Shown piece after piece: positions 1 through 64,000 of a stretch of DNA of 64,000 bases. This DNA is from Anadara kagoshimensis (Eukaryota > Mollusca > Bivalvia > Arcoida > Arcidae), in assembly GCA_021292105.1 (NCBI GenBank), contig CM037874.1, positions 11,018,502 through 11,082,501 on the forward strand, given 5' to 3'. A model generated the notes under the pieces. The model made no database searches. It was not told where the DNA came from and saw only the letters and a list, made by a program, of their open reading frames with translations. Position 1 is the first letter of the stretch. Each line of letters starts with the position of its first letter. Position numbers and translations under genes: made by a program.

Positions 1-374
1 TAAACAAATTATTATTTCGCACATTTTGAATTTTTTTGCTGGTTGATTATAGGTATGATGGAACAATCCATTTCAGTCTATGACTTGTATTGCTGTGTAA
101 ATAGAATTGTTATATCCTCCCAGGCTACTGGTAATTGGTGATAACTATTGTCAACATTTGTCCGTTAGCTTAGGGAAATTATTATCCATGTATTGTTTAA
201 ATTTGTCATCCGTAGACTGGATGTGACCACAAAAAATCAGTTGTATCTATTACAGATTAATATATTTGTTATTCATAATTCTCTCATTTATATAATCTGA
301 TTTAGTTAGATTTTGAATGGTCAGACTCAGAGTTCAGAAACCTTTACAATTTATACTGGGAATACATTTCCATG

Positions 375-615
375 GATGTCATCACGACATCGTTAATTAG
401 CACAATGTCTCTGTTAAGCATTACCCTGGATATATTTGATGTCCCATAGTTCCATGTTCCTTTGATTACACATGAGTGTAGCTGGCTAAACAGGAGGTAC
501 TTATCCCTTCAGAGCATCCAGTCTCACTTCCCTGATGAAACTGCATCTAATTTATCAGTTTCTAAGTTCTACTTTGCCTTTGGATTAAAATTTGGACATG
601 GATTAATTCTTTTTT
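375..615 (+). repeat. R1 dispersed repeat
   Basis: Landmarks in order: GATATATTTGATGTCCCATA, a GTGTAGCTGGCTAAACAGGA block, TCACTTCCCTG, and a 3' part with TTTGGACATGGATTA. R1 is ~350 bp, in both orientations, without protein or tRNA-like head. Confidence 0.75.
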
Positions 616-694
616 TTACTTAAGATTTTATTTCTTTTTTACATTTATCGTTTATGATTAAATATAGTATTATAGTATGTTGTATTGATACTAA

Positions 695-920
695 TCCATG
701 TCTACATCACAATTCTAAAGCAAAGTAAAAAATAACAAATTAGTTTAGCAACTGAACTTCCACCAGGGAAGTGAGACCGGGTGCTCCGAAAGGGTAAGCA
801 CCTCTTGTTTAGATAGGTACACCCACCACGTGTGTAATCAAAGTTGAGATTGAAAGGAGCATGAATCTATGGGAGACGCCAGATATATCCAGGACAATTC
901 TGGACACAGAGGCAAATAGA
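695..920 (-). repeat. R1 dispersed repeat
   Basis: Opposite strand of the previous copy: CTTCCACCAGGGAAGTGAGA, CCACGTGTGTAATCA, ATATATCCAGGA. Confidence 0.75.
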
Positions 921-1884
921 TATTTGATTTGTTAAATAGAATTATACAGGTATATCGTTGTTAAAACGTGACGTGCATGGATTGAAATAAGCTTCATATA
1001 TTTTTAATATTTATAACGTATCTCCCTTCATGCCCTAAGAGGTATACAGTTCATATCCGAAACAAGCTTAGTTACCTAGATTACATAATATCATTAATAC
1101 AAAGAGCTATATATTCTATTGTATTTCACACAAATTATTTTTTAACAAAATAATACAAAATGCTCAATATATATAATTCATCTGAATTTCCCCTAAAACT
1201 AAGGTACACTCCCTCATATTTACTTAGATAAATTTGGTTAAATATATTTTGGTCATTTTGGATATTTTTTCACCTCCTTTGAAATAAAATTATACATTCA
1301 CACATTTGATCAATGTACTATTGATGAAGAATTGCATTCCGAACACAATTCCGTATATCCTCGTCTATCCATGTTATTATTGCAACACTGATTCCATGCA
1401 GTCTTTCTCTCTCTCTCATTTGTGAATTAAATATCATTAATTAGCACATGTTTGATTGAAACTCTGAAATGGAACAGTAATATATGCAAATTATAACCTT
1501 TTGCGTTTATTGGAATCAAGTTAGAAATGACAAAGGCCGACGACATTCATTAAGAATCAGTTATAAAAATCTGGGCTATTTTTGACTTATTATAATCATA
1601 AGGCATGAATTGACATTTTACAGTTACAGTATTAATTCTCTAGTATTGTATTTGCACTCATCACCATCTTAATGTTCGGATTTATTTACCTGTTTACTTC
1701 GTTTCGTGTGAAAAGCATTGTAATTGGACACAGTTTCACATAGGATATAAAATCCAGGTTACAGCGTCAATTAAAGACCACTACTAATTTATAATTTCCT
1801 ACATATTCAAAGATCAATATATGAACACACTGGTGTCCATATAGGAACAAATACTAATATGCTCTGTATTCTAAGTAACATTCA

Positions 1885-2010
1885 CTAAATCTGTTTTATT
1901 TTTGCAACAGTTGTTTCGGAATAAAATTCCTTATCAGTAGTACTCGGGCCAAAATGTGTTAAAATCCAAATATTTTAAAGATGTTGAAATGAGAAAAAAA
2001 GAACCAAAAT
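1885..2010 (+). repeat. Partial copy of the ~335-bp repeat
   Basis: GTTTCGGAATAAAATTCC through AGATGTTGAAATGAGAAAAA, as at 3670-3760. Confidence 0.6.
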
Positions 2011-2290
2011 TTATTTTGGCAAATCCACGCAAGGCAATCATTTGAATGATTCGGTATTGTTTAGATTTTCGAGGATTTCAAATCCCAGATAAGTTTGATA
2101 ACAATGTTTATCTGAAAAATACTTTTTATTTCCATCTTCGATTCACAATATCCTTAGGGATGCTTAGTCAAACAGGTTATAATTATTACCAATCCGTTTT
2201 CTTTTTGCAATATGCAATTGCTGATATGTGAAAATATCTATATAAACGCACCTTAACGGATAATATAACACAAACACGAACACACACGAA

Positions 2291-2293
<3 letters not shown>

Positions 2294-2340
<47 letters not shown>
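2294..2340. repeat. (CA)n microsatellite
   Basis: About 23 dinucleotide units. Confidence 0.97.
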
Positions 2341-2343
<3 letters not shown>

Positions 2344-2694
2344 GTTTGTAATGATTAAAATGCATGTTTACGCGAGGATTCATTTAATAACTAACCTTGT
2401 ACATAACTACCATACATATTTTTAAATTTAAAAAAAATGATTGTCATGACTTTACAATACACTATTTATACACTCATCTTACTTCTATATACAAACAGCT
2501 TGGACATACATCTTTCTTGGTTTTACATAATCTGCTACCTTCAAGCTATTTAATTTGCTTAGGATTGTTGTGTGGACATGAAATGACATGGTTATGTTTT
2601 GATTTCTCCTGCTATTATTATAAATTGATATTTTATGAGAGGAATCATTGCTTAAAAAATGTGGAGTGACCTTGACCTCATTATTGTAGTTAAA

Positions 2695-2830
2695 TTGGAG
2701 CACCCGGTCTCACTTCTCTGGTGAAACTTCACGTGCTTAAAATCAAACTTGTAAGTTTCAAAGTTTTTTACTTTGCTTTGGGATTGTTGTTTTTGGATAT
2801 AAATCAGTCTGTTTGTTTTGATTAATATCT
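2695..2830 (+). repeat. R1, 3' part
   Basis: CACCCGGTCTCACTTCTCTG through TTTGCTTTGGGATTG. Confidence 0.65.
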
Positions 2831-3539
2831 TCGAATATTTTTCTTTACAACGGATTAGTAAATCGTCAAAAATGTTTAAAATTAGTGCACCCTATTTTCA
2901 TAATAGAAAAAAACATCAAACCGTGTTTAAAATATTGAAAAACGCCTCCATTTTGATTGTTTTGAAATTGTAGGGAAATAATTCATTTGGGAATAACTTA
3001 TTTAAATATTATGTAATGTGCGCAATGATCATACCATCAAGAGCACTCGATATATTAGTATTTGTAATTAGCAAACTAGTTCGATTTTCTTTATATATAG
3101 ACAGTATTAATTTTTGTTTTTACTATGAGACCCCATTCATGTTCTTAAGAATTGATGAATATTACAATTATTTATATATGTAAAGCCCGTACATTGTATA
3201 TAAAAGTGTTGATGGTTGTAGATCTCTTCTATAATAGAAGTTAGGAAAGCTGAAAGTTTTAGTGTACCGAAATATCCTTTAGGCGTCAAGTTATTACGGC
3301 ATTTAGGAACGCAAATTAACAGTTGCATTTTAATATTTTACTTTGTCATTCAAAATTGGAACAAATAGGAAAATGGTATGACTTTAGGCCATTTTCATAT
3401 TTGCATATTGTGTTATATAAAGTAATGATATTCTTGATGTTTTAAACCATATTAGTCGACTACATCATATTTAACTTGATTATTTTAATACGTTTTCTGA
3501 ATATTTAAAAGGATGATTTAAACCATTACCTGTTCTTCA

Positions 3540-4100
3540 TTAAAAGCAAAATTGTTAATTGGTATAAATGTATGATATTACACAATCAATAATTGACGGG
3601 TTTTTGTCTCTTTTGCAATTCACATAATTATTACTGAATTGTTTTTTATTTTGCAGCACTAGACGATCGTTTCGGAATAAAATCCCTCTGCAATAGTGCT
3701 TAGATCAAAACTGGGGAAATCCAAACATTTTAAGATGTTGAAATGAGAAGAATAGAAGAACTAGACAATTATCAAATATTACATATATCAACGTGGCCAT
3801 GTTTCTTTTATTCTCAGTGTTTCTTAATTTTATATATGTCAGGTTTAGTTGCTTGTCTTTCCGAAACACCTAGGCACACAATCAAAATTATTAATTAGTA
3901 TAAATGTATGACATTACACAATTATTGACTCTTGATCAGATTTTTATTTTTATCTTTTGTAATTAACATGATTATTACTAAACCTGTTTATATTTTATTA
4001 GGCGGCCGTTTTAGAAAAATTTCCCTCTCTAGTAGTGCTCAGACCGCAATTAGAGATATCCAAACATTTTAAGATGTTGAAATGAAAAAAAGAAGCACAT
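3540..4100 (+). repeat. ~335-bp direct repeat, two units
   Basis: GTATAAATGTATGA(T/C)ATTACACAA at 3561 and 3899 begins two units that both end with CATTTTAAGATGTTGAAATG (3728, 4066). Confidence 0.7.
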
Positions 4101-5285
4101 ATACCCCTAGACAAGATTGTGTTTAATTTCATGTTTGGGAGGTTTAGCCTAGCGCCCAGTCACACTTCCCAAATGGATACTCTTGTGTTTGGATATGAAG
4201 CGGTAAGTATGTTTAGGATTTGTATATCCAACCTAAAGGATGAGTTATGTTGGTAACGCATTGGACACTGGCTACTAGTATTATATCAGGCGTATTTATA
4301 AAAAAAATTGAATTGGAATTAAGTTATACATTATATCGCATTGTCAGAGTTCTAAATGTTGAATGAAATCTAGCGATCTGTTGATTAGTTCTGATTAATT
4401 ACTATAGACTGATAATATTAAAATATAACCAATCGCAAATTACTGTTGAAAAGACCCTAATCATGTAACAGTGAAAAGAAAGACAAATTACAAAGCAAAT
4501 AGTTCATGAACATTGAATACATCCACATTTCCTCTCTCAATATTTACACTAACCGTGAATTAATGTGTCGGATTTAATTAATGGACATCTCGCTTTCATG
4601 CTACACCAATATGAATGATAGAATCTTACAGCAACAACAGTGTGAAACAGAAGTATCTCAGACAAGGGTGATTATTTTAATGCCCAGAACAGGGTTCAGT
4701 GTGTTTTGGACTTTAAAAATATTCATCCAAGCTTAGGATATCTTTGTTTTACACTTTTACTGTTGTAGGATTATTTTTCTCACTCATCTCAACTCCACCA
4801 TACAAAAGCGATTTGCACATGGATTAGTACGTTTGTTTTTGTTTCAATATAATATTCACTTTTCAATCCACGATCCTTGTCTTCCTAAAATGACGTAATC
4901 GATTTTACTGGGCATTCTGACGTACATTGTTTATGACGTTAACGCTATAGCGCTTGTAAGTGATGGAAATTATTGTTGATTGCGATAAGTTATCTCACCC
5001 TAGGTTGAGACAAGGAAATCGCACATGAGTGAAAAAACCTAAAGATTTCCATATCACATGTTATAGAAAAACATATTTATCAAAAGCGCTTATATTTTTA
5101 TCATATTCAATTATTCAAATTTCATATTATATTTCCCTGACCACTAGCTTTGGTTTATTTACGTTTTATTAGCAGTGATAGTAATAATTATTTCAATATG
5201 TTTATCGTCATGAGTACTGTTAATTTTGACACTTGTTGGAATGTTTGTTTTTTAATTTTTACTCTCGTCATAAGATTGTACTATT

Positions 5286-5287
<2 letters not shown>

Positions 5288-5327
<40 letters not shown>

Positions 5328-5373
5328 CTATTACTACTACTACTACTACTAATAATAATAATAACAATAATAA
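5288..5373. repeat. (AAT)n/(ACT)n microsatellite
   Basis: AAT units, then TAC units, then AAT units again. Confidence 0.95.
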
Positions 5374-5844
5374 AAGCCGATAATTTTGGATTCTCTCCGT
5401 ACATGCAATATTTTCAAAGCATATTGAAATAAACAACATGGCTGAATGACCGGTTGTTAGTGGTATATCGATATATTGATGCCGCTACAATACACATATT
5501 GTAAACTGTATTCATTTGTAAACTAAATAATAAAATTAGCACACTTCCCTAGATTCATTCATTTCTGAGTACGCACTAAATGACTCGTATCTCGTGTTAT
5601 CCTGTGGGGTTTTATAATGTTCTCTTCAGAAAATTCAAAATAACGGATATTCTACAAATTGGACAATATGGTCCAAACCTTTCATTCAAATTATTAACTG
5701 ATATTGGAAACGCATTTAGTTTCCTAAATGCTAAAATATGTAAAATAAAGCTGTACATGTAAACTATTTCGTTTAATATTTCTACAAAGATAAATACATT
5801 TAAAGTGCAACTGAATCAATTTGTTTATTTTTTACAGTACGTTT

Positions 5845-5975
5845 ACAGCATTTGGAGCAACCAGCGTCACTTCCCTGGTGAAAGTTCGCGTATTTTCTTT
5901 ATTTGCCTGCTACCAATGATTTAACCTTGTGTTTGGAATGGTGATTCATGGACTGGTATGTTTGTTTTGATTTGA
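5845..5975 (+). repeat. R1, 3' part
   Basis: GTCACTTCCCTGGTGAAAGT through GATTCATGGACTGGTATGTT. Confidence 0.6.
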
Positions 5976-5995
5976 TACTAACTTTTATACAATTG

Positions 5996-6223
5996 TATTT
6001 ATTTATTTATTTATTTTATTTATTTATTTATGCTGTTATGTTTGCCCTTTCAATATTTAAACAATGTAGTTTCATATATACGGTAACCATGTATGTATAT
6101 AGTATATAAAGTGTCTCATAAGCCAATACATTTTGACTGAATGTGATAATTCTGACTAGTATGCACTATATAATTTGATTTGTGTTAATTTTATGTTCAT
6201 AGATGTGTGACGCTATAATTAAC

Positions 6224-6260
<37 letters not shown>
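5996..6260. repeat. Two microsatellites, (TTTA)n and (ATT)n
   Basis: (TTTA)n at 5996-6030 and (ATT)n at 6225-6260, with AT-rich unique DNA between. Confidence 0.9.
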
Positions 6261-6324
6261 ACACTGTGTAATACGAAACCGATTTAAAAATGAAAATTAA
6301 ATCAGACATGCAATCAAAGACAAA

Positions 6325-6570
6325 TATACCAGTCCCTGTTTAAATCACAATCCCAAAAGCAAAGAAAAAATTTTGAAACTGGAAAACTAAGTTAATCACG
6401 TACATGTCTGCTAGAGGAGTGAGACCGAGTTCTCTAGAAGGTGAAATGCCGCCTGTTTGGATAGCTACTCTCTCCATGTGTGTAATTAAAATTAAAAATG
6501 AAATGAAACATGAATGAAATAAAAAATACATCCAGGAAAAATACATCCAGGATAATGTTGGATAAAGAGA
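6325..6570 (-). repeat. R1 dispersed repeat
   Basis: AATCACAATCCCAAAAGCAA, GAGTGAGACCGAG, TACATCCAGGATAAT. Confidence 0.7.
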
Positions 6571-6814
6571 GAAATAATATACTAAACGAAAAAGTTAGGA
6601 AGCAATGTAAAATTTGTCATAAAAATTTAAAAAAAAAACTAAAAATTTGTTATCCGTCTGTTCTCTTGTTTCAAACGATGTAATGAAGTAAGCAATTTTT
6701 TACATTATATTAAATCGTATTAATAAAACAATGAGAAGTATGAAAATGAAATGATATTATTTATGTTCTACACAATTAAATAATGTTTTTTTATGTGATC
6801 CTTAACCATTTTTG

Positions 6815-6965
6815 TTGGCGGCCGTTTCTTTTGCGCGAAAATTATTATCAAGCGAAAACTATATTATGCTTGTTGTGTTATTGAGCATATTTCAAAAACG
6901 CGAAAATTTCCAAATTTCCTATACCGCGAAAATAAATATACGCAAAAATAAATACGTTTACAACA
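6815..6965 (+). repeat. CGCGAAAA-type dispersed repeat
   Basis: GGCCGTTTCTTTTGCGCGAA and CCTATACCGCGAAAATAAAT. The reverse complement recurs at 21160-21345. The open frame over it is not a gene. Confidence 0.65.
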
Positions 6966-7710
6966 TAATGTCACATGTAGATGCAAATCAACAATTGAAC
7001 ACCACTTGAAAAATGTTAATATAACATATTAATTTTGATCTATGTTAATTATCACAAAAAATGATGCATGCAGTATCAATAATTAATCAATTATTAATTA
7101 ATTAATTAATTTTTATATAACTATAAATAGAGGAAAATCAAATGGCAAAACCAAAAAGTGGACAAACATTCACAATGTACTGAAAATTAAAATAGTTATC
7201 TCTTTAAAAATCTCAGAAAAAATACTTAAAATCTCAGACTTACCATCATGGCTTCTGGTGAACAGACCCGTAAAACTAGATAACAATCATCGCACCAAAC
7301 AAAAACAACAAGATCTAAAGTTAAAGACCGTTCGTTAAGACATTCCAAGGAGAAATAGTTAGAGAATTATGAGACGCTTTATCTTAACTTAAAAACTAAC
7401 AACCTGGTAGTCTTACATTTATTTGAATAGATGATGTGCAAAATAACATTAAGACCAGTTAACTACATCTTACATAGCACGTGTTGCGATATCTCCAAGA
7501 AACCAATTTATTCTATCCATTAATACCAAGATCGATGCAGTCCGGAGATTCTGTAACTGTTACGAGCAAATCTATCGCCTTCTCTTTTTGGAAAATCATA
7601 ATGCAATTTGTTTGGCATTAATATTTTCTATTGAAAATAGGACATAATTCTTTCTTGAAATTAACACGTTTATACGAGTATCAATGATCAGCTAATAATT
7701 GTCAAGAAAA

Positions 7711-9690
7711 GCAGAGAAAGGCTAAGTTAACACTGCTGGCTGACTGGCAGTAGCTATGGTTTAATACCATCGGGCTTTATATATCCACTTGTAATGAGCA
7801 AGTTGGAATAAAATAGACATATATCTCTGAGATCATGTAACAATTAGAGTTCATTAATCTAAGATATTATTATTTCCACATTCAGATAAAACAATAAATA
7901 ATCTTTAATTTTCTTGGTTTGGCCATATTAACTGTCTATATCAATTTGAGTGTTCTGTACAAAAAGTCTCTCTATATATAGAGACGTGACGAAAGAAAAA
8001 TTGCAAACAGTCTGTAGCTAATGTTGTAAATAACAATCAGTGTTGTTTCTGAACAAAAGGGAATTTTCGTTGAAAATAGAAAATAATTTCGAATTCTATC
8101 GAAAGGAACGTATTTTGAACGATTAACACATGAGTTGTTTTATAGGCATGACATATATGATTATTAAAAATTAAACTCATTGTGATAAAACTTTTTTTCC
8201 AAGTGGTCTTTATAAAACGCATTTTACTCTATATGAAATATCGTTTAAATGTGCAGTTTGATTCCACAAATTTTGTACTTAATCTTTCTTGTAACAGTTG
8301 CACCATTATTGCATATGTAGCTAAGTTGTCAGAGTGTACGCAGAGAAAGGCTTAGTGAACACTGCTGGCTGGCTGGCAGTAGCTATGGTTTAATACCATC
8401 GGGCTATATATATTCACTAGTAATGAGCAAGGGAAAATAAAATGGACATATATCTCTGAGATCATGTAACAATTAGAGTTCATTAATCTAAGATATTATT
8501 ATTTCCACATTTAGATAAAACAATAAATAACCTTCAATTTTATCAGTTTGGCTATATTAACTGTCTGTATCAATTTGAGTGTTCTTTACAAAAAGGTCGT
8601 CTATATATAGACGTGACGAAAGAAAAATTGCAAACCGTCTGTAGCTAATGTTGTAAATAACAATTAGTGTTGTTTCTGATCAAAAGGGACATTACCGTTG
8701 AAAAACAGATTTGGAATTCTATTGAAAGTAACGTATTTTGAACACATCCGTTGTTTTATAGGCATGGCATATATGATTATTAAAAATTAATCTCATTGTG
8801 ATAAAACTTTTTTTTCAAATGGTCTTTATAAAACGCATTTTATTCTATATGAAATATCGTTTAAATGTGCAGTTTGATTTCACAAATTCACAGCCGCATT
8901 GTTTCAATGGACTTTTTTGCAAATAGGTAGCAAAATGTACTTCCGATTAAAGAGTTCTTAATGTTTATTTTAATTATTTTACCTAAGTCATGTTAGAATT
9001 GAAATGATCAACATTTATCATGGTATATCATCGAAAAATACACGGGCCGGAGAGCCACCTCGTGATATACCCTTCCGCATGTCAAACTCCGGCCCGTGTA
9101 TAATTCGACGATATACCACGGGTAAATGTTGATTATTTCTTAAATAATCTTCAATGTTCTGGGTTTACCCATATTAACTTCTGTATCAATTTGACTGTTC
9201 TGTATAAAAAGGTTGTCTATATATAGGCGTGACGAAAGGAAAATTGCAAACCGTCTGTAGCTATCGTCGTAAATAATAATTAGTGTTGTTTCTGAACTTT
9301 TTCGTTCAAAATTACGATTTCTATTGTACAAAAAGTATGTTGAATGTTTTGCATATAGACTGTTTTATTGCATGACGAATATGACTAGCAAAAAGAGAAT
9401 GTTTCAATTAATTGTGATTATAACTGCTTTATTATGGCTCCAGTATAAAACAATGAGAGGAATAACTGCAAACCGTTTATACCTTATGTTGTAAGTAACA
9501 GTAAATGTTACTCAACCAAAGAGGCTTTTTTGATCCAAAAATATTGTATTGATTACCAAAAATATACTGTTTAAATTAATAGTCATTTAAAAATACTTAT
9601 AAATTTTAATAAATTTCGTAAAATTGCAGTATCAAGTTGCACCATTATAGTACAGGTAGCTCCGTTTCCAAAGTGCTTGCTCATTAAGTA
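7711..9690 (+). repeat. ~629-bp tandem repeat, two good and one degenerate unit
   Basis: CAGAGAAAGGCT starts units at 7712 and 8341. The third, from 9141, lacks the front and follows the 9008-9132 hairpin. Each unit keeps a TATA-like palindrome (CTATATATAG) followed by GTGACGAAAG. No coding frame. Confidence 0.82.
9008..9132. mobile_element. Short inverted-repeat element
   Basis: About 45-bp arms (9008-9052, 9087-9132) containing TACACGGGCCGGAG and its complement, 34-nt spacer. Non-coding. Confidence 0.75.
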
Positions 9691-10959
9691 GACAATTGAT
9701 GTTCAAATCAGACTGGGCATCAACCAAACTTGAAAAAAGTACTTCAAATTTCATTGATTTGTTTTAAAAAAAATATTACCATTATTGCAATAAGCTTGGT
9801 AAAGCATTAACATCGTAAGGCAACCGCCTCCTCTTTTTCTCGCCAAGTAGGTAATACATCGAAAATATGTATAAATTCGAATCGATGAAATCATTCCATG
9901 TATCTATTACAACTATGGAACATCTGAACAAGTAAAGAGAGATAATCGATTTTTTTTGTAAAATGTAATCCATGTATCTCTTTTCATTCACCCAAAGCTC
10001 TTTAAGATATCTTGGCTTTTGAAAGTTCACACACTTATATTCAATTTCTGATCACAGTTGTTTTCGAATTCACTGTCCAGGTTCAAATTTTACTCGGACA
10101 TATTTTAGTGCGGCTATTTGTCATTTCGACTGCTGAATGTAGGTAGGTTTTGGGTACCCCGCGTTCCTCCCTCGCGTTGTTACGCTACATTTAAACCTAC
10201 CGCTTCGATGTACGTGAAACTGTGCGGAGTAAAACAACATGAGTGTTCTTCTCCACAATTTGTTGTTATTATTACGGGTATTGTCTTAACTTCCCTTACA
10301 ATCAATGTCTGGTAAAGGTAGATAATTTTAAAGTATTTTAACAAGAGATCCAATAAAGTAACTGAAGCTGAAACATGTACCATGAAGTAAAAAGCTTATA
10401 AACCAGTCATGTACACTACCATTCATAAATGTGTATACATGTACATGTTTATAACTGGGTATATCATTATTGACTACAAATCTTCATAAAATTAATTTGA
10501 GGTTGAAAATATCATTGTGCTAAAGCTGGTTATTTTTCAGCTAAAATGTTTTATCTTGACAAATATATATTCCCCTTTCTTATTTTCCCCAAAAATAAAT
10601 TAGTTCCAGGAGTTTTGTTTTATACATTTAGATTTGAAAGTTAACATATTACTTTCAAATACTGCAAAACCGCTATAAATGAAATTTCACATTATAATTA
10701 ATATAAGCCTATGGCTAATATATTTCTGGATAGCATTGTACACATTGTTCAACTCTGCACATCTATCATGTCATGCTTAATATAATATACCAGTAATTCG
10801 ATCGACGTTTTGATCAATTCAAAATAAAGCTTTATATATTTTATCTGGCATGTTACTCCTGCTCAATCAACTATTTGTAATTTTCAATTTCTTTTGACAT
10901 ATAATAGATAGTGCGGTGCGTTCAAAACTGTACTAATATGCAAGATATAACCAATCCTG

Positions 10960-11030
10960 TTAGTTACAAATATTGCAAGCGTAGACTCAAGGTCCGCAAA
11001 AAGTTTTATGGCTGTAATCAAAATATTGTA

Positions 11031-11101
<71 letters not shown>

Positions 11102-11285
11102 TTTTTCTATTTAAAGCCATTCTAGGTATAGTTGAGTAGCTATCTAAACAGGGTTACTTACGCTTTCGTTGCACCCACGCTTTTCTGGTGGCAGTTAAGT
11201 GTCTAACTAAATTTGTCAGTTTTCAAAGTAATTTTAATTGTGATTTGAGCTTGGATTGGTATGTTTATTTTCAATTGGATTGATA
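10960..11285 (+). repeat. R1 with its middle replaced by a TA microsatellite
   Basis: The 5' part (ATTGCAAGCGTAGACTCAAG, to ~11030) and 3' part (from ~11135) are separated by (TA)n. Confidence 0.65.
11033..11097. repeat. (TA)n microsatellite
   Basis: About 32 units; sits inside an R1 copy. Confidence 0.97.
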
Positions 11286-11959
11286 CTGATATATTTCGAT
11301 ACTGTTTATAATTTTGATACCAATAATTTTAGTAAAACAACTACAGTTGTTCCATATTTTATTTCAGACAGATGTTAAAACAAACACACTAAAAGTGTTC
11401 ATTTGCCTTTTGTAATATGAAATAATGGTTATTTGTTGTGACCTCGAGGGCCTTGATATATTTAATGTGATTTGCTAGACGTTTGTTGATTGGGGAATAA
11501 CCTCGAATATATTCCAATCAAAGCCAAGATCACATTAAACGCGGAACAATATATATCCAGAACCGAATTATCTTCCATCTTTTATGGGATTATTCCGCAA
11601 TAAAATTCACAAATAGGATTTTATATCAATGTTGAACATGGGAAAATTTTTACTCTAAATGCATTATTGACCTATGTTGACGTGAACACTAATCATTACA
11701 TAAAATAATTATCGACAGACAATTGAATTGTCTAAAATAATAAATCTGAACCCCTGCAGTTTGACAATCCCGGCATTAATACACTTATCCATATATTCAC
11801 TTTTACTTTATCAATTGTTGAAGAAAACACAAACATGCAGGTGGAGCAAGAGCTGAAACTATTTCTTGCTGTATGCCAAAGAAACAAAATACACTAGTAA
11901 CACTATTACTGTAGCACATGGCCTCAATTCCCTAGTACACATGTTCTTGCTTAACTGAA

Positions 11960-12230
11960 ATTCACAAATGACAACTGTCTCTGGTTTAACAGGAGGAACG
12001 TATCCTTCAGTAGCATCCGGTCTCGCTTCCCAGGTAGAAATTTAACTTTATTTGCCAGTTTCAAAGTCTTTGCTTTCGGATTCTGATTTGGACAAAGTTT
12101 TGATAACCTGTAACTCGTGATTTTAGACATGAACCGATATGCTTGTGTTTGAATTTTAGAACGAACTACAGGGTCACTATATCTCTGTAACATCCGGTCT
12201 CACTTGTCTTGAAATTGTGATTTCGAAACA
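11960..12230 (+). repeat. R1, two successive 3' parts
   Basis: ACAGGAGGAACGTATCCTTC ... TCTCGCTTCCC, then a second CATCCGGTCTCACTT at ~12190. Confidence 0.6.
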
Positions 12231-12519
12231 GAACCTGTTTGTTTTTTTTCTTTTACTGACGCAATAAATAGAAATCCATCTCAAACATTTAACAATAATT
12301 AAGAGTTAATTTGATAAACAATGTTGACATTTGTATAAAAAAAAGACTTCATACTTAATATGTTTTACTGATTTACTAATAAAATAGAACTGTCTCTTGA
12401 AAGCCAAATACGCCCGCCAAAAACATTTAGTGCTTTCCCGCTTGACCTTTCACTTATGTACATAAATTTGATATGCGACACATTGTCTCATGTTGGTTTA
12501 CATTTGTGTCAAGTCCATC

Positions 12520-12635
12520 CATAGACATGGAAGATATGGAGCGGACACGATATTGGGACTCACAACCAGACGAACAGACAGGGTGATTCCTATATACCCT
12601 CAATACTTCGTTAACGGGGGTGTAATAAAATGTAA
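12520..12635 (+). repeat. Fragment of a widespread invertebrate repeat
   Basis: CGAACAGACAGGGTGATTCC and TATATACCC...ACTTCGTTAACGGGGG resemble the end of a dispersed repeat common in invertebrates. The overlapping 95-codon frame shows no protein signature. Confidence 0.45.
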
Positions 12636-13049
12636 GCCTTCCCAAACATCTTTTCAAAAAGGGACAAAACTAAAATATGTTTTAAACATGTTTCATCTAT
12701 TTATGTTCTCACAACGTGCCATTACGGAAGCTGATACAGATTATATTAATTGCCTATATTGGAGAGTATTTGGGTGACATTTTCAGCTTCCAATAGAAGA
12801 TATTACTTCCAAGTAAATACGCTACTTTAACAAATCGTATAGCTTACTCTAACAACCGAAACTTTATACAACGATGTAAGCCGCTTACAAATAAATTGTT
12901 GACTTAGAGATATTGCGAACATGGGCCTTTCAAAGACCTCAAAAATCTCATCACATTATTTTTGAAATGTATAATGTATAGTGTTTCAAAAGGTATCTTA
13001 TTTTGAATATATTGCACATCTGTTACTTCCATATTAATTAATATGCTAT

Positions 13050-13410
13050 GGTAGAGCTTTGTCCCACTTTTTACAACGAAAGAAATAAATTGTTGACCAA
13101 GGAATATTGCAAGCCTAGGCTTATCGGAGTCCTCAAAAAGTGTTATGGACGTCATCACAATATTGTTGATAAGTATGATGTCTCTGTGTACATAATCGCC
13201 CTGAATATATTTGACGCCCATAGTTCCATTTCCTTTCACTCAATTTTGATTACACACACGTGGCGGGTGAAGCTAGCGAAACAGGAGGTGCTTACCCTTA
13301 CGAAGCACCCGACCTCACTTCCTGGGTGGAAGGTCAGGTGCCTAGCCTAACTTGTCAGTTTTTACTTTGCTTCTGGATTGTGATTCGGACATGGATCAGG
13401 ATGTTTGATT
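13050..13410 (+). repeat. R1, full-length copy
   Basis: The most complete copy: TATTGCAAGCCTAGGCTTAT, GATGTCTCTGTGTAC, ACACACGTGGCGGGTGAAGC, GAAGCACCCGACCTCACTTC, GGACATGGATCAGGATGTTT. The frames in it are not conserved among copies. Confidence 0.78.
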
Positions 13411-14224
13411 TTGATTTCACAGCTGCTAAATATAGCATCAGCTATTAATTTATCTGTCCACAGAAAATATGCTTTTTGTATTTTCAAATGTACTTTCCGA
13501 CAGCATGTACGGGCATTTGAAATAACAATTACATTTTATCAGATCCAAAGGGTTTTCAAATGGCATGATACAGAACATAAATTCTACAATTAATTCTGAT
13601 AAATAGACCAATCAGGTGTATAAATACCACTGAGTTACAATAATTGGTTGTGATAATGTGTGTTTTTATATCAGATTCTTGTTTATTTTTAATATACTTC
13701 CTCATGTTTTTTTTACTCTCTAAACGTGACATACAGAAGTTCGTGTGGGTTTACATTTTGATATTATACTATTTTACCTTTCATTTCAGTGCAATTTCAT
13801 ATATTGTATAAAATAGGATGATTAATAGCACGTTTTACATCATAAGAACATAGGTGGATCTACGGAGTCCGCCCATTAAATAAGAAATGAAAATAGGAAA
13901 GACAAAACGATTTTATAAAAAAAATTACAATGTTCATGTTTAGGACTTAGACATAACTTTTCTACTCCAAAGATACAAGAAACTGCGTTTTAAATGATAG
14001 TCTTCAAAACATTCTCAGGAATGACCATATAACTAAATGCAACATTAGTTTGTGTGCTTCTGGTGTGTTTTGGTACTAGATCACGATGCGGGACAACCAG
14101 CGTCGAACCCATTGCTACTGGTTACAACTTTTCTCAAGATATTATTGATGCTTATGCTTACAAATAAAATTGTCAAGTCTCTCAGAAAGTTTAATAACAC
14201 TAATCACAATATTTTTTCGGTCCC

Positions 14225-14490
14225 TGTATCCAAAATTATCCGGGATATATATTGACGTGCCATTGTTCCATATTCCTTTTGGTTTCATGCGTGACAGCTA
14301 GATAGGTGATACTCCCACTACCGGAGCATCCATTCTCGTTTCTTTGGTGGAAGTTCATGTTATCCATTTTATTTGCTTTCAAAAGGTCTTGGTTTGCTTT
14401 TTGGTTTTTAATTTTGACATGGGCCGGTAGGCTTGTGTTTGACTTCCGCGATGTTTTTTGACATGGATCGATGTTTTGGTTCGGTTATTT
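14225..14490 (+). repeat. R1 dispersed repeat
   Basis: CTGTATCCAAAATTATCC, GGAGCATCCATTCTCGTTTC, GACATGGGCCGGTAGGCTTG; closest to the copy at 15655. Confidence 0.7.
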
Positions 14491-14835
14491 TTACTGCATA
14501 TTTTTAAAATATTCCATTTCAATTGACATATACAAATCCGGAAACAACATGTCTACAAGCAAAACGTGTGAAAAAACACAAATTACCTGTCATACTTCAC
14601 ACGCCTACATCACTGCGTGATCTTGAAAGCACCAACCTATCGAATAAAAAATTCCAGACCAATCTGTGTACAAAAGATAAGTTTATGTTTTCAATATGGA
14701 CGAGTAACCATGTTTCCGTTTCATTTCACCTTTGGTTGTTGATATACAAATAGCATTATTGACCGTTTTACAATAATGAGTTCTCAGTCTAGTAGACTAG
14801 AAGTCAACGTACAGAGGAGTAACAACACAACGGTA

Positions 14836-15054
14836 GAGATCAGTAAAAGTTTATCACTGTGCTAAGTGACATATCGACACCTATCTCGGTCCCTCTATAG
14901 CTATATCTCGGTATTTCTGTAGATGGTATCAACTTCAAGCAGTTTTTCGTTTATTAGCTTCCCATATCTAGCCGGTATCGGTGATCGAGTTTAGCGGATC
15001 TTCGATATTTTGTTAGCGTGATGTTTAACTTTTGACAGGTCTGTTGTATGGCTG
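14836..15054. mobile_element. M1 MITE, degenerate
   Basis: Ends resemble AAAAGTTTATCACT and TGTTTAACTTTTGACAGGTC with M1-type interior (CTATCTCGGTCCC). Confidence 0.5.
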
Positions 15055-15654
15055 TACATGTATTTTTACCAATTAGTCGATTAGTTTATTTGTATGTTAG
15101 TTTCACCTTTAAATACATTTCCTTGTTATTGTCCTATCTTGACATCAGCTCTTTGTCTTTATTACAGCAATAAGGGGAAATCCATCACACAAAATGATCA
15201 GTACTTTATTGGATAATTGTCACAAATGAAGATTCTTATCTTTATCTAATACAAATTCAAGCAAAACACATAATTTACTCAAAATGGATTGAAATTATAG
15301 ACATCTTGTCACTTTTCTTCTTTTTTGTTTATATTTTGTAAATATGGTTTTTTAAATATATTCAATTAAAATGTCGATGGTGTCATATTAAAGTGATTAC
15401 CGGGTATTAGATTACTAAAATTACTAGTTTGACATTTTGTAACCTGCTATACATATGCAAGTTCATTGTTTGATAATTAAAGTTACAGTGTTAGTTTATA
15501 TGAAAGGTTAGTTATGAAATGTGTAGAATTGACTGGACAGGTGTAAGTATGATTTCTTGTAAGTCAAAGTAACAAGTGTATATACATTGCATATCATAAA
15601 CATATCAAGCAATCTTTATAAATAAAATTAAAAATAAGACTAAAACAAACATAT

Positions 15655-15940
15655 TAATCAATGTCAAAATTATCCTGGATATATTTGACGTGCCATTGTT
15701 CCATATTCCTTTCATTCTCAATTTTGGTTACATGCGTGACAGCTAGATAGGAAATACTCACACAACCGGAGCATCCATTCTCGTTTCCTTGGTGGAATTT
15801 CATGTAATTAATTTTATTTGCTTTTAAAAGTTCTTGCTTTGCTTTTTGGATTGCAATTTACACATGGGCCGGTAGGCTTGTGTTTGATTTCTGTGGTTTT
15901 ATTTGGACATGGATAGTGTGTTTGGTTCGTCTTTTACTGT
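15655..15940 (+). repeat. R1 dispersed repeat
   Basis: Same landmarks as 14225-14490, including ACATGGGCCGGTAGGCTTGT. Confidence 0.7.
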
Positions 15941-16741
15941 AAATTTTCAAATATATTTTAAAAAAAGTATTTTTGATCACCACACCACCGTGTATTAATT
16001 TTGTCAGCATGTACAGTATCTCAAATTTGTTTTTTTTTATTCAAAATCAAGATTATGCTAAATTGGAGGGAAATGATTTTGACTGAAAAAATCAACATCT
16101 AACATACTTATTCATCTCTTAATCACAATCGAAAAGCAAACTTAAAAATATTTCATTTACTGAAAATTTCCAAAACTCAAGATACGTCGATTAAACATCT
16201 ACCTTACTGAATGTATGTAATGAGATATACTTTTACATTCAACCATTGAGAATTATAAATTAGTTATAAGTTAGTTATTTATCTAAATTCAAATATTTAG
16301 ACAATACAAAGTCTAATAAATAAAAAATGATAAATCATGCCCTGTCAATTTCTCTCCTTAACAAAAACATGTTGAAAATTAGGGAATTCTGATCGGTCAT
16401 TTCCAGGTTGTTGGTAATTGGGTACCATATGAAAATTCTGGCACTGCACACATCATTCCGGACTCTTCATCTCGCCGCTACACGCATAATTGAGCACACT
16501 ATAGCTACACCCTGAAACTACACACATCATTGGAAACACTACATCCGGACACTTCACACATCAATCAATGAGTACATATCACGCTGGTACTACACACATT
16601 GAACATATTACATCCTGACACTACACATACCCAACACACGTTGAAAAATTTAAATAAACACTCTAAAAACGTAATAAGTAGATAATACAACCAAAAACTG
16701 GTCGTTGTACTCCAAGTTATATATTTAAAATGTTCAGTAAT

Positions 16742-16748
<7 letters not shown>

Positions 16749-16785
<37 letters not shown>
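16749..16785. repeat. (TG)n microsatellite
   Basis: About 18 units. Confidence 0.97.
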
Positions 16786-16787
<2 letters not shown>

Positions 16788-17145
16788 CATTTCAAGTAAG
16801 GTTTGATTGCAATGGCGCTGTCAAGTCACTTACTGTCATTTATTTTAAGCTTTTTTAAATCTTGGGTTGTTTATCGTTTTTTCAGCCATGTTCATTGTAT
16901 ATTCCTGACTCAATTTTTGATGTACTTGTCATTTATTATGTTTGCTTAATTAGAATGAAAAAGATGCATTCTAAAGTAATCATGTACCATAAAACCCACT
17001 TTTGTGTGGATGCCTACATCAATCAGAATGAGTTATGATATTTTGTTCCAATTTAATTAATGAATAAACAATAAACCTTGAAAGATATATAAAATATGAG
17101 TTTAGAATTGCAGTTTGTTTACATAACAAACTATTTGTGCACATA

Positions 17146-17349
17146 CAATACAGGTATGTCGAAAGTTTAAGACTTTGTTAACGATTTAGTTTCGAATCGA
17201 CAAAACATCTCAGTTATATCTCGACAGGTTTTCGACAGTCGATTTCAATCTCTTTTCTGTCACTAGTTCTCCATATCTAAGCTACTCTGCAGCCAAGCTT
17301 AGACTAATTTTCTTTAAGCTCAGCGTTAAACTTTCGACAGGTCTGTACT
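17146..17349. mobile_element. M1 MITE
   Basis: About 204 bp. Left end CAGGTATGTCGAAAGTTTAA, right end GTTAAACTTTCGACAGGTCT: terminal inverted repeats of about 20-25 bp. Non-coding. Confidence 0.75.
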
Positions 17350-17639
17350 TTACATAAAAGACAACAATCACTTACTTTCATCATACTTTGGTTGTTTAAA
17401 CAGTAAAAAATCAACATTTTGTTGATCATATTTCCAATCAGTTGAAAACTGAAATTTTGTTCATTAGTTTTATCTAAATTACAACGTTATGATTTTTCGC
17501 ATACCACATTAAATAACAGGAAAACAAACAGAAAAATATTGGTTTTTGACACATAACTGTCTGAATCACGTAAGCCAATCATTAATGATGTGTCCCTTAT
17601 ATATCTGCCTTTAGCTTAAAATGTATTGCATAGCTTGTT

Positions 17640-17950
17640 CTCACTAGTGGAACTTTATACAACGAATCAAGCAAACTGATTACAAAAATTGTTGACTCGG
17701 GATATTGCAAGTTTAGGCTTATCAAGGCCCTCAAAAAAGTTGCATGTCCCTCATTACAATATTGATGATAAGCATGATGTCTCTGCATCCAAAGCTATCA
17801 TAGATATATTTGACGTCCCATCAATCCATCTTTCTTTCTTTGTCAATTTTGATTTCACATATGACGGATGTAGCTAGCTTGAGAGACGGTGCGTACCTCT
17901 TCCGGAGCACCCGGTCTCATTATTTAGACATAGACCGGTATATTTGATTT
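17640..17950 (+). repeat. R1 dispersed repeat, nearly full length
   Basis: GATATTGCAAGTTTAGGCTT, GATGTCTCTGCATCCAAAGC, GGAGCACCCGGTCTCATTAT. Confidence 0.72.
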
Positions 17951-18109
17951 ACTAAATGTTGTAATTTTTGAAACATGTAGAAATGGTACTGTGAAACCAA
18001 ACAACAGTTTTTTTTTGAAATACAGAAAACTCAAGAACATTTTAATTTAATCAAATTGTGATCAAATGGTGTGTTTTATTCTTAATTCTGAATTTGAATT
18101 TCGCACCTG

Positions 18110-18510
18110 GCAATTACTAGCTAGACAGTAGGGGCTTATTTTTCAGAACATCCGATATCAGTTTAAGTGTTTAACTTACTTGGTCCGTTTTCACAGTTTT
18201 AACTTTGATTATAGTGTGCTGTGACAATGATATGGACCAGAATGTTTCTGATTATCTGTACTGAAAACACAAAACTTTTTTTTCTCTCGAAAGATTACCA
18301 TGATCTGTTAAATGGTATAAGCTAATCCCCTTACAGAACTTAACAAATACTGATAGATATATTAAATACTTCGTCAGAATGTGCTTACCCTTCCGGAGCA
18401 CCCAATCTCACTTCCCTGGTTGATGAAGACCAAGTGCTTAACTAAATTTGCTCTTTTGACTTTTTTTTACTTGTGATTTGAAAAGTGACTAGTATGTTTG
18501 ATACTATGAA
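18110..18510 (+). repeat. R1, two partial copies
   Basis: A diverged copy at 18110-18250 and a 3' part at 18360-18510 (CCGGAGCACCCAATCTCACT). Confidence 0.55.
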
Positions 18511-18939
18511 TACATACATATTATATACACAGTGTGTATATAATATTTTTATCTAACATTTCGAATTAGGCTATTCAAAATAATAAAAAACAAGACTTTA
18601 TGTGAAAAAAATTACATTTTACCACAGAAAACCACTGGACTATGTTATGACATTTGTTCTGTAGTAATGTAATCGAAGACTCCCTAATAACGTCACAATG
18701 AAAAAGTGCACGTGCACTTTATCGCCAATATTGTAGTGGTGATACAAGATTCTGTATCATGCGTGTTCGATAAAACTTGTATTTCGTCAAATCAGATAGA
18801 AAAACTAGTCTAATGTAAGATAAAAACATTTATCATCCTATTTCTCATGTTATGCAAAAACGGTTTCATGAACAGCTTTTGTCATGATCGCAATTTTACT
18901 ATTTTTGAAACTATGAATACAAATAACTTTCATCAAAAA

Positions 18940-19110
18940 CAAACATACTTATCCCTGTCCCAATCACAATCCAGAAGCAAAGTAAAAACTTTGGCACTGA
19001 CAAGTCAGGTTAGACACGCTAACTTCCACCAGGGAAGTGAGGCCGGGTGCTCCGGAAAGGTAAACACCTACTGTTTAGCTAGCTACATCCGCCACGTGTG
19101 TATTCTATAT
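18940..19110 (-). repeat. R1, 3' part
   Basis: CCAGAAGCAAAGTAAAAACT, CTTCCACCAGGGAAGTGAGG, CGCCACGTGTG. Confidence 0.7.
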
Positions 19111-19789
19111 CTCAGGTTATGAGAAAAATATTTTAAGAACAGTTTTTGTTATGATCGGTATTCTATTAAGTTCCAATTAATTCTTAATTGAACATAGTTT
19201 TAACCGAAATCTAATGTCAATAACCGGAACGATCGTGATCTGGAACAACAATTGTTGGATTTATATAGGTTAGTATTAATCGTCTCGTTTGATATGGAAA
19301 CTTAAATTAGTAAATGCGAACACCTTGGTGCGGGTGCATTCTGCCAAGATAAAAAAGAAAGTCAACGTATTTAGATCGATTGATGGGTTTTTTGTCGCAG
19401 TCAAAAATAATTTATTTATATCAAGACGAAGCCAGCTATAGTTAAAGTGGTAAAACATTTTACTTTCGCAATGCGCCCAGTGCATTGTGAAGGGCGGGTA
19501 TTTAATTGGCCACGCCTGTCCTGACATTGCGCCTTAACAACCGATGCCGAGTTGTTGATACGCGCAAATTCCATACCTATGGAAGTTCCAAAATAGCATA
19601 TTGGACCATGTAAAACAAGAAATTCGTGTATCAATATAAAACGCTACAACGGTTTTAGGTGTTGTTTTCGATTGTATTTAAAAACATTGCATATCATTAT
19701 TTTTGCCAAAACCGGGAATTTTTTGGAATTCTGTTTTGCAATAAGTATTTAAAGGTGTCCTTTGGAACAGACAAAATGAAACAAACGTA

Positions 19790-20050
19790 CATCAAAAACA
19801 AACATACTAATCCATGCCCTAAACACAATCCCAAAGCAAAGTAAACTGAACTTTGAAACTGGCACATTAAGTTAAACATGTGACATTCCTTAAGGTGTCT
19901 CAGAAAGGTAAGCACCTCTTTTTGGATGACAACATCCGCTACGTGTCTAATCAAAATTGCGAGTTAAAGGAGTATGGATCGAACTATGGGACGTCAAATA
20001 AACACGGGGTAATTCTGGACACAAATACGTTATACTTAATAACAATATTG
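19790..20050 (-). repeat. R1 dispersed repeat
   Basis: AATCCATGCCCTAAACACAA ... CCGCTACGTGTCTAATCAAA ... GACGTCAAATAAACACGG. Confidence 0.68.
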
Positions 20051-20107
20051 TGATGACGGTCATCGGCTTAAAGTTGAAAAACGAATTGGCAACAAAAGAC
20101 AAGTTTA

Positions 20108-20112
20108 AAAAA

Positions 20113-20159
<47 letters not shown>

Positions 20160-20265
20160 AAATAAATATATGAATGAATACATAAATAAATAATAAATAA
20201 ATAAATAAATGTAAATAAATAAATAATATATTGATTCATAAATAAATATAAATAAAAATGAAAAA
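20108..20265. repeat. (AAAT)n microsatellite
   Basis: Long imperfect tetranucleotide run; produces spurious Tyr/Leu/Ile-rich frames on the minus strand. Confidence 0.95.
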
Positions 20266-20514
20266 TAAAATGCTCTCTTACATAATCCATAAACAGTATT
20301 AGAATGATTATGCAATATATGTATGCAGATTTGATAAATAAATGTACACTTACGGTTGTTGTTCTGCATGCTAATGGTCCATTACTTTTCTCTTTTCCTT
20401 ATCTGTAATAATGAGAAACATAATTGTTATCTTCGTGACCTGTTAAATATGCGTATCAGAACCGGTGAAAAATTCGATATATTTTTACTGCATCATCAAT
20501 AGCAACACACAGCC

Positions 20515-20728
20515 ATACCTGTCGAAAGTTTAACACTAAGATATAAAATAAGTACCGAATCGAAAGCTCATGTCGGCATCTAGGCCTGTCGTTAGCAATA
20601 TCTTTTCGGCAGCTGCTATCTATCACCCGGCAGCTTTTCGGCTACAAAGTGATCATTTATTGAGCACTTGACTGCCGAGTTCGGTTCCATTTCGTTAGCT
20701 CAGTGTTAAACTTTCGACAGGCTTGTAC
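20515..20728. mobile_element. M1 MITE
   Basis: Ends CCTGTCGAAAGTTTAACACT and AGTGTTAAACTTTCGACAGG, a perfect 20-bp inverted pair; about 214 bp. Confidence 0.85.
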
Positions 20729-21159
20729 GTTATGATTCCCATATTCCTTCCAACTGTATATGATGAATTAAATTCTCGTATCTAAAATATGAAAAAATAC
20801 TATCCTCCATATATGTTTTTAATAACAATATTATTTATATATTTTCCCGTTTTGCTGCGGCTCCAACTATAGATGACAAATTCATTTTCCGTATCTAAAA
20901 TGTGAAAAAATAACATCCCATTCAGATTTTAGTTGTAACGTTCCGGAAAGTGGTCACGAAAACATACGTATCGAAGTTTAAAACAAGGTAGCAGAATGAA
21001 CAAGTGCTTGTTTATCGATGATAAAACAAATACATAATTGAAAGGAAAAAATGAATAGATAAAGTTCAGCATATTTCAGTTCAGATTGAATTACATTACA
21101 GTTTTGTCTAAAGTTTAACAGTAAGCTAACTAATTTATGCCGAATCTTATAAATTACTA

Positions 21160-21345
21160 AAAACCGATTTTATTTCGCATATATTTATTTTCGCGGTATA
21201 GGAAATTTTGACATATTCTTGTAGTTAAATTTTCACGCTTTTTTAAATACATCTATGCACTATAACACAATAACCAAAATATGATTTTCGCACAAAAGAA
21301 ACGACTGCAAAAAAGCGAAAATTAGTATATCTCCAAAATAAATAT
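21160..21345 (-). repeat. CGCGAAAA-type dispersed repeat
   Basis: ATTTATTTTCGCGGTATAGG and GCACAAAAGAAACGACTG, inverted relative to 6815-6965. Confidence 0.65.
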
Positions 21346-21397
21346 GTTTATAGTAGCTCCTCCCATATCTCTATCCAATATAACTGCTTACTACGAA

Positions 21398-21606
21398 ACA
21401 GACATGTCGAAAATTTAACACTAAGCTTATGACTAAGTCCCCAATCGTCAGTCAATCCCGGTCCCCTATTAGCTATATATTGGCAGCTTATCGGCAGCTG
21501 CTATTTATATCTAGGCAGGTTTTCAACCACTAGTTATTCATATTTCGATAGTCGAGCCTTAATTCCTCTCGTTAGACCAGTGTTAAACTTTCGACAGGTA
21601 TGTGCT
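21398..21606. mobile_element. M1 MITE
   Basis: Ends ATGTCGAAAATTTAACACTA and AGTGTTAAACTTTCGACAGG; about 209 bp. Confidence 0.8.
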
Positions 21607-21823
21607 GTATCTCTTGGCAGTCTTTCGGTCACTAGCTATCCATATCTTAGCCACTGGTCAGTCGATGTTTGAGTCTTTTTCGTTTACTCAGAAATAAACT
21701 TACGGCAGGTCTGCACTATATCTCTGGACAGCTGTAATTTTTGTCCACGTCTTGGCCACTAGGCACTAAGCAGTAGACTCCTTATCGTTCACTCAGAATT
21801 AAACTTTCGACAGGTCTGTACTG
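21607..21823. mobile_element. Two truncated M1 right halves
   Basis: Two successive right ends (near 21700-21715 and 21798-21823, the second AAACTTTCGACAGGTCTGTA) without left ends, directly after a complete M1. Confidence 0.6.
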
Positions 21824-21931
21824 AAGCTTGCAATAAACTTGTACGTGCAAAAAACGGGAAAAAATACATATCCCAACTCTGATATGTAATGAAAAAAGTA
21901 ATTATAAGACAACGAACTGAATGCTATACTG

Positions 21932-22132
21932 TACAGACCTCACGAAAAATTAACACTTAGCCAACGAGAAGATGGCGGGGCTCTGCTGTTGTGTTGATAT
22001 CTAGAAATTAAAAAGCTGGCGAAAGATGGATATAGACGTTGTCGAGATATAGCTAACGAGGGGCCGGGATAAGCTGCCAATCTGACGCAACTAACTTGTT
22101 AGTTTAGTGTTAAACTTTCGACAGGCCTGTAC
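21932..22132. mobile_element. M1 MITE
   Basis: Left end slightly diverged (CCTCACGAAAAATTAACACT), right end AGTGTTAAACTTTCGACAGG; interior contains AACGAGGGGCCGGGATAA. Confidence 0.78.
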
Positions 22133-22707
22133 CGTGCCGTACCTTTGATATATATGACCACAATTAACCCGACACACTTATGTTCTCAAAATCCAGATAA
22201 GAGGCAGAATCAATTTGTAATAAATTAGAATCTATACAGACATATTTAAACGTTTATTGCGCGGCTACTCTTCATATGAAAATGTTCATAGTTCAAACAA
22301 ACTTTGATAACGGCGAGTAAGGAATAGTATTATTACTAAGCGAGTCTCTTTAACGGTTAAACCCAATTCCTACTCATTGTAAAAACCAATTAAAATGTCA
22401 AATTTTAAAATTATGTTTCATTTATCTAAATTTGAAATTTTAATTTTATTTCTTAAAATATCCTTGTCTGTATACTTAGCGGTTAACAAATTCTTATTTA
22501 AATTTTTTTCAAGGCGGATGATTTTTGTTTGACCATGGCGATAATCTCGATAACCTTTTCATTGCCAAAAACATTTTATTAGAAAACGCTTCAACCCAAA
22601 TGAAAAATATTTGACCATTTCTTGCAATTTGTTTATATGAAGCAGTTACAACTCTTACAAGGGATAGTGACCAGGACCCACCCAACTTAATAAAGATTTA
22701 GGGAGGT

Positions 22708-22767
22708 GTCATGTGCTACTTTTGAATATTTATCAAATAATATAATTCAAAAGTAGCACATGACAAT
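22708..22767. repeat. Short inverted repeat
   Basis: TGTCATGTGCTACTTTTGAA pairs perfectly with its complement ending 22767. The same motif (ACTTTTGAAT...ATTCAAAAGT) recurs inside R1 copies at 32050, 39385, 46660 and 52565. Confidence 0.75.
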
Positions 22768-22963
22768 TTATTGTCATATACCATTTTTTGAATGTATTTT
22801 ATGATTGAATTTCAAATATGGTATATTAAAGAGGGTTCGTTATTAATTCCCTCTAGATAGCGTTATCAGTGAGTTGACAAAACATTTTCTATTACAGATA
22901 CGGCTATTTGATCACCCCATAACGTTGTTTCTAACACGTTATTGCATGGTTTTTAACAACAAT

Positions 22964-23167
22964 TGACGGATCGCCGGCCACGCCCACAATGTTCAGACAA
23001 AGGCCCAGCATACTTGAATTGCACGAAAAAAGAATGAAAACTCGGCATGAACTGTGATATTTAATGACGTCACTGACACTAGAACATCATTAGTTGTCGT
23101 GGCGCTGTTTTGGTACTGTGATGGCGGCCAGTGTCGGAACATAAAAGGCGTGGCCGGCGATACGTCA
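22964..23167. mobile_element. Inverted-repeat element (MITE-like), 204 bp
   Basis: Terminal arms of about 30 bp: TGACGGATCGCCGGCCACGC at the left, GCGTGGCCGGCGATACGTCA at the right. Confidence 0.72.
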
Positions 23168-23479
23168 ACTATGGTTAATCTGAAAAATATATAAGACCTA
23201 ATCAAATGTTTTCTTTGCTTTCTACATAGGAACATGTGTACTGAAAATAACTCCATAGTATATACCAACAACAGTTATAAGCTACAGAACTAGGATAGAA
23301 CAGATGTAACACAGTTATTAACTTTTGAAGTTTGAAAACACTCAAGGGGAAGTAATGGAATTTTAAGCCCCATTCAAAATTCTTTCAATAATATCGAGAT
23401 ATTAAATTCACAGATGGTGGAGAAAACCGGAATACTAGGGGAAACTAACAATCACGGGAAGTAATCTGACAAACCTAGG

Positions 23480-23600
23480 CCTGTTCTCAACTTAAGGGTA
23501 TTCTGAGTAGGATTTGAGCCTAGGCGATGAGAAGCGCCGTGATTAATAAGCGCTTTAGATCACTCGGTCACCGCGGCCGCGTTTCAGAAGCCGTCAGAGG
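23480..23600 (-). mobile_element. tRNA-derived SINE head
   Basis: On the minus strand, GCGGTGACCGAGTGATCTAA (A-box) and GCCTAGGCTCAAATCCTAC (B-box) spaced as in a tRNA. No functional tRNA is claimed: the B-box is mutated and flanks are repeat-like. Confidence 0.6.
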
Positions 23601-24341
23601 CCGTTCTGTGCAAATCACTTTTTGATCGTTAAAATTCGTTCTTCATCTGTAACATGCAAAAGCCTCTGTACTTAATAAACTGGATCAAAACTCAAATTTT
23701 ATTTCTTCATTCCTGTCCATTTTACAATGAAAATCTCTGTTTGAATTAGTTTCAGGATATTCCAATCAATAAAACGAATGATCCGATTATTATGAAATTA
23801 CTTCAAGTGTTTTCTCAAACAAAACGATCGCTGTTATTTCCGATACAAAATTTGTTGTATAAATATAACAGATGGAAATATTTGCCAGGGAGTACCAATA
23901 TTGAAATTTCTCGGCATAATAATAGACATTTATGATATGAAAACTAATAAACTTTCACAGAGTATTGGTCTTATATCTTTTACTACCAGTCATTTATATA
24001 ACTGTTATTTTCTTTATTGGGCTTGCCTGACGCACATGCTGATTCTGAGATGACAAATTTACAGTTTATAGTTCCGACTAAACGGACAAAAAGTCCTTAT
24101 AAAACTTAAAGCTTTAAACGAACAAAAAATATTACTATTTCAAAACTTCCTGAAAGCCAATATATCAAGCATTAACTTAAATATTTTTTTCCGGTTAAAC
24201 TCAGTACAATTTTTAATTTACCATAAGGATTATGTTTATGCCATTCAAAACTTCCTGGAATCAAATGATTCCAATTTTAGCTGCTTTGTATTTTTGGATG
24301 TTTTGTACATTGTACATTGGATGGTTATTAATAGGCATATG

Positions 24342-24528
24342 GTACAGACCTGTCGAAAGTTTAACACTAAGCTAACAAAATATTGGCGAATTGGCAGCTT
24401 ATCGTTGGCTATATTTCTGTAACTGCTTTATCCACCTCTCGGCCGCTTTACAGTCGCTAGGACACACGACAGCCGAGCTTTGACTTCTTCTCGTTAGCTG
24501 AGTGTTAAACTTTCGACAAGTCTGTACT
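24342..24528. mobile_element. M1 MITE
   Basis: Ends CCTGTCGAAAGTTTAACACT and AGTGTTAAACTTTCGACAAG; about 187 bp. Confidence 0.82.
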
Positions 24529-24819
24529 GTACATATTTTTGAAACATTTCACAACCAAACAGAGGCCTCGGTGGACGAGGAGACTTAACCCATGTTTACG
24601 GATCACTTCTCAACGGTTAGGTTAGAATCTCACTCGTGACAAATCATAGTGTGTCAAAACTTGTTTGTGCACTTGCTCAAAATCGGTGGTTTTCTGCGGA
24701 CTCCCCGATTTTTACCACCCTCCCTGAAATGTCTGTCTCAACATAAAGGGAAAATCTTGCCTGTGGCGTTAAACTCCATACCGTCACTCTACTTCACTCA
24801 CTACCAAACGTACAGGTAT

Positions 24820-25060
24820 AGGTAAACAACATTGACCTGTCCGTTTGACCTTTAATTTAAATATTCATTATGGACAGGTAAATGTAAGTAATAGGGATCA
24901 TGCGTGTATATTTCGTCTACCTGATGTGAACACTAATCATGGGCAATGTTAATTTAATGTATTAACTGCGAAACCTAACGCTACCCTTGTATTGGATGGA
25001 CTCTCCTATATGAATATTCCTAATGAAAGGTCAAACGGAAAGGTCAATGTTGTTTACCTT
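24820..25060. mobile_element. Inverted-repeat element (MITE-like), ~240 bp
   Basis: Terminal inverted repeats of about 35 bp: GGTAAACAACATTGACCTGT at the left, AAAGGTCAATGTTGTTTACC at the right. TA lies next to both ends, consistent with a TA target site. Confidence 0.78.
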
Positions 25061-25267
25061 ATAGCACTGCATATACATTGTTTACAAACAAACAATAAAA
25101 CATTTTGTGGCTGGTCCAAGTTTATTTTTCTTAACTAAGATATAAACTTAAATCTGGTAAATTGGAAGGCTGAATAATTTTGTTAGTTTTCAAAATATCC
25201 ATGTATATTAAATTTTTGTTGAAACTGTTGTTTGTATAGCACTACAGTATATATATATATATATAAA

Positions 25268-27240
25268 CAAGAGGCCCATTGGGCCTGATACGCTCACCTG
25301 ATAAATAATAGCTCGAATGTCAAAGTCAAAATCTTTCATAATAGTCACGATGTGAGGCTCAATTGTGAAAACAAAAGTACAAAAGTAAAAATACTAGGCC
25401 ATTTTGGCATTTTTTTTTAATCTGTGACCTTGACCCTTGAATGTATGGCCTTTATTGTTAAATCAAAATGATTGTGATGCCAATACCTAAAAGTCTAATA
25501 TACATGCCTACATAAAATGTTTATAGTTTTTGAGAAAATTAACAATTTCAATACTATTTTGCATCTGTGACCTTGACCTTTAAACCCATGACTTTTTTCT
25601 ATACATCAAAATGATCGTTGTATCAATACCTATAACATTCTTATATACATGCCTATACAAAATGTTAATAGTTTTCAAGATAATTAACCATTTCAGTATT
25701 TTTTTGCATCTGTGACCTTGACCTTTAAACAAATGATCTTAATCTATCTATATATCAAAATTATCGTTACATCAATACTAACAATATTCTAATATACATG
25801 TCTATACAAAAAGTTTATAGTTTACCAGATAATTAACCATTTCGGTATTGTTTTGCATCTGTGACATTGACCTTTGAACTCATGACCTTTTCTATACATC
25901 AAAATTATCCTTGTATCAATACCTACAACATTCTAATATACATGCCTATACAAAAAGTTAATAGTTTTCAACATAATTAACCATTTCAGTAATATTTCGC
26001 ATCTGTGACCTTGACCTTCGAACCCATGACCTTAATATGAATATCAAAATGATCGTTACATCAATACTAGCAATATTTTTATATACATGTCTATAATTTT
26101 TTTTATAGTTTTCGAGATAATTAACCATTTCGATATTGTTTTGCATCTGTGACCTTAACCTTTTTTAACCCATGACCTTAATCTGTATATCAAAATGATC
26201 GTTACATCAATACTAACAATATTCTAATATACATGTCTATACAAAAAGTTAATAGTTTTCAAGATGAATAACCATTTCAATATCATTTCGCATCTGTGAC
26301 CTTGGCTATTGAACCCATGATCTTAATCTATATATATCAAAATGTTCGTTACATCAATACTAACAACATTCTAATATACATGTCGATACAAAAAGTTTAT
26401 AGTTTACAAGATAATTAACCATTTCGGTATTGTTTTGCATCTGTGACCTTGACCTTTAAACCCATGATCTTAATCTATATATATCAAAATGTTCGTTACA
26501 TCAATACTAACAACATTCTAATATACATGTCGATACAAAAAGTTTATAGTTTACAAGATAATTAACCATTTCGGTATTGTTTTGCATCTGTGACCTTGAC
26601 CTTTGAACCCATGACCTTAATCTATACATCAAAATGATCGTTGTATCAATATCTACAACATTCTAATATACATCTCTATACAAAAAGTTAATAGTTTTCC
26701 AGATTATAATTAAAATCAGAGGTAAAAAAATTTAGGTCATTACCTTCACAATTTACCTTGACCCCATTTTGAAGATAATAACAAGAATATGTCAAATCTG
26801 AAAACCCATGTCATTATCTGGTCAAATAGTCAAGTTATAACAATTTGAAGCTATTTTACGATTTTTTCAAAATTAAACGCAAAAACGCGTAACTTATTTT
26901 TGGTCCGAATTTCACAAAATGAACAAACTATAGGCTTAAGACCCTACAAAAGCCGAATATCACATCAGATTTTTTCTCTAATCATTGATTTTGGAGAAGA
27001 AGATTTTTTAAGATTTTTGTAACCCTAGGTCACCTCGACTTAGATATGGTAGCCATGGCAACGCCACGAAAAAATCTGAATTGCACCGGCCCATATATAC
27101 TTCTTTAATTTCATTGAAATCTGTCAGGTAGTTTCAGAGAAGTCGAAAATATGTGTTAACGACGCACGCACGCACGCATTCACGCACGCACGCATATACA
27201 CACGCTGCGCTATGCCATAAGCTCACATGACCTTCGCTAA
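25268..27240 (+). repeat. Dispersed bivalve repeat with nine 146-bp internal units (copy 1)
   Basis: Begins ACAAGAGGCCCATTGGGCC and TGATACGCTCACCTGATAAA. Units carrying CATCTGTGACCTTGACC occur near 25421, 25561, 25706, 25855, 25999, 26143, 26290, 26437 and 26584, so the period is 144-149 bp. A unique tail (26700-27160), a CGCA microsatellite (27163-27193) and an end with ACACGCTGCGCTATGCCATA follow. No protein seen; class (non-autonomous DNA element or SINE-like) is unclear. Confidence 0.8.
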
Positions 27241-27994
27241 AAAAAGCAATAAGCGTGATAATATATGTGTCACAATTCATACAGCCATAATATAAATACA
27301 ACGTGTATAATCTATAAAACATATGACATCCAGTCAATTAAGTTATGAGACACTTTAAACTATATACATGCAATAAGACATATATACAGGTATTGAATAC
27401 CAGTGTAAAATTATATACATGTGATAAGATATATACAAAATACCTATTAAATACCAGTAATATTATAATTTCCTACGCTGAAACATGAATAAAAGTTCTG
27501 CTAAGTTTAAAATCAAGTTCATTGCACGACATTAAAAAAGTAAGTTTTTCATAACTATCTAAAAAAATCCTTGTGGATTAGTGTGTCACATCTGACTGAT
27601 TGGTCAGATCCAAAGCAGTTTATTCAGAAACACACAACACAACATAATACAACATAACATAACATGGCCATGAGGTCATTTGGCACCATAGACAGTTTTG
27701 GGATCGGGGGTATTTGTTTCTCAAATAAGCGCTCTTGTTTATTTAATACACTACAATTCTTTAATTTTTTTCATATCCTTTTCAATATATTTCGAGCTAT
27801 GTACAGATTTTCAGCTCTACATGTGTCTTTGTTTACTTTAGCGAGGATTTGCCATCATATGTGGCACCGGATTATAGACTAGAAGACTTATAGTGTTGCC
27901 AGGAATAACTTAAAAACTTCTGAATGAAAGCCGTTATTTATCTGTTAATTGTAGAGTATGGCTTAGAATTATCACACAACGTGTTAATATCGAC

Positions 27995-28443
27995 TGTGGA
28001 CAGTACAGGCCTGTCAAAAGTTTAACCCTGAGGTATCGATTTAGTACTCATCTAGATCCCTTGTCACAATGTGGACAGTACAGGCCTGTCTAAAATTTAA
28101 CACTTAGGTAACGGTTTAGTACTCATCTTGACCCCTTGTTATACCGTGGACAGTGCAGGCCTGTCTAAAGTTTAACACTAAGGTATCGATTTAGTACTCA
28201 CCTCGACCCCTTGTTATACCGTGGACAGTGCAGGCCTGTCTAAGGTTTAACACTAAGGAATCGATTTAGTACTCATCTAGATCCCTTGTTATACCGTGGA
28301 CAGTGCAGGCCTGTCTAAAGTTTAACACTAAGGTATCGATTTAGTACTCATCTAGATCCCTTGTTATACCGTGGACAGTGCAGGCCTGTGTAAAGTTTAA
28401 CACTAAGGTATCGATTTAGTACTCATCTCGCTCCTTGTTATAA
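27995..28443 (+). repeat. 75-bp tandem array, six units
   Basis: Units start GTGGACAGT(A/G)CAGGCCTGTC at 27995, 28071, 28146, 28221, 28296 and 28371. Each unit contains the left end of the M1 element (CCTGTCTAAAGTTTAACACT), so the array looks amplified from an M1 terminus. Confidence 0.92.
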
Positions 28444-28483
28444 TTAGCTTTATCTAGACAGCTATTTAGCATCTGCTATCTAC

Positions 28484-28685
28484 AGTACAGACCTGTCAAA
28501 GTTTAACACTAGTTAACCAATTAGTGTCGAATTGGAATCTTATCTCGGCACTTAGTAAGCAATATCATTTCAACAGTGCTTTTTTATCTCCCTCTTTCCG
28601 TTCAATTGGTATCCATATTTCGACCACTAAGCAACCCAGTTCGGCTCCATTTCGTTGGCGTTAAACTTTCGACAGGTCTGTACTG
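28484..28685. mobile_element. M1 MITE (copy 1)
   Basis: CAGTACAGACCTGTCAAAGT to GGCGTTAAACTTTCGACAGG; shared with 48913-49113. Confidence 0.8.
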
Positions 28686-28771
28686 TATCTTCCTGTAATC
28701 TTTCTGCTATTAGCTATCAATTTCATATCTCACTCGCTCGGCAACTTCGACACCGACACCTTTTGTGATAC

Positions 28772-28978
28772 AGTACAGGCCTGTCGAAATTTTAACACTT
28801 AGTTAAGGAATAACAGTCGGATTGGCAGTCAATCTCGACCCCTTCTAAGTTGTATTTCGACAGATGTTACATGTTTTGCTCATGAGTTATCCATATCTCG
28901 GCCACTCAGCAACTAAACTTAGACTCCATTGTGTTGGTTCAATGTTAAACTTTCGACAGGCCTGTACTCTATGATATA
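28772..28978. mobile_element. M1 MITE (copy 1)
   Basis: CCTGTCGAAATTTTAACACT to ATGTTAAACTTTCGACAGGC; shared with 49200-49397. Confidence 0.8.
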
Positions 28979-29124
28979 ATTTCGGAAATTGTTAAAGACT
29001 TTGGTATCGTTATCTGGCGTCTCCAAGAAAATTTAATTCCTGCTCCGATAGGAAAAGTATGATTTTGTTTTTGGCATGTACATGTACAGAGAGTTTAAAG
29101 GGTAACACTGGACTTAATGTAATC

Positions 29125-29290
29125 AAAAACAAATACATGTATACTAATCCATGCCCGAATCACAATCCAGAAGCAAAGTAAACAGTTTGGAACTGACAAG
29201 ATAGGTTAGACATGTTAACTTCCACTAGGGAAGTGAGGCCGGGTGTTCCGGAAGAGAAACCACCTCCTGTTTAGCTAGCTACACCCGCCA
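29125..29290 (-). repeat. R1, 3' part (copy 1)
   Basis: CTTCCACTAGGGAAGTGAGG and CGCCACGTGCG; shared with 49555-49725. Confidence 0.7.
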
Positions 29291-29336
29291 CGTGCGTAAA
29301 GGAGTCAAACTGGCCGTGACATGGATAGCTAGAGAC

Positions 29337-29460
29337 AGATAGAATAGATACCGAAAGATGGAAAACACCTGTCGAAATGCTGTCCAGGTGCAGCTAAAGC
29401 GAGCTGCCAATTCGTCACTTAATCGTTAGAATAGTGTAAAGCTTTTAACAGGCTTGTACT
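29337..29460. mobile_element. M1 right half (copy 1)
   Basis: M1 interior (CGAGCTGCCAATTCG) and a decayed right end (AAGCTTTTAACAGGCTTGTA). Equivalent pieces: 37080-37146 and 49741-49862. Confidence 0.6.
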
Positions 29461-29636
29461 GAAATTTAAATTTTCCAACTATCGTCTATTCAAGTTTTTT
29501 ATACATGTATATACTGAATATATGATGAAAAATAACTGACCTATTACTGGTGCGCACATACTAAAACTGAAACGACAAAAAGCACTATTTATTGGATAGT
29601 GGATATTAAAATAATAAACCAAACAGATTTTTTTGT

Positions 29637-30000
29637 AATCGAAATATTCTCCATTTTTTTAAATATTGTTGCATCAACAATATAAAAAGCAACAGACAGA
29701 AAATCAACAAGGTAGGGGATTTCCATATCTAGTCACATGGTACACATTTATTATGTTTTAATTGATCGGGTAATAATCAAATTGAAATATTTCTTTAGTG
29801 ATATCAACGATATAAATAGCAACAGAAAATAAACAAGGTAGGGGATTCCCATGTCATGCAGTTCTCTTTTATATATATATGCATATTTTAGATAAGACAG
29901 AGGTTTTAAATCGATCTTACTCGTAAGATTTTTTTTAAAAATTCTCAATTTGACAAAATGCCAAAATTGACAATACACATAATGTATAGTTCATAAAACG
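29637..30000 (-). pseudogene. Relic of a cGLR 5' end with promoter block, no body (copy 1)
   Basis: Minus-strand ATGGAGAATATTTCGATT (MENISI) aligns with the cGLR start MENISV, then homology stops at about codon 6. Upstream of it the cGLR 5' flank follows, partly duplicated: kappaB-like decamers GGGGATTTCC at 29715-29724 and GGGGATTCCC at 29841-29850, then CTTTTATATATATAT at 29866-29880. Flank homology continues to ~30.8 kb. Interpreted as a gene copy that lost its coding body. Confidence 0.6.
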
Positions 30001-30844
30001 TATAAAATGTACTTGTTTACAAACAGGTATGTCTATGTTTAATCATAGACACTTTTTTTGTACAACAAACCGAATAAATTCTAAAACATTTTTTTTTTCA
30101 CAGGACCATATAAAATGTGTTTTAGGCTCTTTTAATCAAACTTAAAATTTTAGTGGGGGTGAAGATGAAATAAATGGTTGGTCTGGAAATATGGAAATTT
30201 TCATGATTAGTTTCAATGGGGATGTTCCCTTTTGCAGTAACTACATGTACTATCTGTTGGTTGTTGCTATAAAATTAGTCTCGGAGACAATCAGATACCA
30301 TTAATAATGGCAATAAGGGCATCTAACGGATCACAGTGCCTTTTATACATAAAATATCATAGCAAACTGTATATAAAATATATTGAATTTCTGGATAAAT
30401 TTTTGTTTGAAAAATAAAATATGAACATGGATATGTATGTATTTGTATCTCAGGATGAGAAAGCTATCACTGTTGTATACCATTTTTCAGCCTATCTAAC
30501 AGAACAGTTAGTCCATTTGGAACAAAGTCATTGAATTTAAAAGTAGGTCATTACCTATAACAGCTGGTGTGAATTTTTCCACATTCTCTCTTGTATAATT
30601 ACAAAGGCGCTCCATTGATTAGTCAGTGTAAATACACACTAACTTGAAAAGTTTCACACGTAATTTCTAGAAAAAAGGTTTGCCAAATAAGATCAATATT
30701 ACTTAGTAAAATACATATTGCAGATCTTTATAAATGTTTATAAATTCGTTTTAGTTTAATTCGTGTTTTGCTAAACATAAATTTCTTCTACTGAAATTAA
30801 AGGGATAGAAAAAGAAACCTGAGACAACACATATATTTTTGGCT

Positions 30845-31865
30845 AAGCACTCGGCATTTAAAAAATAAAGCCCTGTAAACCGATCACCCTTGTCACAAAA
30901 GGCGTTTCACGATAAAGATCCCTCCCTGCATATTGCCCTAAAAAGGTCAAATTCACTGCCACTTAGTCAAATTCACTGCCACTACCGAAATTTAATGACA
31001 TCTCGACGTGAAATATTTTTTCACTACGTACTGTGATGTAAAACACCATTCAATCAATCTGCAACCAATCAAGAATACTACCTGATTTTTGAAAAATAAC
31101 ACAGGGTTTACAGACGGTGCATCAGACGAAAATACATACATAATTGATAACTACATCACTTTGATTTTGCTTTTTATTTTAGACAGAGATATATATTCAA
31201 TACTTTTGAGTCTATCTATTTCAAATTTCGACGCTTTAATTTTACAAAATCAACTTATACCTTATATTCAACAGTAAACTATAAGAATACAATGTCATAG
31301 CTATAAATCCATGTTGCCTTAGAATACACTCAAAGTCACAGTTTGAAATATTAGACTCCTATTTTGAATTTTGCACTGCACGTCAAGTTATCATTTTTGC
31401 GACTAATGTTTTAATTGATTTATTTAATTTATTTCACAAAATCAGAACGGTTTTATTGTTATGTGCTCAACTTATATTCAGTTTTTATCTCTAATATCTC
31501 TTTATGGGATTTAAACTTACGTCGACATGCATTCTTAAAAATAAATTCCACAGGCAAAAATCGTGATAACTTAAACTATTAATACATTTTAATTAATAAG
31601 AGGTCTATATCATTGCTTTTTGTAAAATGTACGGGTTAAATTTTGCTAAAGAGAGCCACCGAGCCAGGCGCTTTACAAACCGAAACCGTGTCACGTTAAA
31701 AAACCCTCACTACACATTGCCATTAGCGCGCTGCAAAGGCCAAAATATTTCCCATTTTACTGATAGCTGTTAGTGTCTCGATATCAGTCAAATATTTTTG
31801 AATGGTTCGTAAAACCTCATTTAAACTCAATGCCGACCTCAAAACGTGAGTTGGAGTTATGTGCA
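30845..31865. other. Gene-free stretch between relic promoter block and R1 (copy 1)
   Basis: Contains SINE-like scraps (GCTAAGCACTCGGCATTTAA; CACGTTAAAAAACCC at ~31692) and otherwise AT-rich DNA shared with 51245-52080 up to about 31640. Confidence 0.55.
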
Positions 31866-31869
31866 TTAT

Positions 31870-32250
31870 ACGAGGCAAGCTGCTTGCAAGTACTTTTGAC
31901 GCAACATTATTGCAATTCTAGGTTTAACAAGGTCTAAAAAGACATTTTGTCCCTCATGAGAATATGGAGGATAGAAATACGATGTATCGGTATACAAATT
32001 AACCCTGGATATATTTGGCGCCCCAATGTTTCATGTAACTGCCTTTGATACTTTTGAATTTTTATGAAATAATACATTCAAAAGTAAAACATGACATTTC
32101 GAAAGTACTAGTAGCACATGACATAACTTTCATTCTCCATTTTAATTTTCCACGTGACGAGTGTAGCTAGCTCAACAGGAGGTGCTTACTCTTCCGGGGT
32201 TCCCAAAATAACTTCCCCGGTGGTGGTTTACGTGCTTACATGTGCTAGTT
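31870..32250 (+). repeat. R1 on the 3' side of cGLR copy 1
   Basis: CTGGATATATTTGGCGCCCC, an inserted ACTTTTGAAT/ATTCAAAAGT inverted repeat, then GCTAGCTCAACAGGAGGTGC. Confidence 0.72.
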
Positions 32251-32531
32251 TTGAATATCGAAATATATCTCAAATTCCTTTAAAAACCGGAACTTCCTTC
32301 AAAAAATGAAAGAGGGTTAACTGGAAAGGGATTTTAGGATGTAAAAAAGCGTTTATTACTAGCTAACTCTTTAATTATTGACATTAAAGACAAAAACGGA
32401 CACTGTTGTTACTTTGGGATTATGAAATGGACATGAACTGTGTGTTTATTGTTTATTATATCACTTTAAATACTCCGAACAGTATATAGTACGCTAAATA
32501 AACCAATGAACAAATATATAAGATACGAATA

Positions 32532-32537
32532 TTTATT
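32532..32537 (-). terminator. Polyadenylation signal AATAAA, cGLR copy 1
   Basis: Minus-strand AATAAA about 76-81 nt beyond the TAA stop, in a block conserved at the 3' side of all three copies. Confidence 0.6.
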
Positions 32538-32612
32538 TTCTTTAATCTAAATCTGACAAATCTCTAATATTCACAAAACACAATCCGATTATGTCTGAAA
32601 TAATGGATCTTT

Positions 32613-34547
32613 TTAACCTTCCCTATGATTGTCTTGCCAAGATTCCCACATTTGAATACATCTGTGGAGAAGAGCGTTTGCTAATGGTTTTTCTAATTCG
32701 TCTACTATGTCTTCATCATGAACAACAATACACAGTACATTCAATATGTCACTCATATTATCTCTACAGTCGATGTGATAATATGACAGGAACAGCAGAA
32801 CATAAGTATACACTTTTAGATTTATAAATGTGTTACCGAGAGCCGAATGTTGAACAAGATCTCGTTCTATTTCTGATGGATAGAACCCGCAATCAATGTT
32901 ACAATTAAATGATTCAGTGAAGATACCACGTGTACATTTATCATGCAATGTCAAACCTTTACCACATAAACTATCAATATAATCTTGCCTATCATAAACA
33001 AAAGTAGTGGATAATCCGTAATAAAAAAAACAAGCTTCAAACTTTTTCAGAACTTTTTTGGCAATACTGATGACTTCCTTGTATTCGCGACACAAATAAG
33101 ATAAAATAGCCAACCATAACATCCCGGTACATTTATCCATGTCCATACAGTTCTGTAGAATGAAGGATTTTAGCCCCTTTATTTGTTTGTAATGAATTGT
33201 ATTCGACTGGGTTGTCGATATTTGTTTGTACAGTATTCGTATGATGTAACACACTTCCCTGTTATACCGTGTCACTAGTAACGCTTTGTCTATAGTATTG
33301 CTTGAAGTTTGTATCATTTCAACAATAACCTTCAGGGTCATCAAATACGAGTTTACATCTACACTTTTGAATGGAGAATGAAATAACATTTCACGGTCAC
33401 AATAGTATTCTTTCTCTGCATTTGAGATTTCACTTCCAAGTTGTAACGATCTATCAATGGTACATACGCCAAACTCTGATAAACACGGAATACGCCATAA
33501 GCTATATACGCCTTCATGATAGAGATCACCCAGATACCGATGTAAAATTTCACTTTTGTCTCCACAAATCTTCCCCCCGAACATGTTGTTGGCCTTTATA
33601 AAGAAGTTCGGGCAATATTCATCTCTGACCCATTTTATTAATCTTCTGTAGCACATCCAAAAACAATCAAGAAAGTTTTCTTTGTTCCAAACAACGTGTT
33701 CGTCTTCTATGCTAAAAAATAGGCTGGTTTTTAAGAAGTACGAACAAAACAGATCTTTAACATCTGAATTTGCATTAATTACATGCTTTAGATACAGTTT
33801 CAATAATGCATAACACAAGAACTGTGTTTGGTTAAATGAATGCACAAGTTTTTTCTCGGCAATTGAGAAAGATAGTCGCCATTGCATGTGGCTGTCCTTC
33901 GAGTGTGGATTTCCTATAGGAACGACCAGACATCCGCCCTGAACGATATCTGTAATTAAATCACGGGATGGCCAGTTATTATTTCTGCTTCTGTGAATCC
34001 ATTCGGATGCCACGTTTGGCCAAGTCTTGCATTCGAAACAATACATGAAATCACTCTCCACCTTATCTGGCAATACAAAAGTTGAACAAGGGCCATGAGC
34101 TACTGAATCCGGAAAGACATCTCGGAAAGTTTCAACAACTATATCACGGAGCAATAAACTTGATAAAAGTAAACCTTTGTTAGTTTCTGACATTGCCGGA
34201 GAAATTATGTTATGGTTTCTCATATTTTCATGACAGTAGAGTCGAACAAATCCCGGTTTAATATCGTTTGTATCCATTATGATATCACTGTCTGATGCAG
34301 ATATATCATCTGAACATAATACGGATATGTCTTCAATAACGCCCATTGTATCTATATCACTTCCTGGTAGAGATAATCCTTCAGCCTTACTTCCACTGGT
34401 TATACCTCTTACTCTGCTTTGTGCATTCTGTGTGCGATCGTTAATGCTATCTTCTAATTCATCCTTCCTTCTTCTGATATAAACTACTTCTTCTATTCCG
34501 ACAAATCTACTAAGTTCATTCCATACCATTACCGAAATATTCTCCAT
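32613..34547 (-). CDS. cGAS-like receptor (cGLR) / Mab-21 domain protein, copy 1
   Basis: Intronless 644-codon frame. It belongs to the Mab-21/cGAS nucleotidyltransferase family, whose active members make cyclic (di)nucleotides in the cytosol to signal through STING. Seen: GS motif at residues 52-53 (GSKAEG), D64 and D66 (SDIDTM), third acidic residue D166 (VESDFMYC), and the family-typical WRLSFS at 223-228. The helical lobe runs to about 345 and includes CSYFLKTSLFF (268-278). There is no Cys/His zinc-ribbon insertion as in vertebrate cGAS. Residues 346-644 form a helical extension with a TPR-like stretch near 475-505, typical of bivalve members. The start is chosen because ATG lies in AAACATGG (A at -3, G at +4) and is shared by all copies. 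Stop is TAA. Odd: the usual hydrophobic residue after D-x-D-x-M is Gly here (TMG). Family assignment is strong; enzymatic activity and ligand are inferred only. Confidence 0.93.
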   Translation of the reverse strand: MENISVMVWNELSRFVGIEEVVYIRRRKDELEDSINDRTQNAQSRVRGITSGSKAEGLSLPGSDIDTMGVIEDISVLCSDDISASDSDIIMDTNDIKPGFVRLYCHENMRNHNIISPAMSETNKGLLLSSLLLRDIVVETFRDVFPDSVAHGPCSTFVLPDKVESDFMYCFECKTWPNVASEWIHRSRNNNWPSRDLITDIVQGGCLVVPIGNPHSKDSHMQWRLSFSIAEKKLVHSFNQTQFLCYALLKLYLKHVINANSDVKDLFCSYFLKTSLFFSIEDEHVVWNKENFLDCFWMCYRRLIKWVRDEYCPNFFIKANNMFGGKICGDKSEILHRYLGDLYHEGVYSLWRIPCLSEFGVCTIDRSLQLGSEISNAEKEYYCDREMLFHSPFKSVDVNSYLMTLKVIVEMIQTSSNTIDKALLVTRYNREVCYIIRILYKQISTTQSNTIHYKQIKGLKSFILQNCMDMDKCTGMLWLAILSYLCREYKEVISIAKKVLKKFEACFFYYGLSTTFVYDRQDYIDSLCGKGLTLHDKCTRGIFTESFNCNIDCGFYPSEIERDLVQHSALGNTFINLKVYTYVLLFLSYYHIDCRDNMSDILNVLCIVVHDEDIVDELEKPLANALLHRCIQMWESWQDNHREG

Positions 34548-34617
34548 GTTTAACTGATCAAGCTCTACCGATAAGTGACATCAACGCTATAGATAGCAAC
34601 AGAAAATAAACAAGATA

Positions 34618-34658
34618 GGGGATTCCCATATTTAGTCATACAGTACTCTTTTATATAC
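34618..34658 (-). promoter_or_regulatory. Predicted promoter of cGLR copy 1: TATA box and kappaB-like decamer
   Basis: On the minus strand GTATATAAAAG lies at 34658-34648, about 100 nt before the ATG. A decamer that matches the NF-kappaB consensus GGGRNWYYCC perfectly (GGGGATTCCC on the plus strand) is at 34618-34627. The predicted start site, about 30 nt past the TATA box, would fall in or beside the decamer, giving a 5' UTR of roughly 75 nt. A kappaB site there is unusual, so binding is inferred. Confidence 0.5.
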
Positions 34659-35173
34659 ATACAATATTGATTTGAATTGGAGTTTTAAAATCGTTCATAT
34701 TTGTCAGTTGGTTTTTTAAATTTCTCAATTTGACAAAATGCCAGTATTAGCTATACATATACATATACTGTATGGACTGATAAAAGACATATTTACATGT
34801 TAACGTAACAGTATGTTTGTGTCATAGACTTCTTTTTGTACCCCCAGCCAAAGATAATTCTATATTTTTTCACGAAAATTTACAAAATTACATTTAAGTT
34901 TTCTAGTGGAGAGAACAAAAGCACGTGTTTTCAAATGAACACAGATTTTTAAAGAGAAATTCTTTTCTTGGATAGCTTAAACGTGTGTGTGTTGGGGGGT
35001 TGCTATATGTATTTTTTCCATTGTATCATTTGAACCAGAAATGAAATAAAGGAATGTATCTGGTTCAGTTTGAGATATAAAATACTTTTTTCTAATATAC
35101 ACAATTAACGCATTCCGAGAGCTATCTCTCTCATTGTAGTATATAAGGATCCCTATGTGCCTTTTATACATGT

Positions 35174-35539
35174 AAAGGCCGCGGTTGCCTAATGAATAAG
35201 ACGTCAGTCTATAAATCCAGGGTTCTCACCACTGTGAGTTCGAGTCCCGCTCGGACTACATGTAGAAAAGTGAATTTGCCGTTGCCCTTTACTGGTTCAC
35301 CGGGGTCAGTATAATGCGACTGGGAGAGCGGTACGCTTGTCTGCAGCGTACTGACTCAGTGAGATAGCATCAAAAAGACGCCCTGAGTGCGCGCTGGTAC
35401 AAGGCAGACTATATAACACATTCGCACGTCAAATGCATACACCAACTTGTTCATAGCTTGATCCCTAATATAAGTACTTATCGTCTCGAATAGCTGAAAA
35501 ATTGCTGATGCGACGTTAAGCAACATTCAACAGCAAAAA
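35174..35539 (+). mobile_element. tRNA-derived SINE, full length, with 13-bp target duplication
   Basis: The head is tRNA-like (A-box-like TTGCCTAATGAATAAG, B-box AGTTCGAGTCC). A central domain and a 3' tail (GATGCGACGTTAAGCAACAT) follow. The direct repeat CTTTTATACATGT at 35161-35173 and 35540-35552 brackets it exactly, which shows retroposition. Confidence 0.88.
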
Positions 35540-35984
35540 CTTTTATACATGTCGTTCATTCGTCCTCTTCTGTGTTCTTACAGTCAGGTATACATTCATT
35601 TTTCTTATCTGACATTTATTCGTTCTCAAGTAAATGTCTCGAAATTAAAACGATTTTATTGTTTGACTAATTTTAAGGTATTTTAATTCCCCCTCTTTTC
35701 TCTATATAAAAACATCGCCCTTTGTCTGATGCCAACCATGGTCTCAGTATAGCTTGATTATTGTTTCTAGTTCAAGTGGAAACTTTACAGATTGCAGTTT
35801 GGGACAAATTCATTGTATTCCATAAACATACACTCATAGGATTTACGATGAAAATAAAGTTGTATGGCGGCACATGTATGTTATATATAACAGTATATGA
35901 CAAAATGGCAAAATATTCATTAAATAACAACAATAATAATACATGTAATAATAATAATATTAATAAGTGAGACAGACAAAGAAG

Positions 35985-36270
35985 AATATGCTGTCTAGTA
36001 AGTTGTATTTAAATTATTTGATTGACTGTATATTCAATCTGTGAAATATTTTGGATGAACTGTCTAGTTAGTTGTATTACATATTATACTTAATTATTGA
36101 ATGGACTGTCTAGTCAATTTATTTAAAAATATCTGGATGAACTGTGTAATCAATTTATTTTAATTTTTTGGATGGACTGTCTACTAAATTTATTTGAATT
36201 TTTGGATGGACTGTCTACTTAATTTTTTAAATTTTTTGGATGAATTATCTAGTTAGTTTATTTAAATTTA
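35985..36270. repeat. Short degenerate 35-bp satellite array (copy 1)
   Basis: About eight diverged units (GGATGGACTGTCTACTAAAT and relatives) at the place corresponding to the expanded array of copy 2. Confidence 0.85.
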
Positions 36271-37671
36271 GCAAGGCAAATATTATGATGTGTCTGTATC
36301 AAAAATAATCCTGGATATATTTGAAGCATCATATTTTATGTTACTGTCACGTCCTACTGTTTAAGTTTCATGAAATAATGCATTCAAAAGTCGAACATGA
36401 CATCTACCATATTTTATCATGAACCAGAATACACAGTTCATTCAATGTGTAACCCATCATATATCTATATGTCCATGTGATAATACAAAATCCTAGCTGT
36501 AAATTAGCTTATTATGATACTAAGCAATAACACTGATTCTAAGCAAATCACTTCTTAATAAAATGCATTTGTACTTTTTTCAGTTATTGTATTAGGGATG
36601 GCGTTTCTTCATAGAAATTAAGGGGTGACTCTTTTACGGAATGAGATGTATCCGTATCTCAGAATAAGAATTTTACTACTCCCGCATAAAATTTGTCAGC
36701 GTACCTAAGTCAGTAAGTCCATATGAACAATGTTCTCGAGCTTAAAAGAAGTTCATTACCTATAACAGCTGGTGTGGATTTACCATATTCTCTTTTGTAC
36801 AATGCCAAGGTTATTTCATTGATGAGTCAGTGTAAATACATTCCAACCTAAAAATATCACACTTAATTTCTGGAAATAAATTTTGCCAAAAAATTCAATA
36901 TTATATGGTAAATTATATACTAATGATATTTTAACAATGTTTATAAATCGGTTTCAGTATATAGGTGTAAACAGTATTTTGTAAACATAAATATATTCTA
37001 CTGTACTGACATAGAAGGAAAAAATGTGTCAGTAAGCTATCAATAAATGAAATCAACTGCCAAAGAACTTTCTAGATGCAGCCAAAGCGAGCTGCCTATT
37101 CGTCACTTAATCGTTAGAATTGTTATTTTTGCAACAGGCCTGCACTGTAATTTAAATTCCAACTATCGTATTTTAAAGATTGGTATATTGAATATATAAT
37201 GGAAATTAACGGTCCTACTAAACCATATTCATTATAAATAAAACCTCTTTTATCAAACATTGTGGCTACATTAAAAAAAAACCTTGCTATTTTTAGTGGC
37301 TTCATTTTATGAGATTGTAATGTACAATTAAAGTCTCGACTAAAAATCTTATTTTAAAAGTCTGCACACTCCATAAAATTTTCTATTTCACTTCAAACTG
37401 AAAAAAGTCTATGTCTAACAACTCCACCTTTTTATCCTTTAATGGAATGATTGATAGTTGCCTATAACCTGGCCATATTATCATGACAGACGAAAGTGGT
37501 ATTGAACCCCTGTACACCTTAAGCCTGTGGTCAGGTGTGGCATGGTTTAAAAACCCTCGCGTACTAAAACTGAAACGAAAAACTTTGTTTTTTGTTATTT
37601 GTTGGATATGTAATATATAAATAAACCAAACATATACTGGGTACTTTTATAAATTTTATGAATCGAAATAT

Positions 37672-38060
37672 TCTCTATATCTAAATATCAATATCTTTCA
37701 GGTATAGTTGCATCAACGATATTAATAACAAAAAAAGCAAGGTAAGGGATTTCCATATTTAGTCAAACGGTACTGTTTGATAAATTTTGAATCATCGGAT
37801 AATACTCGAAAAGAAATATTTTCCAAATTTACCTTGTTATTCTATTTGTGATATCAACGATATAAATGACAACAGAAAATAAACAAGGTGGGGATTCCCA
37901 TGTTTAGTCATAGAGTACTCTTTTATATACATGTATATTTTAGATAAAACAGAGGTGTTAAATCGATTCTTATTCGTAAGATGCTTTGTTTAAAATTTCT
38001 CATTTTGACAAAATGCCAGAATTGGCTATACACATACTGTATGGTTCATAAAAGACATAT
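37672..38060 (-). pseudogene. Relic of a cGLR 5' end with promoter block, no body (copy 2)
   Basis: Same arrangement, more decayed: the ATG position reads ATA. GGGGATTCCC at 37890-37899 and CTTTTATATAC at 37920-37930 are kept; the second decamer has decayed to AGGGATTTCC. Flank homology runs on to ~38.7 kb. Confidence 0.52.
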
Positions 38061-38699
38061 TTACTTGTTTATAGGTATATCTATATTAATACATACAGGC
38101 TTTTTTTCGCCCAAACCCAATCAACTCTAATATATTTTTCAACTGTATAAAATGTTCTCTATGCTTTTCAGTCAAACTAAAAATTTTAGTAGAAGGTGAA
38201 AAAGATAGTAAATAGTTGGTTTTGAAATATGGAAATTTTTATGACCAGTTACAATGGGGGTGTTTCCCTTTTACAGTACCACTGAAAAAAGAAAACACTA
38301 TCCGTTTATTGCTGCCATAAAATTATTCTCAGAGACAATCAGATATCATCATTTATAGTAATGAGGGCATCTAACGGATTACAGTGCAAATTATAGCAAA
38401 CTGTATATAACTATATTGAATTTCTAGATACATTCTTAGTAAAGAAATAAAATGTACATGGATATGTATGTATATGTATTTCATCATTACAGTTTAAATA
38501 CTGTCGCATATCATTTTTCAGCCTACCTAACAGAACAGTAAGTCCGCATACGATTATGTTCTCGAACTTATTATTTGATAAGATATCAATTGATGGTCTT
38601 TAAATAAATTTCGTTCATCTGTTTCAGTATGTAGGTGTTTGAAGACTTTTGTGAACATAAATATCTTTTACTGAAATCAAAGGAATACAATAAGGAAAC

Positions 38700-39229
38700 T
38701 TAAGGAACTTTTGAGTGAAGCAACACTTTTTTAATATAAATATGCGTTGCTACATAATCTACATTCATGAACACCCATGCTAATGCGTTAGACTCTAACT
38801 TGGTGGATTTCTTGCTGTGTTTGTGGAATGTAAGGCATGTTCGACTATTCCTTCGCTAAGCACTTGGCATATTAAAACATTAGCTTGGTCCTTTGAGTGG
38901 CAAATACCTATAAAACCAATTGCCCGTGTCACAGTAGTCCCGTTTAACAATAGAAGTTATAATACAACGCCGAGCCAGGTGACCTCACAAACCGGTGTTC
39001 TGTGTTACTGCAGGCGTATCACGTCACATTAAAGAACTCCCACTACACATTGCTCCTAGCGCGCTGCAAAGGTCAAAATATTTGCCATTTCAACTATAGC
39101 TGATGATGTTTGGATATAAGTGAAATATTATTGAATGGTTTGTAAAACAATCATTCAAACTCAAAGCCGTTCCCGACAGCTGAGTTGGAGTTATGTGTAT
39201 TATATAAGGCAAGCTGCATACAAGTATTT
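38700..39229. other. Gene-free stretch (copy 2)
   Basis: SINE-like scraps: GCTAAGCACTTGGCATATTA near 38857 and CACATTAAAGAACTCCCAC near 39024. No coding signal. Confidence 0.55.
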
Positions 39230-39570
39230 TTGACGCAAGAGTATTGAAATCCTAGTTCAAGCAAGGCCTAAAAAGACATTTTCCCCTCACGTTAATATTG
39301 AGGATAGAAATACGATGTCTCTGTATCCAAAATAACCCTGGATATATTCGACGCCCCATGGTTTCATGTAACTGCCTTTGATACTTTTGAATTTTTATGA
39401 AATAATACATTCAAAAATATAACAACACATTCAAAAGTAGCACATGACATAACTTTCATTCTCGATTTCAATTTCCCATGTGGCAAGTGAAGCTAGCTCA
39501 ACAGGAGGTTCTTACTCTTCTGAGGTTCCCGAAATAACTTTCCCGGTGGTGGTTTACGTGCTTACATGTG
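39230..39570 (+). repeat. R1 on the 3' side of cGLR copy 2
   Basis: Equivalent of 31870-32250. Confidence 0.72.
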
Positions 39571-39859
39571 CTAGTTTTGAATATCGAAATTTATCTCAAA
39601 TTCCTTTGAAAACCGGAATTTATCTCAAAAAATGAAGGAGGGTTAACTGGAAAGAGATTTAAAGATGTAAAAAAGCGTTTATTACTAGCTAACTCTTTAA
39701 TTGCTGACGTTAAAGACAACAAACAGACACTCTTTTTTGCTTTGTGATTATGAAATGGACATGAACTGAGTGTTTATTGTTTATTATATTACTTTAAATA
39801 CTCCAAACAGTATATAGTACGCTAAATAAACCAATGAACAAATATATAGGATACGAATA

Positions 39860-39865
39860 TTTATT
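39860..39865 (-). terminator. Polyadenylation signal AATAAA, cGLR copy 2
   Basis: Minus-strand AATAAA about 76-81 nt beyond the stop, equivalent to the copy 1 signal. Confidence 0.6.
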
Positions 39866-39940
39866 TTCTTTAATATAAATCTGACAAATCTCTAACATTC
39901 ACAAAACACAATCCGATTGTGTTTGAAATAATGGATCTTT

Positions 39941-41902
39941 TTAACCTTCCCTATGATTGTCTTGCCAAGATTCCCACATTTGAATACATCTTTGGAGAAG
40001 AGCGTTTGCTAATGGTCTTTCTGAATCGTTTACTATGTCTTCATCATGAGACACAATACACATAACATTCAATATGTCACTCATATTATCTCTACAGTCC
40101 ATGTGATAATATGACAGGAACAACAGAACATAAGTATACACTTTAAGATGTATACATGTGAGACCGAGGGTCGAATGTTGAACAAGTTCTCGTTCTATTT
40201 CTGATGGATAGAACCCACAATCAATGCTACAAACAAATGACCCTGTGCTGACACCACGTGCATATTTATCATGCAGTGTCAAACCTTTACCACATAACCT
40301 ATCAATATAAGCTTGCTTATCATTAACACGAATAGAAGATAATCCGTAATAAACAAAACAAGACTCAAACTTTTTCAGAACGTTTTTGGAAGTAATGATG
40401 ACGTCCGTGTATTCTCTACATGAATAACATAAAATAGCCAGCAGTAACATCCCGGTACATTTATCCATGTCCATACACTTCTGTACAATGAAGGATTTCA
40501 ATCCTTTTATTTTTTTGTAACGAGTTTTATTCGACTCGGTTGTCGATATTTGTTTGTACAGTATTTGTACATAGTTAAAAACTTCCTTAATATACTGGGT
40601 CACAAGTAACGCTTTGTCTATAGTATTGCTTGAGGTTTGTATCATTTCAACAATAACCTTCAGGGACTTAAAATACATGTTTACATCAATACTACCACAG
40701 AATCGAGAATGAAATAACATTTCACGGTCACAATAGTATTCTTTCTCTGCATTTGATATTTCACTTCCAACTTGTAACGATCTATGAATGGTAGATACGC
40801 CAAACTTTGATAAACACGGAATACGCCAAAAGCTATATACGCCTTCATGATAGAGATCACCCAGATACCGATGTAAAATTCTACCTTTATCTCCACAAAT
40901 CTTCCCCTCGAACATGTTATTGGCCTTTATAAAGAAGTTTGGACAATATTCATCTCTGACCCATTTCATTAATCTTCTGTAGCACATCCAAAAACAATCA
41001 AGAAAGTTCTCTTTGTTCCAAACAACGTGTTCGTCTTCTATGCTAAAAAATAGGCTGGTTTTTAAGAAGTACGAACAAAACATATCTTTAACATCTGAAT
41101 TGGCATTAATTACATGCTTTAAATAAAGTTTCAATAACGCATAACACAAAAACTGTGTTTGGTTAAATGAATGCACAAGTTTTTTCTCGGCAATTGAGAA
41201 AGATAGTCGCCATTGCATGTGGCTGTCCTTCGAGTGTGGATTTCCTATAGGAACGACCAGACATCCGCCCTGAATGATATCTGCAATTAAGTCACTTGGT
41301 GGCCAGTTATTATTTCTCATTCTATGGATCCATTCCGATGCCACGTTTGGCCAAGTCTTGCACTCGAAACAATACATGAAATCACTTTCCATCTTGCCTG
41401 GTAATACAAAAGTTGAACAAGGACCATGACCGACTGAATCCGGGAACTTATCTCGGTAATGTTCAACAACCATATCACGAAGCAATAAACTTGATAAAAC
41501 TAAACCTTTGTTAGTTTCTGACATTGCCGGAAAAATAAAGTTAATGTTTCTCAGATTTTCATGACAGTAGAGTCGAACAAATCCCGGTTTAATATCGTTT
41601 GTATCCATTATAATATCACTGCCCGATACAGACATGTTTTCTGAACATGATACGGATATGTTGTCACAAATGAACATCAAATCTAGATCACTTCCTGGTA
41701 GTGATAATCCTTCAGCCTTACTTCCACTGGTTATTCTTCTTACACTGTTTTGTGCATTCCATTTGCGATTGTAAATGCTATTCCATTTGCGATTGTAACT
41801 GCTATCATTTAATCCATACTCCCTTCTTCTGATATAAATTTCTTCTTCTATTCCGACAAATCTACTAAGTTCATTCCATACCATTACCGAAATATTTTCC
41901 AT
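39941..41902 (-). CDS. cGAS-like receptor (cGLR) / Mab-21 domain protein, copy 2
   Basis: Intronless 653-codon paralogue of the gene at 32613-34547. GS motif at residues 60-61, D72 and D74 in SDLDLMF (closer to the classical [E/D]xDxMF of cGAS than the other copies), third aspartate D174, WRLSFS from W231. Residues about 175-355 are nearly identical to copy 1. Differences concentrate at residues 21-58, 75-95 and in the C-terminal extension. An 8-residue tandem duplication (YNRKWN twice, residues 36-49) comes from two adjacent 24-bp units at 41756-41803 and explains most of the extra length. Same Kozak context as copy 1; AATAAA 76 nt past the stop. The kappaB-like site upstream is kept but the TATA box is not, and two M1-type elements, a long hairpin and a 3.3-kb satellite sit 0.6-4.5 kb upstream. 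Likely a functional nucleotidyltransferase; expression may differ from copy 1. Confidence 0.93.
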   Translation of the reverse strand: MENISVMVWNELSRFVGIEEEIYIRRREYGLNDSSYNRKWNSIYNRKWNAQNSVRRITSGSKAEGLSLPGSDLDLMFICDNISVSCSENMSVSGSDIIMDTNDIKPGFVRLYCHENLRNINFIFPAMSETNKGLVLSSLLLRDMVVEHYRDKFPDSVGHGPCSTFVLPGKMESDFMYCFECKTWPNVASEWIHRMRNNNWPPSDLIADIIQGGCLVVPIGNPHSKDSHMQWRLSFSIAEKKLVHSFNQTQFLCYALLKLYLKHVINANSDVKDMFCSYFLKTSLFFSIEDEHVVWNKENFLDCFWMCYRRLMKWVRDEYCPNFFIKANNMFEGKICGDKGRILHRYLGDLYHEGVYSFWRIPCLSKFGVSTIHRSLQVGSEISNAEKEYYCDREMLFHSRFCGSIDVNMYFKSLKVIVEMIQTSSNTIDKALLVTQYIKEVFNYVQILYKQISTTESNKTRYKKIKGLKSFIVQKCMDMDKCTGMLLLAILCYSCREYTDVIITSKNVLKKFESCFVYYGLSSIRVNDKQAYIDRLCGKGLTLHDKYARGVSTGSFVCSIDCGFYPSEIERELVQHSTLGLTCIHLKVYTYVLLFLSYYHMDCRDNMSDILNVMCIVSHDEDIVNDSERPLANALLQRCIQMWESWQDNHREG

Positions 41903-41972
41903 GTTTAACTGAACAAGCTCTACCGTTAAGTGACATCAACGATATAAATAGCAACAGAAAATAAACAAGGTA

Positions 41973-41982
41973 GGGGATTCCC
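41973..41982 (-). promoter_or_regulatory. kappaB-like decamer upstream of cGLR copy 2, TATA box lost
   Basis: GGGGATTCCC is preserved 71-80 nt upstream of the ATG, at the same place as in the other copies. The neighbouring stretch that reads TATATAAAAG in copies 1 and 3 here reads GTACAAAAAAG (near 42004-42014), so no TATA box remains. Confidence 0.45.
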
Positions 41983-42484
41983 ATATTTAGTCATGCAGTA
42001 CTCTTTTTTGTACATGTATTTCTTTAGATGGGATATTAATTTCAAGTGTAGTTATATTTGTAAGGTGGTTTTTTTAATTTCTCAATTTGACACAAAGCCA
42101 GAATTGTTTGCACACACATTACTGTGTGTGTTTAAAAACGACGCAATTACTTGTTGACTGACGGGTATGTAGAAACCGTTTAGTACCCCAAACCCTTGAT
42201 ATTCTATAATAAATTTCTTCACAAAAATTTACAAAATAATCTTTTCTAGTCAAACTTAAAATTTTTGTGTAGAGTACAAATGCAGGTGTTCGCAAATTAA
42301 CATAGTTTTTAAGGGGAATTATTTTCTTGACAAGTTTGGACGTGTGTTTGTGTGTGTGTTTGTGTCGTTTTTTTTTCACTGTATCATATGAACAAAACAT
42401 GTTTTAAAGGAAATTATCTGGTTCAATTCAGTTAGTCAATTAGAGAAGAAAATATTTCCTTCTAATAACGCATGTCGAAAACTT

Positions 42485-42699
42485 CAGTACGGGCTTGTCG
42501 AAAGTTTAACACTAAACTAACGCATTAGTGCCGAATCGACAGTTCATCTTAAACACTGGTTACTGACAACAAGTCTCGACAGGTTTTCCATCTTTTAGCA
42601 TTTTTTCGGCAACTGACTATCCGTATCACGGTCACTCGACAGGTGAACTTCGACTCATTTTCGCTGGCGCATTGTTAAACGTTTGACAGGTCTGTACTG
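42485..42699. mobile_element. M1 MITE upstream of cGLR copy 2
   Basis: CTTGTCGAAAGTTTAACACT to TGTTAAACGTTTGACAGGTC. Lies where copies 1 and 3 carry the SINE flank. Confidence 0.78.
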
Positions 42700-42765
42700 T
42701 ATCTCTCGTGAGTGGTACATAAGAATCTCTAAGTGCGCTTTAAATGTCCTTCTCTCCCATTAAAA

Positions 42766-42903
42766 GTACAGACCTGTCGAAATTGCAACACTGTGGTAAC
42801 AAAAAGGAGTAGAAGCTCGGTTATCCGGTGTAGCCAAGATATAGAACTCTAAAGACCAAAACGTTACCGAGACATGTATATCAGCTGCAGAGATTAATAG
42901 AAC
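42766..42903. mobile_element. M1 left end, partial
   Basis: Left end GTACAGACCTGTCGAAATTG; no right end before the adjoining hairpin. Confidence 0.55.
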
Positions 42904-43023
42904 CTGTCACCTGTTTGTGACCGATACCGGCTGATCTCAGTCGAGGGTGATGTGATGTAACATAAGTTACATCACATCACCCGAGACTGAGATCAACCGG
43001 TATCGGTCATAAACTGATGACAG
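42904..43023. repeat. Long hairpin, 58-bp arms with 4-nt loop
   Basis: Arm 42904-42961 pairs with 42966-43023 around the loop ATAA. The inner 18 bp (GGGTGATGTGATGTAAC and its complement) are almost perfect, and few mismatches appear farther out. It lies between an M1 fragment and the 35-bp satellite, upstream of cGLR copy 2. Confidence 0.88.
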
Positions 43024-43134
43024 ATTTTTTTCTCGTACCGTTAAAATGTTTATAACTGTGATACGTACAAAGCTAAATACGTGTACGTACCATTATGGGG
43101 CCTGTTGCATTCCTTTTGGCAATTTATAAATATT

Positions 43135-46100
43135 CAGTTGTATTTAAAGCATTGGATAGACTGTCTAGTCAGTTGTATTTAAATCATTGGATGGACTGTC
43201 TAGTCAGTTGTATTTAAATCATTGGATGGACTGTCTAGTAAGTTGTATTTAAATCATTGGATGGACTGTCTAGTCAGATGTATTTAATCATTGGATGGAC
43301 TGTCTAGTCAGATGTATTTAAATCATTGGATAGACTGTCTAGTCAGATGTATTTAATCATTGGATGGACTGTCTAGTCAGATGTATTTAATCATTGGATG
43401 GACTGTCTAGTCAGTTGTATTTAAATTATTGGATGGACTGTCTAGTCAGTTGTATTTAAATTATTGGATGGACTGTCTAGTCAGTTGTATTTAAATTATT
43501 GGATGGACTGTCTAGTCAGTTGTATTTAAATTATTGGATGGACTGTCTAGTCAGTTGTATTTAAAGCATTGGATAGACTGTCTAGTAAGTTGTATTTAAA
43601 TCATTGAATGGACTGTCTAGTCAGTTGTATTTAAATCATTGGATGGACTGTCTAGTCAGTTGTATTTAAATCATTGGATAGACTGTCTAGTCAGATGTAT
43701 TTAATCATTGGATGGACTGTCTAGTCAGTTGTATTTAAATCATTGGATGGACTGTCTAGTCAGTTGTATTTAAATTATTGGATGGACTGTCTAGTCAGTT
43801 GTATTTAAATCATTGGATGGACTGTCTAGTCAGTTGTATTTAAATCATTGGATGGACTGTCTAGTCAGTTGTATTTAAATCATTGGATGGACTGTCTAGT
43901 CAGATGTATTTAATCATTGGATGGACTGTCTAGTCAGTTGTATTTAAATCATTGGATGGACTGTCTAGTCAGTTGTATTTAAATCATTGGATGGACTGTC
44001 TAGTAAGTTGTATTTAAATCATTGGATAGACTGTCTAGTCAGATGTATTTAATCATTGGATGGACTGTCTAGTCAGTTGTATTTAAATCATTGGATGGAC
44101 TGTCTAGTCAGTTGTATTTAAATCATTGGATAGACTGTCTAGTCAGTTGTATTTAAATCATTGGATAGACTGTCTAGTCAGATGTATTTAATCATTGGAT
44201 GGACTGTCTAGTCAGTTGTATTTAAATCATTGGATGGACTGTCTAGTCAGTTGTATTTAAATCATTGGATGGACTGTCTAGTCAGTTGTATTTAAATCAT
44301 TGGATGGACTGTCTAGTAAGTTGTATTTAAATCATTGGATGGACTGTCTAGTCAGTTGTATTTAAATTATTGGATGAACTGTCTAGTCAGTTGTATTTAA
44401 ATCATTGGATGGACTGTCTAGTCAGTTGTATTTAAATCATTGGATGGACTGTCTAGTCAGTTGTATTTAAATCATTGGATGGACTGTCTAGTCAGTTGTA
44501 TTTAAATTATTGGATGGACTGTCTAGTCAGTTGTATTTAAATTATTGGATGGACTGTCTAGTCAGATGTATTTAAATCATTGGATGGACTGTCTAGTCAG
44601 TTGTATTTAAATTATTGGATGGACTGTCTAGTCAGTTGTATTTAAATTATTGGATGGACTGTCTAGTCAGTTGTATTTAAATCATTGGATGGACTGTCTA
44701 GTCAGATGTATTTAAATCATTGGATGGACTGTCTAGTCAGTTGTATTTAAATTATTGGATGGACTGTCTAGTCAGATGTATTTAAATCATTGGATGGACT
44801 GTCTAGTCAGTTGTATTTAAATTATTGGATGGACTGTCTAGTCAGTTGTATTTAAATTATTGGATGGACTGTCTAGTCAGTTGTATTTAAATTATTGGAT
44901 GGACTGTCTAGTCAGTTGTATTTAAATCATTGGATGGACTGTCTAGTCAGATGTATTTAAATCATTGGATGGACTGTCTAGTCAGTTGTATTTAAATTAT
45001 TGGATGGACTGTCTAGTCAGTTGTATTTAAATCATTGGATGGACTGTCTAGTCAGATGTATTTAAATCATTGGATGGACTGTCTAGTCAGTTGTATTTAA
45101 ATTATTGGATGGACTGTCTAGTCAGTTGTATTTAAATTATTGGATGGACTGTCTAATCAGTTGTATTTAAATTATTGGATGGACTGTCTAGTCAGTTGTA
45201 TTTAAATTATTGGATGGACTGTCTAGTCAGTTGTATTTAAATTATTGGATGGACTGTCTAGTCAGTTGTATTTAAATCATTGGATGGACTGTCTAGTCAG
45301 TTGTATTTAAATTATTGGATGGACTGTCTAGTCAGTTGTATTTAAATTATTGGATGGACTGTCTAGTCAGTTGTATTTAAATTATTGGATGGACTGTCTA
45401 GTCAGTTGTATTTAAATTATTGGATGGACTGTCTAGTCAGTTGTATTTAAATTATTGGATGGACTGTCTAGTCAGTTGTATTTAAATCATTGGATGGACT
45501 GTCTAGTAAGTTGTATTTAAATCATTGGATGGACTGTCTAGTCAGATGTATTTAAATTATTGGATGGACTGTCTAGTCAGTTGTATTTAAATCATTGGAT
45601 GGACTGTCTAGTCAGTTGTATTTAAATTATTGGATGGACTGTCTAGTCAGTTGTATTTAAATTATTGGATGGACTGTCTAGTCAGTTGTATTTAAATCAT
45701 TGGATGGACTGTCTAGTCAGATGTATTTAATCATTGGATGGACTGTCTAGTAAGTTGTATTTAAATCATTGGATGGACTGTCTAGTCAGTTGTATTTAAA
45801 TCATTGGATGGACTGTCTAGTAAGTTGTATTTAAATCATTGGATGGACTGTCTAGTCAGTTGTATTTAAATCATTGGATAGACTGTCTAGTCAGATGTAT
45901 TTAAATCATTGGATGGACTGTCTAGTAAGTTGTATTTAAATTATTGGATGGACTGTCTAGTCAGTTGTATTTAAATCATTGGATGGACTGTCTAGTAAGT
46001 TGTATTTAAATCATTGGATGGACTGTCTAGTCAGTTGTATTTAAATCATTGGATGGACTGTCTAGTCAGTTGTATTTAAATCATTGGATGGACTGTCTAG

Positions 46101-46430
46101 TCAGTTGTATTTAAATCATTGGATGGACTGTCTAGTCAGTTGTATTTAAATCATTGGATGGACTGTCTAGTCAGTTGTATTTAAATCATTGGATGGACTG
46201 TCTAGTCAGTTGTATTTAAATCATTGGATGGACTGTCTAGTCAGTTGTATTTAAATCATTGGATGGACTGTCTAGTCAGTTGTATTTAAATCATTGGATG
46301 GACTGTCTAGTCAGTTGTATTTAAATCATTGGATGGACTGTCTAGTCAGTTGTATTTAAATCATTGGATGGACTGTCTAGTCAGATGTATTTAATCATTG
46401 GATGGACTTTTTAGTGCATTTACTTAAAAA
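43135..46430. repeat. 35-bp satellite array, about 94 units
   Basis: Head-to-tail units of about 35 bp, core GGATGGACTGTCTAGTCAG then TTGTATTTAAATCATT. Variants: TCATT/TTATT endings, TTG/ATG, AGTAAG for AGTCAG, GGATAG for GGATGG, and a 34-bp form (ATGTATTTAATCATT). No spacers, so not a CRISPR. Variants recur in blocks, as expected from unequal exchange. No reading frame. Confidence 0.97.
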
Positions 46431-46535
46431 TATTTGGATGGACTGTCTAGTCAGATTATTTTAAATTTATAGATGGACTATCTTGTCAATTAATCTAAAT
46501 TTTTGAATGGACTGTTTAGTTAGTTTATTTAAATT
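46431..46535. repeat. Degenerate edge of the 35-bp satellite
   Basis: Three diverged units at the right edge of the array; the last, ending TTTAAATTTAGC, matches the final unit at 36240-36270. Confidence 0.8.
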
Positions 46536-47071
46536 TAGCCAGACTTAAAAAGATATATGTCCCTCATAAGAATACTGTGGGTAAAAATATGATGTGTCTG
46601 TATCAAAAATAAACCTAGATATATTTGCAGCATCATAGTTATATGTTACTGTCATGTGCCATTTTTGATTTTTTATGAATTAATACATTCAAAAGTAGAA
46701 TATGACATCTACCAGTTTTTAATCATGAATCAAACAACACGAATCATTCAATGTGTAACTCATCATATCTCTACAGTCCATGTGATGATACAAAATACTA
46801 TCTTTTTTAACAAGCAGTAAATAAGCTTATTTTGATACCAAACAATAACACTGATTTTAAGTAAATCACTTCTTAATAAAATGTACAAAATGTATTTGTA
46901 CTTTTTTACAATTTTTGTAGTAGGGATGACGTTTTATGGAAATTAGGGAGTGGCGTTTACTTCCAGAATGAGATGTCTCTGTATCTCAGAATTAAAGTTT
47001 AACTACTTCCGCACATCATCTTTCAGAGTACCTAAAAGTAGGTGTGGATTTTTCCACATTCTCTTTTGTAT

Positions 47072-47950
47072 AATTAAAAGTCCATATCTATACAAAAAGT
47101 TAATAGTTTTCAAGATGAATAACCATTGCAATATCATTTCGCATCTGTGACCTTGACCTTTGAACCCATGACCTTAATCTATATATCAAAATGATCGTTA
47201 CACCAATACTAACAATATTTTAATATACATGTCTATACAAAAAGTTAATAGATTTCGAGATAATTAACCAAACCGGTATTCTTTTGCATCTGTGACCTTG
47301 ACCTTCAAACCGATGACCTTAATTTATACATCAAAAATGATCGTTGTATCAATATCTACAACATTCTAATATACATCTCTATACAAAAAGTTAATAGTTT
47401 CCAAGATAATAATTAAAATCAGAGGTAAAACAATTAGGTCATGACCTTCACAATTTACCTTGACCCCATTTTGAAGATAATAACAAGAATATATCAAATC
47501 TGAAAACCCATGTCATTATCTGGTCAAATAGTCAAGTTATAACAATTTGAAGCTATTTTACGATTTTTTCAAAATTAAACGCAAAAACCCTAACCTATTT
47601 TTTGTCTGAATTTCACAAAATCAACCAACTAAAAGCTTAAGACCCTACAAAAGCCGAATATCACATCAGATTTTTTCTCTAATCATTGATTTTGGAGAAG
47701 ATTTTTTAAGATTTTTGTAACCCTAGGTCACCTTGACTTAGATATGGTAGCCATGGCAACGCCACGAAAAAATCTGAATTGCACCGGCCCATAAATACGT
47801 CTTGAGTTTCATTAAAATCTGTCAGGTAGTTTCAGAGGAGAAGTCGAAAATATGTATTAACGACGCACGCACGCACGCACGCATTCACGCACGCACGCAT
47901 ATACACACGCTGCGCTATGCCATAAGCTAACATTACCTTCGCTAAAAAAA
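47072..47950 (+). repeat. Same 146-bp repeat element, truncated (copy 3)
   Basis: Only the last two CATCTGTGACCTTGACC units (47141, 47286) and the common tail with CGCA microsatellite (47863-47898). The left end is lost at the duplication boundary. Confidence 0.8.
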
Positions 47951-48723
47951 GCAATACGCGTGATAATATATGTGTCACAAGTCATACAGCCATAATATAA
48001 ATACAACGTGTAATCTATAAAACATATGACATCCAGTCAATTAAGTTATGAGACACTTTAAACTATATACATGCGATAAGACATATATACAGATATTGAA
48101 TACCAGTGTAAAAATATATACATACAAAACACCTATTAAATACCAGTAATATTATAATTTCCTACGCTGAAACATGAATAAAAAGTTCTGCTAAGTTTAA
48201 AATCAAGTTCATTGCACGACATTAAAAAAGTAAGTTTTTCATAACTATGTAAAAAAATCCTTGTAGATTAATGTATCACATTTGACTGATTGGTCAGATT
48301 CAAAGCAATTTATTCAGAAACACACAACACAACATAATACAACATAACATAACACCACTAAAATCAACATAACATGGCCATGAGGTAAAATTTGGCACCA
48401 TAGACGGTTTTTGGGATCGGGGGTATTTGTTTCTCAAATAAGTGCTCTTGTTTATTTCATACACTACAATTCTTTTATTCTTTTTAAGAGCCTTTTCAAT
48501 ATATTTCGAGCTATGTACAGATTGTCAGCCATATATGATTATTTCTACATGTGTCTTTGTTTACTTTAGCGAGGATTTGCCATCATGTGTGGTACCGGAT
48601 TATAGACAAGAAGACTTATAGTGTTGCCAGGAATAACTTTAAAACTTCTGAACGAAAGCCGTTATTTATCTGTTAATTGTAGAGTATGGCTTAGAATTAT
48701 CACACAACGTGTTAATATCGACT

Positions 48724-48872
48724 GTGGACAGTACAGGCCTGTCAAAAGTTTAACCCTGAGGTATCGATTTAGTACTCATCTAGATCCCTTGTCACAATGT
48801 GGGCAGTACATGCCTGTCTAAAGTTTAACACTTAGGTAACGATTTAGTACTCATCTCGACCCCTTGTTATAT
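48724..48872 (+). repeat. 75-bp tandem array, two units (copy 3)
   Basis: Equivalent of 27995-28443 with only two units (48724, 48800). Confidence 0.88.
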
Positions 48873-48912
48873 TTAGCTTTATCTAGACAGCTATTTAGCA
48901 TCTGCTTTCTAC

Positions 48913-49113
48913 AGTACAGATCTGACAAAGTTTAGCCCTAGTTAACCAATTACTGTCGAATTTGAATCTTATCTCGGCACTTAGTAAGCAAAATCATTTC
49001 AACAGTGCTTTTTTATGTCCCTCTTTCCGTTCAATTGGTATCCATATTTCGACCACTAAGCAACCCAGTTCGGTTCCATTTCGTTGGCGTTAAACTTTCG
49101 ACAGGTCTGTACT
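48913..49113. mobile_element. M1 MITE (copy 3)
   Basis: Equivalent of 28484-28685. Confidence 0.78.
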
Positions 49114-49199
49114 ATATCTCCCTGTAATTTTTCTGCTATTAGCTATCAATTTCATATCTCATTCGCTCGGCAACTTCGACACCGACACCTTTTGTGATA

Positions 49200-49397
49200 C
49201 AGTACAGGCCTGTCGAAATTTTAACACTTAGTTAAGGAATAACAGTCGGATTGGCAGTCAATCTCGACCCCTTCTAAGTTGTACTTCGAAAGATGTTGCT
49301 TGTTTTGCTCACAAGTTATCCATATCTCGGCCACTCAGCAACTAAACTTAGACTCCATTGTGTTGGTTCAATGTTAAACTTTCGACAGGCCTGTACT
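49200..49397. mobile_element. M1 MITE (copy 3)
   Basis: Equivalent of 28772-28978. Confidence 0.8.
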
Positions 49398-49554
49398 CTA
49401 TGATATAATTTCGGAAATTGTTAAAGACTTTGGTATCGTTATCTGGTGTCTCCAAGAAAATTAAATTCCTGCTCCAATAGGAAAAGTATGATTATGTTTT
49501 TGGCATATACATGTACAGAGAGTTTAAAGTTTAACACTGGATTTAATGTAATCA

Positions 49555-49725
49555 AAAACAAACCCACTAATCCATGTCCGAATCACAATCCAGAACTAAA
49601 GTAAACACTTTGGAACTGACAAGTTAGGTTAGACACGTGAACTTCCACCAGGGAAGTGAGGCCAGGTGCTCCGGAAGGGTAAGCACCTCCTGTTTAGCTA
49701 GCTACACCCGCCACGTGCGTAAATG
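49555..49725 (-). repeat. R1, 3' part (copy 3)
   Basis: CTTCCACCAGGGAAGTGAGG; equivalent of 29125-29290. Confidence 0.7.
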
Positions 49726-50022
49726 AGTCAAACTGGCCGTGACATGAATAGCTAGAGACAGAAAAGGAAAACAGCTGTCGAAATGCTGTTCAGGTGCAGC
49801 TAAAGCGAGCTGCCAATTCGTCACTTTACCGTTAGAATAGTGTTAAGCTTTTAACAGGCTTGAACTGAAATTTATTCAAGTTTTGTATACATGTATATAC
49901 TGAATATATGATGAAAATTAACTGACCTACTACAGGTGCGCACATACTAAAACTGAAACGACACAAAGCACTATTTATTGGATAGTGGATATTAAAATAA
50001 TAAACCAAACAGATTTTTTTTG

Positions 50023-50400
50023 TAATCGAAATATTCTCCATATTTAACTTATGTTTTGTTTTAAATATTGTTGCATCAACAATATAAAAAGCAACAGACA
50101 GAAAATCAACAAGGTAGGGGATTTCCATATCTAGTCACATGGTACACATTTATTATGTTTTAATTGATCGGGTAATAATAAAATTGAAATATTTCTTTAG
50201 TGATATCAACGATATAAATAGCAACAGAAAATAAACAAGGTAGGGGATTCCCATGCCACGCAGTTCTCTTTTATATATATATGCATATTTTAGATAAGAC
50301 AGAGGTTTTAAATCGATCTTACTCGTAAGATTTTTTTTAAAAATTCTCAATTTGACAAAATGCCAAAATTGACAATACACATAATGTATAGTTCATAAAA
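50023..50400 (-). pseudogene. Relic of a cGLR 5' end with promoter block, no body (copy 3)
   Basis: Clearest relic: 24 of 25 bases around the ATG (50023-50047) match the start region of the intact genes, including part of the 5' leader. Decamers GGGGATTTCC 50117-50126 and GGGGATTCCC 50243-50252, TATA-like run 50268-50280. Confidence 0.6.
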
Positions 50401-51826
50401 CGTATAAAATGTACTTGTTTACAAACAGGTATGTCTATGTTTAATCATAGACACTTTTTTGTACAACAAACCGAATAAATTCTAAAACATTTTTTTTCAC
50501 AGGACCATATAAAATGTGTTTTAGGCTCTTTTAATCAAACTTAAAATTTTAGTGGGGGTGAAGATGAAATAAATGGTTGGTCTGGAAATATGGAAATTTT
50601 TTCATGATTAGTTTCAATGGGGATGTTCCCTTTTGCAGTAACTACATGTACTATCTGTTGGTTGTTGCTATAAAATTAGTCTCGGAGACAATCAGATACC
50701 ATTAATAATGGCAATAAGGGCATCTAACGGATCACAGTGCCTTTTATACATAAAATATCATAGCAAACTGTATATAAAATATATTGAATTTCTGGATAAA
50801 TTTTTGTTTGAAAAATAAAATATGAACATGGATATGTATGTATTTGTATCTCAGGATGAGAAAGCTATCACTGTTGTATACCATTTTTCAGCCTATCTAA
50901 CAGAACAGTAAGTCCATTTGGAACAAAGTCCTTGAATTTAAAAGTAGGTCATTACCTATAACAGCTGGTGTGAATTTTTCCACATTCTCTCTTGTATAAT
51001 TACAAAGGCGTTCCATTGATTAGTCAGTGTAAATACACACTAACTTGAAAAGTTTCACACGTAATTACTAGAAAAAAGGTTTGCCAAATAAGATCAATAT
51101 TACTTAGTAAAATACATATTGCAGATCTTTATAAATGTTTATAAATTCGTTTTAGTTTAATTCGTGTTTTGCTAAACATAAATTTCTTCTACTGAAATTA
51201 AAGGGATAGAAAAAGAAACCTGAGACAACACATATATATTTTTGGCTAAGCACTCGGCATTTAAAAAATAAAGTCCTGTAAACCGATCACCCTTGTCACA
51301 AAAGGCGTTTCACGATAAAGATCCCTCCCTGCATATTGCCCCGAAAAGGTCAAATTCACTGCCACTTAGTCAAATTCACTGCCACTACCGAAATTTAATG
51401 ACATCTCGACGTGAAATATTTTTTCACTGTGATGTAAAACACCATTCAATCAATCTGCAACCAATCAAGAATACTACCTGATTTTTGAAAAATAACAGGG
51501 TTTACAGACGGTGCATCAGACGAAAATACATACATAATTGATAACTACATCACTTTGATTTTGCTTTTATTTTAGACATAGATATATATTCAATACTTCC
51601 GAGTCTATCTATTTCAAATTTCGACGCTTTGATTTTACAAGGTCAACTTATACCTTATATTTAACAGTAAACTATTCAAATACAATGTCATAGTTTGCTG
51701 AATAGTTTTAGCAATCAATGTTGCTTTAGAATGCACTTACAGTTTGAAATATTGAACTTAAGACTCCTTTCCACTTTGTAGTTCGCTTAACTTTATTATT
51801 CTGGCTAAACTAATGTTTCAATTGGT

Positions 51827-51828
51827 TT

Positions 51829-51859
<31 letters not shown>

Positions 51860-51870
51860 TGTATTTATTT
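51827..51870. repeat. (TTTA)n microsatellite
   Basis: About ten units, absent at the equivalent place in copy 1 (31420). Confidence 0.93.
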
Positions 51871-52389
51871 CATAAAATCAGAACGGTTTTATCATTATGT
51901 GCTCAACTTTTATTCAGTTTTTATTCCTAATAACAAGCTCTATATGGGATTTAAACCGGCGTCGACATGCATTCTTACAAATAAATTCCACTGGCAATAA
52001 ACGTGATTATTTAAACTATTAATACATTTTAATTAATAAGAGGTCTATATCATTGCTTTGTGTAAAATGTACGGGTAAAGAAACATTTTAAATTTTTGAA
52101 ATCTAGACAATATATAAAGTCCCGTTTAACAATGTAAGTTATAATACAACGCCGAGCCAGGTGACCTCACAAATCGATGTTCTGTGTTACAGCAGGCGTA
52201 TCACGTTAAAGAACCCCCACTACACATTGCCCCTAGCGCACTGCAAAGGTCAAAATATTTGCCATTTCAACTATAGCTGATGATGTTTGGATATAAGTGA
52301 AATATTATTGAATAGTTCGTAAAACAATTAATCATTCCAAGTCAAAGCCGTCCCCGACAGCTGAGTTGGAGTTATGTGCATTATATAAG

Positions 52390-52760
52390 GCAAGCTGCAT
52401 ACAAGTATTTTTGATGCAAGAGTATTGCAATCCTAGTTTAAGCAAAGCCTAAAAAAGACATTTTTCCCCGCACGAGAATATTGAGGATAGAAATACGATG
52501 TCTCTGTATCCAAAATAACTCTGGATATATTCGACGCCCCATGGTTTCATGTAACTACCTTTGATACTTTTGATTTTTTTACGAACTAATACATTCAAAA
52601 GTACAACATGACGTTTCAAAAGTACTAGTAGCACATGACATAACTTTCATTCTCCATTTCAATTTTCCACGTGACGAGTGAAGCTAGCTCAACAGGAGGT
52701 TCTTACTCTTCCGGGGTTCCCGAAATAACTTCCCCGGTGGTGGTTTACGTGCTTACATGT
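52390..52760 (+). repeat. R1 on the 3' side of cGLR copy 3
   Basis: Equivalent of 31870-32250. Confidence 0.72.
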
Positions 52761-53044
52761 GCTAGTTTTGAATATCGAAATATATCTCAAATTTCTTTAA
52801 AAACCGGAATTTCCTTTAAAAAATGAAGGAGGGTTAACTCGAAAGAGATTTTAGGACGTAAAAAAAGCGTTTATTACTAGCTAACGCTTTAATTGCTGAC
52901 ATTAAAGACAAAAACGGACACTGTTGTTACTTTGGGATTATGAAATGGACATGAACTGTGTGTTGTTTATTATATCACTTTAAATACTCCAAACAGTATA
53001 TAGTACGCTAAATAAACCAATATACAAATACATAAGATTCGAAA

Positions 53045-53050
53045 TTTATT
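53045..53050 (-). terminator. Polyadenylation signal AATAAA, cGLR copy 3
   Basis: Minus-strand AATAAA about 75-80 nt beyond the stop, equivalent to the copy 1 signal. Confidence 0.58.
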
Positions 53051-53124
53051 TTTTTAATTTAAATAGGACAAATCTCTAATATTTACAAAACACAATCCGA
53101 TTTTGTCTGAAATAATGGATCTTT

Positions 53125-55059
53125 TTAACCTTCCCTATGATTGTCTTGCCAAGATTCCCACATTTGAATACATCTGTGGAGAAGAGCGTTTGCTAATGGT
53201 CTTTCTGAATCGTCTACTATGCCTGCATCATGAGACACAATACAAAGTACATTCAATATGTCACTCATATTATCTCTACAGTTCATGTGATAATATGACA
53301 GGAACAGCAGAACATAAGTATACACTATTGGATGTATAAATGTGAGACCGAGGGTCGAATGTTGAACAAGTTCTCGTTCTATTTCTGATGGATAGAACCT
53401 GCAATCAATGTTACAATTAAATAATCCTATGTGGATAACACGTGCATACTTATCATGCAATGTCAAACCTTTACCACATAAACTATCAATATAAGCTTGT
53501 TTATCATAAACAAAAATAGTGGATAATCCGTAATAAACAAAACAAGATTCAAGCTTTTTCAGAAATTTTTTTGCAATACTGATGACTTCCTTGTATTCAC
53601 GACACAAATAACATAAAATAGCCAACCATAACATCCCGTTACATTTATCCATGTCCATACAGTTCTGTACAATGAAGGATTTCAGTCCCTTTATTTGTTT
53701 GTAACGAGTTCTATTCGATTCGTTTGTCGATATTTGTTTGTACAGTTTTTGTATGTAGTAACACATTTCCCTGTTATACCGTGTCACAAGTAACGCTTTG
53801 TCTATAGTATTGGTTGAAGTCCGTATCATGTCAACGATAACCTTCGGGACCATCAAATACGTGTTTACATCTAGACTAAAAAATGGAGAATGCACTAACA
53901 TTTCACAGTCACAATAGTATTCTTTCTCTGCATTTGAGATTTCACTTCCAACTTGTAACGATCTATCAATGGTACATACGCCAAACTTTGATAAACAAGG
54001 AATACGCCATAAGCTATATACGCCTTCATGATAGAGATCACCCAGATACCGATGTAAAATTACACTTTTATCTCCACAAATCTTTCCCTCAAACATGTTA
54101 TTGTCCTTTATAAAGAAGTTCGGACAATATTCATCTCTGACCCATTTTATTAATCTTCTATAGCACATCCAAAAACAATCCAGAAAATTGTCTTTGTTCC
54201 ACACAACGTGTTCGTCTTCTATGCTATAAAATAGGCTGGTTTTTAAGAAGTACGAACAAAACAGATCTTTAACATCTGAATTTGCATTAATTACATGCTT
54301 TAGATACAGTTTCAATAACGCATAACACAAAAACTGTGTTTGGTTAAATGAATGGACAAGTTTTTTCTCGGCCATTGAGAAAGATAGTCGTCATTGCATG
54401 TGGCTGTCGTTAGAGTGTGGATTTCCTATAGGAACGACCAGACATCCGCCCTGAACGATATCTGTAATTAATTCACGCGGTGGCCAGTTATTATTTCTGC
54501 TTCTGTGAATCCATTCCGATGCCACGTTTGGCCAAGTCTTGCATTCGAAACATAACATGATATCACTTTCCATCTTGTCTGGTAAAACAAAGGTTGAACA
54601 AGGACCATGACCGACTGAATCCGGGAACTCATCTCGGGATTGTTCAACAAGTATATCACGGAGCAATAAACTTGATAAAACTAAACCTTTGTTAGTTTCT
54701 GACATTGCCGGAGAAATTTTGTTATAGTTTCTCAGATTTTCATGACAATAGAGTCGAGCAAAACCCGGTTTAATATCGTTTGTATCCATTATGATATCAC
54801 TGTCTGATGCAGATATATCATCTGAACATGATACGGATACGTCTTCAATAACGCCCATTGTATCTATATCACTTCCTGGTAGTGATAATCCTTCAGCCTT
54901 ACTTCCACTGGTTATACTTCTTACACTGCTTTGTCCATTCATTGTGCGATTGTAAATGCTATCAAATAATTCATGCCTCCTTCTTCTAATATAAACTATT
55001 TCTTCTATTCCGACAAATCTACTTAGTTCATTCCATACCATTACCGAAATATTTTCCAT
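53125..55059 (-). pseudogene. cGLR / Mab-21 domain gene, copy 3, interrupted by one in-frame TGA
   Basis: Third paralogue, 644 codons plus stop, collinear with copy 1 and free of frameshifts. Codon 223 (54391-54393) is TGA where copies 1 and 2 have TGG, the Trp of WRLSFS that is conserved through the cGAS/Mab-21 family. Everything else looks functional: GS 52-53, D64, D66, D166, helical lobe and C-terminal extension. The frame therefore splits into a 222-residue N-terminal part holding the catalytic motifs and a part that could restart at Met229 (54375), where other copies have Ile. A frame drawn from 55080 would need a GTG start; the shared ATG at 55059 with Kozak context is preferred. Promoter block (kappaB and TATA) and AATAAA are intact. 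Most likely a very young pseudogene or a null allele. A base-call error, readthrough or A-to-I editing (UGA to UGG) cannot be excluded from sequence. Confidence 0.88.
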
Positions 55060-55129
55060 GTTTAACTGTTTAAGCTCCACCGTTAAGTGACATCAACGAT
55101 ATAAATAGCAAAAGAAAATAAACAAGGTA

Positions 55130-55170
55130 GGGGATTCCCATATTTAGTCATGCAGTACTCTTTTATATAC
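55130..55170 (-). promoter_or_regulatory. Predicted promoter of cGLR copy 3: TATA box and kappaB-like decamer
   Basis: GGGGATTCCC at 55130-55139 and minus-strand GTATATAAAAG at 55170-55160 reproduce the arrangement of copy 1. The promoter is intact although the reading frame downstream carries a stop. Confidence 0.48.
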
Positions 55171-55670
55171 ATACGATATTGATTTGAATTGGAGTTTTAA
55201 AATCGTTCCATATTTGTCAGTTGGTTTTTTAAATTTCTCAATTTGACAAAATGCCAGAATTAGCTATACATATACATATACTGTATGGGCTGATAAAAGA
55301 CGCATTTTCATGTTAACGTAACAGTATGTTTGTGTTATAGACTTTTTTTGTACCCCCAATCAAAGAAATTCTATATTTTTTTCACAAAAATTTACAAAAT
55401 GACATTTAAGCTTTTACGGGAAAATTTAAAATTATAATGGATAACACAAATGCACGTGTTTTCAAATTAACACAGATTTTAAAAGGGAAATTGTTTTCTT
55501 GAATAATTTGAACGGATGTTTGGGGGAGGGTTGCTATATGTATTTTTTCCATTGTTTCACATGAACCAGAAATATATTGAAGGAATGTATCTGGTTTAGT
55601 TTGAGATAGAAAATACTTCTTTCTAATACATGTCGAGAGTTATCTCTCATCGTGGTATATAAGGTATATG

Positions 55671-55722
55671 TAGAGGCCGCGGTGGCCTAATGGATAAGAC
55701 GTCAGTAATAATAAAATAATAC

Positions 55723-55756
<34 letters not shown>

Positions 55757-55785
55757 TATAACAATAAATGTAATAATAAGTGAGA
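55671..55785 (+). mobile_element. Truncated SINE head plus ATA microsatellite (copy 3)
   Basis: GGCCGCGGTGGCCTAATGGA and a few more bases of the same SINE at the same site as in copy 1. The rest is deleted and joined to an (ATA)n tract (from ~55706) that matches 35925-35970. Confidence 0.75.
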
Positions 55786-55797
55786 CGAAGAATAATC

Positions 55798-55838
55798 TGT
55801 CTAGCCAGTTGTATTTAAATTTTTGGATGGGCTGTCTA
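55798..55838. repeat. 35-bp satellite remnant (copy 3), continued at 56303-56335
   Basis: One unit plus a part (CTGTCTAGCCAGTTGTATTT), cut by an inverted-repeat element at 55839-56302 and resuming with GTCAGTTTATTTAGATTTTT. Confidence 0.75.
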
Positions 55839-56302
55839 CTGTTGGAAGCACTATGTGACATTGAAAAAATTTTTTATTAATAAATTTGAATAAAGATCGA
55901 TATTTTTCACTTACGTGTACCTAGTCTTAACTAAAAATCTGCATGCGCATCCGCGATTGTGATAAAGTATTTATGTAGGAAGGAAAATGTTGGCGCTATG
56001 GGAATTTTACAAGGCGAAAATGGCAATGTTTATACCGGAAGTGATGTCCTTCTTGGTGACGTTTTATGTCATATGCGCAACATAATCCGCCATTTTTCTG
56101 GTTTTTCTACATGTTAAATCCCTATAGCGCCAAATTTTACCCTGTGTAGCTATATTCTAGGCTAATTGCGGATGCGCATACAAATTTCCTGTTACAACTT
56201 GTTACAAGTAAGTGAATATACCAATATTTATTCAAGTTTTTTTTATTTTCTATAGAAATAAAGAATACTTTACAGTCACAAACAGAGTGGTTCCAATAGC
56301 AG
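55839..56302. mobile_element. Inverted-repeat element (MITE-like) inside a satellite unit
   Basis: About 464 bp with imperfect long terminal inverted repeats: CTGTTGGAAGCAC at the left, GTGGTTCCAATAGCAG at the right. Inner arms also pair (CGCATCCGCGAT with TTGCGGATGCG; TTGAATAAA/TCACTTAC with their complements). No coding capacity. It splits a 35-bp unit. Confidence 0.7.
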
Positions 56303-56741
56303 TCAGTTTATTTAGATTTTTGGATGGATATAGGACACCTACTTATTAGTTTTCTTGAAAGTGCAAAAAATAAAGGAGTTTAACAAAACAAAAAATGTAA
56401 CATCATATATATGTGTTAGCAGACAGGGAGGTTTTCCATTCATTCATCGCCGTTTAGCTAGGACGTTTTACTGTTAAATTGTCTTTGAATAATTGTCAGT
56501 CTACATTCTGTATACTAGTGTTTCCGATTCGGGAGAGAAAATTCGATTATCGATCTTCAGTAACACCGGCTAATTAGTGTACACACTAATTCAATATTGT
56601 GTATTTGTTGGTGTGTATACATGACATAAGTCATGAAGATTGTACGGACAGTAATTATCAGATGATGCTCGCTTTCTTTAAAGATTAACCCTACACCACC
56701 ATTCATCATTTGCCCAGACAATCTTTGATTTGTATTTTTAT

Positions 56742-56787
<46 letters not shown>

Positions 56788-57000
56788 GTGGGGGCAAATC
56801 AGATAAATCAGTGGCGATAAGCGAGATAATGAGATGCTTTGTTTCTATAACCTGCAAAGAAGCAATATTTTTATTTAAGTAACAAGAGCAAAAGTCAACG
56901 TCTCCAACTAAAATAACTTTTTCTAGAAAAAAACATCGTCCTCACAAAAACGATGGTGTCCTCACTATCGGTGATGGAAAATTTATCCCCAGATCAACAG

Positions 57001-57038
<38 letters not shown>
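56742..57038. repeat. Two (CT)n microsatellites
   Basis: (CT)n at 56742-56784 and 57001-57038, with ordinary AT-rich DNA between. Confidence 0.93.
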
Positions 57039-57109
57039 TGTTAAGACAATAAATCACATGTCAAAATATGAAAAATAAAATAGCTTATCGTTTAGATTGC
57101 CTTTCTGTA

Positions 57110-57385
57110 GAATCAAAAACACATATATCGCTCCATATTCACATTACAGTCCCAACAAGCAAAGCAAAAATAAAATAAACATGGCAAATTAAGTTAGACG
57201 CATAAACTTCTACCAGGAAAGTGAGGTCTGGTGCTCCGGAATAGTTGTCATGCATATACCATGTTTTTAATGTATATTATGATTAAATTTTAAAAAATGG
57301 TATACGACATAGTCAGCATTTCCCTCAACTGTAAGCTACATCCGTTACGCGTGAAATCAAAAATTGAGAAGTCAAAATAAACATG
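57110..57385 (-). repeat. R1, interrupted
   Basis: CAAGCAAAGCAAAAA ... CTTCTACCAGGAAAGTGAGG ... GGTGCTCCGGAATAG, then ~65 bp with CATATACCAT/ATGGTATAC arms, then CCGTTACGCGTGAAATCAAA. Confidence 0.6.
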
Positions 57386-57439
57386 GAACTATATATGCAA
57401 CAGCAAAATACAAAAGAGAGCGGCGATAGTTTATTTGTT

Positions 57440-57760
57440 CGACAATAGAATGACGTTTTACGTCCCAGTCAAGATTTCTTTCACCTGTATGGAGGTACGG
57501 TGGATGAAGCTGGAATGATTGGAAAACCTACCATCCTTCGGGAAGCGAACTCACTAGATTATCAGTCAGTCTCGAGTCGGATTCGAACCTAGGCGTTTTT
57601 AGACCACTCGGCCACCGAGGCTCTCTGAATGATGTTAAGACCTACCATCCTTCAGCAAGCGAACTGACAAATTTTCTCACACTAGATTATCAGTCAGTTC
57701 CCAGTCGGATTCGAACCTAGGAGCTTTTAGACCACTCGACCATCGAGGCTCCCTGAATGA
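57440..57760 (-). mobile_element. tRNA-derived SINE pieces, two heads in tandem
   Basis: Tail at 57443-57490 (plus strand ACGTTTTACGTCCCAGTCAA) and two minus-strand heads (GGTGGCCGAGTGGTCTAAAA near 57580-57620; a second near 57700-57750), each with GGTTCGAATCCGACT. A and B boxes are closer than in a real tRNA. Confidence 0.65.
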
Positions 57761-58188
57761 TGTTGAAGTGAACTAAATCATTGTAAATGGTGTACATCAG
57801 TAGCTATCGTTTAAGTAAATGTCAATGTTGTTATTTAATTGGCGAATTTCTGTGGGTTTTTCCCGGTATCTTCCGTCGTTCTCAAATGACCGGTCCATAT
57901 TATATGCCATTTTGGACATTTTAACACATAGATCTTGCGATTATAGAGCGCATTTGAGTTTAAACTTAACTTATGCATAATTTATATGTTTTGTGGTATG
58001 AAATGCAAATATCTCGTTTGCGCTCATACTTTCCGCAGTGAAATCATTTCATACATGCACTGTTAATTGATTAAATGCGTAAATGCCATATCCGTGACGT
58101 CATTGTTACGTCTTCAATTATCGTACAAGACATTTTACAAATTTAATCTTCAAATTGGTACACAAATCAAATCTTCAATTTTTTTTAA

Positions 58189-58191
<3 letters not shown>

Positions 58192-58226
<35 letters not shown>

Positions 58227-58245
58227 TTATTTTTTTTTTTTTTTT
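58192..58245. repeat. (TA)n and T-tract
   Basis: About 15 TA units followed by TTTA units and a run of T. Confidence 0.93.
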
Positions 58246-58449
58246 GTAAAACTGTGGAACTATTTTTGTGGTATCAATATAATTTTAGTAGACCTAAGAT
58301 AAAAAATATTTTTTGTGGATTGTTAATTTGTGATTTGTGTTTTTCGTTTAAGTTTGTAATACACATATAAATAAGCGGGTCGGGGTATACATGAAAACAA
58401 CGCAAACAACAGACCTGTAGGTTTCTAAAAATGAAAAGATTGATTTCCG

Positions 58450-58700
58450 TTTGTTTTGATTGAATGTTACTTTACGTCCCAGTCAAGAATATTTCCCTTA
58501 TAACGAAATGTCACCAGCTATAGGTTAAGTGGCGGATTTAAACCTTTGCAGTGCTTTATTGGCTTAGTTTAAAGATACAGGCTTGTAGTCACATAACAAT
58601 ATGGCTAGCAGGAAATACAGGGCGAATGCAGTGCGCTCATGACAGGGAGGAATCTTCCACTTGCCACGCCTAGCCTGTCGTGACACGGGCAAGATGAGTA
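58450..58700 (-). mobile_element. SINE-like repeat, probably headless
   Basis: Tail TACTTTACGTCCCAGTCAAG as at 57450, followed by GCCACGCCTAGCCTGTCGTG. Confidence 0.5.
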
Positions 58701-58836
58701 TATAGAAGTAAATTGTATATTTTCCACTTCAGCATTTCAGTAAATCCTATATGGATAAAATGAAGATATATTTTTGAAATGGACTTTTAACATATTTATA
58801 GATTTTAACTACAAGTGTATGTCATATCGTGATATA

Positions 58837-58990
58837 CAGTACAGACCTGTCGAAAGTTTAACACTTAGCTAACGAAAAGGAGTCGAATCTTGCCTGTCAA
58901 GTGTCCGAGATGGCTAGTGACAGAACATCTGGTGACAGATAGCTATCGACTGTCGAAAACGTGTCGAGGTAACGATAACAAGGTGTGAGC
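58837..58990. mobile_element. M1 left half
   Basis: CCTGTCGAAAGTTTAACACT left end and interior; no right end found. Confidence 0.65.
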
Positions 58991-59494
58991 TGTGATTTCA
59001 GTATCAATCCATCAGATTAATTCTACTACTACTAAAAATGTCTTTATACAGTCACACAACAAGGTTACACAATCTGTATAGATCTACATAAAAAACCCCA
59101 TTGTCCAGCCTTGCGGGCTTACGAGACTGTTAAAATATGAAAGTGAAATTTAAAACTTTAAATACATAATAAAATTATATACACTATTTAAAAGACAATA
59201 TTGAATATTAAAAGTTATATTAACCGATCTAGCTAAAATACTCTCTGGGCCTATACATATTAAAAAGAACTTTGCTGAGTGTAAGCTGTAGAAAAGAGTT
59301 ACTTTTTAATGTTAAAGTTTGGACAGAGCTGTATTGTAACCCTCGTCATTCAAACACTTAAAGTGTCAAGGGAAATAACCATTTATAGCCTAAAATAAAT
59401 TGTGTTATCATTATTAAGTATTGTGTGTCCTTCGAAATTACTTTAAATACATTTTCTTCTAAATATCATAAACACGTTAATTATATTATTCAAT

Positions 59495-59672
59495 GCAGTC
59501 AAGCCTGTATATAAAGGCCACCCAAGGAAACCAGTAAAAGTGGCCTTTATGGAAGGTGACCTTTATATACAGGTTCAAATAATATGAATAAAGAGCAATT
59601 AGGAAATAATTCTACTGGCCTTTTAAAGCAGGTGGCCCTTGTATAGAGGTGGCCTTGAAGTCAGGTTGGACT
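59495..59672. repeat. Dispersed repeat with internal GGTGGCC motifs
   Basis: Starts GTCAAGCCTGTATATAAAGG and ends AGTCAGGTTGGACTGTA; AAGTGGCCTTTAT, GGTGACCTTTATATACAGG and GGTGGCCCTTGTATAGAGGT recur inside. It resembles a repeat type seen in several invertebrates. Confidence 0.55.
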
Positions 59673-59753
59673 GTATCTGACAATATTGTAATTGTATATT
59701 GTGTATTATTTATATATTTAAGGTTGACCCCCCCCCCACCCATAAATATATAA

Positions 59754-59756
<3 letters not shown>

Positions 59757-59799
<43 letters not shown>

Positions 59800-59800
59800 T
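59757..59800. repeat. (ATA)n microsatellite
   Basis: About 14 trinucleotide units. Confidence 0.95.
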
Positions 59801-60132
59801 TTATATGACATAAATAATGACAAATTAGCCAGACCTAATCATGTAATTTTATGTTCAGTCTTGTACTTTTGTGCATATATAACGGAAAGTTCGTTTTATT
59901 TAACACATCAAAATACCCACTCAGCTTAATTAAAAACATTGAATATCCGATTGAATTACCGAAAAAATGTTTACATTCATTATATACTCAGCTTGAAAAT
60001 AGATATTCATGATATTGGCATAGTGACATACATTGTATAAAGTGAAATATAATAAGCTTTGTTATTTACTCCTACAATTTTTTAAGAAACCTTGTATCAT
60101 GTATCATTTATTAATTTCTTCCTTTGTGTGCG

Positions 60133-60151
60133 TATATATATATTATATATA

Positions 60152-60203
<52 letters not shown>
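60133..60203. repeat. (TA)n microsatellite
   Basis: Imperfect TA run. Confidence 0.95.
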
Positions 60204-60205
<2 letters not shown>

Positions 60206-60352
60206 TTATTATTAATATAGTTATTATTATTATTATTTTCCATGAAAGGATTCTAGGAAGGCCTCATTATATCTCTTTCATCATTATATGTAACTTTCGT
60301 TGCAAATGTCATATATGCAAGTACGTTTTTCTGACGGTAAAAAGGATAGTAA

Positions 60353-60355
<3 letters not shown>

Positions 60356-60384
<29 letters not shown>

Positions 60385-60387
60385 GCA

Positions 60388-60435
<48 letters not shown>
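60356..60435. repeat. (GA)n microsatellite
   Basis: Two GA runs separated by GGCAGAGAGTG; encodes an artefactual Arg-Glu run. Confidence 0.95.
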
Positions 60436-60437
<2 letters not shown>

Positions 60438-60454
60438 TTTACCTTTTAACTGTC

Positions 60455-60890
60455 TTTATGTCCAAATCAACGTTTTTCGCAAAATGATATGTTTCGAAAA
60501 GTCCAAACACAATTGGTTTTTAGTTATATCTTATTACTGTAAACTATCTTCCTTCAAAGAAAGATGTTTTCTTGGCTGTCCTTATATCCAACACAACTTT
60601 TTCGCCAAATGACAATTTTCAAGAAATCCAAGCACAATTGGTTCGCAGTTTTAAAGCAATATCAATTTCGCTTTACCTTGGATATAAAAAAGACGTTGAA
60701 CACCAAGTCGTCACTGTAAATACATTTGTACCTGTTTTTCAAAGTAATATTAAATTCACTTAACTTTGGATATCAAAGGCGTTGAACCCCAAGTTATCAC
60801 TATAAACACTGTTTTTCAAAGTAATTATTAAATTCGCTTACCCTTGGATATCAAAGACGTTCAACATGAAACTTTCAAGGATTGAAAACA
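60455..60890 (+). repeat. Short tandem duplications
   Basis: A ~125-bp pair (CCAAACACAATTGGTT / CCAAGCACAATTGGTT) and then three ~80-bp units with CTTTACCTTGGATAT and AGACGTTGAAC. Confidence 0.65.
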
Positions 60891-61617
60891 CTTGTGTGAA
60901 TAATTAGCTGGGTAAATGTATAAAAAGACTTTTCCTCTTTCCCCCTCTTTACACTGAAGTGTTACCGAATCAATACGCAAAAGGCCCGTCATTTTTATAA
61001 ATGTTAAATTTCCGACTTGTTTGTATAAGTCGTATCTGTCAATAATTAAGGAACTGTTAAGTCTAGGTAATCAATGATATCCCAATTATGTGTGATTATT
61101 TAGCAGTAGAAGTTCGATTAAACCAAACAGTTCCGATATTGAAACCCTCTCGATCAGATTGACTTAACTACTCACAAAAGCTTATTTACAAGGAGTGACC
61201 AAAACTAGATGGGAAATGTACCAGATGGTGGTGGATTACTACTTAGTGAAAAGTAAACTTTTAATTTTCATAATATGTTCAAAATATTGAATATTGTAAA
61301 AATTGACGAGTTTGAAAATAAAACGTCATGTTTTATATTAAATTACATTTACAAACTGACAGAACTAAATGTTTAAAATTTTATCGACTTTTGTAAAATC
61401 AACAAATAGAATTTTAATTAGCACCCACGCTGTGAAACTAGATCATAGAAATTCTAAAGCAGCAATCTGATAGTTAATGACTTGTTAATTTAAGCATTAC
61501 TTTGAAAGTTGATATTATTTGCAATTTCACGGGAACTTTGAACATGTACATATGTCCTGTAACAAACACATTTTCGTGGAAGCCTGTTCCAAGCTCAAAC
61601 TCTGATTTGGATTGGTT

Positions 61618-61912
61618 GATAGATTGAATGAGGTCTTACGTCCAAGTTAAGAATATTTAACTTAAACAGAGAAGTCACCGGCAATACGTGACGTTTCAGA
61701 AATTTTGACCTATTCCTGTGTGGCCAGACGGGTTATTTGTAGTCCCACGCCTACCATGGCATAGGACATTGACTTTATAGGTCATTAGACTTTATGTTCT
61801 AAAAGCTGAATGTTTTGCGAACTGTTTACAAGTCTTGGTCAGACCCCACGAAGGTTCGAACCCGACTTCCCACATACGGTGTCGCAATCACTCTCCCAAA
61901 TGAGTTACCGTC
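61618..61912 (-). mobile_element. tRNA-derived SINE, near full length
   Basis: Minus-strand head with TAACTCATTTGGGAGAGTG (A-box) and GGTTCGAACC (B-box, ~61853-61862). Tail complement CTTACGTCCAAGTTAAGAAT near 61634. An open frame at 61810-62112 is a by-product of this element. Confidence 0.68.
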
Positions 61913-62282
61913 GTGTTCAAGTTATGTGGAATTTTGCATCTAACGTGTTAACACTCCTTCACTCAATGGGGGTTGCCGCTGTACCACGTAATCAATACCT
62001 ATGCGGAATGTTTTTGAAAATGTCACCGTCACAGATTCCCAAAAAGACGTCGTTCTCGCAGGAAAACGTCAACTCATGCGATTTCAAATTAGAAATAAGT
62101 GTTCCGTATTAAAGCTAGAGGGTATCGCGTGGTACAGCGGAACCCCATTAAGGCATTGTAGTTATTAACTTAAAAAAATCACATAGGGCTTAAAATCGTC
62201 GTTACTGGAAAATGCAAGGCATTTTATGTTGCATATACCAGTAAAATGGGGGGGGGGACTGGATCGATGGTCGATTATAATG

Positions 62283-62370
62283 AGACACGCGCTTACGAGC
62301 TAGCGAGGGGCCGGGATAAGACGCCTTTTTGGTTAGGCTGCTGTTTAACTTTCGACAGGTCTGTACTGTA
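62283..62370. mobile_element. M1 right half
   Basis: Interior GAGGGGCCGGGATAAG and right end TTTAACTTTCGACAGGTCTG. Confidence 0.65.
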
Positions 62371-63904
62371 TACGTGAGAAATCGGTGTTTATAATAAATG
62401 TTATTCAGGCAATCCGCAAACTGACACCTAGAAATCTGTCTCGATCTGGAAATAACATAAAATAATATGCTGAAAGCAAATACTCGACATTTTGGGGGCT
62501 TTTTGTGTTATTAATGCGTCAATTCACAAGTACTCTTTATTAGTAGATACTATTTTACGCATGTTTTTGTGTTTGTAAATAAAATAATCCTTCAAAATCT
62601 CAAACCTTATCTTATTTCACAACAAAATATTAAACATAAAAATACCAATATCATTATTTACAATTGTCCTAAATAAGAGCTAAAGTACACATTTAGAAAG
62701 AAAGCGTGTGATAATCCGAAAAGAACATAAAACACGGATTTCTTTTCAACAAACGATTTAACTGCTAAAAGGGAGGTAATTACTTATCACAATAGCGCTC
62801 TCTAACATTGTCATAATTGTATTATAATTTATAACAACCTTTAAATTTTTATTACCACATGTCAGTTAAGAATGTATAGTTTATGAAATTAAGCCACATA
62901 CAAATAGACTTGTAATTCGATTTAATGTGTTTTAAATTCCCCAGAATTTCGTAAGATAAGCTTCTCTTGATTTTGGCTGGATTTGATAAATTTGTAATTT
63001 ACGGTTTTTCAATATTTATGAGGTTTTTTTTAATATTAAATACTAAATGAAGTACTGTGTCAGTGAAACAAACATCAGTCGACCTCATAGCGCGCGCACA
63101 TTGGAATGTCGCGCGCTTGTCCAATGTGCGCGTGTTACCAAGGCCACAAAAACGATAATACACGTTTATTACATGACTTTAAATATTTTATTGTACAAAA
63201 TATTCAGAAAATTATTATAGGAATGAAGGTGATTTTTCTTTTTTGTTATGGAAGTATGAAAGAATTGGACATTTTGCACACTGAATAATATGCGAATTAT
63301 ATTACGTGAATTTCTTTCAACTACAAATCAAACATTTTTAAAAACAATACTAAATTGCCGTAGCAAGTAAAAATAGCATTGTTATGGCGTAGGAATTCAA
63401 ATGCTTCTATGTGTTAGTCATAATAAAATGACGTAACTGAGAGCCAATCCATTCATCCAAACTTAACAGAAAAATATGACGAATCAAAATGCTTGAAACA
63501 AAGGGAAATTGAATGCGTATGCAACATTCGACATACGGCCCACATTCTCAACTTCTTGTAGTCATTCGTGCAAGTTATAGATATAAATGCGACAGAAACG
63601 CGTTAAAGACAAGTTCAAACAGCATCATTTTGTTAACAGCAACAACAACGAGGACGACGTCAGCAACAACAGCACATTAACAACAGCTTATAATAATAAT
63701 AATAATAATTATTATTATTTAATAATGAATAGTGTTATAATGATTACTGAAGTGGAATGGGGAATTTGTGTTTTAAGTTAAGTACTAGTCAATGTTTCAT
63801 TTGTATCAAAACCGTCATTTTTGCCAATATGTTGTTGGTAGAAAAACTGATATACCTGGAGAAAACAACGACCTTTCAAAAGTAAACAGACTCTCTCACA
63901 CAAG
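62371..63904. other. No supported gene
   Basis: AT-rich DNA with the 63090 inverted repeat and a short (AAT)n tract at 63690-63722. A 64-codon frame at 63587-63781 is Asn-rich because of the AAT/AAC repeats and is not taken as a gene. Confidence 0.55.
63090..63133. repeat. GC-rich inverted repeat
   Basis: CGCGCACATTGG and CCAATGTGCGCG flank a centre with GTCGCGCGC; stands out in AT-rich DNA. Confidence 0.65.
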
Positions 63905-64000
63905 GAAGTGTCCCTTCCCGAGTGGTCTAAGAACCAAGGTGATCAGATCTAGAGGTGCTGTGGTTCGTAAGCCCACACTTTAGACCACTACGCCACACAG
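63905..64000 (-). mobile_element. tRNA-like SINE head, cut by the window edge
   Basis: Minus-strand TGGCGTAGTGGTCTAAAG resembles an A-box; a B-box is not convincing. Confidence 0.35.

Follow-up and report, generated by a model that had tools for sequence, protein, structure and literature searches.

Animal cGAS-like receptors (cGLRs) combine a Mab-21 nucleotidyltransferase domain with a Mab-21_C helix bundle and carry a GS...DxD...D active site, and very large radiations of them have been reported in bivalves (PMC9980059), as a first-pass annotation of the DNA studied here had stated. Their published motif reads h[QT]GS-x8-20-[DE]h[DE]h-x50-90-h[DE]h; a pI above 8.5 is reported for members that sense dsDNA or dsRNA, and non-nucleic-acid ligands have been suggested for acidic members (PMC9980059). 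A different mode of action is described for shrimp Mab21-1/2/3, likewise invertebrate immune proteins of the Mab-21 family, which are reported to signal via IKKe without making cGAMP (PMC12928593). The family described below shares with animal cGLRs the domain pair, the active-site residues and the large bivalve radiation, and departs from them in several features.

A triplet of one-exon loci within a large family

The window (the whole stretch of 64,000 nucleotides analysed) contains three collinear loci on the minus strand, each of a single exon, in agreement with the first-pass annotation. Two of them, c1 (32613..34547, 644 aa) and c2 (39941..41902, 653 aa), are intact cGAS-like genes by open reading frame and Pfam match, and c1 also by PDB match. 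The third copy, c3 (53125..55059, minus strand), has 86% protein identity to c1 and is broken by a single in-frame TGA (54391..54393, minus strand), leaving open pieces of 222 codons, counted from the ATG, and 421 codons. The earlier description of three genes of about 644-653 codons therefore holds for c1 and c2 and fails for c3, and the WRLSFS motif attributed to every locus is interrupted in c3, where the TGA replaces its Trp. The GS, DxD and third Asp (GS 52-53, D64, D66 and D166 in c1 numbering) are present in all three, as is an extension of some 300 residues at the C-terminus, in line with the earlier claim. Ten other window ORFs, out of 36 stop-to-stop frames, gave no Pfam match over the cut-off, and tRNA and Rfam searches returned no match.

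Against Pfam, c1 matched Mab-21 at 2.1e-9 (38.1 bits) and Mab-21_C at 4.2e-11 (43.3 bits), and c2 matched them at 5.7e-8 (33.5 bits) and 1.3e-10 (41.8 bits), the cut-off being 24.1 bits for either model. The C-terminal piece of c3 reached 44.2 bits against Mab-21_C; searched singly, the two c3 pieces had no Mab-21 match at E<=10. The best PDB match of c1 was 8gjy, cGAS-like receptor 1 (9.5e-16). A family profile matched cGLR1 (3.2e-25) and cGAS (4e-12) in the PDB and, more weakly, MB21D2 (1.2e-7) and Mab21L1 (8.5e-4), which are not known to form radiations. Vertebrate cGAS aligns with c1 over residues ~134-333, an alignment that pairs the third Asp and WRLSFS. By their sequence, then, the loci are members of the Mab-21/cGAS-like (cGLR) superfamily, as the first-pass annotation had held, and the profile search that it had proposed as a check found both Mab-21 and Mab-21_C in 38 of 38 family members (E<=1), 25 of which additionally matched NTP_transf_2 at the same threshold.

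The ~300-aa extension, a further difference from the published animal cGLRs (PMC9980059), had no Pfam or PDB profile match, and its own profile (A3) found nothing in the PDB at E<=10. By eye only, the extension resembles TPR helices; TPR models were absent from the 20 Pfam families matched by the 38 members at E<=1. Structure prediction, which the first-pass annotation had named as a possible refutation, was made with AlphaFold2 on window-only alignments; it returned a mean pLDDT of 36.7 for the whole of c2 and 41.9 for the C-terminal part, and these models were unusable.

The triplet is one small cluster within a family of about 180 loci, estimated from 184 pattern matches in the genome vs 1 in the control. 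Among the 65 non-window matches listed, 40 loci were fetched so as to span contigs; 36 of them contain an open frame of 625 codons or more and four do not. The alignments took in these 36, with L012, L013, L023 and L030 left out and both rows of the near-identical pairs L018/L025 and L032/L033 retained. Motif, pI and selection counts accordingly refer to 39 members (36 loci plus c1-c3), and promoter counts to 41, made up of c1-c3 and the 38 fetched loci whose start was recognised once L012 and L027 had been dropped. An N-terminal profile (A4) was built from 30 of the 38 A2 members, and 5 of 20 selected divergent loci were fetched. A pattern-based search of viral and prokaryotic contigs for relatives confirmed nothing. 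Exons of a STING-type ligand-binding domain (STING_LBD) are present in the same genome, on contig C13.

Active site and variation along the protein

All 39 aligned members, c3 counted, retain GS and the three Asp. The full motif of PMC9980059, on the other hand, is matched by none of the 39 (h taken as AVILMFWYC), owing to two features: the residue before GS is Ser in 36 members, Lys in two and Gly in one, where the published motif has Gln or Thr, and the D66-D166 distance of 95-104 makes the last motif gap exceed 90 in every member. The full-protein pI ranges from 5.61 to 8.44 with a median of 6.61, above 8.5 in no member as computed with a calculator that differs from that of PMC9980059; for residues 1-335 the median is 5.93 and two members (L032, L033) exceed 8.5. 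Unlike vertebrate cGAS, c1 and c2 (pI 5.6 and 7.2) carry the extra C-terminal region and gave no match to the cGAS-type zinc-thumb spacing, searched as the pattern H-x3-8-CC-x4-9-C. The first-pass label of cGLR genes is thus borne out by the superfamily match, whereas the published motif and the pI reported for nucleic-acid sensors do not fit it.

Constraint is distributed unevenly over the protein. The omega of core residues 176-335 is 0.12-0.25 (whole tree and three clades), and that of residues 386-440, a segment of the C-terminal extension, 0.89-0.94. When strand positions were split by parity, a division chosen after the entropies were seen, those sharing the parity of the catalytic Asps had an omega of 0.11 and a mean entropy of 0.34 bits, and those of opposite parity 1.30 and 2.92 bits. 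The corresponding values in 15 independent pairs were 0.16 and 1.28, the latter not significantly above 1 (p 0.20). We refer to these as the front and back of the sheet on the grounds of catalytic Asp alternation and homology, the predicted structures being unusable. Strand periodicity gave P 0.007 for residues 161-172, P 0.099 for 63-72 and P 0.15 for 46-53. Per-site selection tests reached a best p of 0.009 among several hundred sites, with none significant over all sites. Among the window copies, dN/dS is 0.46-0.56, and at about 245-330 dN is 0.014-0.024 vs a dS of 0.24-0.28. The catalytic side of these proteins appears hardly to change, in contrast to other, strongly variable parts, as though new detection targets were being tried out. 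For the variable N-terminal sites, a helical periodicity was considered and is unsupported (20-47, P 0.97; 24-46, P 0.94); at 130-150 it is marginal (P 0.049).

Duplicated units, relics and the upstream kB-like site

The window genes lie in duplicated units. Unit 1 (26371..35012), comprising a relic and c1, and unit 3 (47071..55543), comprising a relic and c3, share 7903 of 8450 aligned bases (93.5%); unit 2 has a core around c2 (39023..42478) and its relic at 37.6-38.1 kb, and the c2 gene region is 89-91% identical to the other two units. In 250-base windows, the identity of units 1 and 3 is 92-100% at 26.6-31.2 kb, 89-96% across the gene, and drops to 81-87% between 31.25 and 32.0 kb. The segmental duplications proposed in the first-pass annotation are therefore present, and its word "recent" applies unevenly along them.

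Downstream of every window gene we found a decayed gene start, on the minus strand and preceded by a promoter-like block with a kB-like site. The relic of unit 1 (29500..29985; kB-like site at 29841) retains a decayed MENIS gene start, its gene body not being found; that of unit 2 (37560..38070; site at 37890) has a decayed start without ATG; and that of unit 3 (49832..50390; site at 50243) has a MENISITKK gene start. A separate 28-aa relic (46707..46790, minus strand) is what remains of a dead copy's C-terminus (tblastn 0.002 with c1; family HMM 7e-4). The decayed starts near 37.8 and 50.2 kb fall inside the interval that the first-pass annotation covered and went unmentioned there; the third, at ~29.8 kb, lies outside it.

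The promoter of the window genes recurs 10.7 Mb away as a gene-plus-downstream pair. In a genome search that skips very common words, the c1 block (34548-34760) had 11 matches, all at c1, c2, c3 or this fourth copy, or downstream of them, and the idea that the promoter-like blocks are a widespread mobile repeat is unsupported. Copying of gene-plus-promoter units and their decay, changing the repertoire, are evident in the DNA itself: the duplicated units, the relics and the distant promoter pair support the local birth-and-death cluster suggested earlier. Gene exchange between copies is likely and not proven, since shared sites cluster among c1, c2 and c3 (P 0.0002), yet a quartet with L009 gave P 0.14.

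A kB-like 10-mer, GGGAATCCCC at c1, is located on the minus strand 80 bp upstream of the ATG of c1 (34618..34627), c2 (41973..41982) and c3 (55130..55139). TATAAAA stands 108 bp upstream of the ATG of c1 (34649..34655, minus strand), 28 bp before the kB-like site, and of c3 (55161..55167, minus strand); the TATA pattern had no match at the corresponding place upstream of c2. Two clades have the kB-like site near the ATG in 17 of their 22 members, related copies rather than independent gains, against ~0.14 expected from order-1 Markov resampling; it occurs in 0 of 19 members outside those clades. The site suggests NF-kB control of the genes that carry it. Should the TATA box prove real, transcription would start roughly at the kB-like site, an unusual location for an activator site.

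A proposed mechanism and its alternatives

The explanation we favour, at about even odds, is that the triplet is a small cluster undergoing turnover within a very large one-exon family of cGAS-like nucleotidyltransferase receptors. Such receptors would be expressed from the compact promoter, the kB-like site suggesting NF-kB control. A ligand would be sensed through a diversified surface, which the variation pattern places on the palm beta-strand side opposite the catalytic Asps, in variable segments around residues 28-50 and 136-144, and in one segment of the C-terminal extension. Once bound, it would turn on the active site (GS, D64, D66, D166), which is normal in its make-up and whose product may be a cyclic or linear nucleotide signal, read by the STING-type receptors whose exons the genome contains. 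The repertoire would keep changing through the copying and decay of gene-plus-promoter units and, probably, some exchange between copies.

These could instead be ordinary dsRNA/dsDNA-sensing cGLRs like those of oyster and Drosophila, with variation outside the core reflecting relaxed constraint rather than ligand diversity. That cGAS-like receptor 1 is the best PDB match, that two oyster cGLRs are reported to be activated by dsDNA (PMC9980059) and that the variable regions have omega values around or under 1 without clearly exceeding it are all consistent with this possibility; we consider it rather unlikely, as no member has a pI above 8.5 (median 6.6), c1 and c2 gave no match to the zinc-thumb pattern, and the residue-by-residue alternation along the Asp-bearing strands is not readily explained by simple relaxation. 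Protein-only signalling, in which the proteins would serve as adaptors and switch on a TBK1/IKKe-type kinase with no nucleotide being made, strikes us as improbable. The shrimp report provides a precedent within the superfamily (PMC12928593), and both the long extra C-terminal region and the departure from the published cGLR motif would suit an adaptor; here, however, GS and the three Asp are strictly kept in 39 of 39 members while alternate residues vary freely, a strong sign that catalysis is under selection.

It is very improbable that we are looking mostly at genomic noise, with many dying copies, window copies without a special role and a family size set by duplication-prone DNA. The broken c3, the three relics in the window, the four fetched loci without a 625-codon open frame and the internal stops in a number of matches, some of them merely the normal end stop, point in that direction, and the long open frames of the other 36 loci, together with the dN/dS of the window copies and their low dN at about 245-330, argue against it.

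Returning to the favoured explanation of a turning-over receptor family, most members probably respond to something other than long dsDNA or dsRNA, the proteins being acidic to mildly basic. On this reading, the family consists of predicted, diversified cGLR-type synthases, perhaps NF-kB-inducible, whose ligands are probably not nucleic acids. More speculatively, and in our judgement doubtfully, the nucleotidyltransferase fold itself may act as a repertoire receptor, with a frozen catalytic face and hypervariability of the opposite face of the same beta-strands, of neighbouring segments and of the C-terminal segment. A second-messenger synthase would then have undergone germline diversification resembling that of an MHC groove, its ligands being neither dsDNA nor dsRNA. 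For most of the expanded bivalve cGLRs, we are aware of no established ligand. In this family, the pattern of variation points to candidate residues for ligand contact and for signal production, so that the question of what is detected could be addressed by surface swaps between named copies. Were the motif of PMC9980059 used as a strict filter, families of this kind may be under-counted. The ~180 loci are one-exon where looked at, and the members of two clades mostly carry the kB-like element.

Identity and coding capacity of the loci

The open reading frame scan of the window bore out the three cGAS-like loci of the first-pass annotation and places them on the minus strand, namely c1 (32613-34547), c2 (39941-41902) and c3 (53125-55059). 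The accompanying picture of three intact genes holds for c1 and c2, which are uninterrupted over 644 and 653 codons, and fails for c3, where a TGA at 54391-54393 falls exactly at the Trp of the WRLSFS motif that had been ascribed to all three copies. The c3 lesion looks recent, since its frame is open everywhere else. No other ATG frame of at least 150 amino acids was found anywhere in the window.

The cGAS-like identity was confirmed by profile search: both Mab-21 and Mab-21_C exceed the Pfam cut-off in c1 and c2, and the closest solved structure in the PDB profile search is cGAS-like receptor 1 (8gjy, E 9.5e-16), followed by cGAS (~1e-7). A 38-member profile sharpens these matches to 3.2e-25 and 4e-12, respectively, and the family of c1 and c2 is solidly assigned to the Mab-21/cGAS-like superfamily. 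The third Asp of c1, D166, is paired in the alignment with the Asp that cGAS carries on the strand preceding its 'WP' motif. Support is weaker for the GS-DxD half, with an NTP_transf_2 match in 25 of 38 members (best E 4.1e-4) and a PDB hit to a putative nucleotidyltransferase (E 0.052) whose alignment pairs GS and SDID.

Genome-wide, we searched 1.115 Gb in 36 contigs, the window included. A c2 search returned 681 candidates (68 scored, all 68 matching) and a Mab-21_C search 423 (150 scored, all 150 above cut-off), while a degenerate DNA pattern for CPN[YF]FIK gave 184 matches versus 1 for the reversed control. Among the matches listed, C19 is the last contig represented. In 36 of 40 fetched loci one open frame extends over 625 codons or more; the coding part is therefore intronless as a rule. 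Among five more divergent Mab-21_C loci, the C-terminal extension is present in one (L055) and was not matched in the other four (L051-L054). L051 has GS and ELD, what is likely the third Asp, and a C-terminal cysteine cluster resembling by eye a ZZ zinc finger; it is perhaps another cGLR architecture. STING ligand-binding-domain exons lie on opposite strands of contig C13 (~37.5/39.6 Mb and ~27.0/28.3 Mb), and STING genes may also be duplicated in this genome.

Constraint and comparison with published cGLRs

The window copies compared with each other give dN/dS values of 0.46-0.56. Across 39 members (36 fetched loci plus c1-c3, c1 numbering), omega is 0.22 at residues 176-245, 0.15 at 246-335 and 0.91 at 386-440, these and the following values being parsimony or pairwise counts in which deep branches may be saturated. 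The same pattern appears in three clades tested separately (0.12-0.25 at 176-335 versus 0.89-0.94 at 386-440). On the two strands carrying the catalytic Asps, omega is 0.11 at residues of the Asps' parity and 1.30 at alternate residues; 15 independent pairs give 0.16 versus 1.28, and the higher value does not exceed 1 significantly (p 0.20). In a sign-flip test of paired entropies P was 1/256, the smallest possible, for a parity split chosen after seeing the data. In the same 15 pairs, residues 385-404 reach 1.39 (p 0.04, uncorrected, one of 12 windows). The most interesting reading would be a diversified face on these strands, whose faces are predicted. The proteins likely work as cGLR-type synthases, because rapid change has spared their catalytic residues.

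Radiations of more than 200 cGLRs have been reported in two bivalves (PMC9980059, preprint version). The signature given there, with [QT] in front of GS and a gap of 50-90 residues to the third acid, fits 0 of the 39 members, which depart from it in both the [QT]GS motif and the third-acid spacing. The same paper ties a pI above 8.5 to dsDNA/dsRNA sensing and suggests other ligands for acidic members; no member here (0/39) exceeds 8.5, and a role as dsDNA or dsRNA sensors is doubtful. Our literature search, with most subscription journals outside its range, found no paper on this intronless bivalve cGAS-like family.

Upstream kB-like site

In c1, c2 and c3 alike, GGGAATCCCC precedes the ATG by 80 bp, and TATAAAA stands at -108 in c1 and c3 and is absent there in c2. 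We counted as NF-kB-type (kB-like) any GGGRNWYYCC, forward or reverse, in 200 bp of upstream sequence. Such a match occurs in 5 of the 7 window-clade members (0.05 expected from order-1 Markov resampling), in 12 of the 15 C7-clade members (0.09 expected) and in none of the 19 members outside these clades. As the carriers are related, the site reflects conservation, not repeated gain; in the C7 clade, where the upstream DNA has otherwise diverged, no block looks better conserved by eye. The site suggests putative NF-kB control; the palindrome, which is short, may also have a role in the RNA or as a mark of the transcription start. Members L037 and L039-L048 (C12/C13 clade) apparently have their own conserved upstream block lacking the kB-like site, and 8 of the 19 members that belong to neither kB clade carry an AP-1-like TGASTCA.

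Duplicated units and relics

The proposed segmental duplication was upheld: units 1 (26371-35012) and 3 (47071-55543), carrying c1 and c3, have 8.4 kb in common at 93.5% identity, and unit 2 (core 39023-42478) has the c2 gene and near flanks in common with both. In the genome, the c1 promoter block is matched at eight main places, four upstream of c1, c2, c3 and L009, a fourth block-bearing copy 10.7 Mb from the cluster, and four ~2-3 kb downstream of the same genes, two of these adjoined by three shorter matches. All three downstream blocks in the window carry a decayed MENIS-like gene start, and no gene body was found at them; a C-terminal scrap of a family gene lies at 46707-46790. Probably, therefore, a gene and a dead companion gene were duplicated together as one unit.

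Along the alignment of units 1 and 3, identity shifts block by block. Variants common to copies among c1-c3 are clustered (P 0.0002), the quartet that includes L009 falls short of significance (P 0.14), and the branch uniting c1 and c3 without L009 has a support of 0.206.

Several repeats accompany the units. A 35-bp satellite (43134-46534; 97.5 copies, 95% match) separates units 2 and 3, and a similar unit recurs at 36092-36269 in an array that is shorter and less regular. A 145-147-bp tandem unit occurs at the start of unit 1 (25420-26704, 8.8 copies) and of unit 3 (47083-47410, 2.3 copies). The self-matching inverted repeat at 408-910 (~500 bp, 65% identity), with dispersed relatives at ~13.1 and 15.7 kb, is perhaps a mobile element, and a tandem duplication pairs 7711-8272 with 8340-8888 at 88-91% identity.
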